Shown: positions 1-64,000 of the stretch, piece after piece | Position numbering within the stretch: position 1 is the stretch's first letter | Layout of the letters: each line of letters opens with the position of its first letter | DNA from: Cloeon dipterum | Lineage: Eukaryota > Arthropoda > Insecta > Ephemeroptera > Baetidae | DNA: 64,000 nt | Assembly (NCBI RefSeq): GCF_949628265.1 | Contig: NC_088789.1 | Span: 30,249,883 to 30,313,882 of the forward strand | Direction of reading: 5' to 3' | Program-made: the position numbers and the translations under genes | Notes under the pieces: model-generated | The model's input: only the letters and a program-made list of their open reading frames with translations | Told to the model about the DNA's origin: nothing | Database searches by the model: none

Positions 1-1146
1 ACGAGTTGGCGGAGGAAATCGAGGATCACGACCTGATTTGCTATTTTTGCCTCTGGCACGCCGAGTAAGCTTTTAAAAGGTATTCAAGGAATCTTATTTT
101 TTAAATGAGAAATTTTATTCTCAGGTTTCAATGGAAATTCGACGAGATGGCGGACGAGAATTTGGTTTGGTGGAATTTAGATTTGGATTTGGACGATGCA
201 GCAAGAGAGCTGCGGAAGAAATATTTTGGTAAATAGATAACGATCTCTGGAATTCTTAATATTTTTTTATGATTTGTCAGAGGGTAAATTGGAGCAGTGC
301 TGGGTGCAGTTGGAGAAAATTAAGCTGCCGCAAAGGGCTGACGGAGAGGAGAGACGAATTGATGAAGCTGAAACTCTGCCGAAGAAATGGAATTGCATCT
401 ACTGCGGGAAAAGATTTAAATATTCTTATCAATTGTCTGGACATGTGAAGAAAATGCACAAAGAAGCCATCAGATGTGAAAATCGTAGCTGTGTGACTTA
501 TTTCCACACTCATGAAGAAAAAGATGAGCACAACAAGAATGTCCACGAGAAAGAAAAGGAAAGAGAAAAACTCAATTGCACCTTTTGTGAGAAGGAATTT
601 GAAGGACCAAAAAACTACAACAGTCATGTTCGCAAGGTTCACAAAGAGTTTCCTGTAAAATGCTCTCGTAAGGGTTGCTTATCATTCTTCAAAACAAAAA
701 TTGAAATGAAAACGCACTTTGCCTCTGCTCACGGGAAAGATGACGAGGCAAAAGTGTTCGAATGCAATGACTGCGATTACAAAGCAATGCAAAAATGTAC
801 TTTGGAAATGCACATAGCTAGCAAGCACTTGCCGAAATATATTAAATGCAAAGTGTGTGAAAAAATGTACTCGACTGAATCTAGTCTAAGGATGCATGTA
901 AATCTAATTCACAATTTCAAGGTTTGTAAATATTGCAAGTTACATGTTTCCATCAATTGTATGAAAAGTTTTCATCTGAATGTTAAAAAGTGCAGCCACT
1001 GCAAGAGCAAATTCCAATGTTCTGGTTTGTACCAAATGCACTTGAAGTCATGCAGAAAGAGAATATTTAAATGTGACAAGTGCTCGAAATCATTCAAATT
1101 CAAATACAGCCTGGCTCGTCACATTAGGAAAAAACACAATCGGTGA
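1..1146 (+). CDS. ZAD-type C2H2 zinc-finger protein, copy A (5' end outside window)
   Basis: Three exons: <1-64, 125-228 and 281-1146, joined by phase 2 and phase 1 introns of 60 and 52 nt with GT-AG ends. Only the tail of exon 1 is in the window, including the second Cys pair (ICYFC-like) of the ZAD-like domain. Exon 2 supplies the FQWKFDEM segment and a Trp-rich, acidic stretch. Exon 3 holds six C2H2 fingers, a degenerate Cys-rich segment, a C2HC finger (second His replaced by Cys) and a final C2H2 finger near residues 265-288 of the exon. That last finger is shared only with copy B. The frame is open to TGA 1144-1146, and a polyadenylation signal AATAAA lies at 1249-1254. Nuclear DNA binding is inferred from the family; the target is unknown. 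Confidence 0.85.
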
Positions 1147-1347
1147 ATGTGATGCAGAACACAATTACCCTGATTCGATTGCAATGCTTGTTCAATATTT
1201 TATTTGTATTATATTAATTAACTCTGTTTGAAATTAACTCTTCATCACAATAAAAATGATAAATATTAGTTTAAGATACGAGATAACATTTATTAAAACA
1301 TCCAGTTCCAACAAAAAAAAAACAAAAAATTTATTTTTAACAATGTT

Positions 1348-1712
1348 TGGAAGTGCGTCCAGAGTGTAGCATGTTTGCAAAACCGGTTCTCGGTAGATCA
1401 CCAAAGTTAAGCAACTATATAATAAATGCAGTCAGTAGGTGGATGAGTGACCGCCTCCCTGCCAAAAACTCGCTACTTGCTTCTTTGCACCTTTCCAGCA
1501 TGCGTGATTTGGCTTCACGGGACGAATGTCTAGCGTTTCAATGCAGTCCTCGGTGCGGAGGCAAGTGGCCCTTGAGTGGGCTGCGTCCTTGTGCGGCCTG
1601 GTGCGCCCATTCAATCCGTTCGCGGTTTTATTCGCACTCGGAATTCAGCATTCGTGCTTAACAAAGTGCGCGCCCTTCCCGGTCCAAAGACAGGGATAAA
1701 AGGGAAAATAAA
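1348..1712 (+). mobile_element. 5S rRNA-derived SINE (SINE3-like)
   Basis: Bases about 1350-1465 read as a diverged 5S rRNA gene. CGGTTCTCG and GATCACC are followed by the box A-like AAGTTAAGCA (1404-1413) and the box C-like GGATGAGTGACCGCCT (1441-1456), in 5S order and spacing. A roughly 240 bp unrelated body and an A-rich 3' end follow. This is the layout of SINEs with an internal 5S-type RNA polymerase III promoter. The 3' body reappears, without the 5S head, at 49874-49975. It is not a functional 5S gene, because the middle of the 5S part is substituted and the 3' stem is absent. Confidence 0.75.
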
Positions 1713-4469
1713 ACTTTAATTTATTATATAGCGTGTGTGTTCTTGTTGTACACTATATGACTTTGGCAAATTCGAAAGAGACATAGATGCGCGTAGTTCC
1801 GAGATGGAGACGCGGTAGATGCAAGAACCTGAGGAAGGTCTTAGAGAAACCACCATGCACATCACAAAAGAGTGTCGAAACCAAAAATGGCGCAATGGGT
1901 GATAAATAAGGAAATGTCACCCTCTTGGAACATAAGTGATTATTTTTCAAAGCATGTAAATTATGGATTAGAAAAAAAAATTGAAAATAAAGAAATAAAA
2001 AAACTGTGATTTCAACTACTGCGTGCATCTTATATCCGTTTTTATTCTAATATTATTCGAGAGATTATATAAATTTAGTATTTACTGTCAATTTAGTATT
2101 AAAAAGCACTAATTGAGTAAATGCAATTTAGTACTGTATACAAACTTATGAAACAAGCGCTCGGCGCGGCGCTCGTTGCCGGGCCGCTCCGCACTCCACC
2201 GACTTTGCTTTCTTTCCGCGATTTTTGTAAACTTTGCAACTCTATATCTCGGCTCTTAAGCATCGCAATTGCAAAAAATTCCCATCGTTGGACTCGTCCC
2301 AATTAGTTCTGAGTAGCTGAAAGATTAATCGGGTTTTTTTCTCCACCCCTTTACTTGCCACACAGCTTTAAAAATGCAACAATGAGCAGCGCCAGGAACG
2401 GTGGTCGGTTTTTATCAAACTTTTTGAAACGGTAATGAAAGGGAATGGGTGTATATTCATCCCCTAAACACGTTAGCTGCTCAAAGAAAGTTGAGTTAAA
2501 TCCAACGGATAGTATTTTTTGCAATTGAGATGTTCAGAACCCTAGATATAGAGTCGCAACGTTTAAAAAAAGCGCGAAATGAAGGTAATATTTTCACTTA
2601 TCGGGATTATTCCAAATAAAAAAATCCGGTATTAAATCTCGACCTCCTCTGATTAAAAGAAAGTTTTTGACATAATTTCATTCGACTTTTTTCTTAATAA
2701 TATTTTCATTAATTTGCGCTTTTTCGAAACTTTGCAACTCTCTATCTCAGTTTGTAAGCATCTCAATTGCAAAAACTACCGACCGCTGGACTCATTTAAA
2801 TCTGCTTTGAGAAGATAAATGGTTCAGGGGGGTTTTCTCTCCACCCCTAAGTTGCTAGACTGCTTTAAAAATGCGACAGTGAGCGTCACCAGGAACATTC
2901 TCAGTTTTAAAAGTAAAAATAAATTAAATGAAATTTCAGCGTCAAAACGCGACGCTAGTTAGTGACTTCATAACATTTTTTTAATTGCGTACGACAATGC
3001 ATTTCATGCCCCTTATTAATTTGATTATTAAATTCGTTGCTATTTTATTAACAATAATTATTCACTTCAGATCGCTTAAAATCGTTTAAACTCTTGCCAT
3101 CAATATTATTATTACCGGTCCAAATTCAACTAACAGATAATTGAAAGAGACAATAATGCTGTCCTAATCATCTGTATGAAAGTTAATTAATTTTATTTTC
3201 GACAAATTAATTTAGCACGACGATAACATTATTGAAGTTTTCCTTCGCTTCGAGAAAATACCTCCGCGTGGGAAAAACAAACATTTATATTTTTCTCCTC
3301 TTTACACAGGCCCTCTAAAACGCTGCCTCGAAAAAAATTTCTGGGCTTTTGTTAAGGTACACAATGCACATTCCATAAAAATGATAACCTTTTTGTCACA
3401 TGTCCACTTGAAATCCAGTCGCCAGAAAAGGATCCATTGTCCGAATAGCCACCAACTGGGCTGAAAAGCGGCGGTAGAGCGACCCAAAATTACAAATAAA
3501 TATTTTTTACTTCTCAAGAATGCAGCGCTCTGTCAATCTTTTGTTGCTTCAACCAATTGTACCCGACACAAGTTCCATTTGTCATAGCTGTCTAAGGGGA
3601 TGCTTTCTGCTTAAGAGTGTGAGAGAAAAAATCGATGGCTCTTTTTAGCAGGGTTCCCGAGTAATTTTTAGCTTTCCGGGAGATATGGAATTAACTGCTG
3701 CTAATAGCCGCTTCGCAGTTTTTCAGCAAGGTTGCAGGATTTATTTCAACGCAACTCGGTGCATCAGCAGATATTGCAAGTATTTTAGGAGCAAAATGGA
3801 ACCCGCGAATCTTTTGCGTCGTGCTGGTTGCCTCCTGTGTGGCGCGCAGCATATTGGGAAATATTTCCCTGCCGACAGCATTCAAATTCAAATTGATGGC
3901 ACAATAATGACCCAATTACATGCATACTTTCCCGCAAAAACACGTCGTATGCTGATGAAAAAACAGTCACGCGGGCACATTCTCAAATCAAACTAAACGG
4001 CCATAAAATAATTTCACGCGTCTCGAAGCCCAGTTTAGACGGCAGAACGAGCGAGGGCCATTATTTCCGATTTCAAGTCATCATTGAAGATGTTCATTGT
4101 TCACCTCGTGCAAAAAGCAGGGAAAAAATGAACGGTTTAATTGATTAACTGCAAAAATAAATTAGCGACAGAGAAAAGAGAGTGCTGCGACTCGCTCACG
4201 GATATTAAATTTCTGATAAAGGGAAAATTGCAAAATAACAAGCGGCCGATCAATTACATTTGCGTATTATTTAACGCAACTGAGCCCCTCGATCCGAATA
4301 AAAACAATGGAGCAGGCTCATTTCGAAGAAGGCACGTTAAATAAAAATTTATCTCCTTCTCAGATTCATCTTGATCAATAAATAATCTTTTTAACTTAAA
4401 AAATTCATGTATATACTCATTTCTTTAAATGGCGCTAAAAACATTCAAATTTTTCAAATTTTATTTCAT
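1713..4469. other. intergenic between ZNF-A and ZNF-B
   Basis: No gene is recognised. ORFs here are short, overlap on both strands and show no family motif. The only structure seen is the three-unit repeat at 2212-2910. Confidence 0.6.
2212..2910. repeat. repeat unit present twice direct and once inverted
   Basis: A unit of about 190 bp runs from ACTTTGCAACTCTATATC through AATTGCAAAAA and CTCCACCCC to GCGCCAGGAAC. It is seen at about 2212-2400 and again in direct orientation at about 2712-2910. A diverged inverted copy lies between them at about 2465-2580. The arrangement could fold into a large hairpin. No terminal repeat or target duplication was found. Confidence 0.6.
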
Positions 4470-4549
4470 CCCTTAGGGTGGCGCTGAGATTGCTTCGAAG
4501 CCACCTGCAACCTTAAAACTTTTACTCAGGTTCAGGTGGTTAGTCTGAA
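4470..4549 (+). promoter_or_regulatory. ZNF-B upstream block: GGTGGCGCT box and inverted E-box pair
   Basis: The box CTTAGGGTGGCGCT (4472-4485) is followed by CCACCTGCAACC (4501-4512) and its near inverse GGTTCAGGTGG (4529-4539), 10 nt before the ATG. The same order occurs upstream of the other copies. TTTTACTCAGG could instead be a 3' splice site of a 5'UTR intron. Confidence 0.55.
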
Positions 4550-5806
4550 ATGTCGATTCAAAAGCCTCTGTGCTTGATTTGCGAGCGACCGACAGCGGAC
4601 GGCGCTGTCCTCGCTGTCCACGTGGACAAGGAAAAACTGCAGCAGTGGTTTCTCAACGTCTGCGAATACGAATTGGAGGAAATCAAGGATGACGACCTGA
4701 TTTGCTACTTTTGCATCTGGCACGCCGAGTGAGTAAATAAGAATTCGGGTTTTTCTCTTTTATGTGGAATTTTCCCTCAGGTTTCTTTGGGAATTCGATG
4801 AAATGGGGGATGAGGAATTTGTATGGTGGCCCAGGAATTCAGATTATTCGGACGATGCTGCGAAAGAGCTGAGGAAGAACTATTTTGGTAAAATTTACGC
4901 TTTGGTAGAATTTTTCAGTTTGTTTATTTTCATCATTTTATAGATGGGAAGTTGGAGCAGTGTTGGGTGCAGTTGGAGACAATTGAGCTGCCGGAAAGTG
5001 ACGGCGAGGGGACACAAAACGTTGAAATTGAAATACGGCCGAGGCGATGGAAGTGCATCTACTGCGGGAAAAGATATAAATATTCCTCTGATTTATCAAA
5101 ACACGTGAAGCAAATGCACAAGGAAGCCATCAGATGTGAACATCACAAATGTGCTACTTATTTCCACACTCTTGAAGAAAAAGAAGAACACACCAAGAAT
5201 GTCCACGAGAATCCAGAGGAACGAGAAAAAATCGATTGCACCTTTTGTGGAAAGGAATTTGAGGGACCGAAAAACTACAAAAAACATGTTCGCCGTGTTC
5301 ACAAAGATTTTCCTGTAAAATGCTCTCGTATCGGTTGCTCCTCATTCTTCAAAACAAAAATCGAAATGAAATCACACTTTGATTCTGTTCACGGGAAAGA
5401 TGACGAGGCAAAAATGTTCGAATGCAATGATTGCGATTACAAAGCAATGCTAAAATCTAATTTGGAAAAGCACATAGCTTTGAAGCACTTGCCGAAATAT
5501 ATTAAATGCAAAAAGTGTGAAAAAATGTACTCGACTGAATTTAGTCTAAGGATGCATTTTAATCGAGTCCACAATTTCGAGGTCTGTACATATTGCAAAT
5601 TGGATGTTTCTACCGTCAATATGAAAAGATGTCACCTGAAAATTAAAAATTGCATTCGATGCAAGAGCAAATTTGAATGTTCTGGTTTGTACCAAATGCA
5701 CTTGAAGTCATGCAGAAAGAGAAAAATTAAATGTGACAAGTGCTCAAAATCATTCAACTTCAACAGCCATCTGGCTTATCACACGAGAAAAAATCACAAA
5801 CACTAA
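4550..5806 (+). CDS. ZAD-type C2H2 zinc-finger protein, copy B (complete)
   Basis: Exons 4550-4728, 4781-4887 and 4944-5806 give a 382-residue protein with phase 2 and phase 1 introns of 52 and 56 nt. The N-terminus has the ZAD-like Cys4 pattern C8-x2-C11 and C52-x2-C55, completed by the F-x-W-x-F-D segment of exon 2. ZAD domains of insect factors usually dimerise. Exon 3 carries fingers in a fixed alternation: CX2C, CX4C, CX2C, CX4C, CX2C, CX2C, then a degenerate segment, a C2HC finger and a final C2H2 finger. The start is the ATG aligned with all paralogues (MSxQ). AATAAA lies at 5943-5948. With copy A it forms a two-member subgroup having the extra last finger. It is probably a nuclear transcription factor, target unknown. 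Confidence 0.88.
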
Positions 5807-6995
5807 GTTGTACAGAACACAAAGACTCTAAATCACTTGCACCCCTGATGATTATGATTACTATTTTGTTCACTTTGATTGATAATATTTTAAACAGAAA
5901 TTTCGTTTCCTAAAGGAAGAAGAAGCGTAGGTTTGCATTTGAAATAAAATAGGCAATCCTATGCTAGCGTTCAAAATATCCAAATGTTATCATCTGTTTC
6001 AAATAAATATATTTATGTAGCCGCGCAATTTTACGAATTTGTCTACTTGAACGAAAAAGCGTCACCATATAGTTTTATTTGTAATTTTTTATGTGAGCCT
6101 TCCTCGTTTTTTCTTCAAACGAAATGTTTTTGAAATAGCTACTTTTAAAAACAACTCCTGAAAAAAGTCTCGCAATTTGTTGAGGCATTTATTTCTGCCA
6201 TTTCCAGAAATGGCAAAATATAGAAGGTAAATTATTAAATTGATCACGGTATGCCCAGCAGCTCGCTTGTTGATGCGGTGTTAATTGCAGATTCTACTTA
6301 TATCCAACTATGATTATATTTTTGACGTTTCCAACTCCAACACACAGCATTCCATGAAAAAACGGCTGTTAAAGATTAATGGAGTAAATTAATGCAGTCA
6401 ATAGCCTTGATTAATCTATTTTTGTAATTGAAAACAATAAAAAAAAACTTGTTTCTTCTCCCTGTTTATTTATTAAAATTGAAAACAATTCTTGAAAGCA
6501 CTTTAGTGGAACGAAATGGGTTAAGTTGATATTAGTTCAAAGCAGATTTAATCTTTAATCACCAGAAACGTGCGAAATTTAGTTTCATTTTCCGCGAATC
6601 TGTATAATTTTAACGCGATTTGATCGTCATCTCTCAGGCCCGATTTTCACTACTTGCTCTATTTCAAGAGAATGCGAAATATTGGAAATACTATTTTCTG
6701 AAGACATTTTGTTAGTGCAAAAAAGATTTGACAAGGCTCTTAAAAATAAGGTTCTATTATTACTTGTCAATAGCATTGACAAATCTATTTTTGTCCTTCA
6801 AAGTAGATTAAAACTTTATTTTTCTCCTTGTGTTTAAGGTAGCGTGTTTTCCGTTAGTAAAAATAATATTTGATCGCTCATTCAGACGGACTGACGTTCG
6901 TTGTTAAGCCTGTGTCGTTGCCAAGGAAACTCCTGCTTTTCTTTCAAGCAGTGCTGAAGTGAACTTGATTTTGTTCGAAGTCTGCTGCTGCCACG
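5807..6995. other. intergenic between ZNF-B and the RCC1/BTB gene
   Basis: AT-rich. Nothing is recognised apart from the ZNF-B 3'UTR up to about 5960 and the presumed promoter and 5'UTR of the next gene in the last 150 bases. Confidence 0.5.
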
Positions 6996-9277
6996 ATGTT
7001 GGACATTTTGGATAAGTGGGAATTATTTAATACGCTGAGCGATGAACTGAGGAGGAATATCCGGCTTGCATTTGTAATTGGTGAGCTTTAGTTATAATGT
7101 TTCATAAAACTTAAACTGTGTCCTTGAAAATATTATGTTGAATTTCTGGCACTTTTTGACAATAATAGTCATTTAATTTAATTTCATAGCTTTCTTTAAA
7201 TTAGAGCTTTGATAATTCCTCAGTTTCAACATACATCCTCTCATCTTTACTAATTAACATTTAAAGACAATAGCGCAATTTACGTGACGAAAGATGACGA
7301 AGTTTTCGGCTTTGGCAAAAACGAAGAAGGATTTCTGGGCACTGGCGACATGAAACCACGCACGGAACACACGAAAATTGAACAATTGTGCGGACAAAAT
7401 ATTCAAGGTGAAGCTCAAAGAATATTATATATTGATGTTACTCCTAAACAATACACGTTATTATATGTTTTTCTTCAGGGTTGCAGTTCTCAAAGTATAC
7501 ATTTTTTGCGATTTCTGGTTCCGGCTCGGTTTTCGCCTGGGGAAGAAATTATTACGGGCAGCTTGGACTGGGTACGAAACAACGCACCTTGATTCCAACC
7601 AAAATAGAAGGAATTTTGGCAACGAAAAGGGTAGTGCAAGTTGCCTGCAGCTCTTGGCATACTCTGGTTTTAACTTCAGATAGAGAGGTGTTTAAAAAAT
7701 AAATCTAAAATTAAAATTAACTCACAAAGATCCAAATAAGGTCATCTCGTTTGGTTTTAATCATTACGGGCAGTTGGGACTTGGACACAGCGATGACCAA
7801 ACTCGGGCACAAACGCTTCCAAAAAAATTGGACTTTCCTGCGGCTGCTGGGAAAGTTGTGACAGCCATCGCATGTCTAGATTTATCATCTGTGGCGCTCC
7901 TAGACTCAGGAGAGGTGAGAATTATATCTTTATGTTTATAGAGAAATATGTTTAAACCAAATATCTTTATTAACCGTTGGATCATTTTGTATTTAAAGGT
8001 ATTTGCGTGGGGCAAAAATGAATATAGCATTTTGGGCTACAGAGATGACTACTTAGAAAAGCAAAACATTCCTCGCAAAGTTCCAGGCTTTAATGGCATC
8101 ACAATTACAAGAATTGTTTGCGGCAAATATCATGCCCTAGCTTTGTCCAACAATGGAAATGTCTATTCCTGGGGATGAAATAGGGATGTCCAGCATGGAA
8201 CTGAAACTAACAAAGATGCACACCGACCGACTTTGATATCTGGAGATTGTGGCAGGTATTAAATCAATGAAACATTGCAGAACAAATCAATAATTATTAT
8301 TTTTACAGGGTAATAGATATAGCTACTCATTTCGAAAGCAGTGTTAGTGCTGCGGTTACTGAAGGAAATGAAGTTTACGTATGGGGTTGGTTGAATGGTA
8401 CGATTTAAAATCTTTAAAAATAATTAATTCTCACGAATTCCATTTTAAGGCCAAAAATTTAGGAGCCCGACGAAAACCTCATTCAAATCACTGGACGAAC
8501 TTTTTGCGAATATTGGATATAAGGCTTTGACATTCCGACCGTTGCGTCCAAAACGTTCTGAGCCGATCCAAGACATTCCAACCGAATTACTCAAGAATTC
8601 TTTTGACGACGCTGTGAGGAATAATAAAAACATATTATTCAATAAATAATCATAACACTAATTAATTGTGGCGGATAGGATACTGCCGACGTTGTTTTCG
8701 TTGTCGAGGGAAAGAAAATACACGCGCACAAAACAATTCTGATCGAACGATGCGATTTCTTCAGGGAAATGTTCCTGGGCAATTGGATAGACGACGAAAG
8801 CAACGAAGGGTAAATATTATTTTAACTTGTGAATGAACAAAACTTGATTTTCGTAGGGAGAACATCGTCGAGTATTATAGTTACGAAGCGTTTTATGCCT
8901 TCTTGAAATACATCTACACCAACGAGGTGGATTTGAATACAGATTTGTTATTCGGTAAAACACTTGAATTACGTTGGTTTCTGAATTTGAAAATTTTTTT
9001 TTAAAAAAAGAACTTATCTCCTTGGCCGACATGCATGAAATGCCTGATCTGCGAAAGAAGTGCTTGGAAATTGCCCAAATAGCCGTGCTGAGTGTGGAAA
9101 ATGCAAGGGCGAACAACGACGATCCTTATCAACTTGATGTCGAGGTTCTTGCAATCTTATAATTACTTTTTAAAATGCAAATTTCCCAAATTTCTGATCT
9201 GGACTCTCGTTTCTTATTAGGAGTTTAAGAAGTTCGTTTTGAAGTTCTGCCAGAAGCATTATATAAATTATAAATGA
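6996..9277 (+). CDS. RCC1-repeat and BTB domain protein (RCBTB1/2-like), with an in-frame TGA
   Basis: Eleven exons can be joined in frame: 6996-7080, 7267-7407, 7479-7687, 7741-7914, 7999-8255, 8309-8397, 8450-8613, 8679-8809, 8857-8954, 9011-9144 and 9221-9277. Together they span 513 codons, close to vertebrate RCBTB1 (about 530). The N-terminus (DKWELF...TLS) and first blade resemble RCBTB. RCC1-type repeats follow (FGFGKNEEGFLGTGD, FAWGRNYYGQLGLG, FGFNHYGQLGLG, YSWG). A BTB domain then runs from DTADVVFVVEG through KYIYTNEVDL, with the usual C-terminal FxxKFCxxH. Such proteins are thought to act as BTB adaptors of cullin-3 ubiquitin ligases. One codon inside the fifth exon, TGA 8176-8178 (codon 263, after YSWG), interrupts the frame. 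All other frames and splice sites hold except for a weak donor after exon 10 (GTTCTT). It is either a recent null allele or a base error. AATAAA lies at 9383-9388. Confidence 0.75.
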
Positions 9278-10087
9278 CTCTGCTGTTGTGAAGAGCGACG
9301 GTTCAAGCTCTTGAATAGAGATGTCGTGAAAGATTTCGTCTCATAAAAATGTTATGTGGATGTGGAGGCTTGCACATTGAAAAATAAAATAAGAAATACC
9401 GTGTGAAGAAATGTGTCATTAAAAATCAACAGATATATTCAAATTGTGTTCTTTTTCGTTCCAGAACGCACATAAACTCAATTATTCATTAATTTCCTGC
9501 AAAAATCGTCTTATGAGATGGGAAAGGCTTTTTTAAAAATAAAAAGTTTAGACACAAAAATAATATTAAAATGATTATACGCGCGCCGTGCTGAAAAGAC
9601 TGAAAAGCAGGATGTTTTGGCGCCGCAAGCACTTTCTCGCGCCTTATTTCCCAGCCAGCCAATGAGAACGTGACGCTCGACCACGCCCATTGGCTGATCC
9701 AGCTGCAGCTGATGAAAACAGAAAACACCGCCGCCGCGGAAGAAAAAATATTAAAATGAATTAAGATGATGAATGATGCTTCAGCAATAGAAACTTCCTA
9801 ACTAGCTATGCATCGACCTGATAAAATCAAGAAGCGGGAAAACAATGTTAGCCAATCACCATGGTTCGTTGCATTCGCATTCTCAACTCCCCGTTCCGCG
9901 AAATAGACTTTCGTCCATCTTTGATTTCTCTACTCTCTATAGTTCTTGTAGCTTGACGGGATTTTTATTTTCGCGCGTTATTTGCAGTGTCTACGAGTTA
10001 ACTGTAAATCCATTTTGTGCACATCCGTGCGCTAGAATGGCAATAAAAAACAACCCTTGTATCTTTGCAGGTCTTCTCGAGGTTATC
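9278..10087. other. intergenic and presumed 5' region of LRR gene 1
   Basis: It holds the 3'UTR of the RCC1/BTB gene to about 9400. CTTTGCAG at 10064-10071 could be a splice acceptor just before the LRR-1 start codon, implying a 5'UTR intron. No coding sequence is recognised. Confidence 0.45.
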
Positions 10088-11108
10088 ATGGACGAAATGA
10101 ACGCGTCGGATGAGTTGGTCCAAATGACGAGGGCCAGGTTGCAAAATCTGAAGCCGCGGCGACAAGATGCTCAGGAAAAAACGCCTGATTCGTGTTGTTT
10201 TCACATAGAGTACCACCTTCACACCACGTTGGACCATTCTCCCAATGGAGGTGACGAGCACATCAAGCACCCAAACACCACTCATCTGAAGGCATCTGTT
10301 TATTTCACCCTTTTATATTAATTTCTAATTAATAAACCATTTATTTTCAGATCATCTGCGCTAGGGTTGAAAAACACCGGCTCGAGTGTGTGCTCCAGCT
10401 GACGAAAATCAGGGCTCTGGCGCTGGAAATGGTCCGCGACCAGTACGTCGTGGACCGCTTCCTGGCCACCTTTGGTCCGAATCTGCACACGTTACGCATC
10501 AATTACCTGCCGCTGGCATCCGAAACTGGCGACTGGCTCAAAGTGCGTCGCCTCATGAAGCTCTGTCCTCGATTGGAAAGGCTGACTTTGGAAGGCGTCT
10601 TCCTCAAAGACGAAACTGATGTGGACAACTTTCCTGAGCTTCGAGAGTTCGCGTGGAGGGTGTCCTCGTAGGTTTAATTTTTTAATTCTCTTTTTTTTTA
10701 AATTAATATAAATCACGCAGTGAGGCCTGCGAGGTGGTGGCCAAAATCCTGACGTCGCCCAAATTGCAGAAGGTTTGCCTGGCGGGGGCAGTCAACCTGG
10801 ACGCCCTGAAGAAGGTCACTGCTCAGATCAGGGAGAGAAAGATCCTGAGGCAGCTGCAGTCTTTGCACATTCTCCAGAGAGAATTCCGCCTTTACAACCT
10901 GCAAACCATGGCTGATCAATTCAGCGTTTCTGCTTCTCTGGCAAAGGTCGCTTCAGCTTTTTTGCCCAACCTGATTGACGTCCAGTTTTCTGTGATGGAC
11001 TGCCTGTTTTCCTCTTTCCCTTTCAGTCCTTTATTCGGTGGACTGAGGAAAGACGAGAGCCTCGACAAGATTCTCGATGAGTTCAAGAAGTTCAACAAAA
11101 ACAAATGA
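10088..11108 (+). CDS. LRR-like family protein 1, internally shortened
   Basis: Exons 10088-10291, 10351-10667 and 10721-11108 give 302 residues. The first residues (ELVQMTRARLQNL) match the start of paralogues 2-4. The exon then jumps to the GDEHIKHPNTTHL motif that ends exon 3 of the paralogues, so about 220 residues are missing, including the first leucine-rich stretch. The second exon has repeated L-x2-L motifs. The last matches the paralogue C-terminus (SPKLQKVCL, ILRQLQSLHIL, ASAFLPNLIDV). The first intron uses a GC donor (AAG/GCATCT); unspliced, the frame stops at 10321. AATAAA lies at 11109-11114. The function is unknown; an RNI-like solenoid is likely. It is either a real short paralogue or an early pseudogene. 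Confidence 0.6.
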
Positions 11109-11963
11109 AATAAAGGGAAAAATGTTTTAATTGCTTCTGGAAAAAGATAAATAAATATCTTTCCTGATTTATGTCCAGGGTTTTCTCTGGTCTAGTTCAT
11201 TTTCAACAATAAAACTTAAGTCTCAAATACGGTTAGTTAAAAATTCAGTCTATCTATAAATTTGCAAAGGAATTTATTTACTATCCATGTCTCAATTTCA
11301 TCGCTGAAAATTGCTTGGATGTGGATGCTGCTTGACGCGGATGAAGCGGGACATACGAAATAATTGCGATTCTAGTTTATGCTTCGCTCGCAATTCCTCC
11401 GTATTTATTTATTTAATTATTTAATTTAGTTTACGTTCGCCGCCGCATCCAATTGATGGCGCTATTGCACGAACCATTCTGGTCTGCGGTCTGGTCATTT
11501 CCCGCAAATTTTACGTTCGTCGCACGCACAGCCATCTTTGAAATTCTTGCTCTTGCAGCTCACTCATGACTACTCATTGTCAGCGGCGTCAGCGCAGCTG
11601 CCAGCTCAGCGTGAATCAAAAAACTTCTCAAGTGCCAATAAAAATAATATTTTTCCTGGCCTATATACTCAAAAAATAACGGTAAGCTGTGTTTTTAATT
11701 TAGGTTAAAGGTGAATTTCATTTTTATTGCCCATTATGTATATGTACATAGCGGATGAATCGAGAGAAATGCAAAATAAAAATAACTTATAGTGCCCCAT
11801 AACAATGCTGCCGATTTTGTTATTGTTTTTTTACGTAAATCGGCCACAGGCCGCCGAATCTGCGCCGAATTCTGGCCAAATCGAATTTTGAATTTCTTAA
11901 CTTGATTTACATAATATGGCCGAAAATAATAAGTTCTTCAAGGATTTGATTTTTGATTCTTAG
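11109..11963. other. intergenic between LRR genes 1 and 2
   Basis: No gene is seen. The stretch directly before 11964 ends in TTCTTAG abutting the ATG, so a 5'UTR intron of LRR gene 2 may lie here. Confidence 0.4.
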
Positions 11964-14211
11964 ATGGATTTCGTGACGGGAAAAGACGAAGAAGATCGCT
12001 TTGTCGAGCTCACGAAGGTGAGGCTGGAGAACCTGAGGAGGGGGCAGACTCTGGAGGAACTCCTTGTTCGCTACGTTGCCGAAAACATTCACCTTTTCTC
12101 TGAATTCTCTGAGCAAAACCAACTGGTTACATTGCGTGAGTCTTATTTATGTATAACATATTTTTGTCAATTTTTTGTGCATTTTATTTTATTTAATATA
12201 GCCATCCAAGTGCGAGAGAAGATCTTGCAAAGAGTGCTGCAGTTTAGCTGCTCGGATTCCAATGGCAACCCAGAAATGCTACAAAAGATTTTGAGCGCGC
12301 TGCCGCAGCTGCTGAGTCCTTGCACCAGAAAAGTGGATTTGGAAGGCTTCTTCAGTCTTGGCCCCGAAAATTCTGCAATGATACAAGTAACTATTAATCA
12401 TTTTATTTAAATTATATATATGATTAAAACTTATTTATTAAATATAGGTTTTTGGATGGATTGCTTGTCTGGCTCCGAACGTGGAGGAATTGTCCATGTG
12501 CAGAGATGGAGCCAAGGCCGTTCGCATGCAGTACCTGCTTCAGCCGCTCAGCCAAATGAAAAAGCTGAGAAAAATTAAGCTCAGAGCGATCGAGTTTCGC
12601 TTTTCCGACCTGAGCAAGCTGTGCGGCGATTTGCCCAATCTGCAAGCGGCCAGCGTCGGCGCCCTTGGCCACGTGGAGCATGATTTGAGAGACGGAAGCG
12701 AGCACAAGCGAAATTTGCAGAATCTCAGGGTGCTCGAGGACAACCAGTGGTGCTCACGCCATTTTGAATTGCTCGCCACTGTTGCTCCTCATCTTGATTA
12801 CATCACAGGTTGGAGCCAAGATTATTTGCCACTCTCTTACGACGAGAAGGAAACGCCACCGTTCCTGAAGAGGAGGTTTCTTACCCTGGAAGCGAGGGCG
12901 ATTATTCTGGAAGAAGGGCACAAGCTGGCTATCAAGTACCCAAACATTTCCCATCTCGTGGTAATTTCAAATTTATATGTTCGTGCCGCGGAAATTTAGC
13001 CGATCGTTTGCCTCGCCCACTTTTGTCCCTCTGCAGCATCGCTCGCACAAGTCAGCTGATCGAATTGAACGTAACTCCAGGTGATGGTGGGACGAACGAC
13101 CAGCCAAATTTCCGCGGCAATAACGGTGTATTGATATTTTAAATTTCTATCCGTTCGGCAGGCGTAACTATGGTCCATTTGACGGAATTTTTGTGCGTTG
13201 AAAGCGATGACTTCGTTCGTGCTGCGGAAAAATGGCCGATCGTTCGCCCCGCCCATTCTTTTTCCTAGTAACTAACTAACTAACTTCACTTCGATCAGTG
13301 GACTGTAGCGCACGATGTTGAGGGATACGTCAAAAGTGGGCGGGGCGAATGATCGGCCAAATTTCCGCGGCATGATTGAAATGATAGGAGATGGTGGGAG
13401 TTCCAGAAAAGGATTCCACATTGAAAAACTCGTGAATTTGTTTTTTGTTTTCAGATCGAGGAAGCTTACTTCGAAATTCAATCCATCGGATCGGTGCTGC
13501 ATTTCAAAAAGATCGAGTCCTTGACCTTCGACGGCGTGCTGAGCTGGGCCATCGTGGAGCGCATCTTGGCCGCCTTTGGCCACCAACTTCACTCTTTGGC
13601 CATCTGCTGCGATGTTCCGCCGAGCAAAGCTCTGACTTTAGAACAGATTTCCCAGCTCTGCCCTAAACTGGAGATGCTGCACCTGAGTAATGTCTTATTT
13701 CCGGACACCACGATGGAAGTGTTTCCTGAGCTCACTGATTTAATTTGGATGAACGAGTACATATATATTAATTTAGGATTTCAAAATGTGTTTATATCAA
13801 TCTTTTAAAATGTGTAGGTTGGTGGTTCTGTCGCCATCCAGCGTGTTTTGTGCCCCGAAACTGAAGAGAGTGCTGATGAAGGGTGTCTTCTGCGTGTCTG
13901 ATCTAGAAAAGTGCACCAAGATGATTGAAAAGGGCTACGCTCTCAGGGAGTTGCTGAGTTTGGGCGTGGAACTCAGGCACACGTTCAACCCTGACTTCAA
14001 TCAGAAGCACTTCAACGCGGCCGCTCGCATGGTCAAGACCGCGTCTGCCCTTCTTCCCAAACTGGCCAAATTTTACTTAAACCTTCAGATGCAATACTTC
14101 AGGTTTGTGTATGATGGGAGAGTAAGAGTGCCTATTGAGGAGAAGTTTGACTACGACACCTACAACAGGCTGCTGAAGGAGTACAACAAACACAACGGAG
14201 TGCATCCGTGA
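11964..14211 (+). CDS. LRR-like family protein 2
   Basis: Exons 11964-12135, 12202-12386, 12448-12960, 13455-13756 and 13818-14211 give 521 residues, with intron phases 1, 0, 0 and 2 as in genes 3 and 4. The N-terminal segment (RFVELTKVRLENL, then LEELLVRYVAENIHLF, then IQVREKILQRVLQ) resembles the short helical box that precedes the leucine-rich repeats in ZER1/ZYG11-like ubiquitin-ligase adaptors; this is an inference from pattern only. Exons 3-5 are rich in irregular leucine repeats (LSQMKKLRKIKL, LCGDLPNLQAASV, ISQLCPKLEMLHL). No transmembrane segment or signal peptide is seen, so it is probably cytosolic. Intron 3 (494 nt) is enlarged by palindromic repeats. AATAAA lies at 14322-14327. 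Confidence 0.75.
12981..13376. repeat. two palindromic MITE-like units in intron 3 of LRR gene 2
   Basis: Unit 1 (12981-13120) opens with TGCCGCGGAAATTTAGCCGA and closes with the near inverse GCCAAATTTCCGCGGCA. Unit 2 (13216-13376) opens with TGCTGCGGAAAAATGGCCGA and closes with GGCCAAATTTCCGCGGCA. The inner sequences (GCCCCGCCCA / GTGGGCGGGGC) are also complementary. They form tandem hairpins confined to the intron, without coding potential. Confidence 0.7.
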
Positions 14212-16156
14212 AATGAACAGATTTTTGGTTTGATTTTCCTACTTTTAGAAATCAATTTCACAGTCAATCGCTCTATGTATAGTAGTTGAAACAGTGTTAA
14301 ACATTTATTAATATCTTAAACAATAAATACGCTATTTTGTTTGATACATTGTATGTTGAATCTTCAGTAGATGAGCACAGAAATTCACTTACATATTTAG
14401 AAACTGAAGTGTACTTGCCAAAAAAAATTTTTTGTTCTGGTCTGCGATATTTATGAGGTACGTGAATTTGTCAAACACGCTTGGTTTGTTCGCAGAACAT
14501 ATCTGTCTGACATATTAAGCCTTCCTTCAATTTTTGCAGACGTTAAGTATTCGTAGGTACAAATAAATAAAGTTTATGCGGAATCTCGACCATTGTTCGA
14601 TTGGCAAAATTATTTTCCTCGCCTATTTCGGCTCAGAAATTGGTTAATTTGTTTGAAACTGTAAAAAGAGGACAATACAGAAGATTCAGAATGAATCTGG
14701 CAAAAAATGTGAAGACCCTTAACTACTTTTCTGCAAACTGCGGCTCCCTGTTGTTGCCCTGCACGTCGTTGGCAAGGGCAGCTACGTCACCGAAGGTGCT
14801 GAAGTCTGAAACACACTTCTTAGCGTAAACCTACGAGTTTGTTGGCACTGTTTAGATAGTCAGGAGAGTTTTGAATAAAATAAATTTTTTACTTTGGGTT
14901 TGGTACATTTTTATCATTCCGCTTCGATTCATAATAACATTTGTTATCTAAATATCCCTTTTTAACAGTTTTACCGTTCGGTTCGAGATGGTCCACCTCA
15001 GCAGAAACATCACGGTTAAATCATTTGAGGGATAAAAAATACACGTTAACCTGATCAGTGTCACAAAATTCTTCATTTTTTTTTTATCAGCGTCGAGGAT
15101 TCTTGCAGAAAAGAATTTTAACTGACTTGTGAGTTCATTAATTATTTGTTTTCATTTGCTATTAAATAAACTTCTGCCATTCAGATCCAACAGAAAAACT
15201 CATTTTTGCTGTGAACAAGCGGCACCAAGAAATTATTTGGGAAAACTATAAATTTAATTATGCTGCCGACTTCTAGGCGCATTCCTATGGAATGAATTTA
15301 TTTAGCACGTTTATATATGGTTAAAAATAAATTTTACATACGCAATATATAGCATGCTTCTTTCACCAGTAGGTTATTCTTTCTAGTAGAATATTAATTT
15401 GCACTTTTTCAGGTTTTGGGATACTTTTATTTTATGCATTGCAAGATGTTCACATTTATAAATAGCCAAAATTGGTAGTACTGCTTACATTACATAATTA
15501 GAAATTAAAAACTTTGATCAGGCTCTATATAGGCTCCACACAAATGGTGTGAACGTTCAATTCAAAAATCAAAGTGCCAGAAAACGCAAATCCACCGTCA
15601 GAAAGCAGATTCGATTAGACTTGCACGATCTGGGTCGACTATGAGCCAAACTTCTCCATATTCTGCAAATTGCAAGTAAGAGGAACTTGCGAAAAATTGT
15701 ATTAGACTCGAAAATCAACAGTACGAAAGGCTGCTCACCAGCGAGTTCTTTAATTTGATGAGTGTCTAGTCATTGCTTAAGAATTTTGCCTCTAAGGAGG
15801 CTTAATTTAATCACTGAAAATTGCTTATTCAGTTCAAGTTGTACGTAGAATCCTTAAATTTTTACCAAGACTATGAAATAATTTATTTTAAATACTAATA
15901 TTTTGCTGTACAGCGTTGCTTTTTTCATTAAAAGCTGAAGGGTTGTCTTGCGATTCACCAAGCCTATGTACCGTTTATCCTACTTCATATTTGAATCTGT
16001 TGCTTGAGGACACCTGGCACAGATCAGGGCATTTACTCAAGCAAGAGCAGAATTTATTTAATGAAGATCAAGCAATTTATATTACCTTCGTCAAAATTCA
16101 ATTCCACAGCACAAAATTAAATCAATTCACAGACTGAAAATCAAATTAAACCAAAT
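14212..16156. other. intergenic between convergent LRR genes 2 and 3
   Basis: About 1.9 kb, AT-rich. It contains the 3' ends of both genes (AATAAA 14322-14327 on +, TTTATT 16053-16058 for the - gene). An ORF at 14601-14828 has no recognisable motif. Nothing else is seen. Confidence 0.5.
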
Positions 16157-17972
16157 TTATGGTTTGAAACCAACACCTCTGAATTTCTCAAACTCCTTCA
16201 TCATCTTGTTCAGAGCCTCGTCTTCCAAGTGATCGTTCGGATCAGGGTCAGATTCCGAGATCGCAGCAGCTACATCCTCATAGCTGAGATAGAAGTCGTC
16301 ATTTATGGAAAGACGGATGTCAATCAGTACAGGAAGGAACGCAGAGGCAGCCTTAGCCAGGTTTACGGCAGCCCTGCAGTGAGAAAAATTGAAGTTTTCG
16401 TTCCTGGTGTACACGAGGCTCAAGTGAAAGGACTGCAAATGCCTCAGGATCTTCTTCTGCTTGATCAGGGTGGCCACGCCCTTCAAGTCCCTCACTTTAA
16501 ACTTTCCTTCAAGCGTAATCCTCGCCAGTTTTGGAGAGGACAGGATGCTCGGCCGCAGCAGGACACAAACAACGTCATCCGCACTGTAAGGAAAGATTAA
16601 TTCGAGTGATTACATTTAAGACAAAAATTAACTCATTTTCCCAGGAGAAGTCACGCAGTTCTGGGAAGGGATTCGCGTCTTCATCTGGAACGATGACGTT
16701 CTTCAGGCTAAGTTTTTCCAGACGCGGACAGCACTCCAAAATGCGTCCGAACGTGAGTCCTTCCATTGCAGTGTCCCAGTCGTCCACGATGTGGAGTGTG
16801 CGCAGGTTCTCTCCGTAAACTCTCATCAAGCTATCCACGTCAGTCAATGTGCAGGTGTCCAGAACCAAAGTCTTCAAGTTTGAAAATTTGTCTAGAGTTT
16901 CTTCTCCGTATCTTGTGATGAACGAGCCGTCCACCTACAAAACAAGATTTATATTAAGATAAAATTAAGCATTACAATAAAAATTGCCTCCAAGTGAGCG
17001 ATGAATGGGTGCTTGACGTGGAGTTCCTCATTGAAATCGAAGAGCTCAGCACCGATGTACAAATAGAAGAATTTTCTTCGCTGATTCGGCATTTTGTCCT
17101 CGTCCTCGTGCAGACAGACAGTTGTTACACTGTCCCGGTGCGAGGCGTCAATGTAGTTAAGATGAGGGGCAGCCCTTGAGAAAAACGATAGGTGAAAGTA
17201 GCTCCAATCGCCGTCTTCAAACACTCTCAGGTGCTGCAGGTCTCTAGAAATATTGTTCTCACTGCCATCTTCATGTAAGACATCAAGAAGGGATTCGACG
17301 CCTAACACCCGAAGGCTCGGCAAAGCCCTGCACAGCTCCAGTAATCCTTTTAGGTTGAGTGTGCAACAGAAGAGGCGCAATTTCTGCAGCTTCTGCATTT
17401 TTGTCAGCGGCAGCAGCAGGTCCTGAATGACGAGATCATAATCAGAGGGATAGTTCGTCATCAACAGCTCTTCGATGTTTGGCGCGACTCGAGCCAACAA
17501 CTCGCAGACCTTAAACAAAGCCAGATTCAAATTTATATTTTAACAAAGATGCAACATGAAAATTAGCACACCTGGATAAATGAGCTCTTGATTTTTTGAG
17601 TTGGGCAAAAGGTGAACATGTTCGTGAAGTCAACTGAGACAGTCCACCAGCCAAGCAGCTTTGGCAGCGTCTGCATCATCTTGTCAAACTGCTCCAAATT
17701 TCCATTTGCGTCAAAACACCTCCACTGCAAAATCCTTTGCAATAATTTCTCGCGAATTTGAGAGGCTGTGGAAAACAGACGCAAAATTTAATTTCTGTAA
17801 TCTAATAGAACTAAATAAATAACTTACGCAGGTTGAAATCTTTATAAAGTTGGAAATTTGCGGCAATTAACTGCAGCGCCAGATTCTCCAGACTTTGCTT
17901 CCTCGCCAAATTTTGGAGCCTGACTTTGGTCAACTTCACCAAATGGTCGTCTTTTCGTTGTTTTGCGTTCAT
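16157..17972 (-). CDS. LRR-like family protein 3
   Basis: On the minus strand, exons 17972-17828, 17765-17572, 17509-16988, 16934-16633 and 16583-16157 give 529 residues, with the same intron phases as gene 2. Exon 1 is only 48 codons (start MNAKQRKDDHLVKLTK). Leucine repeats are visible (LTKMQKLQKLRLF, LCRALPSLRVLGV, FSNLKTLVLDTC, CCPRLEKLSL). It is about as close to gene 4 as tandem duplicates are, including the 5' flank, so a recent tandem duplication is clear. Its third intron begins with GC (GAG/GCAATT) where gene 4 has GT. Without splicing there the frame would end at 16949. The role is unknown. Confidence 0.75.
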
Positions 17973-19102
17973 GCTGTGGGAAATTTACATACAAATTGTC
18001 AATTATTGTTTATCTACTACGATTTTTATGACGATCAAGGTCTCCAGCATTTCGTGATCTTAATAATCTCGATTATATTCTCGCAACCGTCAAAGAATAA
18101 GCAAAATTAACACAGCTGATAAGTTTTTGGGCTTTTACAGCAATATTTTTTACCTGAACTGACCTGATATACTGTTCAAATTCCTGATCCTGAGAGATTT
18201 TTCAGCAAAAGGTCTATCAATCAAGCACAAAAACAACAATCCAATATGGCTGACGTCCAAAAGCGTGATACAAGGGGATTTGAACGAGGAGTAAGAGTAC
18301 AGGCTGCAGGAAGCTCAAATTCGATCTAACTTTGATTGTAAATGCCACAAATACAAATTAAGTAACAAATTCTTAATATTTTAAAGTTAAATTTAATTCA
18401 TAAATGATTCCTGGAGCTTAAGTGGAAAGCTGCTATACTTTTCTCCGCAACGCACACCCATAGTTGAACGAATGCCGCGTCAAGCGCCCGTGTGGCGATC
18501 ATGGCGCAAATTGTAAGCGGCTCTTGAAGGACCATTGAGGTTGCTCAATTTATTCCTGATCAGGAGTGACTCGCTCACTGCTAATCGTGAAAAATTCGTC
18601 TTCCGCAGAGGAGAAAATTAAGGTTTTTCTCTGGTCTAGTAAATTTCCAAAACCTAAATTTATATCTCAAATATACGGTCTTTTAAAATTCAGCCTGTAA
18701 ATTTGATGTGTTTCTAGCCATTGCAATAGAATTAAATATAATCTCAATTTCATCACTAAAAATTGCTAATTCTATACAGTTCAAGTAGTATGTGAAATGC
18801 TCTTATTTTACGAACAGTAACAAATACATATTTGAGACAATTTTTTGAGTAACAGTTCTTCCCTCGTGGTCGAAGAAGAGATAACTTTTGCAATTCTTTA
18901 GGCGCCTCTAGAACTTGTCCCACGTCATTTGCATCTGTTTCTGGAAGATGCCTGGTGGTGCGGATTAGTGAAATTTTGAAATAAGGATAGCGGAATTTAT
19001 TTTTTTAAATTTCAACCTATATTTATATCACTTTCGGATATATTCTATTCCACAGCACAAAATTAAATCAATTCACAGACTGAATATCAAAATGAACCAC
19101 AT
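17973..19102. other. spacer between tandem LRR genes 3 and 4
   Basis: It contains the 5' flank of gene 3 (to about 18540), which is alignable with the 5' flank of gene 4 at 20943-21560: both include AATCAAGCACAAA, an ATGGC(T/C)GACGT segment and ACGAGGAGTAAGAG. The 3' flank of gene 4, with TTTATT at 18996-19001, follows. No other gene is seen. Confidence 0.55.
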
Positions 19103-20942
19103 TTATGGTTTGAAACCAACACCTCTGAATATCTCAAACTCCTTCATAATCTTGTTCAGAGCCTCGTCTTCTAACTCATCGTTCGGATCAGGGTCAGATT
19201 CCGAGATCGCAGCAGCTACATCCTCATAGCAGAGGTAGCAGATGTTATTTACAGAAAGACGGAGATCAATCAGAAAAGGAAGGAACGCAGAGGCAGCCTT
19301 GGCCAGGTCTACGGCAGCCTTGAAGTGGGAAAAATTGAAGTTTTCGTTCCTGGTGTACACGAGGCTCAAGTGAAAGGACTGCAATTGCCTCAGGATCTTC
19401 TTCTGCTCGATCAGGGTGGCCACGCTCTTTAAGTCCCTCACTTTAAACTTTCCATTCAGCTTAATCCTCGCCAGTTTTGGAGAGGACAGGATGCTTGACC
19501 GCAGCAGGACACAAACAACGTCATCCGCACTGTAAAGAAAGATTAATTCGAGTGATTAAATTTTAAACAAAAATTAACTCATTTTCCCAGCTGAAATCCC
19601 GCAGTTCTGGGAAGGGATACGCGTCTTCATCTGGAATGACGACTCTATCCAAGCGAAGTTCTTCCAGTCGCGGACAGCATTCCAAAATGCGTCCGAACGT
19701 GAGTCCTTCTATTGGATTGTACCAGTCGTCCACGATGTGGAGTGTGCGCAGGTTCTCTCCGTAAACTCTCATCAAGCTAACCACGTCAGTCAATGTGCAG
19801 CTTTTCAACACCAAGGTCCTCAAGTTTGAAAATTTGTCCAGGGGTTTCACTCCATATTTTACAATGAACGAGCCGTACACCTTCAAAAACAAAATTCAAT
19901 CTGTTCAAATGAATGTTTTATCTAATTAGAAATTACCTGCAAGCGAATGATGGATGGGTGCTTGACGTGGAGTGGCTCCTTGCCATCAAAGGGATGTGCA
20001 GCCTTGTGCAAACTTAATAATTTCCTTTGCTGGTTTGGCGTTTTGCCCTCCTCCTCGTGCAGATGGACAGTCGTGTCCTCGTCCTGGTGCCAGGTGTCAA
20101 TGTAGTCCAGTTGAGGAGCAACCCTTGAAAAAAACTTCTGGCGAGCATAGAAATACCAACCCTCTACATTCATCACTCTCAGATGAGTCAGATGCTTCAG
20201 GTCTCTTGGAATATTGCTCCCACAGCCAGCAACTTTACGTTTGATTTCAAGGGATTGGACGCCCAACACCCGAAGGCTCGGCAAAGCCCTGCACAGCTCC
20301 AGTAATCCTTTTAGGTCGAAACGGACACAGAAGAGCCGCAATTTCTGCAGCTTCTGCATTTTTGTCAACGGCAGTAGCACGTCCTGAATGACGAGATCGT
20401 AATCAGTTGGATAGGTCGTCACCGACAGCTCTTCGATGTTTGGCGCAACTCGAGCCAACAACTCGCAGACCTTATTTAAACAAAGCCAGTTAAAAAATCA
20501 TAATATTTAAAGATGAAATTTGATATCTGCACACCTGGATAAACGAGCTCTTGAATTTTCGAGCTGGGCAAAAGGTGAACATGTTCGTGAAGTCAACAGA
20601 GACAGTCCACCAGCAAAGCAGCTTTGGCAGCGCCTGCATCATCTCGTCAAACTGCTCCAAATTTCCATTGTTGTAAGGGACAAAACACTTCCACTGCAAA
20701 ATCCTTTGCAATAGTTTCTCGCGAATCTGAGAAGCTGTGGAACAGACAGAAATTTATAAAACTGTCGACGCATAATACAAACTGGTATTTAACTTACGCA
20801 GGTTGAAATCTTTGTAAATTTGGAAATTTGCGGCAATGAACTGCAGCGCCAGATCCTCCAGCCTTTGCTTCCTCGCCAAATTCTGGAGCCTGACTTTGGT
20901 CAACTTCACCAAATGATCGTCTTTTCGTTGCTCGGCGCTCAT
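19103..20942 (-). CDS. LRR-like family protein 4
   Basis: Exons 20942-20798, 20734-20535, 20470-19937, 19880-19579 and 19529-19103 (minus strand) give 535 residues. All donors are GT, including the homologue of the GC donor in gene 3. The protein begins MSAEQRKDDHLVKLTK and has the family N-terminal segment (LEDLALQFIAANFQIYKDF, IREKLLQRILQW). Irregular leucine repeats and the conserved end (ASAFLPFLIDLRLSVN, then an acidic stretch and FKP) follow. It is an intact tandem duplicate of gene 3. It is presumably a cytosolic LRR scaffold; no catalytic motif is visible. Confidence 0.77.
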
Positions 20943-22255
20943 GCTGTGGAAAATTTACATCATAAATTGATAAATCTATCCAATAAGATTTTTAATGACA
21001 ATCCAGCCTCAAGAATTTCGTTATCCTAAACTCAATATATTCTCGCAATCATCACAGAATTTGCGGAATAAACACACGAGGGACGCAGCTGACATGTTTT
21101 TTGAATTTACAGCAATATATTTACCTGAACTGACGGGAGATACTGCTCAACTTCGTGAGGGAATAACGAATTTTCAGCAAAAATCGAATCAATCAAGCAC
21201 AAACACAATAATGAACATGGCCGACGTTCAAGAGCCGAAAGAAATACAAAGGGGTTCGAACGAGGAGTAAGAGTAAGAGTGTAGGAAAGGTCCGAATTCC
21301 AGCAAATTACGATTTAAAATTCCATGATTACAAATTAAATAATATAATATTTTTTATTTTTTAAATTATATTTAACTCACTAATCCATGTTGGAACTTAC
21401 GTGAAAAGATGCTATACTTTTCTCCGCAACGCACACCCCTTCGCAGCGCGCCAAGTTGCCACGATTGCAGCGCCAATCACACTAATGCGGGTTGCGGGTT
21501 GCGGTCATGATGCTAATTTGTAGGCGGCGCTCAGGACGAGAGCGCCTAAGAATTTTATTTCTTTAAGATTCTTTCACGATTATATAAGCACGTTGGGATA
21601 CTTCTTGAAATAAATGCTGAAAATGTACAGCATCATGATTGAAAATTGTGGCATCTGTGATAAGGCAAGGTTTTACGTAAAATTATTAATTTCATTTATT
21701 TCGAATTCTTACTATCCCTCACTATTATTATTATCTTTATGCCAGCTCTCAGATTATCGAATGGACTTAAATCAAAGAGATGATTTTTGAATCACGTGAA
21801 AATATTTAAAAGGTTTTTATTTGAGAAATTATATTTTAAATAATACAGTGAATTATTTCTTTTTCCTTGAAAATGCAATTTAAACGTGAAATCTTTTTCT
21901 AAAATGTATAAATTTAAATAAATACAAAATATACAGCAAAAAGGCCAGCCGCTTTTTCTTGGAGGCATTTGACCTCTCTTCACGATTACTCCCAAAGCAA
22001 AGTTTAATGCACCATTACCATTTGCCAAATTTCATTTACTTGGCGTATATATAAGTGAAATGCGATTTGGAGCCGCAAGTTTGCGTAATTGCTGTCAGTT
22101 GAAAGTTAATTATATTTATAGAATATTCACAAATTGCTTTCAGAATTGATGAAATTTGAAATATTTAAATTTAATAAGACAAAATAGGAATGCAAAAATA
22201 ACAACAAAAATCGGTTGATTTCAAATTTGCCCGCTGTTTATGTGATTTTCCCCCT
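20943..22255. other. 5' flank of LRR gene 4 and spacer to ZNF-C
   Basis: The first 600 bases duplicate the 5' flank of LRR gene 3. From about 22020 the sequence (GCGATTTGGAGCC, GTTTGCGTAA) matches spacers before copies D and I. Nothing else is recognised. Confidence 0.5.
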
Positions 22256-22321
22256 GAGAGTGGCGCTTCAATCACCTAGCGACCTTCAACCTTCCATTCA
22301 GGTTCAGGTGGTCTTTATGAA
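22256..22321 (+). promoter_or_regulatory. ZNF-C upstream block
   Basis: GAGTGGCGCTTC (22258-22269) and GGTTCAGGTGG (22301-22311) are kept. The left E-box arm is degenerate (CACCTAGCGACC). Confidence 0.5.
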
Positions 22322-23507
22322 ATGTCACTTCAAAAGGCGTTGTGCTTGATTTATTTGCGAGCGTCCGACGGCGGATGGCGCTGTCCTCGCTGTCCACGTG
22401 GACAAGGAAAAACTGCAGGAGTGGTTTCTAAAGGTCTGTGGACACGAGGTACCAGAGGAAATCGAGGACGAAGACAAAATTTGCTACTTTTGCCTCTGGC
22501 ACGCTGAGTGAGTTCTTAAAATAATTAAGGAATTTTCATTTTTATTTGTGGAATATTTCCTGAAGGTTTCTTTGGAAATTCGACCAAATGGCGTCCGAGG
22601 ATTTGGTTTGGTGGCCCAGGAATTCAGATTATCTGGACGATGCGGCGAGGCAGCTGCGGAATTACTATTTTGGTAAAATTCAAGCTTTGGAAGCCCAATG
22701 GTTTTGTTTAATTTTTTATTCTTTTGAAGAGGGGAAATTGGAGCAGTGTTGGGTGCAGTTGGAGAAAATTGAGCTGACGCTAAGTGACGGTGAAGAGAGA
22801 CGAATTGATGAAGCTGAAATACGGACGAGGCTATGGAATTGCTTCTACTGCGAGAAAAGATTTAAATATTCTTATAATTTGTCTGCACATATGAAGAAAA
22901 TGCACAAGGAAGCCATCAGATGTGAAAATCGTAGCTGTGTGACTTTTTTCCACGCTCTTGAAGAAAAAGAAAAGCACAACAAGGAGGTCCATGAGAAATC
23001 AAAGGAACGAGAAAAAATCGATTGCACCTTTTGTGGGAAGAAATTTGGGGGACTAAAAAACTACAACAGTCATGTTCGCAAGGTTCACAAAGAGTTTCCT
23101 GTAAAATGCTCTCGTTATGGTTGCTTGTCATTTTTCAAAACAAAAATTGAAATGAAAACACACTTTGATTCTGTTCACGGAAAAGATGAAATGGCAAAAA
23201 TGTTCAAATGCAATGATTGCGATTACAAAGCAATGCAAAAGACTCATTTGGTACAGCACATAGTTCGAAAACATTTGCTCAAAACCATGAAGTGAAAAGG
23301 TGCGAAAATATGTTCTCCAGTAGATCTGAATTGAAAAATCATGTGAAACTTTATCACAATTTTGAGATTTGTCCTTTCTGCAAACTGGTTTCGACTGTTT
23401 ATAACAAGAAATATCGTCATTTGAAAATTACAAAATGCAATCGTTGCAAGAGTAAATTCCGATGTGTAGGTTTGTATAAATCTCACTTGAAATCTTGCAA
23501 AAAGTAA
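22322..23507 (+). pseudogene. ZNF-C, two frameshifts
   Basis: Exon 1 (22322-22507) is 186 nt instead of 182. Four bases (an ATTT duplication near 22349-22356) break the frame between the two Cys residues of the first ZAD pair. Exon 2 (22566-22672) is normal. Exon 3 (22730-23507) loses one base near 23292-23300, giving TGA 23293-23295 at the start of finger 6; the remaining fingers continue in another frame to 23507. Splice sites are intact (57 nt second intron). Fingers 1-5 remain readable and intact in pattern. With two independent breaks it is best called a pseudogene. AATAAA lies at 23684-23689. Confidence 0.8.
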
Positions 23508-24989
23508 AAAATGAAAAAAAAAATTTAGAGCTGAAGACGATGTCTTCCTGGACACACACACACTTTCATATAAATTTGGTCAAAATGTGATTATATAATA
23601 TTGCTTTTTTCTTTTACTTTCTCTGTTCGTTGAAAATGCATCACATCTTTAACTTAGAAACAATTTCAACTATTCAGAAATTAAATAAATACAAGACACA
23701 AAAATTCCGACATTTCCTGCATTTTCATTTTCATCAATTTATGTTAAAAAGTAAATAAAGTAAAGATTTGGGAATGAAATTAACTGTGGCGGCATCTATT
23801 TTCGGCCTCAAAAACTAACAGGCTGTACAAAAATTGAGATTTGGTTTAATTTTAAATGACCGCTGCTCCAGCAATTTGAATTCAAAAGCAACGCGCAACA
23901 CACCGTAATGAGTCGTTCAAAATGCCTACTTTGCATTTTGCAGGCGTAATAAAAGCGATTTATTTCTTAAACTTGCGAGCTGTGCGCTGGCGCAAAAATC
24001 TTAATTTTCCCCGCAATAAAGGGCAGCTCAGAAAAAAGAAATCGATTCTTTGGCTTTGCTATTCTGGAGCAGACTGAAAATGCTTCAGCCCGACGATTAT
24101 CGTAATTATTACTCTTGGTACGACTGACAGAGTGATCAGTTAAAAAGGACGGTATTTAAAGAGCAAACAACTTACAATTTGTTTATTAATATAAGCCAAA
24201 CAGCGGATTGCGGTCCTCAATATTTTGCTACGCTATTAAATAGTTGTCTTGCTTTTCGCTCAAATAATTCACCCGGCCGTTATTGGAGAAATAAAAAAGA
24301 GAACTTCCCTTTTTTTAAATTAAAATTTTGGTTAATATTCAGACAATTGAGTGGTAAATTTTCATAGCGTAGTTTTTTAACGTCTTCCGCTTTGTTTAAT
24401 TTCCTGTCTGAGCCATAAGGAAAAAAAGTAGAATCGCAGAAGACGCGCGTGGCTGCTTTTCGGGCCGCGAAGAGCGGATCATTAAAACGAAACAGAACGA
24501 ATAGATGCGGCTTGCGAAGAATGCTTTTGACCTTTCGAGTTTGGAGGTTTAAAAAGTTGGCCGCCAGCCAACCAGCTGATCCTGCGGCCACGCCATCAAT
24601 CTTACCGCCGAGTGTCCACACTGCTTATTATTCCTTGAAAAAACTTGTTTCACGCAGCACCAAAGGCCTGCGGTATCTCACTTGGAGGAAATAGCCTCTA
24701 TATGCACGATTACTCTAATAGCAAAATTAAAGGCGCAACTTGCTGAATTTCAATTTGTTGGCCGTCTAGTGAAATTCGATTTGGAGCCTCAAAAGTTTGC
24801 GTAACTGCAACCATTTTAATGTTTATAAATACTTTATTTAACAACAATCTCTCGGATTTAATGAAAATTAAATCAAATAAAACAAAATAGGAATGAAGAA
24901 ATAAACAGGATTTTCTGCGATTTATTAAAAAAATCTGTTGATAAAAAACATGTTTTCAAATTTTACCGTTGTTGTTATTTGATTTTCAC
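23508..24989. other. spacer C-D, duplicate of spacer H-I
   Basis: No gene is seen. From about 23530 to the D promoter this spacer aligns in order with 39690-40970 downstream of copy H: GATGTCTTCCTGGACAC, GCCTACTT(T/C)GCATTTTGC, GAAGACGCGCGTGGCTGC, CCAGCTGATCCTGCGG. An internal stretch at about 24040-24200 is absent from the other copy. Confidence 0.7.
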
Positions 24990-25051
24990 GCTAAGAGCGG
25001 CGCTTCGATCGACCTGCAACCTTCCATTCAGGTTCAGGTGATCTGCTTGAA
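24990..25051 (+). promoter_or_regulatory. ZNF-D upstream block
   Basis: GAGCGGCGCTTC, then GACCTGCAACC (25011-25021) and GGTTCAGGTG (25031-25040), form the inverted E-box pair with a 9 nt loop. Confidence 0.55.
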
Positions 25052-26246
25052 ATGTTGCAAAAGACGCTGTGCGTGATTTGCGAGTGTCCGACGGCGGACG
25101 GCGCTGTCCTCGCTGTCCACGTGGACAAGGAGAAATTGCAGCAGTGGTTTCTCAACGTCTGCGGACACGAGATGACCGAAGAAATTCAAGACGAGGACCT
25201 GATTTGCTACTTTTGTCTCTGGCATGCCGAGTGAGTTCTTAAAAGGAATTCAAGGAATTTTCTTTTTAAATGAGAAATTTTATCTAAGGTTTAAATGCAA
25301 ATTCGACGAGATGGCGGACGAGTCTTTGGTTTGGTGGCCCAGGAATTTAGATTATCTGGACGATGCGGCGAAGCAGCTGCGGAATTACTATTTTGGTAAA
25401 ATTCAAGCTTTGGAAGCCCGATGGTTTTTGTTCAATTTTTTATTCTTTTTAGAGGGGAAAATGGAGCAGTGTTGGGTACAGTTGGAGAAAATTGAGCTGC
25501 CGCAAAGTGACGGTGAAGAAAGACGAATTGTCGAAGCTGAAATACGGACGAGGCGATGGAAGTGCATCTACTGCGGGAAAAGATCTAAAAATACTAAAAA
25601 TTTGTCAAGACATATGAAGAAAATGCACAAAGAAGCCATCAGATGTGGAAATTACAATTGTGCCACTTATTTCCACTCTCTTGAAGAAAAAGAAGAGCAC
25701 GCCAAGAATGTCCATGAGAAACAAAATGAACGAGAAAAATTCAATTGCCAATTTTGTGGAAAGGAATTTGAGGGACCACAAAACTACAACATTCATGTTC
25801 GCCAAGTTCACAAAGATTATCCTCTAAAATGCTCTCGTTTTGGTTGCTTGTCATTTTTCAAAACAAAAATCGAAATGAAAACACACTTTGACTCTGCTCA
25901 CGGGAAAGATGACGAAGCAAAAAAGTTCAAATGCAACGATTGCGATTACAAAGCAATGAAAAAATATATTTTGGAAAGGCACATAGCTAGCAAGCACTTG
26001 CTCAAATCCAAGAAATGTAAAATGTGCGAAAATCGTTTCTCCCGTCGATCTTAATTGAGAATTCATGTAAAACGCTATCACAATTTTGAGGTTTGCCCTT
26101 TCTGCAAACTGGTTTCGACTGTTCATAACAAGAAATATCGTCACTTGAAAATTTCAAAGTGCAATCGCTGCAAGAGCAAATTCCGATGTTTAGGTTTGTA
26201 TAATTCTCACATGAAGTCTTGCCAAAATCGGTATACAAATATTTGA
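25052..26246 (+). pseudogene. ZNF-D, single nonsense codon in finger 6
   Basis: Exons 25052-25230, 25289-25395 and 25453-26246 would encode 359 residues, but TAA at 26052-26054 replaces the GAA found at this place in nearly all paralogues (S-E-L-R of finger 6). The product would stop after 295 residues, keeping the ZAD-like domain and five fingers. The frame stays open on both sides of the stop, so the lesion is one G-to-T change. It could be a recent null, a functional truncated form, or a base error. Exon 1 has an extra Cys after the first pair (CVICEC). AATAAA lies at 26371-26376. Confidence 0.75.
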
Positions 26247-27490
26247 AAGTCGAAGTTGTTATCTTCCTGGAAACACCCGCATTCATAAAATGTCAGTTAA
26301 TCTGCTAATCCGTTTATTTTCTTTTTGTTCGTTGAAAATTCAAATACTATTGAAAAATTGAGAGTAAAGAAATAAAAGAAAAATTCAGATATTTTGCTGC
26401 ATTTTCATTTATGTAAATTTGTATGTGAAACAGAGAGTGAAGCGGAGGTTTTTGAGTGGTGCGTTGCCTCCAAAATAAAAAGGCGGCAAGCGACGCTCGT
26501 CAAAAGCATAAAATACAGTGCTGGGGCAAACACGTCCGCGAGAACGGCCCTTGAGCCACGATCCACGACTAATGGGCGGCAAATAAACAAACACGGCTAG
26601 GAAATCAGACCAATCAGAGGCGTGATTGGCGGTTTGCCATCACAGATGCGAATAAATTTAAATTCTCGGCAGATTGCAGGAAAATTTCCATTTTATGATT
26701 TGGAGGCAATGTAAAAAGATATATGGCCAATCCACCGCGATTCAGTGCTTTCCTTTTTTCCGATTTCCCGCTCGGCTTCATATCAGATACAACGCAAACG
26801 ACCAAATTATATTTATAATAAGGAGACAATTCTCACCGCTTTTTGATACCGGTTTCTTTCACAGAAATTTAAACAGAATCAATGGAAATTTTTTATCTTT
26901 CCCAATTTTAAGAATTATATTTCAAAATTTTCATTTTACGCAGTTCGTCAGAGCTATACTAAAACCGAATTATTTTCCATTTACATAATTTAATTCCCAA
27001 AATTCATGCGGGTATGGCGACCCTAAAGCGCAATGGTACCGGAGGCACAATTAAGCGGAAGACTCACGCGCTCCATTTCGTTTTAATTTAATGAGTGTCA
27101 CAGCGTTTTACCGCAGCAGCAAGATGCAGCTTTTGTTCTCGCGCTTAATCGGCGAGAAACGCGAGCGATGCAAACGGTTTCCTCGCACCTCTCCTCGCGC
27201 CGCTCTGCAAGCCAATTTCCTCTTTTGCACGCAGTGTCTCGACTCTTGACGCGAACGCCAGAGCACAGATCAGCTAATTAAGACCACTTTATTATTGTGA
27301 TTCCCAGATACAGAATACGGACAATTGCTTTGCCTCCGAAATCCGAAATTTACAAGCTTGAATTGATAATAGATGCGTAAAGCCGCTTTTTAAAAATAAA
27401 TAATTTAATTTTTTATTTAGAAAACGACCCAATCAAAAATCCGATATGAATTTAAAACTTTCCCGCACTAAGCGAATTCAAAGGGTGTGT
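26247..27490. other. spacer D-E built from recurring modules
   Basis: Three modules seen in other spacers occur in order. At about 26430-26640 is the CAAAATCATA/GAACGGCC/GTGATTGGCGG module, also after F, G, I and M. At about 26725-26990 is the CCACCGCGATTCAGTGCTT module. At about 27003-27400 is the GGTATGGCGACCC/AATGGTACCGGAGGC module. No coding sequence is recognised. Confidence 0.65.
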
Positions 27491-27575
27491 TGCCTCTCCT
27501 AAGGGTGGCGCTTCAACAGCTACGCCACCTGCAACCTTCCATCTTTTCACTTAGGTTCAGGTGGTCTGTCAGAAA
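27491..27575 (+). promoter_or_regulatory. ZNF-E upstream block
   Basis: CTCTCCTAAGGGTGGCGCTT, then CCACCTGCAACC (27525-27536) and GGTTCAGGTGG (27554-27564), 11 nt before the ATG. Confidence 0.6.
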
Positions 27576-28775
27576 ATGTCGTTTCAAAGAGCGTTGTGCT
27601 TGATTTGCGAGCGACCGACGGTGGACGGCGCTGTCCTCGCTGTCCACGTGGACAAAGAGAAGCTGCAGGATTGGTTTCTCAATGTCTGCGAGTACGAAAT
27701 GGACGAAGAAATCTACGACGACGATTTAATTTGCTACTTTTGCACCTGGGATGCCGAGTGAGTATTTAAACAGGAATTTAAGGAATTTCCTTTTTTATTT
27801 GTGGAATATTTCCTGAAGGTTTCTTTGGAAATTCGACCAATTGGCGGCCGAGGATTTGGTTTGGTGGCCCAGGAATTTAGATTATCTGGACGATGCGGCG
27901 AAGCAGCTGCGGAATTACTATTTTGGTAAAATTCAAGTTTTGGAAGCCTAATGATTTTGTTAAATTTTTATTTATTTTTAGATGGAAAATTGGAGCAGTG
28001 TTGGGTGCAGTTGGAGAAAGTTGAGCTGCCGCTATGTGACGGTGAAGACATGCGAAACGTTGAAGCAGAAATACCGCCGACTAAGCGATGGAAATGCATC
28101 TACTGCGGGAAAAGTTTAAAATATTCTTATCAATTGTCAGGACACATGAAGAAAGTGCACAAGAAAGCAATCAGATGTGAAAATCAACGCTGTGCTACTT
28201 ATTTCCACACTCTTGAAGAAAAAGAAGAGCACATCAAGAATGTCCACGAAGAATCGAAGGAAAGAGAAAAATTGAAGTGCAGTTTTTGTGGAAAGCAATT
28301 TGAGGGATCAGCAAACTACAACCAACATGTTCGCCGTGCTCACAAAGAGTTTCCTGTAAAATGCTCTCATAAGGGTTGCCTTTTATATTTCAAAACTAAA
28401 ATCGAAATGAAAACTCACTTTGATTCTGCTCACGGGAAAGATGACATGGAAAGAATGTTCAAATGCAATGATTGCGAATACAAAGCAAAGCAAAAGCCTC
28501 ATTTGGAAAGTCACATAGCTAACAAGCACTTGCTCAAATCCACGAAATGCAAAATGTGCGAAAAACTTTTCTTCGGTCGATCTGAATTGAGAAAACATGT
28601 GAAACAATATCACAGTTACGAGATTTGTGCTTTCTGCAAAAAGGTTATGAGTGTTCATTACAAGAAATATTATCATTTGAAAATTACGAGGTGCATTCGC
28701 TGCAAGAGCAAATTCCGATGTTTAGGTTTGTATAAATCTCACTTGAAATCTTGCAAAAATCAGAAATATCAGTGA
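27576..28775 (+). CDS. ZAD-type C2H2 zinc-finger protein, copy E
   Basis: Exons 27576-27757, 27819-27925 and 27982-28775 give 360 residues, intact. The ZAD-like cysteines are C8, C11, C53 and C56. Finger 5 has helix residues Q, P, H and S at positions -1, 2, 3 and 6, a combination not seen in any paralogue here. Finger 3 has the unusual GSANY instead of GPxNY. It lacks the last finger of copies A and B and ends shortly after the C2HC finger (HLKSCKNQ). AATAAA lies at 28948-28953. It has the same 3' flank as copies J and L. Confidence 0.87.
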
Positions 28776-29788
28776 ACAAAAAATTTGAAAGTTGTTGACG
28801 AAATCTTCCTGGAAACCACTTATTCATAGAATTTCAGTCAAAATGTGAATATATAATATGTGCTTTTTAGTATTTCTTTCTTTTTTTATTGCATGGAAAA
28901 TGCACTATAATTTAAACACGAAAACTGTTTCTAAAAGTTATAGTTTAAATAAATACAAAACGAAAATTTGAATTATTTGTCTGCATTTTCATTTTTGTAC
29001 ATTTTAATGTGAAACAATGAGTAGGGCTTTGATTTTTAGACGATTGACTATTTGTTTAAATGCTTTAAATCATTGCAGGACTATCAAATGAGCACGAATC
29101 ATGCAATTTTAAACTTTTGAAACCACACTTAAAACCGTTAGAACAATCTAATTATGCAAAACCGTCTAAAACCGATTAAAACCCGTCTAAATAGATAAGT
29201 TTAGAATTCAAAATTGTCCAAAAACATAATTTCCTTAGCCGTTAAAAATTATTCATAACAAAATTTGAGATGATAGGTCAAAACCCTGTACATTTGTATA
29301 TTATAAAAGTAATAATACAATAAATGCAAATCCACCGCGGTTTAGTGCTTGCCTTTTTTTACCGATTTCACGCTCGGCTCAAATCAGACACAACATACGA
29401 CCAAATCATGTTTCCAATAAGGAAACAATGCTCACCACTTTTTGTTACCGGTTTCAATCACAGAAATTTAAACAGAATCGATGGAAATTTTTGCTCTTTC
29501 CCAATTTGAAGCAAATATATATTTAGGCACCTCTCCTGGCGCGCTTTTGCAAATTTCCTCTTTTGCACGCTGTCTACCGACGCGAACGCCAGAGCACCGA
29601 GCAGCTAATTACGACCATTGCGCTTCCACTTTACTGTTGCGATTCCCAGATGCAGGATACAGACAAATTCTTTGCCACCGGATTCCGAAATTTACAAGCG
29701 TGTGTTGCAAATAGATGCGTAAAAGCCATTATTAAAAAAAAAATTAAAAAAAAAAATTATAGAATTGTTATTGAGCAAACGACTGAAT
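28776..29788. other. spacer E-F, left of element X
   Basis: It contains the GATTTTTAGACGATTGACTA module (about 29020-29290), the CACGCTCGGCTC module (about 29320-29530) and a shortened GCGAACGCCAGAGCA module (about 29535-29780). The same series lies before the second X copy at 48797-50165. No gene is seen. Confidence 0.65.
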
Positions 29789-32103
29789 GGACCCTACATA
29801 TACAATACCAATTGACAGGGAGGTCGCAGTTAAGGGACGGGGGTAAGGGGCGGTGGGGCCGAGGAGGTTCGGGCCCCAAAGGTTTTGGCCGCCGCCCCAT
29901 AGGGGCCCGGGGAGCCCCTCTTTGCAAGCGGCCTCCCTATACTCCTGTGTAAAAAATCGCCAAAATGGGCCGAAACCCGGTTGGTCGACGCGGGGTCGCC
30001 CACGATCGCGTTTTCAGGTGTGCAAGCTTGGATTCTTTCCATAGGAGAATTAAAAAATAATAAAACCAAAAAGGGCCCTTTCGACGCTCTCGCGGGGACA
30101 GTGGGGGGTGCGGGGGTGCTGAGGGGTCGAAACCGGTGCCATCACCCGCAGAATTTAACGGTGAGTTCAACCATCACCGGTTTTGGCCCGCAACTCCCAT
30201 AGCGGCCGAGATATAAAATTCGGAAGGTGCAAAAACGTGGTTTGGACATAAATTTTTTTTTTTTGAGAAGCCCCCGCCAAGGCCCACTACGCTCGACGGC
30301 CCGCCGCGAACGTTCATTTGAAAGAAGCTGCAATTAGCTTCATTTTGACGGGTAGCACCGCCATCCTGCTCAAACGGTGCCGGAGCTAGAAGGGCCGAAA
30401 GGGTTAAAAACAGGCAAAAGTCGAAGCTGCCATAAGGTTAACACGGCCCGAGGGCCGAGACATGGAAAGCTAAAAATCTAAAAACCCCACCAAAAATCAA
30501 TTTTGCCCATCCTAAGACCACCCAGCGAGTTTTAGGCCTGTGCGACCTCCTCAGGGTCAACGGTGACCTTTCAAAGGTACAAAACGCGATTTTTCGGTAC
30601 TCGCGGCCCCCCCGCGGGGTCTCTATGGGCTCCAGGGCCCCCAAACTCGAGATTCCAGCAGGCGGAGAGTAGACAAAGCCAACGGTGTGCGGAAAAGATT
30701 TTTCCGCCCCATAGCGAAAAAGTTATTAAACGGACAAATTTGCCCATTTGTTCCCTGAGTACCTTTCGGCAGGCATATCTCCGGACATGGGCAAAAAATG
30801 AAAAAATGGCTTGATCATCGATGCGCAATTTATCTGCGAACATTTTAAGACCAAATTCGACCTGATCGGATGAAAAACCTGGGAGGAGATAGGTTTGGCG
30901 CGCGGCGCGGAACGGTTTTTCGCCGCCCATAAGCTTAACATGGGAATTCCGAATTCGGATTTCAGGCAGAAAAAAATTCTTTTGGGCCACGATTAATACA
31001 CTATGCTCTTCCGCCTGGCGAAATGTGCCTCAATACTGATTTTGGTGGAAATCCGGCCCATAGGCGAATTACGGCAGAGCATTGAAAATCAGCAAATGGC
31101 TAGGCTGAAAAAACGCGCGGCGGCGCCGCGGAGCCGCCGGGCGCTGAATACCCAATTTGACCATCGGACACTCACGACTGAGTGGGCGGGTGTCTGAAAC
31201 CATATTTTAACCGGTCTAACTGAACCCAAATTTATTTTATAAGAGATTTTCGGATTTGGGTGTGCAAAAGGCGTGCCAGGAAGCGCACACGCACCCAGCC
31301 AAATAGATTTATTTTTGCCAAAATTCGAGTTCTCACCACAGCGTCGACCGCGACCCCTCATTCGAAAGTGCCCACCGAGCAACCTGGCGTGCCGAAACGA
31401 CCTTCACCAGGGTCCCCCGACCTGAGACCGATTCGCAGGCCGAATTTAATCGCGATTTCGTTTTCAAGCAAGTTTGACGCTGCTTTTCGCTAACTAGCCG
31501 CACTTCAAACCACCAACCTTCCTCAGGTCGCCCACCCTGAGCACTTTTACTGCGCGATTTTGTCAGCCGCAACGACTCATTTCGCTTCCTTCGTCGCATT
31601 TAGAGTGCATAAAATTGCGTTTCGAATTCGCGAGAGCGGCGAAGCGTGCACTGCAGCCGCATTTCGCCCAGCGCAAAGACACACTCTAAATCATTTTTTT
31701 GCCGAAATTCGAGCATTCGCCGCAGCGTCGACCGCGAACCCTCATTCGAAAGTGCCCGCCGAGCACTTTAACCTGCCGCAACCGGCCGACCATTCTCAGG
31801 GTCCTCCGAAATGAAACCCTCCAACGGAGCGCCTCGGTTTTTGCCGTGCAACAACCGGACCAGCGGAGCGATTTTCGCGCGCGAACTCCTCCCCGGAAGC
31901 GTCTCGCCGGCACGCACACCCCCCAACCACCCCGGTGACCTTTCTCAGGGTGGCCGCCCTGACATCTCTCCCAGAGCCGGTTTTCTCGGCGTTTCCAGCG
32001 CCGCAGGCGCCGGCGCGCCGGCGCCCAACGGCCGCCGCGAATCCGAGTTGGCCCCCGCCCCCGAGTTGCCCCCCGACTCGGAACCCAAGTGCGAAGCGTT
32101 TGT
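29789..32103. mobile_element. GC-rich element X, copy 1
   Basis: About 2.3 kb of GC-rich sequence lies between ...CGACTGAAT and CTAATAGAAATAATG. The uninterrupted junction CGACTGAATCTAATAG is present in spacer G-H (about 37437-37452), which fixes both ends. No terminal inverted repeat and no target duplication longer than one base is visible. The right third holds two tandem units of about 385 bp beginning near 31315 and 31700 (TTGCC(A/G)AAATTCGAG...). ORFs are long only because stops are rare in GC-rich DNA; no transposase or reverse transcriptase motif is seen. It is a non-autonomous element of unknown class. Confidence 0.7.
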
Positions 32104-33006
32104 CTAATAGAAATAATGTTCAAAATCCGTTATGAATTTAAAACTTTCCCACTTTAAACGAAATCAAGGGTGTTTCCTCTCCTAAGGGTGGCGCTTCCTT
32201 AAAACCTTTTAAAATCCCAGCCGTATCGCGATTTATCCAATGGTGTGCGAGTTTGAAATCCAACGTCCATGAATCGAATGTTGAAGCCGCGATGAGGGTC
32301 GGCTTGAAACTCTGCTCGCCAAACACGCGAGAATTACAGTATTAATTAGGTCAGCACCCCTATCTTTTTACGCTTCCAATATTTCGACGCCATATTGACT
32401 TCTGACCGGCGGGAATCAAATCAAAGCGCATCTCCGATGAACAGAATCATTAAAAATTGTTGTTCTTTCAATATTTGAAGAATATATAAAAAGGAAATTG
32501 AATTTAACACAACAGAGAACTGCTTTTTAAACTAAAAATATTTTTTTATTTGTATAATTTCAAATTATCTGGAATGGCAACCCAAGAGCACAATAATGGG
32601 TTTTCTTGGGCACATGCGGAAGACACGCGCTCGTTCGTCTGTTTTGATGAGCGCGGAGCGACGACGACATGGCAATTGGTGAAGTTTGTTTCTGCAGCAG
32701 CATTAATTAATATGCGCCTTTTCTACTTGCGCTTCGTCGGTGGAAAACGCGAGAGAAATATTGCTCCGAGACACTTTGCTCGGGCCTTATCCGCGCCGCT
32801 TCCTCTTTCGCACGCACTCCTGCCGACGAACTACGTTTTTGTCGAAAATTTCGATTACCTTTAGTGTTATGAAAACCATTACAATAAAGTGCTCTTTATA
32901 TTGTCTAGTAGTCAGAAAACGGCTGAATCTCTCATAATAAAGCTTTTTAAAGTCAATGTATTGAATTTGTGTTTCCCGCACTAATTGGAAGCGAACTCGA
33001 GGTTAT
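32104..33006. other. spacer right of X copy 1, with an orphan ZNF promoter box
   Basis: At about 32169-32195 the box CTCTCCTAAGGGTGGCGCTTCC is kept but no exon 1 follows, so a zinc-finger copy has probably been lost here. The rest (about 32195-32960) duplicates 37535-38370, including GGCAACCCAAGAGCA and AGACACGCGC. Confidence 0.65.
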
Positions 33007-33092
33007 GTCGCCTCGCCTAAGGGTGGCGCTTCTATAGCTAAGCCACCTGCAACCTTCCATCTTTTCACTCAGGTTCAGGTAGTCTGTTAGAA
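33007..33092 (+). promoter_or_regulatory. ZNF-F upstream block
   Basis: CCTAAGGGTGGCGCTTC, then CCACCTGCAACC (33043-33054) and GGTTCAGGTAG (33072-33082); the right E-box is weakened by one base outside CAGGT. Confidence 0.58.
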
Positions 33093-34292
33093 ATGTCGTT
33101 TCAAAGAGCGTTGTGCTTGATTTGCGAGCGTCCCACGGCGGACGGCGCTCTCCTCGCTGTCCATGTGGACAAAGAGAAGCTGCAGAATTGGTTTCTCAAC
33201 GTCTGCGAGTACGAAATGGACGAAGATATCTACGACGGCGATTTAATTTGCTACTTTTGCATCTGGGATGCCGAGTGAGTATTTTAAAAGGAATTTAAGG
33301 AATTTTCCTTTTTATTTGTGGAATATTTCCTGAAGGTTTCTTTGGAAATTCGACCAATTGGTGGACGAGGATTTGGTTTGGTGGCCTAGGAATTTGGAGT
33401 ATCTGGACGATGCGGCGAAGCAGCTGCGGAATTACTATTTTGGTGAATAAAATTTACTCTAGAATTTTTTAATTATATTAATTCGTATTATGCATCTTCA
33501 GAGGGCGAAGTAGAGCAGTGTTGGGTGCAGTTGGAGAAAATTGAGCTGCCGCAAAGTGACGGCAAGGGCACACAAAACGTTGAAGCTAAAACACAGCTGA
33601 GGCGATGGAAATGCATCTACTGCAGAAAAAGTTTTAAATATTCCCGCCATTTGTCAGGACATGTGAAGAAAAAGCACAAGGGAGCCTTCAGATGTGAAAA
33701 TCGCAACTGTGCTACTTATTTCCACACTCTGGAAGAAAAAGAAGAGCACAACAAGAACGTCCACATAAATTCAAAGGAACGAGAGAAATTCAATTGCAGC
33801 TTTTGCGGGAAGGAATTTGAGGGACCACAAAACTACAAAAGTCATGTTCGCCAAGTTCACAAAGCTTTTCCTGTAAAATGTTCTCGTATTGGTTGCTTGT
33901 CATATTTCAAAACAAAAATCGAAATGAAAAACCACTTTGATTCTGCTCACGGGAAAGAATACATGGAAAGAATATTCGAATGCAATGATTGTGATTATAA
34001 AGCAATTCAAAAATCTCATTTGAAACTGCACATAACTAGAAAACACTTGCTCAAATCCAAGAAATGTAAAACGTGTAAAAAACCTTTCCCCGGTCTATCT
34101 GAATTGAGAAATCATGTAAAATACTATCACAATTTCGAGGATTGTGTTTTTTGCAAAAAGGCTATGACTGTTCATTACAAGAAATATATTCACTTGAAAA
34201 TTACAAAGTGCAATCGCTGCAAGAGCAAATTCCGATGCTTAGGTTTGTATAAGTCTCACTTGAAATCTTGCAAAAATCAAAAATATCAGTGA
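33093..34292 (+). CDS. ZAD-type C2H2 zinc-finger protein, copy F
   Basis: Exons 33093-33274, 33336-33442 and 33502-34292 give 359 residues, intact. Fingers begin at residue 134. From the middle of exon 2 to finger 3 (about 33385-33870) the DNA is almost identical to copy G (35501-35986), including the whole second intron. The two differ in exon 1, in intron 1 and from finger 4 onward. Finger 5 helix residues are Q, S, H and L. AATAAA lies at 34459-34464. Confidence 0.87.
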
Positions 34293-35126
34293 ACCTAAAG
34301 TTTGAAAGTTGTTGACGAACTCTTCCCGGAAACCACTTATTCATAGGATGTCAGTCACAATGTGAATATATAATATGTGCTTTTTTCTTTCTTTTTTTAT
34401 TACATGGAAAATACACTATAATTTAAACACGAAAACTGTTTCTAAAATTTAGAGTTTAAATAAATACAAAACAAAAATTCCAAATATTTTTCTGCATTTT
34501 CATTTTTGTCAATTTTTGTGTGAAACATTGAGTGAAAAGTGGAAGCGGACGTTGTTGAGTGGTGCGTTGCTTACAAAATTAATAGGTGGCGTGCGACGCG
34601 CGTCAAAAGCATTGCTGCATGGCATAAATTCATGCGTGTATGGCAACCCTAAAGTGCAATGGTACCGGAGGCATAAGCGGAAGACTCACGCACCCGTTCG
34701 TCTGCTTTAATGAGCAACACGGCGTTTTATTGCAGCAGCAAGATGCGGCTTTCGTTCTCGCGCTTAATCGGCGAGAAACGCGAGCAATATTGCTCAGACG
34801 GTTGCCTCGCACCTCTCCTCGCGCCGCTCTGCAAGGAAATTTCCTCTTTTGCTCGCAGTCAACCGACGCGAATGCCAGAGCACAGAGCAGCTAATTACGA
34901 CCATTGCGCTTCCACTTTATTATTGTAATTCCGAGATACAGGATACGGATAATTTTTTTGCCTCCGATATCCGAATTTTACAAGCGTGAATTGAAAATAG
35001 ATGCGTAAAAGCCGCTTTTTTAAAAATTAAAAAAACTATTAATTTTTAATTTAGAAAACGACTCAATCAAAAATACGATATGAATTTATATCTTTCCCGC
35101 ACTAAGCGAATTTAAAGGGTGTGTGT
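34293..35126. other. spacer F-G
   Basis: After the 3'UTR come a shortened GTGGTGCGTTGC module (about 34530-34620) and the GGCAACCCTAAAGTGCAATGG module (about 34627-35015), as in spacers D-E and G-H. No gene is seen. Confidence 0.6.
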
Positions 35127-35210
35127 TGCCTCTCCTAAGGGTGGCGCTTCAACAGCTATGCTACTTGCAACCTTCCATCTTTTCACTCAGGTTTAGTTGG
35201 TATGTCAGAA
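35127..35210 (+). promoter_or_regulatory. ZNF-G upstream block, both E-boxes degraded
   Basis: TCTCCTAAGGGTGGCGCTTC is intact, but the pair reads CTACTTGCAACC and GGTTTAGTTGG. Both arms have lost the CACCTG/CAGGTG core, unlike most neighbours. Confidence 0.55.
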
Positions 35211-36405
35211 ATGTCGTTTCAAAGAGCGTTGTGCTTGATTTGCGAGAGACCGACTACGGACGGTGCTGTCCTCGCTGTCCACGTGGACAAGGACAAACTG
35301 CAGCAGTGGTTTCTCAACGTCTGCGGACACGAGTTGGTCGAGGAAATCGAGGATCACGACCTGATTTGCTTTTTTTGTCTCTGGCACGCCGAGTGAGTTC
35401 TTAAAAGGAATTCAAGGAATTTTCTTTTTTAAATGAGAAATTTTATCTAAGGTTTCAATGCAAATTCGACGAGATGGCGGACGAATCTTTGGTTTGGTGG
35501 CCTAGGAATTTGGAGTATCTGGACGATGCGGCGAAGCAGCTGCGGAATTACTATTTTGGTGAATAAAATTTACTCTAGAATTTTTTAATTATATTAATTC
35601 GTATTATGCATCTTCAGAGGGCGAAGTAGAGCAGTGTTGGGTGCAGTTGGAGAAAATTGAGTTGCCGCAAAGTGACGGCAAGGGCACACAAAACGTTGAA
35701 GCTAAAACACAGCTGAGGCGATGGAAATGCATCTACTGCAGAAAAAGTTTTAAATATTCCCGCCATTTGTCAGGACATGTGAAGAAAATGCACAAGGGAG
35801 CCTTCAGATGTGAAAATCGCAACTGTGCTACTTATTTCCACACTCTGGAAGAAAAAGAAGAGCACAACAAGAATGTCCACATAAATTCAAAGGAACGAGA
35901 GAAATTCAATTGCAGCTTTTGCGGGAAGGAATTTGAGGGACCACAAAACTACAAAAGTCATGTTCGCCAAGTTCACAAAGCTTTTCCTGTAAAATGCTCT
36001 CGTAAGGGTTGCTTGTCATATTTCAAAACAAAAATCGAAATGAAAAACCACTTTGATTCTGCTCACGGGAAAGATGACATGGCAAGAATGTTCAAATGCA
36101 ATGATTGCGATTACAAAGCAATGGAAAAATCTCATTTGAAACGGCACATAGCTAGTATGCACTTGCTCAAACCCACGAAATGTAAAACGTGCGAAAATCG
36201 TTTCTCTGGTCAATCTGAATTGAGAACTCATGTGAAACGCTATCATAATTTCGAGGTTTGTGCTTTTTGCAAAACGGTTTTGACTGTTCATAACAAGAAA
36301 TATTATCACTTGAAAATAACAAAGTGCAGTCGCTGCAAGAGCAAATTCCGATGTTTAGGTTTGTATAGATCTCACTTGAAATCTTGCAAAAATCAGAAAA
36401 ATTGA
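35211..36405 (+). CDS. ZAD-type C2H2 zinc-finger protein, copy G (mosaic)
   Basis: Exons 35211-35392, 35452-35558 and 35618-36405 give 358 residues, intact. An upstream in-frame ATG at 35202 exists, but the start is placed at the paralogue-aligned MSFQ. Exon 1 is F-like. Intron 1 and the first part of exon 2 (FQCKFDEMADES) are D/I-like. The end of exon 2 to finger 3 is F-like, and fingers 6 to the stop plus the 3'UTR are I-like. This patchwork indicates gene conversion or unequal crossing-over. Finger 5 helix residues are E, S, H and R. AATAAA lies at 36555-36560. Confidence 0.86.
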
Positions 36406-38396
36406 TGAACAGAAATTAAAAGATGAAGGCCGTGGCTTCCAGAAAACACCCACATTCATAGAATTTCAAAATGCTTATTACTTTATAAATTTCTTTATTT
36501 TTTGTCGTTGAAATACAAATACAATTTTACAGCGAAACTGTTTCTAAAATTCAGAATAAAATAAATAAAAGATGGAAATTCCAATATTTTGCTGCATTTT
36601 AATTTTGTCACTTTATGTAAATAGTAAATGAGTAGGGGACGTTTTTGGGTGGTGCGTATCCTCGAAAATATAAAGAAAGCGGCGATCGACGCGCGTCAAA
36701 ATCATAGTGCTGGCATACACGTCTGCGAGAACGGCCGTTGAGCATCGAATAATTGGCCGGCAAATAAACAAACGCGGCCAGCAATCAAAGTCGTGATTGG
36801 CGGCTATTTATTTCCCACGGGACGGTTGCGACTAAATTATAAATATCCAGCTGATTGTAGGCAAATTTGTATTTTATGAAAGGAAAAGATCTATTGCCCA
36901 ATCCACCGCGATTCAGAGCTTGCCTTTTTTTACCAATGTCACGCTAGGCTTAAATCAGACACAACATACGACCAAATCATGTCTCCAAGAAGGAAACAAT
37001 AATGATCACCGCTTTTTATTATCGGTTTCTTTCACAGAAATTTAAACAGAATCGATGAAAATTTTTGCTCTTTCCCCAGTTTGATGCAAATATATATTTA
37101 AGGAATTTCCATTTTACACAATTCAGAGCTATCTTAAATAATTACGAATTATTTTCCATTTACATCATTTAAAGCCGAAAATTCATGCGTGTATGGCAAC
37201 CCTAAAGCGCAATGGTACCGGAGGCACAAGTGGAAGACTCACGCGCCCGTTTTTCTTCTTTAATGAGCGACACGGCGTTTTATTGCAGCAGCAAGATGCG
37301 GCATTTGTTCTCGCGCTATGTCGGCGAGAAACGCGAGCAATATTGCTCAGAAATTTACAAACGTGTGTTGCAAATAGATGCGTAAAAGCCATTTATAAAA
37401 TTAAAAAAAAAAACATAAAATTTTTATTGAGCGAACGACTGAATCTAATAGAAATAATGTTAAAAATCCGTTATGGATTTAAAACTTTCCCACTTTAAAC
37501 GAAATCAAGGGTGTGTTTCCTCTCCTAAGGGTGGCGCTTCCTTAAAACCTTAAAATCTCCGCCGTGTCGCGATTTATCCAATGGTGTGCGAATTTGAAAT
37601 CCAACGTCCATGAATCAAAGGTTGAAGCCGCGATGAAGGTCGGCTTGAAACTCTGCTCGCCAAACACGCTGGAATAAACTTATTAATTAGGTACGCATCC
37701 CTATCTTTTTTACGCTTCTGTTTTGCCGCTGCACTGTTTCCTAATTGGCCTCCATTATTAAGACGCCATTTTGAATTCCTTCCGGCGTGAATCAAATCAA
37801 AGCGCATCCCCGATGAACAGAATCATTAAAAATTTTTGTTCTTTCCATATTTGAAGAGAATATATTAAAAGGAAATTTTACATATCACAGAGCTGCTTTT
37901 TACACTACAATTTTTTTTAATTGTATCATTATATTAAGCTATCTGGAATGGCAACCCAAGAGCAAAATAATGGGTATTCTTGAGGCACATGCGGAAGACA
38001 CGCGCCCGTTCGCCTGCTTTGATGAGCGCGGAGCGACGACGACATGGCGATTGGTGAAGTTTGTTTCTGCAGCAGCAATAATTAATATGCGCCTTTTGTA
38101 CATGCGCTTGGTCGGTGGAAATCGAGAGAGAAATTTTGCTCCGAGAACTTTGCTCGGGCCTTACACGCGCCGCTTCCTCTTTCGCACGCACTTCTGCCGA
38201 CGAACTACATTTTTGACGAAAATTTAGATTACCTTTAGTGTAACGTTATGAGAACCATTGCAATAAAATAAAGTGCACTATATATTTTCTATTGGTCAGA
38301 AAACGGCTGAATCTCTTATGATTAATTGTTTTTTAAAGTCGGTATTGAATTTATATGTTTCCCGCCCTTATTGGAAGCGAACTCAAGGTTCTGTTG
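36406..38396. other. spacer G-H, with empty X site and an orphan promoter box
   Basis: Modules occur at about 36630-36850 (GTGATTGGCGG), 36895-37170 (CCACCGCGATTCAG) and 37183-37390 (AATGGTACCGGAGGC). The unoccupied X target CGACTGAATCTAATAG lies at about 37437-37452. CTCTCCTAAGGGTGGCGCTTCC then occurs at about 37519-37540 without any following exon 1. About 37550-38370 duplicates 32210-32960. A further loss of a gene copy is inferred. Confidence 0.65.
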
Positions 38397-38478
38397 CTTC
38401 TCCTAAGGGTGGCGCTTCAACAGCTACGCCACCTGCAACCTTCCATCTTTTCACTCAGGTTCAGGTGTTCTGTATGAA
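38397..38478 (+). promoter_or_regulatory. ZNF-H upstream block
   Basis: CTCCTAAGGGTGGCGCTTC, then CCACCTGCAACC (38429-38440) and GGTTCAGGTG (38458-38467). Confidence 0.6.
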
Positions 38479-39665
38479 ATGTCGTTTCAAAGAGCATTGT
38501 GCTTGATCTGTGAGCGTCCTACGGCAGATGGCACTCTCCTCGTTGTCCACGTAGACAAGGAAAAATTGCAGCAGTGGTTTCTCAATGTCAGTGGACATGA
38601 ATTAGCCGAGGAAATCCTGGACGACGGTTTAATTTGCTACTTTTGCACCTGGGATGCCGAGTGAGTATTTTATAAGGAATTTAAGGAATTTTCTTTTTTA
38701 TTTGTGGAATATTTCCTGAAGGTTTCTTTGGAAATTCAACCAATTGGCGGCCGAGGATTTGGTTTGGTGGCCCAGGAATTTAGATTATCTGGACGATGCG
38801 GCGAAGCAGCTGCGGAAGCACTATTTTGGTGAATAAAATTTGCTCTAGAATTTTTTAATTTTATTAATTCATATATGCATCTTCAGAGGGCGAAGTAGAG
38901 CAGTGTTGGGTGCAGTTGGAGGATATTGAGCTGCCGCAAAGTGACGGTGAAGAAAGACGAATTGTCGAAGCTGAAACACGGACGAGGCTATGGAAATGCA
39001 TCTACTGCGGCAAAAGATTTAAATATTCTTATCATTTGTCTGGACATGTGATAAAAATGCACAAGGAAGCCATCAGATGTGGAAATCGCAGTTGTGCTAC
39101 TTATTTCCACAATCTTGAAGAAAAAGAAGAGCACACCAAAAATGTCCACGAGAAGCTAAAGGAACGAGAAAAAATCAAGTGCAGTTTCTGTGGAAAGGAA
39201 TTTGAGGGACCAAAAAACTACAACAGTCATGTTCGCCATGTTCACAAAGATTTTCCTGTAAAATGCTCTCGTATCGGTTGCCTGTCATTTTTCAAAACTA
39301 AAATCGAAATGAAAACTCACTTTGACTCTGCTCACGGGGAAGATGACGAGGCAAGAATGTTCAAATGCAATGATTGCGATTACAAAGCAATGCAAAAGTG
39401 TGATTTGGCACGGCACATAGCTAGAAAGCACTTGCTCAAATCCAAGAAATGTAAAATGTGCGAAAATCTCTTCTCCTGTCGAACTGAATTGAGAAAACAT
39501 GTGAAAAACTATCACAGTTTCGAGGTATGTGCTCTCTGCAAAATGGCTATGACTGTTTATAACAAGAAATATCGTCATTTGAAAATTACAAAGTGCAATC
39601 GCTGCAAGAGTAAATTCCAATGTTTAGGTTTGTATAAATCTCACTTGAAATCATGCAAAAATTAA
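38479..39665 (+). CDS. ZAD-type C2H2 zinc-finger protein, copy H
   Basis: Exons 38479-38660, 38722-38828 and 38887-39665 give 355 residues, intact. The conserved non-zinc Cys38 of the ZAD-like domain (NVCGHE or NVCEYE in the others) is Ser here (NVSGHE); the four zinc-pair cysteines are kept. Finger 5 helix residues are Q, C, D and R. It ends directly after HLKSCKN, three to five residues shorter than its neighbours. AATAAA lies at 39844-39849. The 3' flank matches that of copy C. Confidence 0.87.
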
Positions 39666-40969
39666 AGAAAATGATGAAAAAATTTAGAGTTGAAGACGAT
39701 GTCTTCCTGGACACGCTCGTCACTTTCATATAAATTTGGTCAAAATGTGATTATGTAATATTGCTTTTTTCTTTTACTTTCTTTGTTCGTTGAAAATGCA
39801 TCACATCTTTAACTTTGAAAATATTTCAACAATTCAGAAATTAAATAAATGTAAGACACAAAAATTCCGACATTCCTGCATTTTCATTTTCATCAATTTA
39901 TGTTAATAAATTAATAAACCGATGTTTTTGAGAGTGAATTGTACGGTGGCACCATCTATAATCGGCCTCAAAAAGTAAAAGGCTTTACAAAAATTGAGTT
40001 TTGTTTTAATTTTAAAAGAGCGCTGCTCCATCAATTTGAATTCAAAAGTTTATTATTCATCGCGCAGCCCACCGTAATGAGTCCTTCAAAATGCCTACTT
40101 CGCATTTTGCAGGCGTAATAAAAGCGATTTATTTCTTAAACTTGCGAGCTGTGCGCCGGCGCAAAAATCTTAATTTTTCCCCGCAATTAAGAAAGGGCAG
40201 CGGTTCGCGGTCCTCAATATTTGGCTACGCTGTTATATAGTTGCCTTGCTTTTCGCTCAAATTCAAATACTTCGCCCGGCCGTTATTGGAGAAATAAAAA
40301 AGAAAATAGCCATTTTTTTAAATTAAAATATTGGTAAATATTCAGACAATTGCGCGTTAAATTTTCATAGCGAATAAGTATTTTAACATCTTCTGCTTCG
40401 TTTAATTTCCTGTCCGAGTCATAAGGAAAAAAGTGGAATGCCAGAAGACGCGCGTGGCTGCTTTTCGGGCCGCGAAGAGCGGATCATTAGAGCAACGGAA
40501 CGAATAGATGCGGCTTGCGAACAATGCCTTTGTCCTGTCGAGGTTGGAGGTTTGAAAAGTGGGCCGACAGCCGACCAGCTGATCCTGCGGTCACGCCATT
40601 AATATTACCGCCGAGTGTCCAGACATTTCTTATGATTCCTTGCGAAATTTGTTTGATGCAGCACCAAAGGCCTGCGGCATCTCGCTTCGAGGAAATAGCT
40701 TCTTCGCACGAATACTATTTTAGCAAAATTAAAGGTGCAACTTGCTGGTGAAATTCGATTTGGAGCCTCAGAAGTTTGCGTAACTGCAACCAATTTAATG
40801 TTTTTAAATACATTATTTAACAACAATCTTTCGAATTTAATGAAAATTAAATCAAATAAAAAAAATAAGAATGAAGAAATAAACAGGATTTTCTGCGATT
40901 TATTAAAAAAATCTGTTGATAAAAAACCTGTTTTCAAAATTTACCGCTGTTGTTATTTGATTTTCTCGC
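39666..40969. other. spacer H-I, duplicate of spacer C-D
   Basis: No gene is seen. It is collinear with 23508-24989, as described there. The ORF at 40735-41394 only bridges the spacer and exon 1 in shifted frames. Confidence 0.7.
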
Positions 40970-41036
40970 TAAGAGCGGCGCTTCGATCAACTGGCGACCT
41001 GCAATCTTCCATTCAGGTTCAGGTGGGCTGGTTGAA
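40970..41036 (+). promoter_or_regulatory. ZNF-I upstream block
   Basis: GAGCGGCGCTTC, then GACCTGCAATC (about 40996-41006) and GGTTCAGGTGG (41016-41026). Confidence 0.55.
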
Positions 41037-42232
41037 ATGTCGTTGCAAAAGACGCTGTGCAAGATTTGTGAGTGTCCGACGACGGACGGCGCTGTCCTCG
41101 CTGTCCACGTGGACATGGAGAAACTGCAGAATTGGTTTCTCAATGTCTGCGAATACGAGTTGGCCGAGGAAATCAAGGATGAGGACGAAATTTGCTACTT
41201 TTGTCTGTGGCAAGTCGAGTGAGTTTTATTTAAAAGAATTCAAGGAATCTTCTTTTTTAAATGAGAAATTTTATCTAAGGTTTCAATGCAAATTCGACGA
41301 GATGGCGGACGAGTCTTTGGTTTGGTGGCCCAGGAATTTAGATTATCTGGACGAAGCGGCGAAGCAGCTGCGGAATTACTATTTTGGTGAGTAAAATTTA
41401 CTGTATAATTTTTTAATTATATTAATTCGTATATGCATCTTCAGAAGGAGAAGTAGAGCAGTGTTGGGTACAGTTGGAGAAAATTGAACTGCCGCAAAGT
41501 GACGGCAAGGGAACAACAAACGTTGAAGATGAAAAACGGCCGAGGTGGTGGAAATGCATCTATTGCGGGACAAGATTTAAATATTCTTATCATTTGTCAA
41601 GACATGTGAGGAAAATGCACAAGGGATCCATCAGATGTGAAAACTTCAATTGTGCTACTTATTTCCACACTCTTGAAGAAAAAGAAGAGCACTTCAAGAA
41701 TGTCCACGAGAAACAAAAGGAAAGAGAAAAATTCAAGTGCAGTTTTTGTGGGAAGGAATTTGAGGGACCATCCAACTACAACCAACATGTTCGCAAGGTT
41801 CACAAAGAGTTTCCCGTAAAATGCTCTCGTAAGGGTTGCTTGTCATTTTTCAAAACGAAAATCGAAATGAAAACCCACTTTGATTCTGCTCACGGGAAAG
41901 ATGACGAGGCAAAAATGTTCAAATGTAATGATTGCGATTACAGAGCAATGGAAAAATTAACTTTGAAACGGCACATAGCTAACAAGCACTTGCTCAAATC
42001 CACGAAATGTAAAACGTGCGAAAATCATTTCTTTGGTCAATCTGAATTGAGAACTCATGTGAAACGCTATCATAATTTTGAGGTTTGTGCTTTTTGCAAG
42101 ATGGTTCTGACTGTTCATTACAAGAAATGTCATCATTTGAAAATTTCAAAGTGCAATCGCTGCAAGAGCAAATTCCGATGTTTAGGTTTGTATAGATCTC
42201 ACTTGAAATCTTGCAAAAATCAGAAAAATTGA
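41037..42232 (+). CDS. ZAD-type C2H2 zinc-finger protein, copy I
   Basis: Exons 41037-41218, 41280-41386 and 41445-42232 give 358 residues, intact. The reading frame is open upstream of the chosen ATG, but MSLQ aligns with all paralogues. Exon 1 has the CKICEC variant also seen in copy D, supporting C-D and H-I as duplicated blocks. Finger 5 helix residues are E, L, T and R. AATAAA lies at 42393-42398. Confidence 0.87.
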
Positions 42233-43639
42233 TGAAAAAATTTTGAAAGATGAAGGCCGTGGCTTCTAGAAAACACCCACATTCATAGAATTTCGGTCAA
42301 AATGCTTATTACTTTATAAATTTCTTTACTTTTTTCGTTCAAAATACAAATACAATTTTACAGCGAAAACTGTTTCAAAAATTCAGAGTGAAAATAAATA
42401 AAAAACACAAATTCCAATATTTTGCTGCATTGCAATTTTGTCACTAATATGTAAATAGTAATTGAATATAGGAGACGTTTTTGGGTGGCGCGATGCCTCG
42501 AAAATATAAAGAAGGCGGCGATCGACAAAATCATAGTGCTGGCATACACTGTAAATACGGAATCTCACTATGACATGGGACATTCATGTCAGAACTAGAT
42601 CATCCATGTCATAATGAGATTGACATGAATGTTCCATGTCATTATGAGATTCCGTATTTACAGTGTACACGTCCGCGAGAACGGCCGTTGAGCATCGAAT
42701 AAATGGCCCGCAAATAAACAAACGCAGTTAGCAATCAGAGCCGTGATTGGCGGTTATTTTTTTCCCAGGATGGTTGCGACTAAATTATAAATATCCAGCT
42801 GATTGTTGGCAATTTTGTATTATATCAGATGCAGAGGAAAAAGATTTATTGCCAACAACTCAACAGCATAATGCTTCCAAGAAGGAGACACTGCTGGCCA
42901 CTTTTTATTACCGGTTTTATTTTATTGAACACACGACTGAATCTAATAGATATGATAATAAAAATCCGTAATAAATTTAAAGCTTTCCCACGTTAACCGA
43001 AATCATGGGTGTGTTTCCTCTCCTAAGAATGAAAGTTGGAAAGGTTTAAGGTCACGTGGTGATCACAGCGCCTTTCTGTTAGAAAACTATACTAATGAGA
43101 ACGCAATGTTTAAAATTTAACGTGTATATTTCAATAAATCATATCTAAAACTTAATTTAATCTTAATAAGAGAAAGCTGTTCAATAGCAAAATAAGATCT
43201 ATGAAAAATATATGTTGGCGTGAAATTGGGTGGACAATAATTTAGAGTATGAAGCAATAATATGTTTTAACATCTCAAAAGCGTGAAAATATGGACTTGT
43301 TTTTGGCCAATATCCCAAGCAAGATTATTGAACCAAAAGGGTGTCACAAGGGCTGTCGACATTACACGTTTCGCTCGCAGACTAGGAACCGAGGAAAATT
43401 CACCTGAAAAAGGTCACGCGACCATAATTTCTGAAACACCAATCAACAATTATTTTTTTAATCACGGAGTTCAAAATGATTTTATCTTTATCAACATTTA
43501 CTTAAAGAAATGACAGGAAATAAATTTATGCGTTAATTAATTTTTGGAAGTGCGGAGAAGAAACAAAATAATATATTTTCTGTAACGCGGTTACTGTTTC
43601 GAATTAAACCACTCAAAAGAGAATTTACCTTTATCCTTT
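42233..43639. other. spacer I-J
   Basis: The GTGATTGGCGG module (about 42470-42830) is interrupted by the MITE at 42547-42665. A relic of the X-target module (ACTGAATCTAATAG) and of the promoter box (CTCTCCTAAG) lies at about 42930-43030 without a gene. From 43030 nothing is recognised. Confidence 0.55.
42547..42665. mobile_element. 119 bp palindromic MITE with TA target duplication
   Basis: The element begins CACTGTAAATACGGAATC and ends with the exact inverse; the inner parts (TGACATGG..., GACATGAATG) are also complementary. It is flanked by TA on both sides. The homologous spacer after copy G has the empty site GGCATACACGTC (about 36713-36724), which defines the insertion. There is no coding capacity. 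Tc1/mariner-type mobilisation is plausible from the TA. Confidence 0.85.
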
Positions 43640-43717
43640 GAGTGGCGCTTCGATCGCCCTGTTTCACCTGGACGAACCTACCGCATCTTCTATTCTCGTT
43701 CAGGTGGTCTGTCGGAG
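43640..43717 (+). promoter_or_regulatory. ZNF-J upstream block
   Basis: GAGTGGCGCTTCGATC, a diverged left arm TTTCACCTGGACGAACC (about 43662-43678), and the right arm CGTTCAGGTGG (about 43697-43707). Confidence 0.5.
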
Positions 43718-44386
43718 ATGTCGTTGCAGAAGGAACTGTGCTTGATCTGCGAGCGTCCTACGGCGGACGGCGCTGTCCTCGCTGTCCACGTGGACAAGGA
43801 CAAACTGCAGGAGTGGCTTCTCAACATCTGCGGACACGAGTTGGCCGAGGAAATCCAAGACGAGGACAAAGTTTGCTACTTTTGCATCTGGGACGCCGAG
43901 TGAGTATTTAAAAAGGAATTTAAGAAATTTTCATTTTTATTTGTGGAATATTTCCTGAAGATTTCTTTGGAAATTCGACCGAATGGTGGACGAGGCTTTG
44001 GTTTGGTGGCCCAGGAATTTAGATTATCTGGACGATGTGGCGAAGCAGCTGCGGAAGCACTATTTTGGTAAAACTCAAGCTTTGGAAGCCCGATGGTTTT
44101 TGTTCAATTTTTTATTCTTTTTAGAGGGAAAATTGGAGCAGTGTTGGGTGCAGTTGGAGATAATTGAGCTGCCGCAAAGTGACGGTGAAGACAGGCGAAA
44201 CGTTGAAGCAGAAATACCGCCGACTAAGCGGTGGAAATGCATCTTCTGTGGGAAAAAAGTTAAATTTGCTCGAAATTTGACAACACATATGAAAGAAAAG
44301 CACAAGGAAGCCATCAGGTGTGGAAATCGCAATTGTGCAACTTATTTCCACTCGCTTGAAGAAAAAGAAGAGCACACCAAGAATGT
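43718..44386 (+). pseudogene. ZNF-J, 5' part, cut by a transposon
   Basis: Exons 43718-43899 and 43961-44067, plus the first part of exon 3 from 44125, encode an intact ZAD-like domain, finger 1 and most of finger 2. The frame then enters the inserted element and stops at 44478-44480. Its missing part resumes at 48263. Finger 1 has unusual helix residues (KFARNLTTH). The promoter block and splice sites are intact, so a truncated product could still be made. Confidence 0.85.
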
Positions 44387-44656
44387 CCCTACGAGAAAAA
44401 TCACGTGTCTACCACGTGAAAAACTCGTGGTTTTTGCCACGAGTTCACGTGTCTTGAAACACGTGTCTACCACGAGATAGACACGTGTGAAGTCTCGTGT
44501 AAAATCACGTGTTTTGGGAACGAGTCACGTGTCGACACGGGTTTGGAACGAGTTGAAACTAGGCTCTAATTTTGCATTAAATATATTTATTTGCAGCAAA
44601 TAATGACCATTATACATATGCAATTACAATTATTATTCGCATACATTTGTTCTACT

Positions 44657-45017
44657 GCTCGCGGCTAGCTCGTCGAAGGACTCGGTTCGCATTCGAGAGG
44701 GGGTTCGGACCTGGATCTCGCACTCTCACCCTTGCAGGGAGGGTGGTGGTTGTGATTTCGGTCTTCTAAGGGAGAGTTTGACCTCAATTTTGATTTCCCA
44801 CTCGCGGAATAAACAGTTAAGGGTGAATTTTCGCGAGAGTATTAAGGGTAATTTTCAATTAGGCGGTATTTTGACTTTTACCTCGATCAAAATCCCCCAT
44901 AAACGACCGAAACCACAACCACCACCATCCCTGCGAGGGTGAGAGCGCGAGAGCCAGGTCTGAACCCCCTCTCGAACACGAACCGAGCTCTTCGACGAGC
45001 TAGCCGCGAGCAGCGAT
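44657..45017. repeat. foldback repeat inside the ZNF-J insert (first of two)
   Basis: Arms at about 44657-44795 and 44878-45017 are inverted (GCTCGCGGCTAGCTCGTCGA and its inverse; AGGGTGGTGGTTGTG and CACAACCACCACC). GCAGTCGGCACAATATC follows the right arm. Confidence 0.75.
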
Positions 45018-45304
45018 GCAGTCGGCACAATATCTTTTAAGTAAAGAAATGAACAAGCAGACCTTTGCAAAAGAACAATCCTTAAAAAACTAGTTTAATA
45101 CAATGTAATCTTTACTATACTTAAGTTTCTAACTCTTGATTGATAAATTTTGTTCAAAAATATATTAATTTGATGACTGAATAAATATGCAGAAAATAAT
45201 ATTCAAAATGAAAACATTAAAATTACAATGCAAGTACGACCTTAAATGTTTTCATAAAGTCAAAATGGTTGGCATGTTAATAAATATAAAATTTAAACAG
45301 TTTC

Positions 45305-45540
45305 TGCTGCTCACGGCTGGCTCGGTTCGTACTCGAGGGGTTTCCATTCTGGCTCTGTCACGCTCTCACCCTCACAGGGAGAATGGTGGTTGTGGTTTAG
45401 GTCATCTAGGGGAAGGGGAGAGTTTGACCTTACAACCATGACCACAACCACCACCCTCCCTGCGAGGGGGGGAGCGCGAGGTTGGAACCCCCTTTCGAGT
45501 GCGAACCGAGCCTTCCGACGAGCAGCAGAAGCAGTCGGCA
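45305..45540. repeat. foldback repeat inside the ZNF-J insert (second of two)
   Basis: It is the same family as the repeat at 44657-45017, with a much shorter loop: GGCTCGGTTCGTACTCGAGG pairs with TCGAGTGCGAACCGAGCC. It is again followed by GCAGTCGGCACAATATC, suggesting that base string belongs to the repeat unit. Confidence 0.72.
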
Positions 45541-45589
45541 CAATATCGAAGACGATTCAGTCGAATAACAAAATTTGTCTCACGTGGCT

Positions 45590-46850
45590 CCGATGGCTCC
45601 GTATTCTTCTTGATCTTCTTCCTCATCAGCTGCTTTCTTCATCAGCTGCTTCTACTGCTTCCTCCTCTTCATCTTGGGCCCACTCTAAAACAGACCAAAA
45701 ATTCAGTTGTCAATTATCTATTAATGAGTTAATATACTATAAAAATTAATTTGTTTGTAAGATAAATTTTAGTCTAATTTAACAAATTTTGCACTCGTAT
45801 TTTAATTTAGGGGTTTTATAGTGACTTTATTTTGCGCCTTAATCTAAATAATATTACCTTTAAATAAACATTACAATTCAAACAATCAATAATAGGATTT
45901 AGATCCTTTAGAATTCCAGACAAGCTAAATAAATGTAAGAATAAAAAATACGGGATTTCAACAATGTCAAGGCAATGACAGGAAGTGATCGACAAAATTA
46001 CATCCCTTTGTTACTTACACAGGAAATATAATTATATAAGAAATTATCATGTAAATTGCGAATATAATATGTTGCCGCTCGCGAAAATGGAAATGCACAC
46101 AATGTTATATTACTGGATTTAACATAATAGGTGTAAATATGGCAATGCTAAATATTTAAGTTCATAGACAAATAGAACACTGACATGAAAACGTTAGAAA
46201 TTATACTCATATTACATACCTGCCAGAAATTTTGAAGCCTTTGATCCAAGGGATTCGCTCCAAAACAGATCCACGTTCAGCAGCCTCAATCGGCTTTCTT
46301 CCAGACGGCAAGGGCGGGGGCGGCGGGGCCAATTAAAGTTGTCATTTCACAAATTTTCAATCTGAAACGTAACATTGTGAACATTTTAATTAAGCAAAAG
46401 AGCAAAAATAGATAATAATTGTCAAAGTGCATGCTGTTTATTCTTTAAAAAGTAGAAAATTTACGTCATGAAACACGTCTTGGTGCCGTAAAAATTGCAC
46501 AGAGCTCAACAAACACCTTAATTTTCTGTGTCGAATTGGTTTGTTGCCCTTTTCTTGCGACTAAGAAAATCGCGTTTGGTTGTTGAGCTACGCACAATTT
46601 TTACGGCACCGTACGACGCGATGCAATTTACATTTCGTGATTAACAAGCTCGTTTGATGTATGATACATGCAGATATAGAAATAAGAAAACTACAATGAT
46701 TTTAATACATTACATACCTGCATAATATGATGGACGGTCGAGTTCACACCGAAATGCAGCAGATTGTTGACGATTATCGGGTCCAAACACACAGCCGCGA
46801 GACGCGTAAATCCAGGGTGGTTTCCGCGGGTCGTGCGTGCACTTACCGCG
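45590..46850 (-). other. possible exon remnants in the ZNF-J insert
   Basis: On the minus strand, three short open stretches have splice-like borders. 46850-46735 reads GNHPGFTRLAAVCLD... and ends CAG/GTATGT. A stretch around 46330-46232 ends GCAG/GTATGT. 45684-45625 follows TTTTAG and reads EWAQDEEEEAVEAADEESS before a stop. The pieces could be a captured host gene fragment or the end of the element's own gene. No family is recognised, and the frame across the first junction is uncertain. Confidence 0.3.
46461..46640. repeat. short foldback repeat inside the ZNF-J insert
   Basis: Arms GGTGCCGTAAAAATTGCAC...GAGCTCAACAA (about 46461-46517) and TTGTTGAGCT...AATTTTTACGGCACC (about 46574-46640) are imperfect inverted copies. 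Confidence 0.7.
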
Positions 46851-47833
46851 GTGATAATTAGCGGATTGCGTACGTAATTATGCGTAATAAGAACTGGACT
46901 TGAATGCGCGCGTATGTCACTGTCGTTAGCAATTCTCTTTTTGCCGTTGGCGTTGGCGCGTTGCTTGGCTTTGGCTGCTTACGCGTTATTTCCGATCCTG
47001 CCTGATCCTGCTTGGTGCATGCTTGTGCTTCACCAGCTCCCGCCCCCCACTTTCGCTTTTTCTCTCTTGCCGTTGCCGCTTACGCTGCAAGCAGCAACAC
47101 CAGCCGCTCCTGCCCCTCCTGTCCCTCCTTGCTCTTTCCAGCTGGGATCTTTGTTGCGCGCGAGGATGAAATTGAAAAGCTGGTGAAAAACCAGCCGCGC
47201 GAAGCGCAAGCAGTAGAGTTGCTGCGGCGCCGTGCACTTGAAATTCCGCAAGCGAATTTTTTTATTTCACAGCAATGAAATATAATTAAATTTAACTAAT
47301 TAAAATTAAGTTAATAAAAATTTAAATAATATATCGAAGAAATATAATAGGAGCTATATAATTAAAATAAAAAAATTAGTAAATATCAAATTATTAAATT
47401 ATAATAAATTTAATTTGAATAAAATATTATGAATTATTTCTAGTAAATCATCATTTGACTTTAAATGTTTGTAAAATATTATGATTTCTTTGGAGAAATA
47501 AAAAGGAATTTAAATTAAAATTTACAAAATTTAAAAATTGATTCCTTGACAAATTTTCTATGGTTTAAGTGGGAAATTATGTGATACACAGGACTTTAAT
47601 ATACCATGTAGTAATAGCTAATTTAGGTGCAGTTTTTCTATTTATAAAATTATTTTGATGGCAAATTATTCAACCGAACTACTCGTGTAACGGTACTCGT
47701 GATAAACACGTGTTAATCACGTGATCTCCGACACAATAAGTTAAATCAACCACGTATTTTCAAAGAACTTTGGAAATTGTTGCCCATTCTTTAAGTGAAA
47801 TGGGCAAAATTGTATAAATTCTAAGAAAATATT

Positions 47834-47985
47834 AAATTTAGCTACTCGTGTATTTTAACTCGAGTTGAACACGTGATCTCTGACACGTGTTCATCACGTG
47901 ATCTCGGACACGTACTTAAAAACACGTGTTTTCACACGTGTTCAACTCGAGTTAAAATTTATGAGTAGCTAAATTTAATTATTTA
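47834..47985. repeat. subterminal palindrome of the ZNF-J insert
   Basis: AAATTTAGCTACTCGTG...TTTTAACTCGAGTTGAACACG is mirrored by CGTGTTCAACTCGAGTTAAAA...GAGTAGCTAAATTT; each arm and the centre contain CACGTG. Confidence 0.75.
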
Positions 47986-48262
47986 CCCTTAAAATCATTA
48001 AATTAAGGAACAAAACTGCAAATTACATAGTAAAAATGCAATTGAAGCAATTAACAAGTAATTTAATTTTTAACTCGTGTCCGGTAACACGTGTTTGTCA
48101 CGTGATGATCACGTGATCCAGAAATATTAAAAACACAAAATAAATCAAAATTTCAAGTCAATATTGACTAAGGGGGCCTCAAATAACCCGGGAAAAATAA
48201 CAAAAAAAATATTTGAGGGGGTCACCGAAAACTCGTGTCAACACGTGATTTTTCTCGTAGGG

Positions 48263-48796
48263 GTCCACGAGAAACCAAAGGAACGAGAAAAATTCAAGTG
48301 TAGTTTTTGTGGGAAGGAATTTGAGGGATCATCAAACTACAACCAACACATTCGTAATGTTCACAAAGATTTCCCTGTAAAATGCTCTCATCTTGGTTGT
48401 CTTTCATTTTTCAAAACTAAAATCGAAATGAAAACTCACTTTGATTCTGCTCACGGGGAAGATGACGAGGCAAAAATGTTCAAATGCAATGATTGCGATT
48501 ACAAAGCAATGAAAAAATATCATTTGAAAAAGCACATAGCTAACAAGCACTTGCTCAAATCCAAGAAATGTAAAACGTGTGAAAAACTTTTCTCCGGTCG
48601 ATCTGAATTGAGAAAACATGTGAAAAACTATCACAATTTCGAGGTTTGTGCTTTTTGCAAAAAGGTTATGACTGTTCATTACAAGAAATATCGTCATTTG
48701 AAAATTACAAAGTGCAATCGCTGCAAGAGCAAATTCCGATGTTTAGGTTTGCATAAATCTCACTTGAAATCTTGCAAAAATCACAAAAATCGGTGA
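48263..48796 (+). pseudogene. ZNF-J, 3' part after the transposon
   Basis: It resumes at GTCCACGAG, the last His of finger 2, and is open to TGA 48794-48796. It encodes fingers 3-6, the degenerate segment and the C2HC finger without any lesion. The lack of decay beyond the insertion indicates a young insertion. Finger 5 helix residues are K, Y, H and K. AATAAA lies at 48973-48978. It could only be expressed if the insert were spliced out. Confidence 0.85.
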
Positions 48797-50165
48797 ACAA
48801 AAAATTTGAAAGTTGAATACGATGTCTTCCTGGAAACCACTCATTCATAGAATTTCAGTCAAAATATGTGAATATATATAATAAGTGCTTTTTAGTATTT
48901 CTTTATTTTTTTATTACATTGTAAATGCACTATAATTTAAACACGAAAACTGTTTCGATAATTTAGAGTTTAAATAAATACAAAACAAAAATTCCAATAT
49001 TTTTCTGCATTTTCATTTTTGTCAATTATTATGTGAAACAATGAGTATAGGGCTGTGATTTTTAGACGATTGACTAATTTTTTAAGCTTTAAATCATTGC
49101 AGGTCTATCAAATGAGCACGAATCGTGCAATTTAATCCACACTTAAAACCGTTAGAACCATCTAAATATGCCGAAACCGATTAAAACCCGTCTAAATAGA
49201 TAAGTTTGAAATGCAAAGGTGTCCAAAAACATAATTTCTTTAGCCGTGAAAAGTTATTCATAACAAAATTTGAGCTCTGATGGGTCAAAACCCAGTATAT
49301 TTGTATTTTATTAAAGGAACAATACAAAATGCCCAATGCACCGCGGTTCAGTGCTTGCCTTTTTTTTACCAATTTCACGCTTGGCTCAAAACAGACACAA
49401 CATACGCCCAAATCATGTTTCCAATAAGGAGACAATCCTCACCGCTTTTTGTTACCGGTTTTTATCATAGAAATTTAAATAGAATCGATGAAAATTTTTG
49501 CTCTTTCCCAATTTGAAGCAAATATATATTTAGGAATTTCCATTTTACTCAATTCAGAGCTACTTTAAATAATTACGAATTATTTTCCATTTACATCATT
49601 TTAAGCCAAAAATTCATGCGGGTATGGCAACCCTAAAGCGCAATGGCACCGAAGGCACAAGCGGAAGACTCACGCGCCCGTTTGTCTTCTTTAATGAGTG
49701 TCACGGCATTTTATTGCAGCAAAAGCAAGATGCGGCTTTCGTTCTCGCACTCAATCGGCGAGAAACGCGAGCAATAGTGCTCAGACGATTTCCTCGCACC
49801 TCTCCTCGCGCCGCTTTTGCCAATTTCCTCTTTTGCACGCTTTCTACCGACGCGAACCCCAGAGCTTAGAGCCCATGTTATCCGTTCGCGGTGTTATTGG
49901 GACCCGGGTTTCAGCATTCGTGCTAGAGTGCAGTGCGCGCCCTTCCCGGTCCGAGAGGACAGGGATAAAAAGAGCAAAAAAAGCAGCTAATTACGACCAT
50001 TGCGCTCCCACTTTACTGTTGTGTTTCCCAGATACAGGATACAGACAATTTCTTTGCCATCGAATACCGAAATTTACAAGCATGTGTTGCAAATAGATGC
50101 GTAAAAGCCATTATTAAAATTAAAAAAAAAACATTATAGAATTTCTATTGAGCAAACGACTGAAT
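48797..50165. other. spacer J-L, left of X copy 2
   Basis: The same modules as spacer E-F occur in order: GATTTTTAGACGATTGACTA (about 49060), ACCGCGGTTCAGTGCTTGCC (about 49340), and GGTATGGCAACCCTAAAGCG to GCGTAAAAGCC (about 49620-50110), the last carrying a 5'-truncated SINE. No gene is seen. Confidence 0.65.
49874..49975 (+). mobile_element. 5'-truncated SINE tail
   Basis: ATCCGTTCGCGGTGTTATT to CGCCCTTCCCGG and AGGACAGGGATAAAA match the 3' body of the 5S-SINE at about 1613-1702. The host sequence CAGAGCACAGAGCAGCTAATTA in sister spacers is interrupted here. Truncation at the 5' end with a kept A-rich 3' end is typical of LINE-driven retroposition. Confidence 0.72.
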
Positions 50166-53100
50166 GGACCCTACATAAACGATACCCATCGACAGGGGGG
50201 TCGCAGTTAAGGGACCGGGGGGCAGAGGCGGGGGGGCCGGGGGGGTTCGGGCCCCAAAGGTTTTTTGCCACCGCCCCATAGGAGCCCGGGGAGCCCCTCT
50301 TTGCAAGCGGCCTCCCTATGCTCCTGTGTAAAAAAATCGCCAAAACGGGGCGGATCGGGGCGAAACCCGGTTGGTCGACGCAGGGTCGCCCACGAACGCG
50401 TTTTCAGGTGTGCAAGCCTGGATTCCTTCCATAGGAGAATTAAAAAAAATAAAACCAAAAAGGGCCTTTTCGAGGGTCTTTCCGGGGCAGCGTTGGGTGC
50501 GAGGGGGATGGTGGGTTGAAATTGGTGCCGTCGCCCGCAGAATTAAACGGTGAGTTCAGCCATTACCGGTTTTGGCCCGCAAGTCCCATAGCGGCCGAGA
50601 TATAAAATTCGAAAGGTGCAAAAACGTGGTTTGGACATTAATTATTTTTTGAGGAGCCCCCGCGAAGGCCCACCACGCCCGACGGCCCGCCGGGACCACT
50701 CATATGAAAGAAGCTGCAATTAGCTTCATTTTGACGGGTAGTACACTCAAAGAAAAAATTCTCATTTTGAGACGAAAAAATCGGCTCTCAAGTGAGAGTA
50801 AAAAAATTCGTCTCACTTTGAGAGCGAAAAGCGGCCTGCCGCTTTTGCGTCTCAATTTGAGACGAAAAAATCGGCTCTCAAAAGAGAGCGAAATTTTTCG
50901 TCTCACTTTGAGAGCGAAAAGCGGCCGGCCGCTTTTGCGTCTCAATTTGAGACGAAAAAATCGGCTCTCAAAAGAGAGCGAAATTTTTCGTCTCACTTTG
51001 AGAGCGAAAAGCGGCCGGCCGCTTTTCGCTCTCAAAGTGAGACGAAAAAATCGGCTTTCAACTGAGAGCGAAATTTTTCGTCTCACTTTGAGAGCGAAAT
51101 GCGGCCGGCCGCTTTTGCTTCTCAATGTAGAGCCTAATCTGTTTTGTACTTACGATCGGCTATGGCAGGCCCCGCAAAACTTTATTTTCAATCCATTTGA
51201 TGATCCGCTTGGCCGAAAAACTTGAAACGTCGTTCACGCACAGCATTATTACCGCACTTTTTGCCACTTAGGGACAATGCACTTGACATAAAACGACCTC
51301 AAAACCCGACTAAAAACGCCAGCGTGAGCCCTTGCCGCGAAAATAGACGGACCAGCTGAAACTGAAACTTTAAAATGTAAACAATGACACTGATAGGCCA
51401 ATTTTAATTTTTTGGACCAATCACAAATTAGTTCTGGTTATAAGTTATAACCTCACATCCTTGACTTTGACTAGCGCGAAGTCAGTCTGAAAAAATATAG
51501 GAACAAACTAATTTTTTTCAAATCAAGAGAGATGCCAACAACAATAAAAGTGGAAATAAATTATAAAATAAATACAAAATTAATTAAGATAATAAGTGGT
51601 ATAATAATTAAAATTATGAAAGAGTAAAATATAAATTAATATGGATAAAAGAAATTTAAATTAAAAAAATAAATAATTTAAACATGAAAATAAATACAGT
51701 CTTTAGGAATTATTGTTAAAAAAAAAACTTCTTAAATTCAAATCTGGAATATATGACATGCTTCATAAAACGAATAGCAGGTAGACTGGACACGGCTTAA
51801 AGAAGTATACATGGTTAGACTCTCAGTTACACTGTTAGGAATAAACCTTTTTTTAAACCAATTGCTTGCATAATTTTGAATGTTAATTTTGATTAAATCT
51901 TTAGAAATCTAGAGTCGGCCACAGGGACATCATAGATTTCAATTTCACGTACAAATTTATATGTTTTAATGTTTCCTGAGCGGCATATTAACATTGAGCA
52001 ACATAATTTGAATCAATCTGGCATATTTTTTGGATGAGGACTGTCATCAGTGATGTAAATTAGTGATTAGAAGCATCGTTTTCGTCTTCTTTCATGACAG
52101 TATGGACCTGCTTTTAACTTGGAAATTTTATCAAGGAATTTTAATTTTAACCCACCAATTCTAATTAATCTGAATTGAATATATTTAAACCATCTCAATT
52201 AAGAAAAAACATAATAACGGCGCATCTCTTCCAAATTTCCGCAAATTTGCCTGAAACTGCCCCGATGGTAAAATGTGATAACATGCACCAGGAAAGGAAA
52301 ACATATTGCTACAAATAACAATTTTGAGACATTTATGCATAGATTGACCAGCAAGCCAGGATTTCCCGGGAATTTGTTTTCAGGCTTCTGGGATATCACG
52401 CAAATAATTAGAACATTGTCCCGGGACTGGGCCGAACCCGGCAAATAATTTTCGAAGAAGTCAAACTCGCAACAACAAAAATAATCCCGATGGACGCTCT
52501 ATTTTAAACCGTCTAGATCTAGAAATTAATAATAATGGCGCAGTTCTCCGCGAATTTGGAAATTGATTGGTCGCGATTTGTTTTTTGAATTTTTATGAGA
52601 CAATTACGTTTGCTTTTAAAATTGAAATTTACACTGCCCAACCTAGTTTGCGTCCCTGGGAGACTTTTCATTTTAAAAACATTCACAGGTCGAAGGTTAA
52701 GGTCCCCTTTAGCAAAATTATTTGAAATTTTAAAATTGAAAAGGATGATCGTAAATATCTGCAACAGCACAACAAGTTCCAAAGCTCCAGTCACGATTGT
52801 TTTGCTGCAATTCGAATTTGAAGTCAAAAAATCGCGTCCAATCAATTTTTTTTTATTTGTAGCAATATGTTTTCCTTTCCTGGTGCATGTTATCACATTT
52901 TACCATCGGGGCAGTTTCAGGCAAATTTGCGGAAATTTGGAAGAGATGCGCCGTTATTATGTTTTTTCTTAATTGAGATGGTTTAAATATATTCAATTCA
53001 GATTAATTAGAATTGGTGGGTTAAAATTAAAATTCCTTGATAAAATTTCCAAGTTAAAAGCAGGTCCATACTGTCATGAAAGAAGACGAAAACGATGCTT

Positions 53101-56100
53101 CTAATCACTAATTTACATCACTGATGACAGTCCTCATCCAAAAAATATGCCAGATTGATTCAAATTATGTTGCTCAATGTTAATATGCCGCTCAGGAAAC
53201 ATTAAAACATATAAATTTGTACGTGAAATTGAAATCTATGATGTCCCTGTGGCCGACTCTAGATTTCTAAAGATTTAATCAAAATTAACATTCAAAATTA
53301 TGCAAGCAATTGGTTTAAAAAAAGGTTTATTCCTAACAGTGTAACTGAGAGTCTAACCATGTATACTTCTTTAAGCCGTGTCCAGTCTACCTGCTATTCG
53401 TTTTATGAAGCATGTCATATATTCCAGATTTGAATTTAAGAAGTTTTTTTTTTAACAATAATTCCTAAAGACTGTATTTATTTTCATGTTTAAATTATTT
53501 ATTTTTTTAATTTAAATTTCTTTTATCCATATTAATTTATATATTTTACTCTTTCATAATTTTAATTATTATACCACTTATTATTTTAATTAATTTTGTA
53601 TTTATTTTATAATTTATTTCCACTTTTATTATTGTTGGCATCTCTCTTGATTTGAAAAAAATTAGTTTGTTTCTATTTTTTTCAGACTGACTTCGCGCCA
53701 GTCAAAGTCAAGGATGTGAGGTTATAACCAGAACTAATTTGTGATTGGTGCAAAAAATTAAAATTGGCCTATCAGTGTCATTGTTTACATTTTAAAGTTT
53801 CAGCTGGTCCGTCTATTTTCGCGGCAAGGGCTCACGCTGGCGTTTTTAGTCGGGTTTTGAGGTCGTTTTATGTCAAGTGCATTGTCCCTAAGTGGCAAAA
53901 AGTGCGGTAATAATGCTGTGCGTGAACGACGTTTCAAGTTTTTCGGCCAAGCGGATCATCAAATGGATTGAAAATAAAGTTTTGCGGGGCCTGCCATAGC
54001 CGATCGTAAGTACAAAACAGATTAGGCTCTACATTGAGAAGCAAAAGCGGCCGGCCGCATTTCGCTCTCAAAGTGAGACGAAAAATTTCGCTCTCAGTTG
54101 AAAGCCGATTTTTTCGTCTCACTTTGAGAGCGAAACGCGGCCGGCCGCTTTTCGCTCTCAAAGTGAGACGAAAAATTTCGCTCTCTTTTGAGAGCCGATT
54201 TTTTCGTCTCAAATTGAGACGCAAAAGCGGCCGGCCGCTTTTCGCTCTCAAAGTGAGACGAATTTTTTTACTCTCACTTGAGAGCCGATTTTTTCGTCTC
54301 AAAATGAGAATTTTTTCTTTGAGTGTACCGCCATCCTGCTCGAACGGCGCCGGAGCTAGAAGGGCCGAAAGGGTTAAAAACAGGCAAAAGTCGAAATCCC
54401 CATAAAGTTAACACGGCCGCAGACATGGAAAGCTAAAAATCTAAAAACCCCACCAAAAATCAATTCCGCTCATCCTAAGACCTCCCAGCGAGTTTTAGGC
54501 CTGTACGACCTCCTCAGGGTCAACGGAGACCTTTCAAATGTACAAAACGCAATTTTTCGGTACTCGCGGCCCCCCGCGGGGTCCCGATGGGCCCCAGGGC
54601 CCCCAAGCTCGAGACTCGAGCAGGCGACGAGTGAACGAAGCCAACGGTGTGCGGAAAAGATTTTTCCGCCTCATAGCGAAAAAGTTATTAAACGGGCAAA
54701 TTTGCCCATTTGTTGCCTGAGTACCTTTCGGCAGGCATATCTCCGGACCAGAGCAAAAAATGAAAAAATGGCTTGATCAGCGATGCGCAATTTATCTGCG
54801 AACATTTTAAGACCAAATTCGACCTGATCGGATGAAAAACCTGGGAGGAGATAGGTTTGGCGCGCGCCGCGGAAGGGTTTTTCGCCTCCATAAGCTTAAC
54901 ATGGGAATTTCGAATTCGGATTTCACGCAGAAAAAAAATATTTTCGGCCGCGACTGCTGTACTATACTCTTCCGCCCGGTGAATATTCCCTGCAAACCGA
55001 TTTTGGCGGAAATCCGTGCCATAGGCGATTTACGGCGGAGCATTGAAAGTCCGCGTTTTGCCGTGCACTCAAATGGCCAGGCTGAAAAAACGCGCGGCGG
55101 CGCCGCGGAGCCGCCGGCCGCTGAATACCCAATTTGACCATCGGACACACACGACTGAGTGCGCGGGTGTCTGAATCCAAATTTTAACCGGTCTAACTCT
55201 ACCCAAATTTATTTTATATGGGATTTTCGGTTTTGGGTGTGCACGGCAGAAGGAGCGTGCGGTGCGGCACCGAGTGAAACAGTTTTATTTTTGCCAAAAT
55301 TCGAGTATTCGCCGCAGCGTCGACCGCGAATCCTCATTCGAAAGTGCCCGCCGAGCACTTCAACCTGGCGTGCCCAAACGACCTTCCCCAGGGTCCCCCG
55401 ACCTGAGACCGATTCGCAGGCCGAATTTAATCGCGATTTCGGCGTTTTCAAGCCAGTTTGACGCTGCGTTGCGTTGACTAGCCGCATTTCAAACCACCAA
55501 CCTTCCTCAGGTCGCCCACCCTGAGCACTTTTACTGCGTGATTTTGCCGGCGGCAACGATTCATTTCGCTTCCTTCGTCGCATTTAGAGTGCATAAAAGT
55601 GCGTTTCGAATTCGCGCAAGCGGCGCAGCGTGCACTGCAGCCGCATTTCGCCCAGCGCAAAAGACACTTTTTAATTCATTTTTTTGCCAAAATTCGAGCA
55701 TTCGCCGCAGCGCCGACCGCGACCCTCATTCGAAAGCGCCCGCCGAGCGCTTCAACCTGAAGCAACCGGCTGACCTTCCTCAAGTTCCCCCGACCTGAGA
55801 CCGATTCGCAGACCGAATTTAATCGCGATTTCGGCGTTTTCAAGCAAGATTGACGCTGCTTTTCGCTAACTAGCCGCACTTCAAACCACCAACCTTCCTC
55901 AGGTCGCCCACCCTGAGCACTTTTACTGCGTGATTTCGCCGGCGGCAACGATTCATTTCGCTTCCTTCGTCTCGTTTAGTGTGCATAAAAGTGCGAGAGA
56001 GGCGAAGCGTGCACTGCAGCCGCATTTCGCCCAGCGCAAAGACACTTTTTAATTCATTTTGCCGAAATTCGAGTATTTGCCGCAGCATTGACCGCGACGA

Positions 56101-56470
56101 AAGTGCCCGAGCACTTTAACCTGCCGCAACCGGCCAACCTTTCTCAGGGTCCCCCGAAATGAAACCCTCGAACGGAGCGCCTCGGTTTTTGCCGTGCAAC
56201 GACTGGACCAGCGGAGCGATTTTCGCGCGCGGCCCCTCCCCGGAAGCGTCTCGCCGGTGCGCACACCCCCCAACCACCCCGGTGACCTTTCTCAGGGTGG
56301 CCGCCCTGAGATCTCTCCCAGAGCCGGTTTTTCTCGGCATTTCCAGCGCCGCAGGTGCCGGCGCGCCGCCGCCCAACGGTCACCGCCCGCGACCGGCTTT
56401 GGGGCGAATCCGAGTTGGCCCCCGCCCCCGAGCTTCCCCCCGACTCGGAACCCAAGTGCGAAGCGCTTGT
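50166..56470. mobile_element. GC-rich element X, copy 2, with nested palindrome
   Basis: It has the same ends and the same host junction (CGACTGAAT / CTAATAGAAATAATG) as copy 1. It is split by the element at 50744-54325. The right third has three tandem units of about 375-390 bp (near 55292, 55684 and 56060) against two in copy 1. Numerous small substitutions and indels against copy 1 show divergence since duplication. No coding signature is seen. Confidence 0.72.
50744..54325. mobile_element. 3.6 kb giant foldback element with TA target duplication
   Basis: The ends CACTCAAAGAAAAAATTC and inverse are flanked by TA. X copy 1 shows the unoccupied site (GGGTAGCACCGCC, with TA read as CA). Left arm 50744-52318 and right arm 52853-54325 are nearly identical inverted copies around a 534 bp loop. 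The arms differ mainly by about 100 bp of subterminal repeat. Subterminal DNA (about 50770-51120 and 54030-54300) is itself made of small palindromes with CGGCCGGCCG cores between CGTCTCA...TGAGACG motifs. Layout recalls Foldback-type elements. No transposase is seen in arms or loop, so it is probably non-autonomous. ORFs with RLTLRAKSGRPL-like periodicity are by-products of these repeats. Confidence 0.85.
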
Positions 56471-56545
56471 CTAATAGAAATAATGTTCAAAATCCGTTAT
56501 GAATTTTAAACTTTCCCGCATTAAACGAAATCAAGGGTGTGTTTC

Positions 56546-56626
56546 CTCTCCTAAGGGTGGCGCTTCAATAGCTTAGCCACCTGCAACCTTCCATCTTTTC
56601 GCTCAGGTTCAGGTGGTCTGTTAGAA
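56546..56626 (+). promoter_or_regulatory. ZNF-L upstream block
   Basis: CTCTCCTAAGGGTGGCGCTTC, then CCACCTGCAACC (56577-56588) and GGTTCAGGTGG (56606-56616). It lies about 80 bases right of X copy 2, so the insertion left the block untouched. Confidence 0.6.
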
Positions 56627-57820
56627 ATGTCGTTTCAAAGAGTGTTGTGCTTGATCTGTGAGCGTCCAACGGCGGACGGCGCTGTCCACGCTGTCCACGT
56701 GGACAAGGAGAAACTGCAGACTTGGTTTCTCAACGTATGCGGACACGAGTTGGCCGAGGAAATCGAGGATCATGACAAAATTTGCTACTTTTGTCTTTGG
56801 GATGCGGAGTGAGCATTTTAAAAAGAATTTAAGGAATTTCCTTTTTTATTTGTGGAATACTTCATGAAGGTTTCTTTGGAAATTCGACCGAATGGCGGCC
56901 GAGGATTTGGTTTGGTGGCCTAGGAATTTAGATTATCTGGACGATGCGGCGAAGAAGCTGCGGAATTACTATTTTGGTAAAATTCACGCCTTTAGAAGCT
57001 CTTTTTGTAAAATTTTGTATTCGTTTTAGAGGGGAAATTGGAGCAATGTTGGGTGCAGTTGGAGAAAATTGAGCTGCCGCAAAGTTACGCTGAAGAGAGA
57101 CGAAACGTTGAAGCAGAATTACGGACGAAGCTATGGAATTGCTTCTACTGCGGGAAACGATTTAAATATTCGTATAATTTGTCTGCACATATGAAGAAAA
57201 TGCACAAGGAAGCCATTAGATGTGGGAATAAAAACTGTGCTACTTATTTCCACACTCTTGAAGAAAAAGAAGAGCACACGAAGAATGTCCATGAAAATTC
57301 AAAGGAACGGGAAAAAATCAATTGCAGTTTTTGTGGGAAGGAATTTGAGGGACCAAAAAACTACAACCAACATGTTCGCCGTGTCCACAAAGAGTTTCCC
57401 GCAAAATGCTCTCATAAGGGTTGCTTGTCATTTTTCAAAACTAAAATCGAAATGAAAACTCACTTTGATTCCGCTCACGGGAAAGATGACGAAGCAAGAA
57501 TGTTCAAATGCAATGATTGCGATTACAAAACGATGCGAAAATTTGATTTGGTACGGCACATAGCTAGTAAGCATTTGCTCAAATCCAAGAAATGTAAAAC
57601 GTGTGAAAAACCTTTCCCCGGTCTATCTGAATTAAGAAATCATGTGAAAAACTATCACAATTTCGAGGTTTGTGCTTTTTGCAAAAAGGTTATGACTGTT
57701 CATTACAAGAAATATCGTCATTTGAAAATTACAAAGTGCAATCGCTGCAAGAGCAAATTCCGATGCTTAGGTTTGTATAAATCTCACTTGAAATCTTGCA
57801 AAAATCAGAAAAATCGTTGA
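56627..57820 (+). CDS. ZAD-type C2H2 zinc-finger protein, copy L
   Basis: Exons 56627-56808, 56870-56976 and 57030-57820 give 359 residues, intact. The ZAD-like stretch has VHAVHVD where others have VLAVHVD. Finger 5 is the most divergent of the family (TMRKFDLVRH; helix residues R, F, D and R). Finger 1 equals copy C, and fingers 6 onward equal copies F and J, again a mosaic. AATAAA lies at 57995-58000. Confidence 0.87.
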
Positions 57821-59161
57821 ACAAAAAATTTGAAAGTTGTTGACGAAATCTTGCTGGAAACCACTTATTCATAGAATTTCAGTCAAAATATGTGAATATA
57901 TAATAAGTGCTTTTTAGTATTTCTTTCTTTTTTTATTACATTGTAAATGCACTATAATTTAAACAAAAAACCTGTTTCTAAAATTTAGAGTTTAAATAAA
58001 TACAAAACAAAAATTCCAATATTTTTCTGCATTTTCATTTTTGTCAATTATTATGTGAAACAATGAGTAGGGCTGTGAATTTTAGACGATTGACTAATTT
58101 TTAAGATTTAAATCATTGCAGGACTATCAAATCAGCACGAATCATGCAATTTAATCCACACTTAAAACCGTTAGAACCATATAATTATACCAAAACCATC
58201 TAAAACCGATTACAACCCGTCTAAATAGATAAGTTTAGAATGCAAAATTGTCCAAAACATAATTTATTAGCCGTTAAAAATTATTCATAACAAAATTTGA
58301 GCTCTGCATGATGGGTCAAATCCCAGTAAATTTGTATTTTATAAAAGGAACAATACAAAATGCCCAATGCACCATGGTTCAGTGCTTGCCTTTTTTACCG
58401 ATTTCACGCTCGGCTCAAATCAGACACAACATACAACCAAATCATATTTCCAATAAGGAGACAAATGCTCACCGCTTTTTGTTACCGGTTTCTTTCACAG
58501 AAATTTAAACAGAATCGACGGAAATTTTTGCTCTTTACCAATTTGAAGCAAATACATATTTAGAAATTTCCGTTTTACACAATTCAGAGCTACTTTAAAT
58601 AATAACAAATTATTTTCCGTTAACATCATTTAAAGCCAAAAGTTCATGCGAGAATAACAATCCTCAAGCTCAATGGTACTGCAGAGGCACGACAAGCGCA
58701 AGACTCACGCGAGCCCCTTCGCGTCTTCTTTAATTAGCGACACTTAATTTTATTGCAGCAGCAAGATGCGGCTTTCGTTCTCACACTCAATTGGCGAGAA
58801 ACGCGAGCATTATTTCTCCGACGATTTCCTAGCACCTCTCCTCGCGCGCTTTTGCCAATTTCTTCATTTGCACGCTGTCTACCGACGCGAACGCCAAGAG
58901 CAACTCATATCGTTACGACCGTTGCACTTCCGCTTTATTATTGTGATTCCAGAAACAGGATACGGACAATTACTTTGCCTCTGAATTCCGAAATTAATAC
59001 AAGCGTGTCTTGAAAATAGATGCGGAAAAGCGACATTTTTAAGTTAAAAAAACCTCTATTAAATTTTCACTGAGGAAACGACTGAATCTAATATGGAAAT
59101 GTTGTTAAAAGTACGTTATGAATTTAAAACTTTCCCACTTTAAACGAATTCAAGGGTGTGT
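57821..59161. other. spacer L-M
   Basis: Modules occur as in E-F: TTTAGACGATTGACTA (about 58080), CACGCTCGGCTC (about 58405) and GCAATGGTACTG (about 58670). The empty X site, diverged (CGACTGAATCTAATATG), lies at about 59080-59096. No gene is seen. Confidence 0.62.
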
Positions 59162-59245
59162 AGCCTCTCCTAAGGGTGGCGCTTCAATAACTAAGCCACC
59201 TGGAACCTTCCATCTTGTCACTCAGGGTCAGGTGGTCTGTCAGAA
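59162..59245 (+). promoter_or_regulatory. ZNF-M upstream block
   Basis: CTCTCCTAAGGGTGGCGCTTC, then CCACCTGGAACC (59196-59207) and GGGTCAGGTGG (59225-59235). Confidence 0.58.
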
Positions 59246-60438
59246 ATGTCGATTCAAAAGGCGCTGTGCCTGATCTGTGAGCGTCCGACTGCGGACGGCG
59301 CTGTTCTCGCTGTCCACGTGGACAAGGAGAAGCTGCAGAATTGGTTCCTCAACGTCTGCGAGTACGAGTTGGCTGAGGAAATCGATGACGACGATTTAAT
59401 TTGCTACTTTTGCACCTGGGATGCCGAGTGAGTTTCTTTCAGGAATTAGTAGAATTTAAGGATTTTCCCCTCAGATTTCTTTGGAAATTCGACGAAATGG
59501 TGGATGAGGAATTGGTTTGGTGGCCGAGGAATTCAGATCATTTGGACGATGCAGCGAAAGTGCTGCGGAAAAACTATTTTGGTAATATTTGAGCTTCGTA
59601 ACGTTAGAGCAATGGTTTTTGTTTATTTTATTTATTCTTTTTAAGATGGGAAATTGGAGCAGTGCTGGGTGCAGTTGGAGAAAATTGAGCTGCCGCAAAG
59701 TGACGGTGACGAAGAGAGACGAATTGAAGGTGAGATTCGGCCGAGGCTATGGAATTGCATCTACTGCGGGAAAAGATTTAAATATTCTCGCTCTATGGCT
59801 CTTCATAATAGGAATTTTCACAAGAAAGCTATCAGATGTGAAAATCGTAGCTGTGTGACTTATTTCCGCTCTCTTGAAGAAAAAGAAGAGCACATGAAGA
59901 ATGTCCACGAGAAACAAAAGGAACGAGAAAAATTCAAGTGCAGTTTCTGTGGAAAGGAATTTGAGGGACCACAGAACTACAACCATCATGTTCGTCATGT
60001 TCACAAAGATTTTCCCGTAAAATGTTCTCATTATGGTTGCTTGTCATTTTTCAAAACGAAAATTGAAATGAAAACTCACTTTGACTCTGTCCACGGGAGA
60101 GAAGACAAAGCTAAAATGTTCAAATGCAGTGATTGCGATTACAAAGCAATGGAAAAATCTAATTTGAAAAAGCACATAGCTTTCAAGCACTTGCTCAAAT
60201 CCACGAAATGTAAAATGTGCGAAAAACTTTTCTCCGATCGAACTGAATTGAGAAATCATGTGAAAAACTTCCACAATTTCGAGGTTTGTGCTTTTTGCCA
60301 AAAGGTTATGCGAGTGTTCATTACAAGAAATATCGTCATTTGAAAATTACAAAATGCAATCGCTGCAAGAGCAAATTCCGATGTTTAGGTTTGCATAAAT
60401 CTCACTTGAAATCTTGCAAAAATCTGAAAAATCGATGA
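59246..60438 (+). pseudogene. ZNF-M, C-terminal frameshift
   Basis: Exons 59246-59427, 59475-59581 and 59646 onward are open through finger 6. At 60311-60315 the paralogue codon ACT is replaced by five bases (CGAGT), a net +2 shift, giving a stop at 60341-60343. The predicted product has 328 residues and lacks the C2HC finger, whose coding DNA persists to TGA 60436-60438. Because only the last finger is lost, a working truncated protein is possible. Exon 2 and intron 1 resemble copy B (acceptor CCCCTCAG). The helix of finger 1 is unusual (YSRSMALH). Finger 5 helix residues are E, S, N and K. AATAAA lies at 60613-60618. Confidence 0.75.
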
Positions 60439-60962
60439 ACAAAAATTTAAAAGTTGAAAACGCGATGTCTTCCTGGTTACGCCCACATTCATAAATTCCT
60501 ATCAAAATTTGAATATATGTATGCTAGATAAATTTCTATCTTTATTATTTATTTCGTTGAAAATGGAGTTAAATTTAATTGCGAAAACTGTTTCGAAAGG
60601 TCAGAGTTTATAAATAAATACGAAATAAAAATTCCGATATTGTGCTGAATTTTCATTTTTGTCACTTTCTGTCAATAAGCGGAAGTTATAAAATTTGGTA
60701 CTTCCAAAATAATTAAAGGCGGCAAGTTTGCGAGTGACGCGCGACAAGAGCAGAGTGCTGGTATGAATTTCGGCGCGGCAATTACGTCCACGGGAATGGC
60801 TCTTGAGCAACGATTAATTGGCCGAAAAATTAAAAATAAACGCAGCCAGCAATCGGGGCCATGATTGGCGGTTAATTATTTTCCAGGACAGGTGCGAATT
60901 AAATATAAATTTCCGACTGATTGTTGTAGCGTCCGTGACGATTCAGTTTTGGCAACTAATTC
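60439..60962. other. 3' flank of ZNF-M
   Basis: 3'UTR to about 60640, then the GTGATTGGCGG module (about 60690-60905), the last unit of the array. No gene is seen. Confidence 0.6.
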
Positions 60963-61380
60963 ACCAGTTGCATAAACCCTAAGTGTTCGAAGCCGCCAAC
61001 AGATGGCGCCACCGTAGACAGTCGCTTTTAAGGCACTTTCAGACTCAATCTGGCTACTGTGCATTCTTCAATTAATTTACTATTGTTTGACGTGCTGAAA
61101 GTCAAAATCGGTTCAGCCAATCGCCGTAGAATCGTGAAAAACTATTTTTTGAAATAAAAAAATCTTTTCCAACGTTTTTACGGCGAATGGCTGAACCGAT
61201 TTTGGTTTTCAGCACGTCAAAAAAAAAGCAAATTAATTAAAAAAAAAGCAAAATAGCTAGATTGAGTCTGAAATCGCAGCGGAAATGCCTTAAAACCGCT
61301 TAAAGCAATTTTTTTAAGAAAGTCTGTGGTTCCGCCATCTGTTGGCGGCTTTGAACACTAAAAGGGTTTATGCAACTGGT
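60963..61380. mobile_element. foldback MITE, about 418 bp
   Basis: The left end ACCAGTTGCATAAACCC and the right end GGGTTTATGCAACTGGT are inverse. GCCGCCAACAGATGGCG pairs with CGCCATCTGTTGGCGGC, and TTGACGTGCTGAAA with TTTCAGCACGTCAA near the centre. Each arm is about 200 bp. A diverged relative lies at 62742-62970. Confidence 0.78.
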
Positions 61381-61850
61381 CAATTGGTAAATATTTTAAA
61401 ATGAAAATAAAACCACTATTAGCGCCGTATGTGGCAGCGAAACCCCCTTTTATGGTATAATATATAATATTTATATTTTACTAATTTAATGATACATTTA
61501 TTTTTAAATTATGCTAATGGAGGCAAAAGATGTTCATTTTATTTAAGAAGCAGCTACCTCCGCGTGCAGGAAGCTGTTAATTTCCAGCTCTAGCTATGGC
61601 AAACAATTGAAAACTACCCTGAAAATTAAAGGGTTGCCACATGTACAAATTAGCGCAAAGTGTTTTCAAAATTGTTAATATTTGAAGCACGTCAAGCGCG
61701 AAAATCTACTCAATATGATCAGTTTTTCCAGTTTTGACCGTAAAATATCGGTTTCTGTGTTAAAACACTTGGAAAAATCAGATTTCAAAGGAAAAGCAGC
61801 TGGCAACCCTAGCTCGCGAGCTCGCCAACGCCACTAGCAGCCAACTAGAA
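61381..61850. other. AT-rich spacer
   Basis: Nothing is recognised. Confidence 0.4.
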
Positions 61851-61867
61851 GGTGCATTCCTCCTCTG

Positions 61868-61875
61868 ATGACGTC
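61868..61875. promoter_or_regulatory. perfect CRE palindrome TGACGTCA
   Basis: A full CREB/ATF-type site, with a further TGTGACGTTACG at about 61898. It lies some 230 bases before a clear splice donor (62103) in a locally GC-rich stretch, so it probably belongs to the promoter of the NET-like gene downstream. Confidence 0.4.
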
Positions 61876-62741
61876 ACAGCCGTATTGCTGGCTGTGTGTG
61901 ACGTTACGAGCTTTGAAGTGCGCCCAGAGTCCGCCGCAGTCGTTCGCTTCGCTTACGCTTACCCCGTCTTCCGTGTTGGACCAGCTGCCGAGCTGCCAGC
62001 TGACCAGCTGTGTTTGTGTTTTGATTCTCTCGCCTTTAACGGGTGCGTAAGCGTGTTCGCTGGCCAGGCTTCAAAGTTTTAACGATTTCAACAGAAAACA
62101 AGGTGAGTTCTCAATAATTTTAACCTTAATTAAATTAACTCCGGTTAGCCTCACAATCAGTGATTATTTTAAACGTGTAGCCGGGTTCCTTTCGCCCGCC
62201 GATTGAATTCAAAACGTCTTGTTTATTTACTCCGTCGCAGCGGCCGGCGTGTTTCGCACCTCCTGTTGTCCTTATATTATAAAAAATTAGAACTGTAATT
62301 CATAAAAAGCTTTTTTTATAAATAATAGAAATCTGGATGTGCTCACTCGGTGACAGAGTTGAGCCATTCGTTAATTTCGAAATTTTAAATCACCTGATTG
62401 TGAGGTGGCGCAAGGTAAACAGTGTTGATGCAGGTTAGACAGGAGATTCTTTATTTACGCTGCGACGCTGCTTCGTTTCGAAGCAGAACGGATCGCTCCC
62501 CTTGATTTTCTAACTTGGGATGGGAGTCACAAATAGTCGGCTTGCCTGCTTGGCGCGATCAGCCACCAGCTCGCGCGTTCTTTTGTTAAAAATAATATGT
62601 TTGGCAGCTGCTGGCCTGCTTTGGAAGGGTTACTCATAAAAATAAACTCACATATATGAGGGCGAAAGAAATAAATTCAGTTTAGAGCCTAATACACCAG
62701 TCGTGTAAGCAGGCAACGAATTGTTCCGTAAAAAATTTGAT

Positions 62742-62970
62742 TTTAAGGCACGTTTCCTCAAAGATTTGACTCTCAATCCTGTCACTGTACGTTTTTCAAT
62801 TAATATGCTTTCTTTTGACGTGCTGAAAACCAAAATCAGTCCAGCCAATCGCCGTAGAATTGTGAAAACTATTTTTTTTTTTAACTTTTCCAACGAATGA
62901 CTGGACTGATTTTGGGTTTCAGCACGTCAAAAGAAAAAAAATTAGGGGAAGAATGCACAGTCGCAGTTTG
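62742..62970. mobile_element. foldback MITE relative, in the presumed intron 1 of the NET-like gene
   Basis: GACGTGCTGAAAACCAAAAT...CAGCCAATCGCCGTAGAAT is paired with ATGACTGGACTGATTTTGGG...TTTCAGCACGTC. It shares its core with the element at 60963-61380 but lacks that element's outer ends. Confidence 0.7.
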
Positions 62971-63162
62971 AAATCCAAGTTAGCCTCTCGTTGTGGCCAA
63001 AATTAAGATTCTAATGAGTAAAATTATGCTTATTTTGGTGGCAATTAACATTTTAATTTCAAATTCAACGAAAAATAGTTCCGTAAATAAAACATTCATC
63101 GCTTTGCTTACGTTTCTATATCAATTAAAATCTGTAAATAATAACACAAAATATTTTCACAG

Positions 63163-63816
63163 AGCGTAAGATCATCTTTAAATGATGGACGTCCCACCAA
63201 CGATGCAAGCAGCGAACTATTACGAGAGTAAGAGAGCAGCGAAAGAGCTGAGGAAGCTAGAAAAAAAGGAGAGGAAGAAGGACAAGACGAAATGCTGGAC
63301 CTTAAAGGAGAAAATTGACTTGCAGGTTGACGTCGCACGAATGTCTGTGCATGGTACGGAACGAATTTGAAAAAATTGTGGAGAAGAGGAAAATAATCAA
63401 AATTATTCCAGATGAACAGTTGGCCGAACTTCGCCGGATTATGTCCTCAGACAGAAGGTGTCCTGTCAAGGCTGACTGTATCGACATAATTGACCTAAGC
63501 GACTTGACGCTCAACCGGCTGCGACATTATGTCGAATCCCAAAGAATTAGTGAGTTTCATAAATATAATTTAATATTCAACAAAAAAATGAGCAACTCAA
63601 AATCAATATTCACACCCAATGGCTTTAATTACATAATTTATCCGTTCATAAATATTATTTTCATTTGATTTTTTTCAATTATTAGATCCGGCTTCAACCT
63701 CATCGGGCTCTGACTCTTTGATCCCACTCGAAAAGCAAGCACCGCCGGATACTCGAAATTTGGTAAACTACAGCAATGCTGCAGGTATCAATAAATGCGG
63801 CCCTGCGGCCTTTTAA
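63163..63816 (+). CDS. small protein with NET-like domain; frame broken once
   Basis: A probable 5'UTR exon ends at 62102 (AAG/GTGAGT). The next exon follows TTTTCACAG at 63163 and starts with ATG 63182. It reads a basic stretch (KELRKLEKKERKKDK) and WTLKEKIDLQVDV, then stops at 63368-63370. Overlapping in another frame, from about 63315 (ATG 63351), comes a stretch with PDEQLAELRRIM, then DCIDIIDLSDLTLNRLRHYV, up to donor 63551. The final exon is 63687-63816 (Ser-rich, stop TAA 63814-63816). The second stretch resembles the NET (extra-terminal) domain of BET bromodomain proteins, which binds chromatin factors. No bromodomain is present. It could be a degraded duplicate, a short isoform starting at 63351, or hold a base error. 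AATAAA lies at 63824-63829. Confidence 0.45.
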
Positions 63817-64000
63817 GCGTGAAAATAAAACAGAAAGTACGAATGTAGGTAATTTCGACTCTTAAATACAGCTGAATTTTTTATATCTTTTGTAAGAACA
63901 ATTGAAAATAAAAAATCACGAGTCTATCTACAAATTGAGATGTTTAGAAAACACATACCAGAAATATTCCACTAGGTTTAGAAAGTACAATATATTTATT
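63817..64000. other. 3' flank at window end
   Basis: 3'UTR and AT-rich flank; nothing else is seen. Confidence 0.4.

Follow-up and report, generated by a model that had tools for sequence, protein, structure and literature searches.

The mayfly Cloeon dipterum carries hundreds of copies of a zinc-finger family in which the predicted contact codons of one finger, finger 5, are under positive selection, whereas purifying selection maintains the interleaved fingers 2 and 4. With a probability of roughly two in three, we interpret this as a mayfly-expanded, ZAD-like C2H2 family that generates a repertoire of differing DNA specificities. The window, the whole stretch of 64,000 nt that was analysed (assembly GCF_949628265.1, NC_088789.1, positions 30,249,883-30,313,882, forward strand), lies within a megabase cluster of zinc-finger copies, and at least 370 related N-terminal exons are present in the genome. 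The 86 proteins matching copy I of the window include no close match from the chromosome record to which the window belongs, so much of the cluster may be absent from the current annotation. The titles and abstract beginnings in the literature surveyed revealed no papers on an expansion of ZAD or zinc-finger genes in mayflies, and the terms "zinc finger" and "ZAD" are absent from the main texts of PMC7250882, which describes the C. dipterum genome, and of PMC11491810.

All copies in the window lie on the plus strand, and exon 3 is open in 8 of the 13 exon-3 copies. Copy A (3..1146) retains the end of exon 1 (3-65, the remainder lying before the window), exon 2 (approximately 114-233) and an open exon 3 (280-1146) with nine finger-like motifs, finger 5 being located at 763-828. 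Copy B (4550..5806) comprises exon 1 (4550-4729), exon 2 and an open exon 3 (4943-5806), also with nine finger-like motifs, and copy E (27576..28775) has three exons, the third open with eight such motifs. Exon 3 is likewise open in copies F (33093..34292), G (35211..36405), H (38479..39665) and L (56627..57820), and in copy I (41037..42232; exon 3 at 41444-42232), for which the structure was modelled. The ZAD-like N-terminal domain of copy I is encoded by exons 1 and 2 (41037..41391, a span that includes the short intron separating them), and finger 5 of this copy (41924..41989), with contacts E/L/T/R, belongs to the class of fingers in which contact selection is strongest. The other five copies are broken. 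Copy C (22350..23507) has an exon 1 with diverged initial residues, exon 2 and an exon 3 from 22729 whose frame is lost past finger 5; copy D (25052..26231, three exons) has an early stop within finger 6; and copy M (59246..60435) is in frame through fingers 1-6, with a frameshift in finger 7. Fingers 1-5 are retained in all three despite these breaks. The remaining two are fragments: K (43718..44387) holds exons 1-2 followed by finger 1 and the greater part of finger 2, with its exon-3 piece at 44124, and J (48254..48796) holds fingers 3-8 only, upstream exons not being found.

For the wider comparison, exon-3 starts were collected as 122 entries (the window, L009-L038 and L039-L118), which correspond to 119 places because L009, L019 and L037 are window copies fetched twice. 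Removal of eight entries (seven places) with an open frame below 250 residues and of four entries identical to others left 110 sequences. None of the database proteins compared exceeded 80% identity to any of these across the whole of exon 3, so that no orthologue pairs were usable; all selection tests therefore compare paralogues within one genome.

The fingers are arranged in pairs, in which a CX2C finger is followed after 5-6 residues by its partner, of the CX4C type in the first two pairs, and 10-residue linkers connect the pairs. The inter-finger linker lengths are 5-10-6-10-6-4 in 95 of the 110 copies, and the pattern finds no match in 9. A tandem CWCH2 arrangement as in GLI/ZIC was considered and rejected, as the consensus knuckles (CENRNC and CSRIGC, CIYC and CSFC) lack the tryptophans between the cysteines that define it (PMC2837044). 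Finger 6, absent from the preliminary description, is also of the CX2C type and shows intermediate variability.

The preliminary description had reported constant CX4C fingers alternating with CX2C fingers that change mainly at DNA-contact positions, which it listed for finger 5 at -1, 2, 3 and 6. Its finger-5 readings are exact in all 12 window copies: Q/C/T/M (A), L/S/N/K (B), Q/T/H/Q (C), K/Y/I/R (D), Q/P/H/S (E), Q/S/H/L (F), E/S/H/R (G), Q/C/D/R (H), E/L/T/R (I), K/Y/H/K (J), R/F/D/R (L) and E/S/N/K (M). The invariance it noted for Lys1 and Leu4 holds in the same 12 copies and extends to the larger set (Lys 110/110, Leu 109/110). Finger 5 varies at all four contacts (2.56, 2.69, 2.11 and 2.35 bits at -1, 2, 3 and 6 in the 110 open copies), and the other two odd fingers at fewer: in finger 1 the variation falls at 2, 3 and 6 and hardly at -1 (Tyr in 97 copies), and in finger 3 only at 2 and 6, with Gly at -1 in 109/110 and Asn at 3 in 103/110. 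The helices of fingers 2 and 4 are indeed near constant across the 110 copies, the four contact positions reading TEEE in 65 and SEEE in 23 for finger 2, and TIET in 59 and TIES in 18 for finger 4. These fingers are not entirely frozen, however, as residues inside their CX4C knuckle vary (2.2, 2.36 and 2.56 bits). Altogether there are 77 distinct finger-5 quadruplets, and 109 distinct combinations of fingers 1, 3 and 5, in the 110 copies.

The contact-codon dN/dS comparison over exon 3, run with the paralogues of one genome, gave the predicted excess at finger 5. Its contact codons show a beta of 2.7 against an alpha of 0.8 (LRT 37.7; 20.9 on a finger-local tree), the remaining finger-5 codons have a beta of 0.4 and an alpha of 1.0, and the contact pattern ranks first of 257 placements by codon likelihood. 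In 37 disjoint close pairs pN/pS was 2.45 (1.68-4.02) for finger 5, 1.55 (1.12-2.23) for finger 3, 1.25 (0.93-1.81) for finger 1, and 0.27 for both finger 2 and finger 4; for exon 1 the ratio was 0.33 (7 pairs). Recombination between copies weakens every single-tree codon test, and selection on finger 5 is considered supported because the single-tree likelihood, the finger-local tree and the disjoint close pairs all agree. The earlier suggestion that one set of fingers is selected for new specificities thus stands for finger 5 and, more weakly and mainly at position 6, for finger 3; it is equivocal for finger 1, where both rates are raised and the use of a local tree lowers the LRT from 4.5 to 0. 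Purifying selection acts on fingers 2 and 4 (signed LRT -9.2 and -96.4), as a putative fixed structural role would predict. Positive selection also extends beyond the contact codons: the signed LRT exceeds 3.84 at 21 codons (264 tests, uncorrected); 4 of them are odd-finger contacts, and the other 17 include several in inter-finger linkers.

Could the contacts of redundant copies simply drift under relaxed constraint, their targets being irrelevant and the CX4C fingers kept for folding? The behaviour of finger 1 would fit such drift, as would the 5 broken copies among the 13 in the window and the six closest pairs (p < 0.06), in which the finger-5 excess is absent (3 nonsynonymous changes over 56 sites). 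The same can be said of another subfamily, C (40 copies), for which the codon test is not significant by class (LRT 1.1 for finger 3 and 2.4 for finger 5). Drift predicts a ratio of about 1, however, whereas the finger-5 interval given above lies higher and beta/alpha exceeds 3. Furthermore, Lys at position 1 is universal and position 3 is confined to N, H, D, T, S or Q in 109 of 110 copies, residues that suit base reading. We therefore regard relaxed constraint as unlikely. The alternating variability itself is seen again in subfamily B (32 proteins) and in subfamily C. In the latter, fingers 3 and 5 vary at their contact codons and the finger-5 contact pattern ranks 18 of 210, but finger 4 is variable too, at positions 2 and 6, as is finger 2 at position 6.

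Linkage between sites falls with distance (0 of 300 permutations equally extreme), and the copies are mosaics, so that recombination also shuffles modules. Copy F is 92-95% identical to E at its 5' end, 97-100% to G in the middle and 95% to L past finger 5, and shares with G an identical stretch of 174 bases (33372-33545 in F, 35488-35661 in G). F and L differ at all four finger-5 contacts, but we rejected these differences as evidence of selection, since finger 5, with 51 of its 66 bases equal, sits at the border of their shared stretch. Such mosaics and the decay of linkage are what would be expected if gene conversion alone relocated old contact variation, its tracts misleading the tree tests, with little ongoing selection. 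Yet conversion carries synonymous and nonsynonymous changes alike, and the contact pN of 38 pairs, matched by the non-contact codons that surround finger 5, amounts to 4.2 times their local pS; moreover, the signal survives on finger-local trees. An explanation by conversion alone is accordingly improbable, in our estimate a little more so than drift.

In the repertoire model that we favour, duplication would generate copies, recombination between them would exchange the N-terminal exon, front fingers and back fingers, and positive selection at contact codons, strongest in finger 5, would alter the target. The CX2C fingers 1, 3 and 5 are predicted to read bases from within the major groove, and the CX4C fingers 2 and 4 may act as fixed spacers that set reach and phase, their long helices probably extending into the linkers. 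In two structure models, both of low pTM (0.35 and 0.39), the predicted finger-4 helix spans 17-18 residues, compared to 11-12 in the odd fingers. The structure-search matches are mostly to fingers, and missing matches to other folds therefore carry no weight. A different reading holds that the fingers bind RNA or proteins and that the variable residues form a partner-recognition surface. The 5-6 residue linkers and CX4C fingers are unlike canonical DNA-binding arrays, and linkers and knuckles also hold hypervariable sites; we consider this reading unlikely, slightly more so than conversion alone.

The label ZAD given earlier to the N-terminal domain needs to be weakened to ZAD-like, as the domain falls below the curated Pfam zf-AD cut-off (best 15.1 bits against 28, with 2 of 9 members matching at E up to 5), and none of the 16 zf-AD matches in the genome lies within the window. 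C8, C11, C53 and C56 are invariant in all nine N-terminal sequences, forming two CX2C pairs that precede the C2H2 fingers. Alignment by hhalign to seven recognised ZADs of the same genome gave a probability of 80% (E 1.4e-5) over 52 columns in which the cysteines coincide, and four solved fly ZADs align with the predicted N-terminus of a related protein (model P0003). Searched against PDB sequences, the N-terminal profile yielded three chance-level matches (best thymidine kinase, E 0.23), and the Pfam listing for copy I (10 families, E up to 1) does not include KRAB. The conserved domain probably dimerises or recruits a common partner.

Similar to the Drosophila ZAD-ZNF proteins, the mayfly family combines two N-terminal CX2C pairs with C2H2 fingers and a lineage-specific expansion, at least 370 N-terminal exons comparing with more than 90 ZAD proteins in Drosophila (PMC8022714); unlike theirs, the mayfly domain falls under the zf-AD cut-off. 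In Drosophila ZAD genes positive selection was reported mainly in the linker rather than the fingers, with the finger domain involved in three genes (PMC7655104). Tandem clusters and positive selection on base-contact residues are shared with mammalian KRAB-ZNF genes (PMC2604467). In contrast to the patternless distribution of selected sites over many or all KRAB-ZNF fingers described there, selection in the mayfly alternates, being strong in finger 5, weak in finger 3 and purifying in fingers 2 and 4, and the conserved 7-residue KRAB-ZNF linker is replaced by the spacing given above. For the expansions of D. melanogaster and A. gambiae that it tested, the same study reports that positive selection was not found. 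Zebrafish FiNZ-ZNF genes number approximately 700, almost all on one chromosome arm, have their own N-terminal domain, and in two clades show an enrichment of their contact residues for dN/dS >1 (PMC10547256). The mayfly family resembles this cyprinid fish family in size and contact-residue selection.

By analogy with these KRAB and FiNZ families (PMC2604467 and PMC10547256), whose size, tandem clustering and contact-residue selection it shares, transposon defence may drive the selection. This is compatible with the DNA-repertoire model and concerns its cause only. We regard it as possible rather than probable: no copy was linked to any element in this analysis, and Drosophila ZAD proteins are described as seemingly not specific transposon silencers (PMC10547256). 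More tentatively still, mayflies could have evolved, independently and in the manner of vertebrates, a repertoire of several hundred regulators that read sequence, with a divergent ZAD in the place of KRAB, aimed at mobile or selfish mayfly DNA. In such a split-reading design, rigid invariant spacer fingers would let the contact modules change by mutation or recombination with the scaffold undisturbed.

Contact-residue selection in large zinc-finger families has so far been tied mostly to vertebrates and to the control of transposons. Selection on the finger-5 contacts of the mayfly family allows the driving force behind such repertoires to be examined outside vertebrates, and the alternation along its array offers a natural design for separating reading fingers from putative spacer fingers.

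The window lies at G000:C4:30249883-30313882, on contig C4 of the 190-Mb, 10-contig genome of Cloeon dipterum, a mayfly of the family Baetidae. A query with the finger exon gave at least 150 scored matches in this genome (the best 150 of 1341 candidates), and those listed all fall within the 28.77-32.95 Mb interval of C4. Within G000:C4 at approximately 28.89-28.97 Mb the matches repeat at an offset of approximately 60.2 kb (e.g., 28890207/28950454, 28902406/28962637, and 28907510/28967742), which suggests that this segment was either duplicated recently or entered twice in the assembly. The N-terminal exon likewise gave at least 150 matches (the best 150 of 564 candidates), those listed all on C4. 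A second type of N-terminal exon was found in 96 distinct rows at 100 bits or more (C4, 49; C1, 46; C2, 1), and a third in 124 distinct rows on C2, a count that excludes 25 C4 rows as possible repeats of the first query. No overlap was seen among the three lists, which by script sum to at least 370 N-terminal exons in the genome (150 + 96 + 124). The Pfam zf-AD model matched 16 places in the genome, 15 of them exceeding the cut-off, and none of the 16 falls inside the window. A search with copy I in a protein set clustered at 90% identity returned 86 proteins, of which the best, from another C. dipterum assembly, is 72% identical, and those from the C4 record are 36-40% identical; the cluster's own genes therefore seem to be absent from this set.

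The genes consist of three exons separated by small introns, with GT/AG borders readable in the 12 copies laid out; exons 1 and 2 are short and encode the N-terminal domain, and exon 3, open in 8 of the 13 exon-3 copies in the window, encodes the fingers. The fingers are arranged as pairs, and in 95 of 110 copies the successive linkers measure 5, 10, 6, 10, 6, and 4 residues, in contrast to the 7-residue linker described for KRAB-type arrays in PMC2604467. In two predicted models the finger-4 helix spans 17-18 residues and extends into the linker, compared to 11-12 in the odd fingers, and the finger-2 helix spans 16 and 13 residues; given mean pLDDT values of 76.7 and 77.2 and pTM values of 0.35 and 0.39, the arrangement of the fingers in these models is unreliable. 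Of the gene models P0066, P0075, P0091, and P0076 from another C. dipterum assembly, three combine the N-terminal domain with ankyrin repeats and one is labeled BTB-containing, reflecting either real shuffling or fusion of gene models. The metagenome proteins P0071 and P0078 carry the CX2C/CX4C two-finger unit, the former repeatedly and the latter less regularly, and the unit thus extends beyond named Cloeon records.

Variability was assessed in 110 sequences, biased to the best matches (122 entries from 119 places, with three window copies fetched twice, minus 8 truncated and 4 identical). From 120 finger-exon matches without locus 80 were taken; of the remainder, those in the window came from the window itself and the others were left out. 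The preliminary description proposed that the CX4C fingers 2 and 4 keep their helix while the CX2C fingers 1, 3, and 5 change at the DNA contacts. In this larger sample the helices of fingers 2 and 4 are indeed almost constant, and every one of the four contacts of finger 5 is variable, whereas Lys1 (110/110) and Leu4 (109/110) stay fixed. Among the other odd fingers, finger 1 varies at positions 2, 3, and 6, and finger 3 at 2 and 6. Finger 6 is intermediate. Different contact quadruplets number 77 for finger 5, 62 for finger 1, 51 for finger 6, and 47 for finger 3, whereas finger 2 has 13 and finger 4 has 19; fingers 1, 3, and 5 together form 109 combinations in the 110 sequences. Separately, the CX4C knuckles of the otherwise constant fingers 2 and 4 contain variable residues within the X4 loop (2.2, 2.36, and 2.56 bits).

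Selection among these paralogues of one genome was modeled with an MG94-type codon model, with synonymous (alpha) and nonsynonymous (beta) rates free on equal grids. On one tree, the contacts of finger 5 gave a signed LRT of 37.7 (alpha/beta 0.8/2.7), followed by finger 3 (7.6; 1.25/2.2), finger 1 (4.5; 2.2/3.3), finger 6 (0; 1.5/1.5), finger 2 (-9.2; 0.8/0.4), and finger 4 (-96.4; 2.7/0.5). When the four-codon contact pattern was slid along the exon on this tree, finger 5 ranked first of 257 placements; fingers 3, 1, 6, 2, and 4 ranked 9, 15, 55, 140, and 255. Single codons with a signed LRT above 3.84 (21 of 264, uncorrected) comprise 4 odd-finger contacts and 17 codons elsewhere, and 96 are purifying by the equivalent measure.

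A tree-free comparison used 37 disjoint pairs picked on non-contact codons only (p < 0.12). This choice somewhat depresses non-contact rates (pooled contact pS 0.218 vs 0.147), and each finger class was therefore set against its own pS. Contact pN/pS was 2.45 (1.68-4.02) for finger 5, 1.55 (1.12-2.23) for finger 3, 1.25 (0.93-1.81) for finger 1, 0.91 (0.66-1.45) for finger 6, 0.27 (0.15-0.51) for finger 2, and 0.27 (0.18-0.42) for finger 4. Against pooled contact pS, finger 5 still gave 1.63 (1.32-2.02); the excess is absent in the six closest pairs (p < 0.06; 3 changes in 56 sites). For exon 1, where 33 distinct open exons supplied 7 close pairs, the ratio was 0.33. The finger-4 contact codons show a raised synonymous rate in the 37 pairs (pS 0.356 vs 0.147 non-contact), for which CpG mutation is one guess.

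Recombination swaps modules between copies. Linkage among 174 two-state sites drops with distance (0 of 300 permutations equally extreme), and copy F resembles E across exon 1 and intron 1 (92-95%), G in segments starting at 33385-33827 (97-100%), and L in segments starting at 34027-34225 (91-96%). Downstream of finger 5, copies F and L are identical at 214 of 225 bases, and inside it at 51 of 66. Trees from single exon stretches nevertheless keep the contact excess of finger 5 (signed LRT 20.9 for finger 5, 10.5 for finger 3, 0 for fingers 1 and 6, -12.4 for finger 2, and -86.6 for finger 4), as do pairs matched on non-contact codons around finger 5, and we therefore argue that recombination by itself did not make it.

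Two related groups were analyzed. Subfamily B was represented by 32 of the retrieved proteins, scored without fingers 1 and 3, which mismatch the pattern; its mean contact entropy is 2.3-3.2 bits in the six CX2C fingers from the fifth onward, 0.56 and 0.99 bits in the two CX4C fingers, and 0.50 bits in a short CX2C motif (CSKC). Subfamily C was sampled as 40 exons of approximately equal length among the best C2 matches, from 150 listed, and all 40 are open over the fetched part. Here contacts vary in fingers 3 and 5 (1.5-2.8 bits), in finger 2 only at position 6 (1.8 bits), and in finger 4 at positions 2 and 6 (1.7 and 2.2 bits). No contact class showed significant positive selection in the codon model of these 40 copies (LRTs for fingers 1 to 6: -1.3, -2.1, 1.1, -10.6, 2.4, and 3.4); fingers 6, 5, and 3 ranked 13, 18, and 27 of 210 placements, and the single codons above 3.84 include those for position 6 in finger 6 and in finger 4, plus others. 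Alternating variability thus recurs, less cleanly, in both subfamilies, without class-significant positive selection in C.

The window holds other features as well. A large palindrome occupies 50741-54328, with arms at 51626-52321 and 52850-53545 that are 100% complementary over 696 bases, a spacer of 528 bases, and additional outward arms reaching 50741 and 54328. Repeated tandem genes at 9806-14211 (+) and 16157-20497 (-) appear to encode leucine-rich-looking proteins; four pieces scanned matched no Pfam family at E <= 0.05. A weak RCC1-repeat-like piece lies at 7254-7592 (E 0.00052 to an RCC1-like domain, below the cut-off).

In mammalian KRAB-type expansions, according to PMC2604467, contact selection acts across many or all fingers, in contrast to the alternation of the mayfly family; in the same study, the Drosophila and Anopheles expansions tested are reported without contact selection. 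Drosophila ZAD genes are described, in PMC7655104, as evolving mainly in linkers, with three genes showing adaptive evolution in the finger domain, and zebrafish FiNZ genes, in PMC10547256, as repeating the vertebrate pattern with another domain. In the literature searched, no description was found of the combination that the mayfly family joins: a ZAD-like start, selection on the contacts, and alternation of the fingers.
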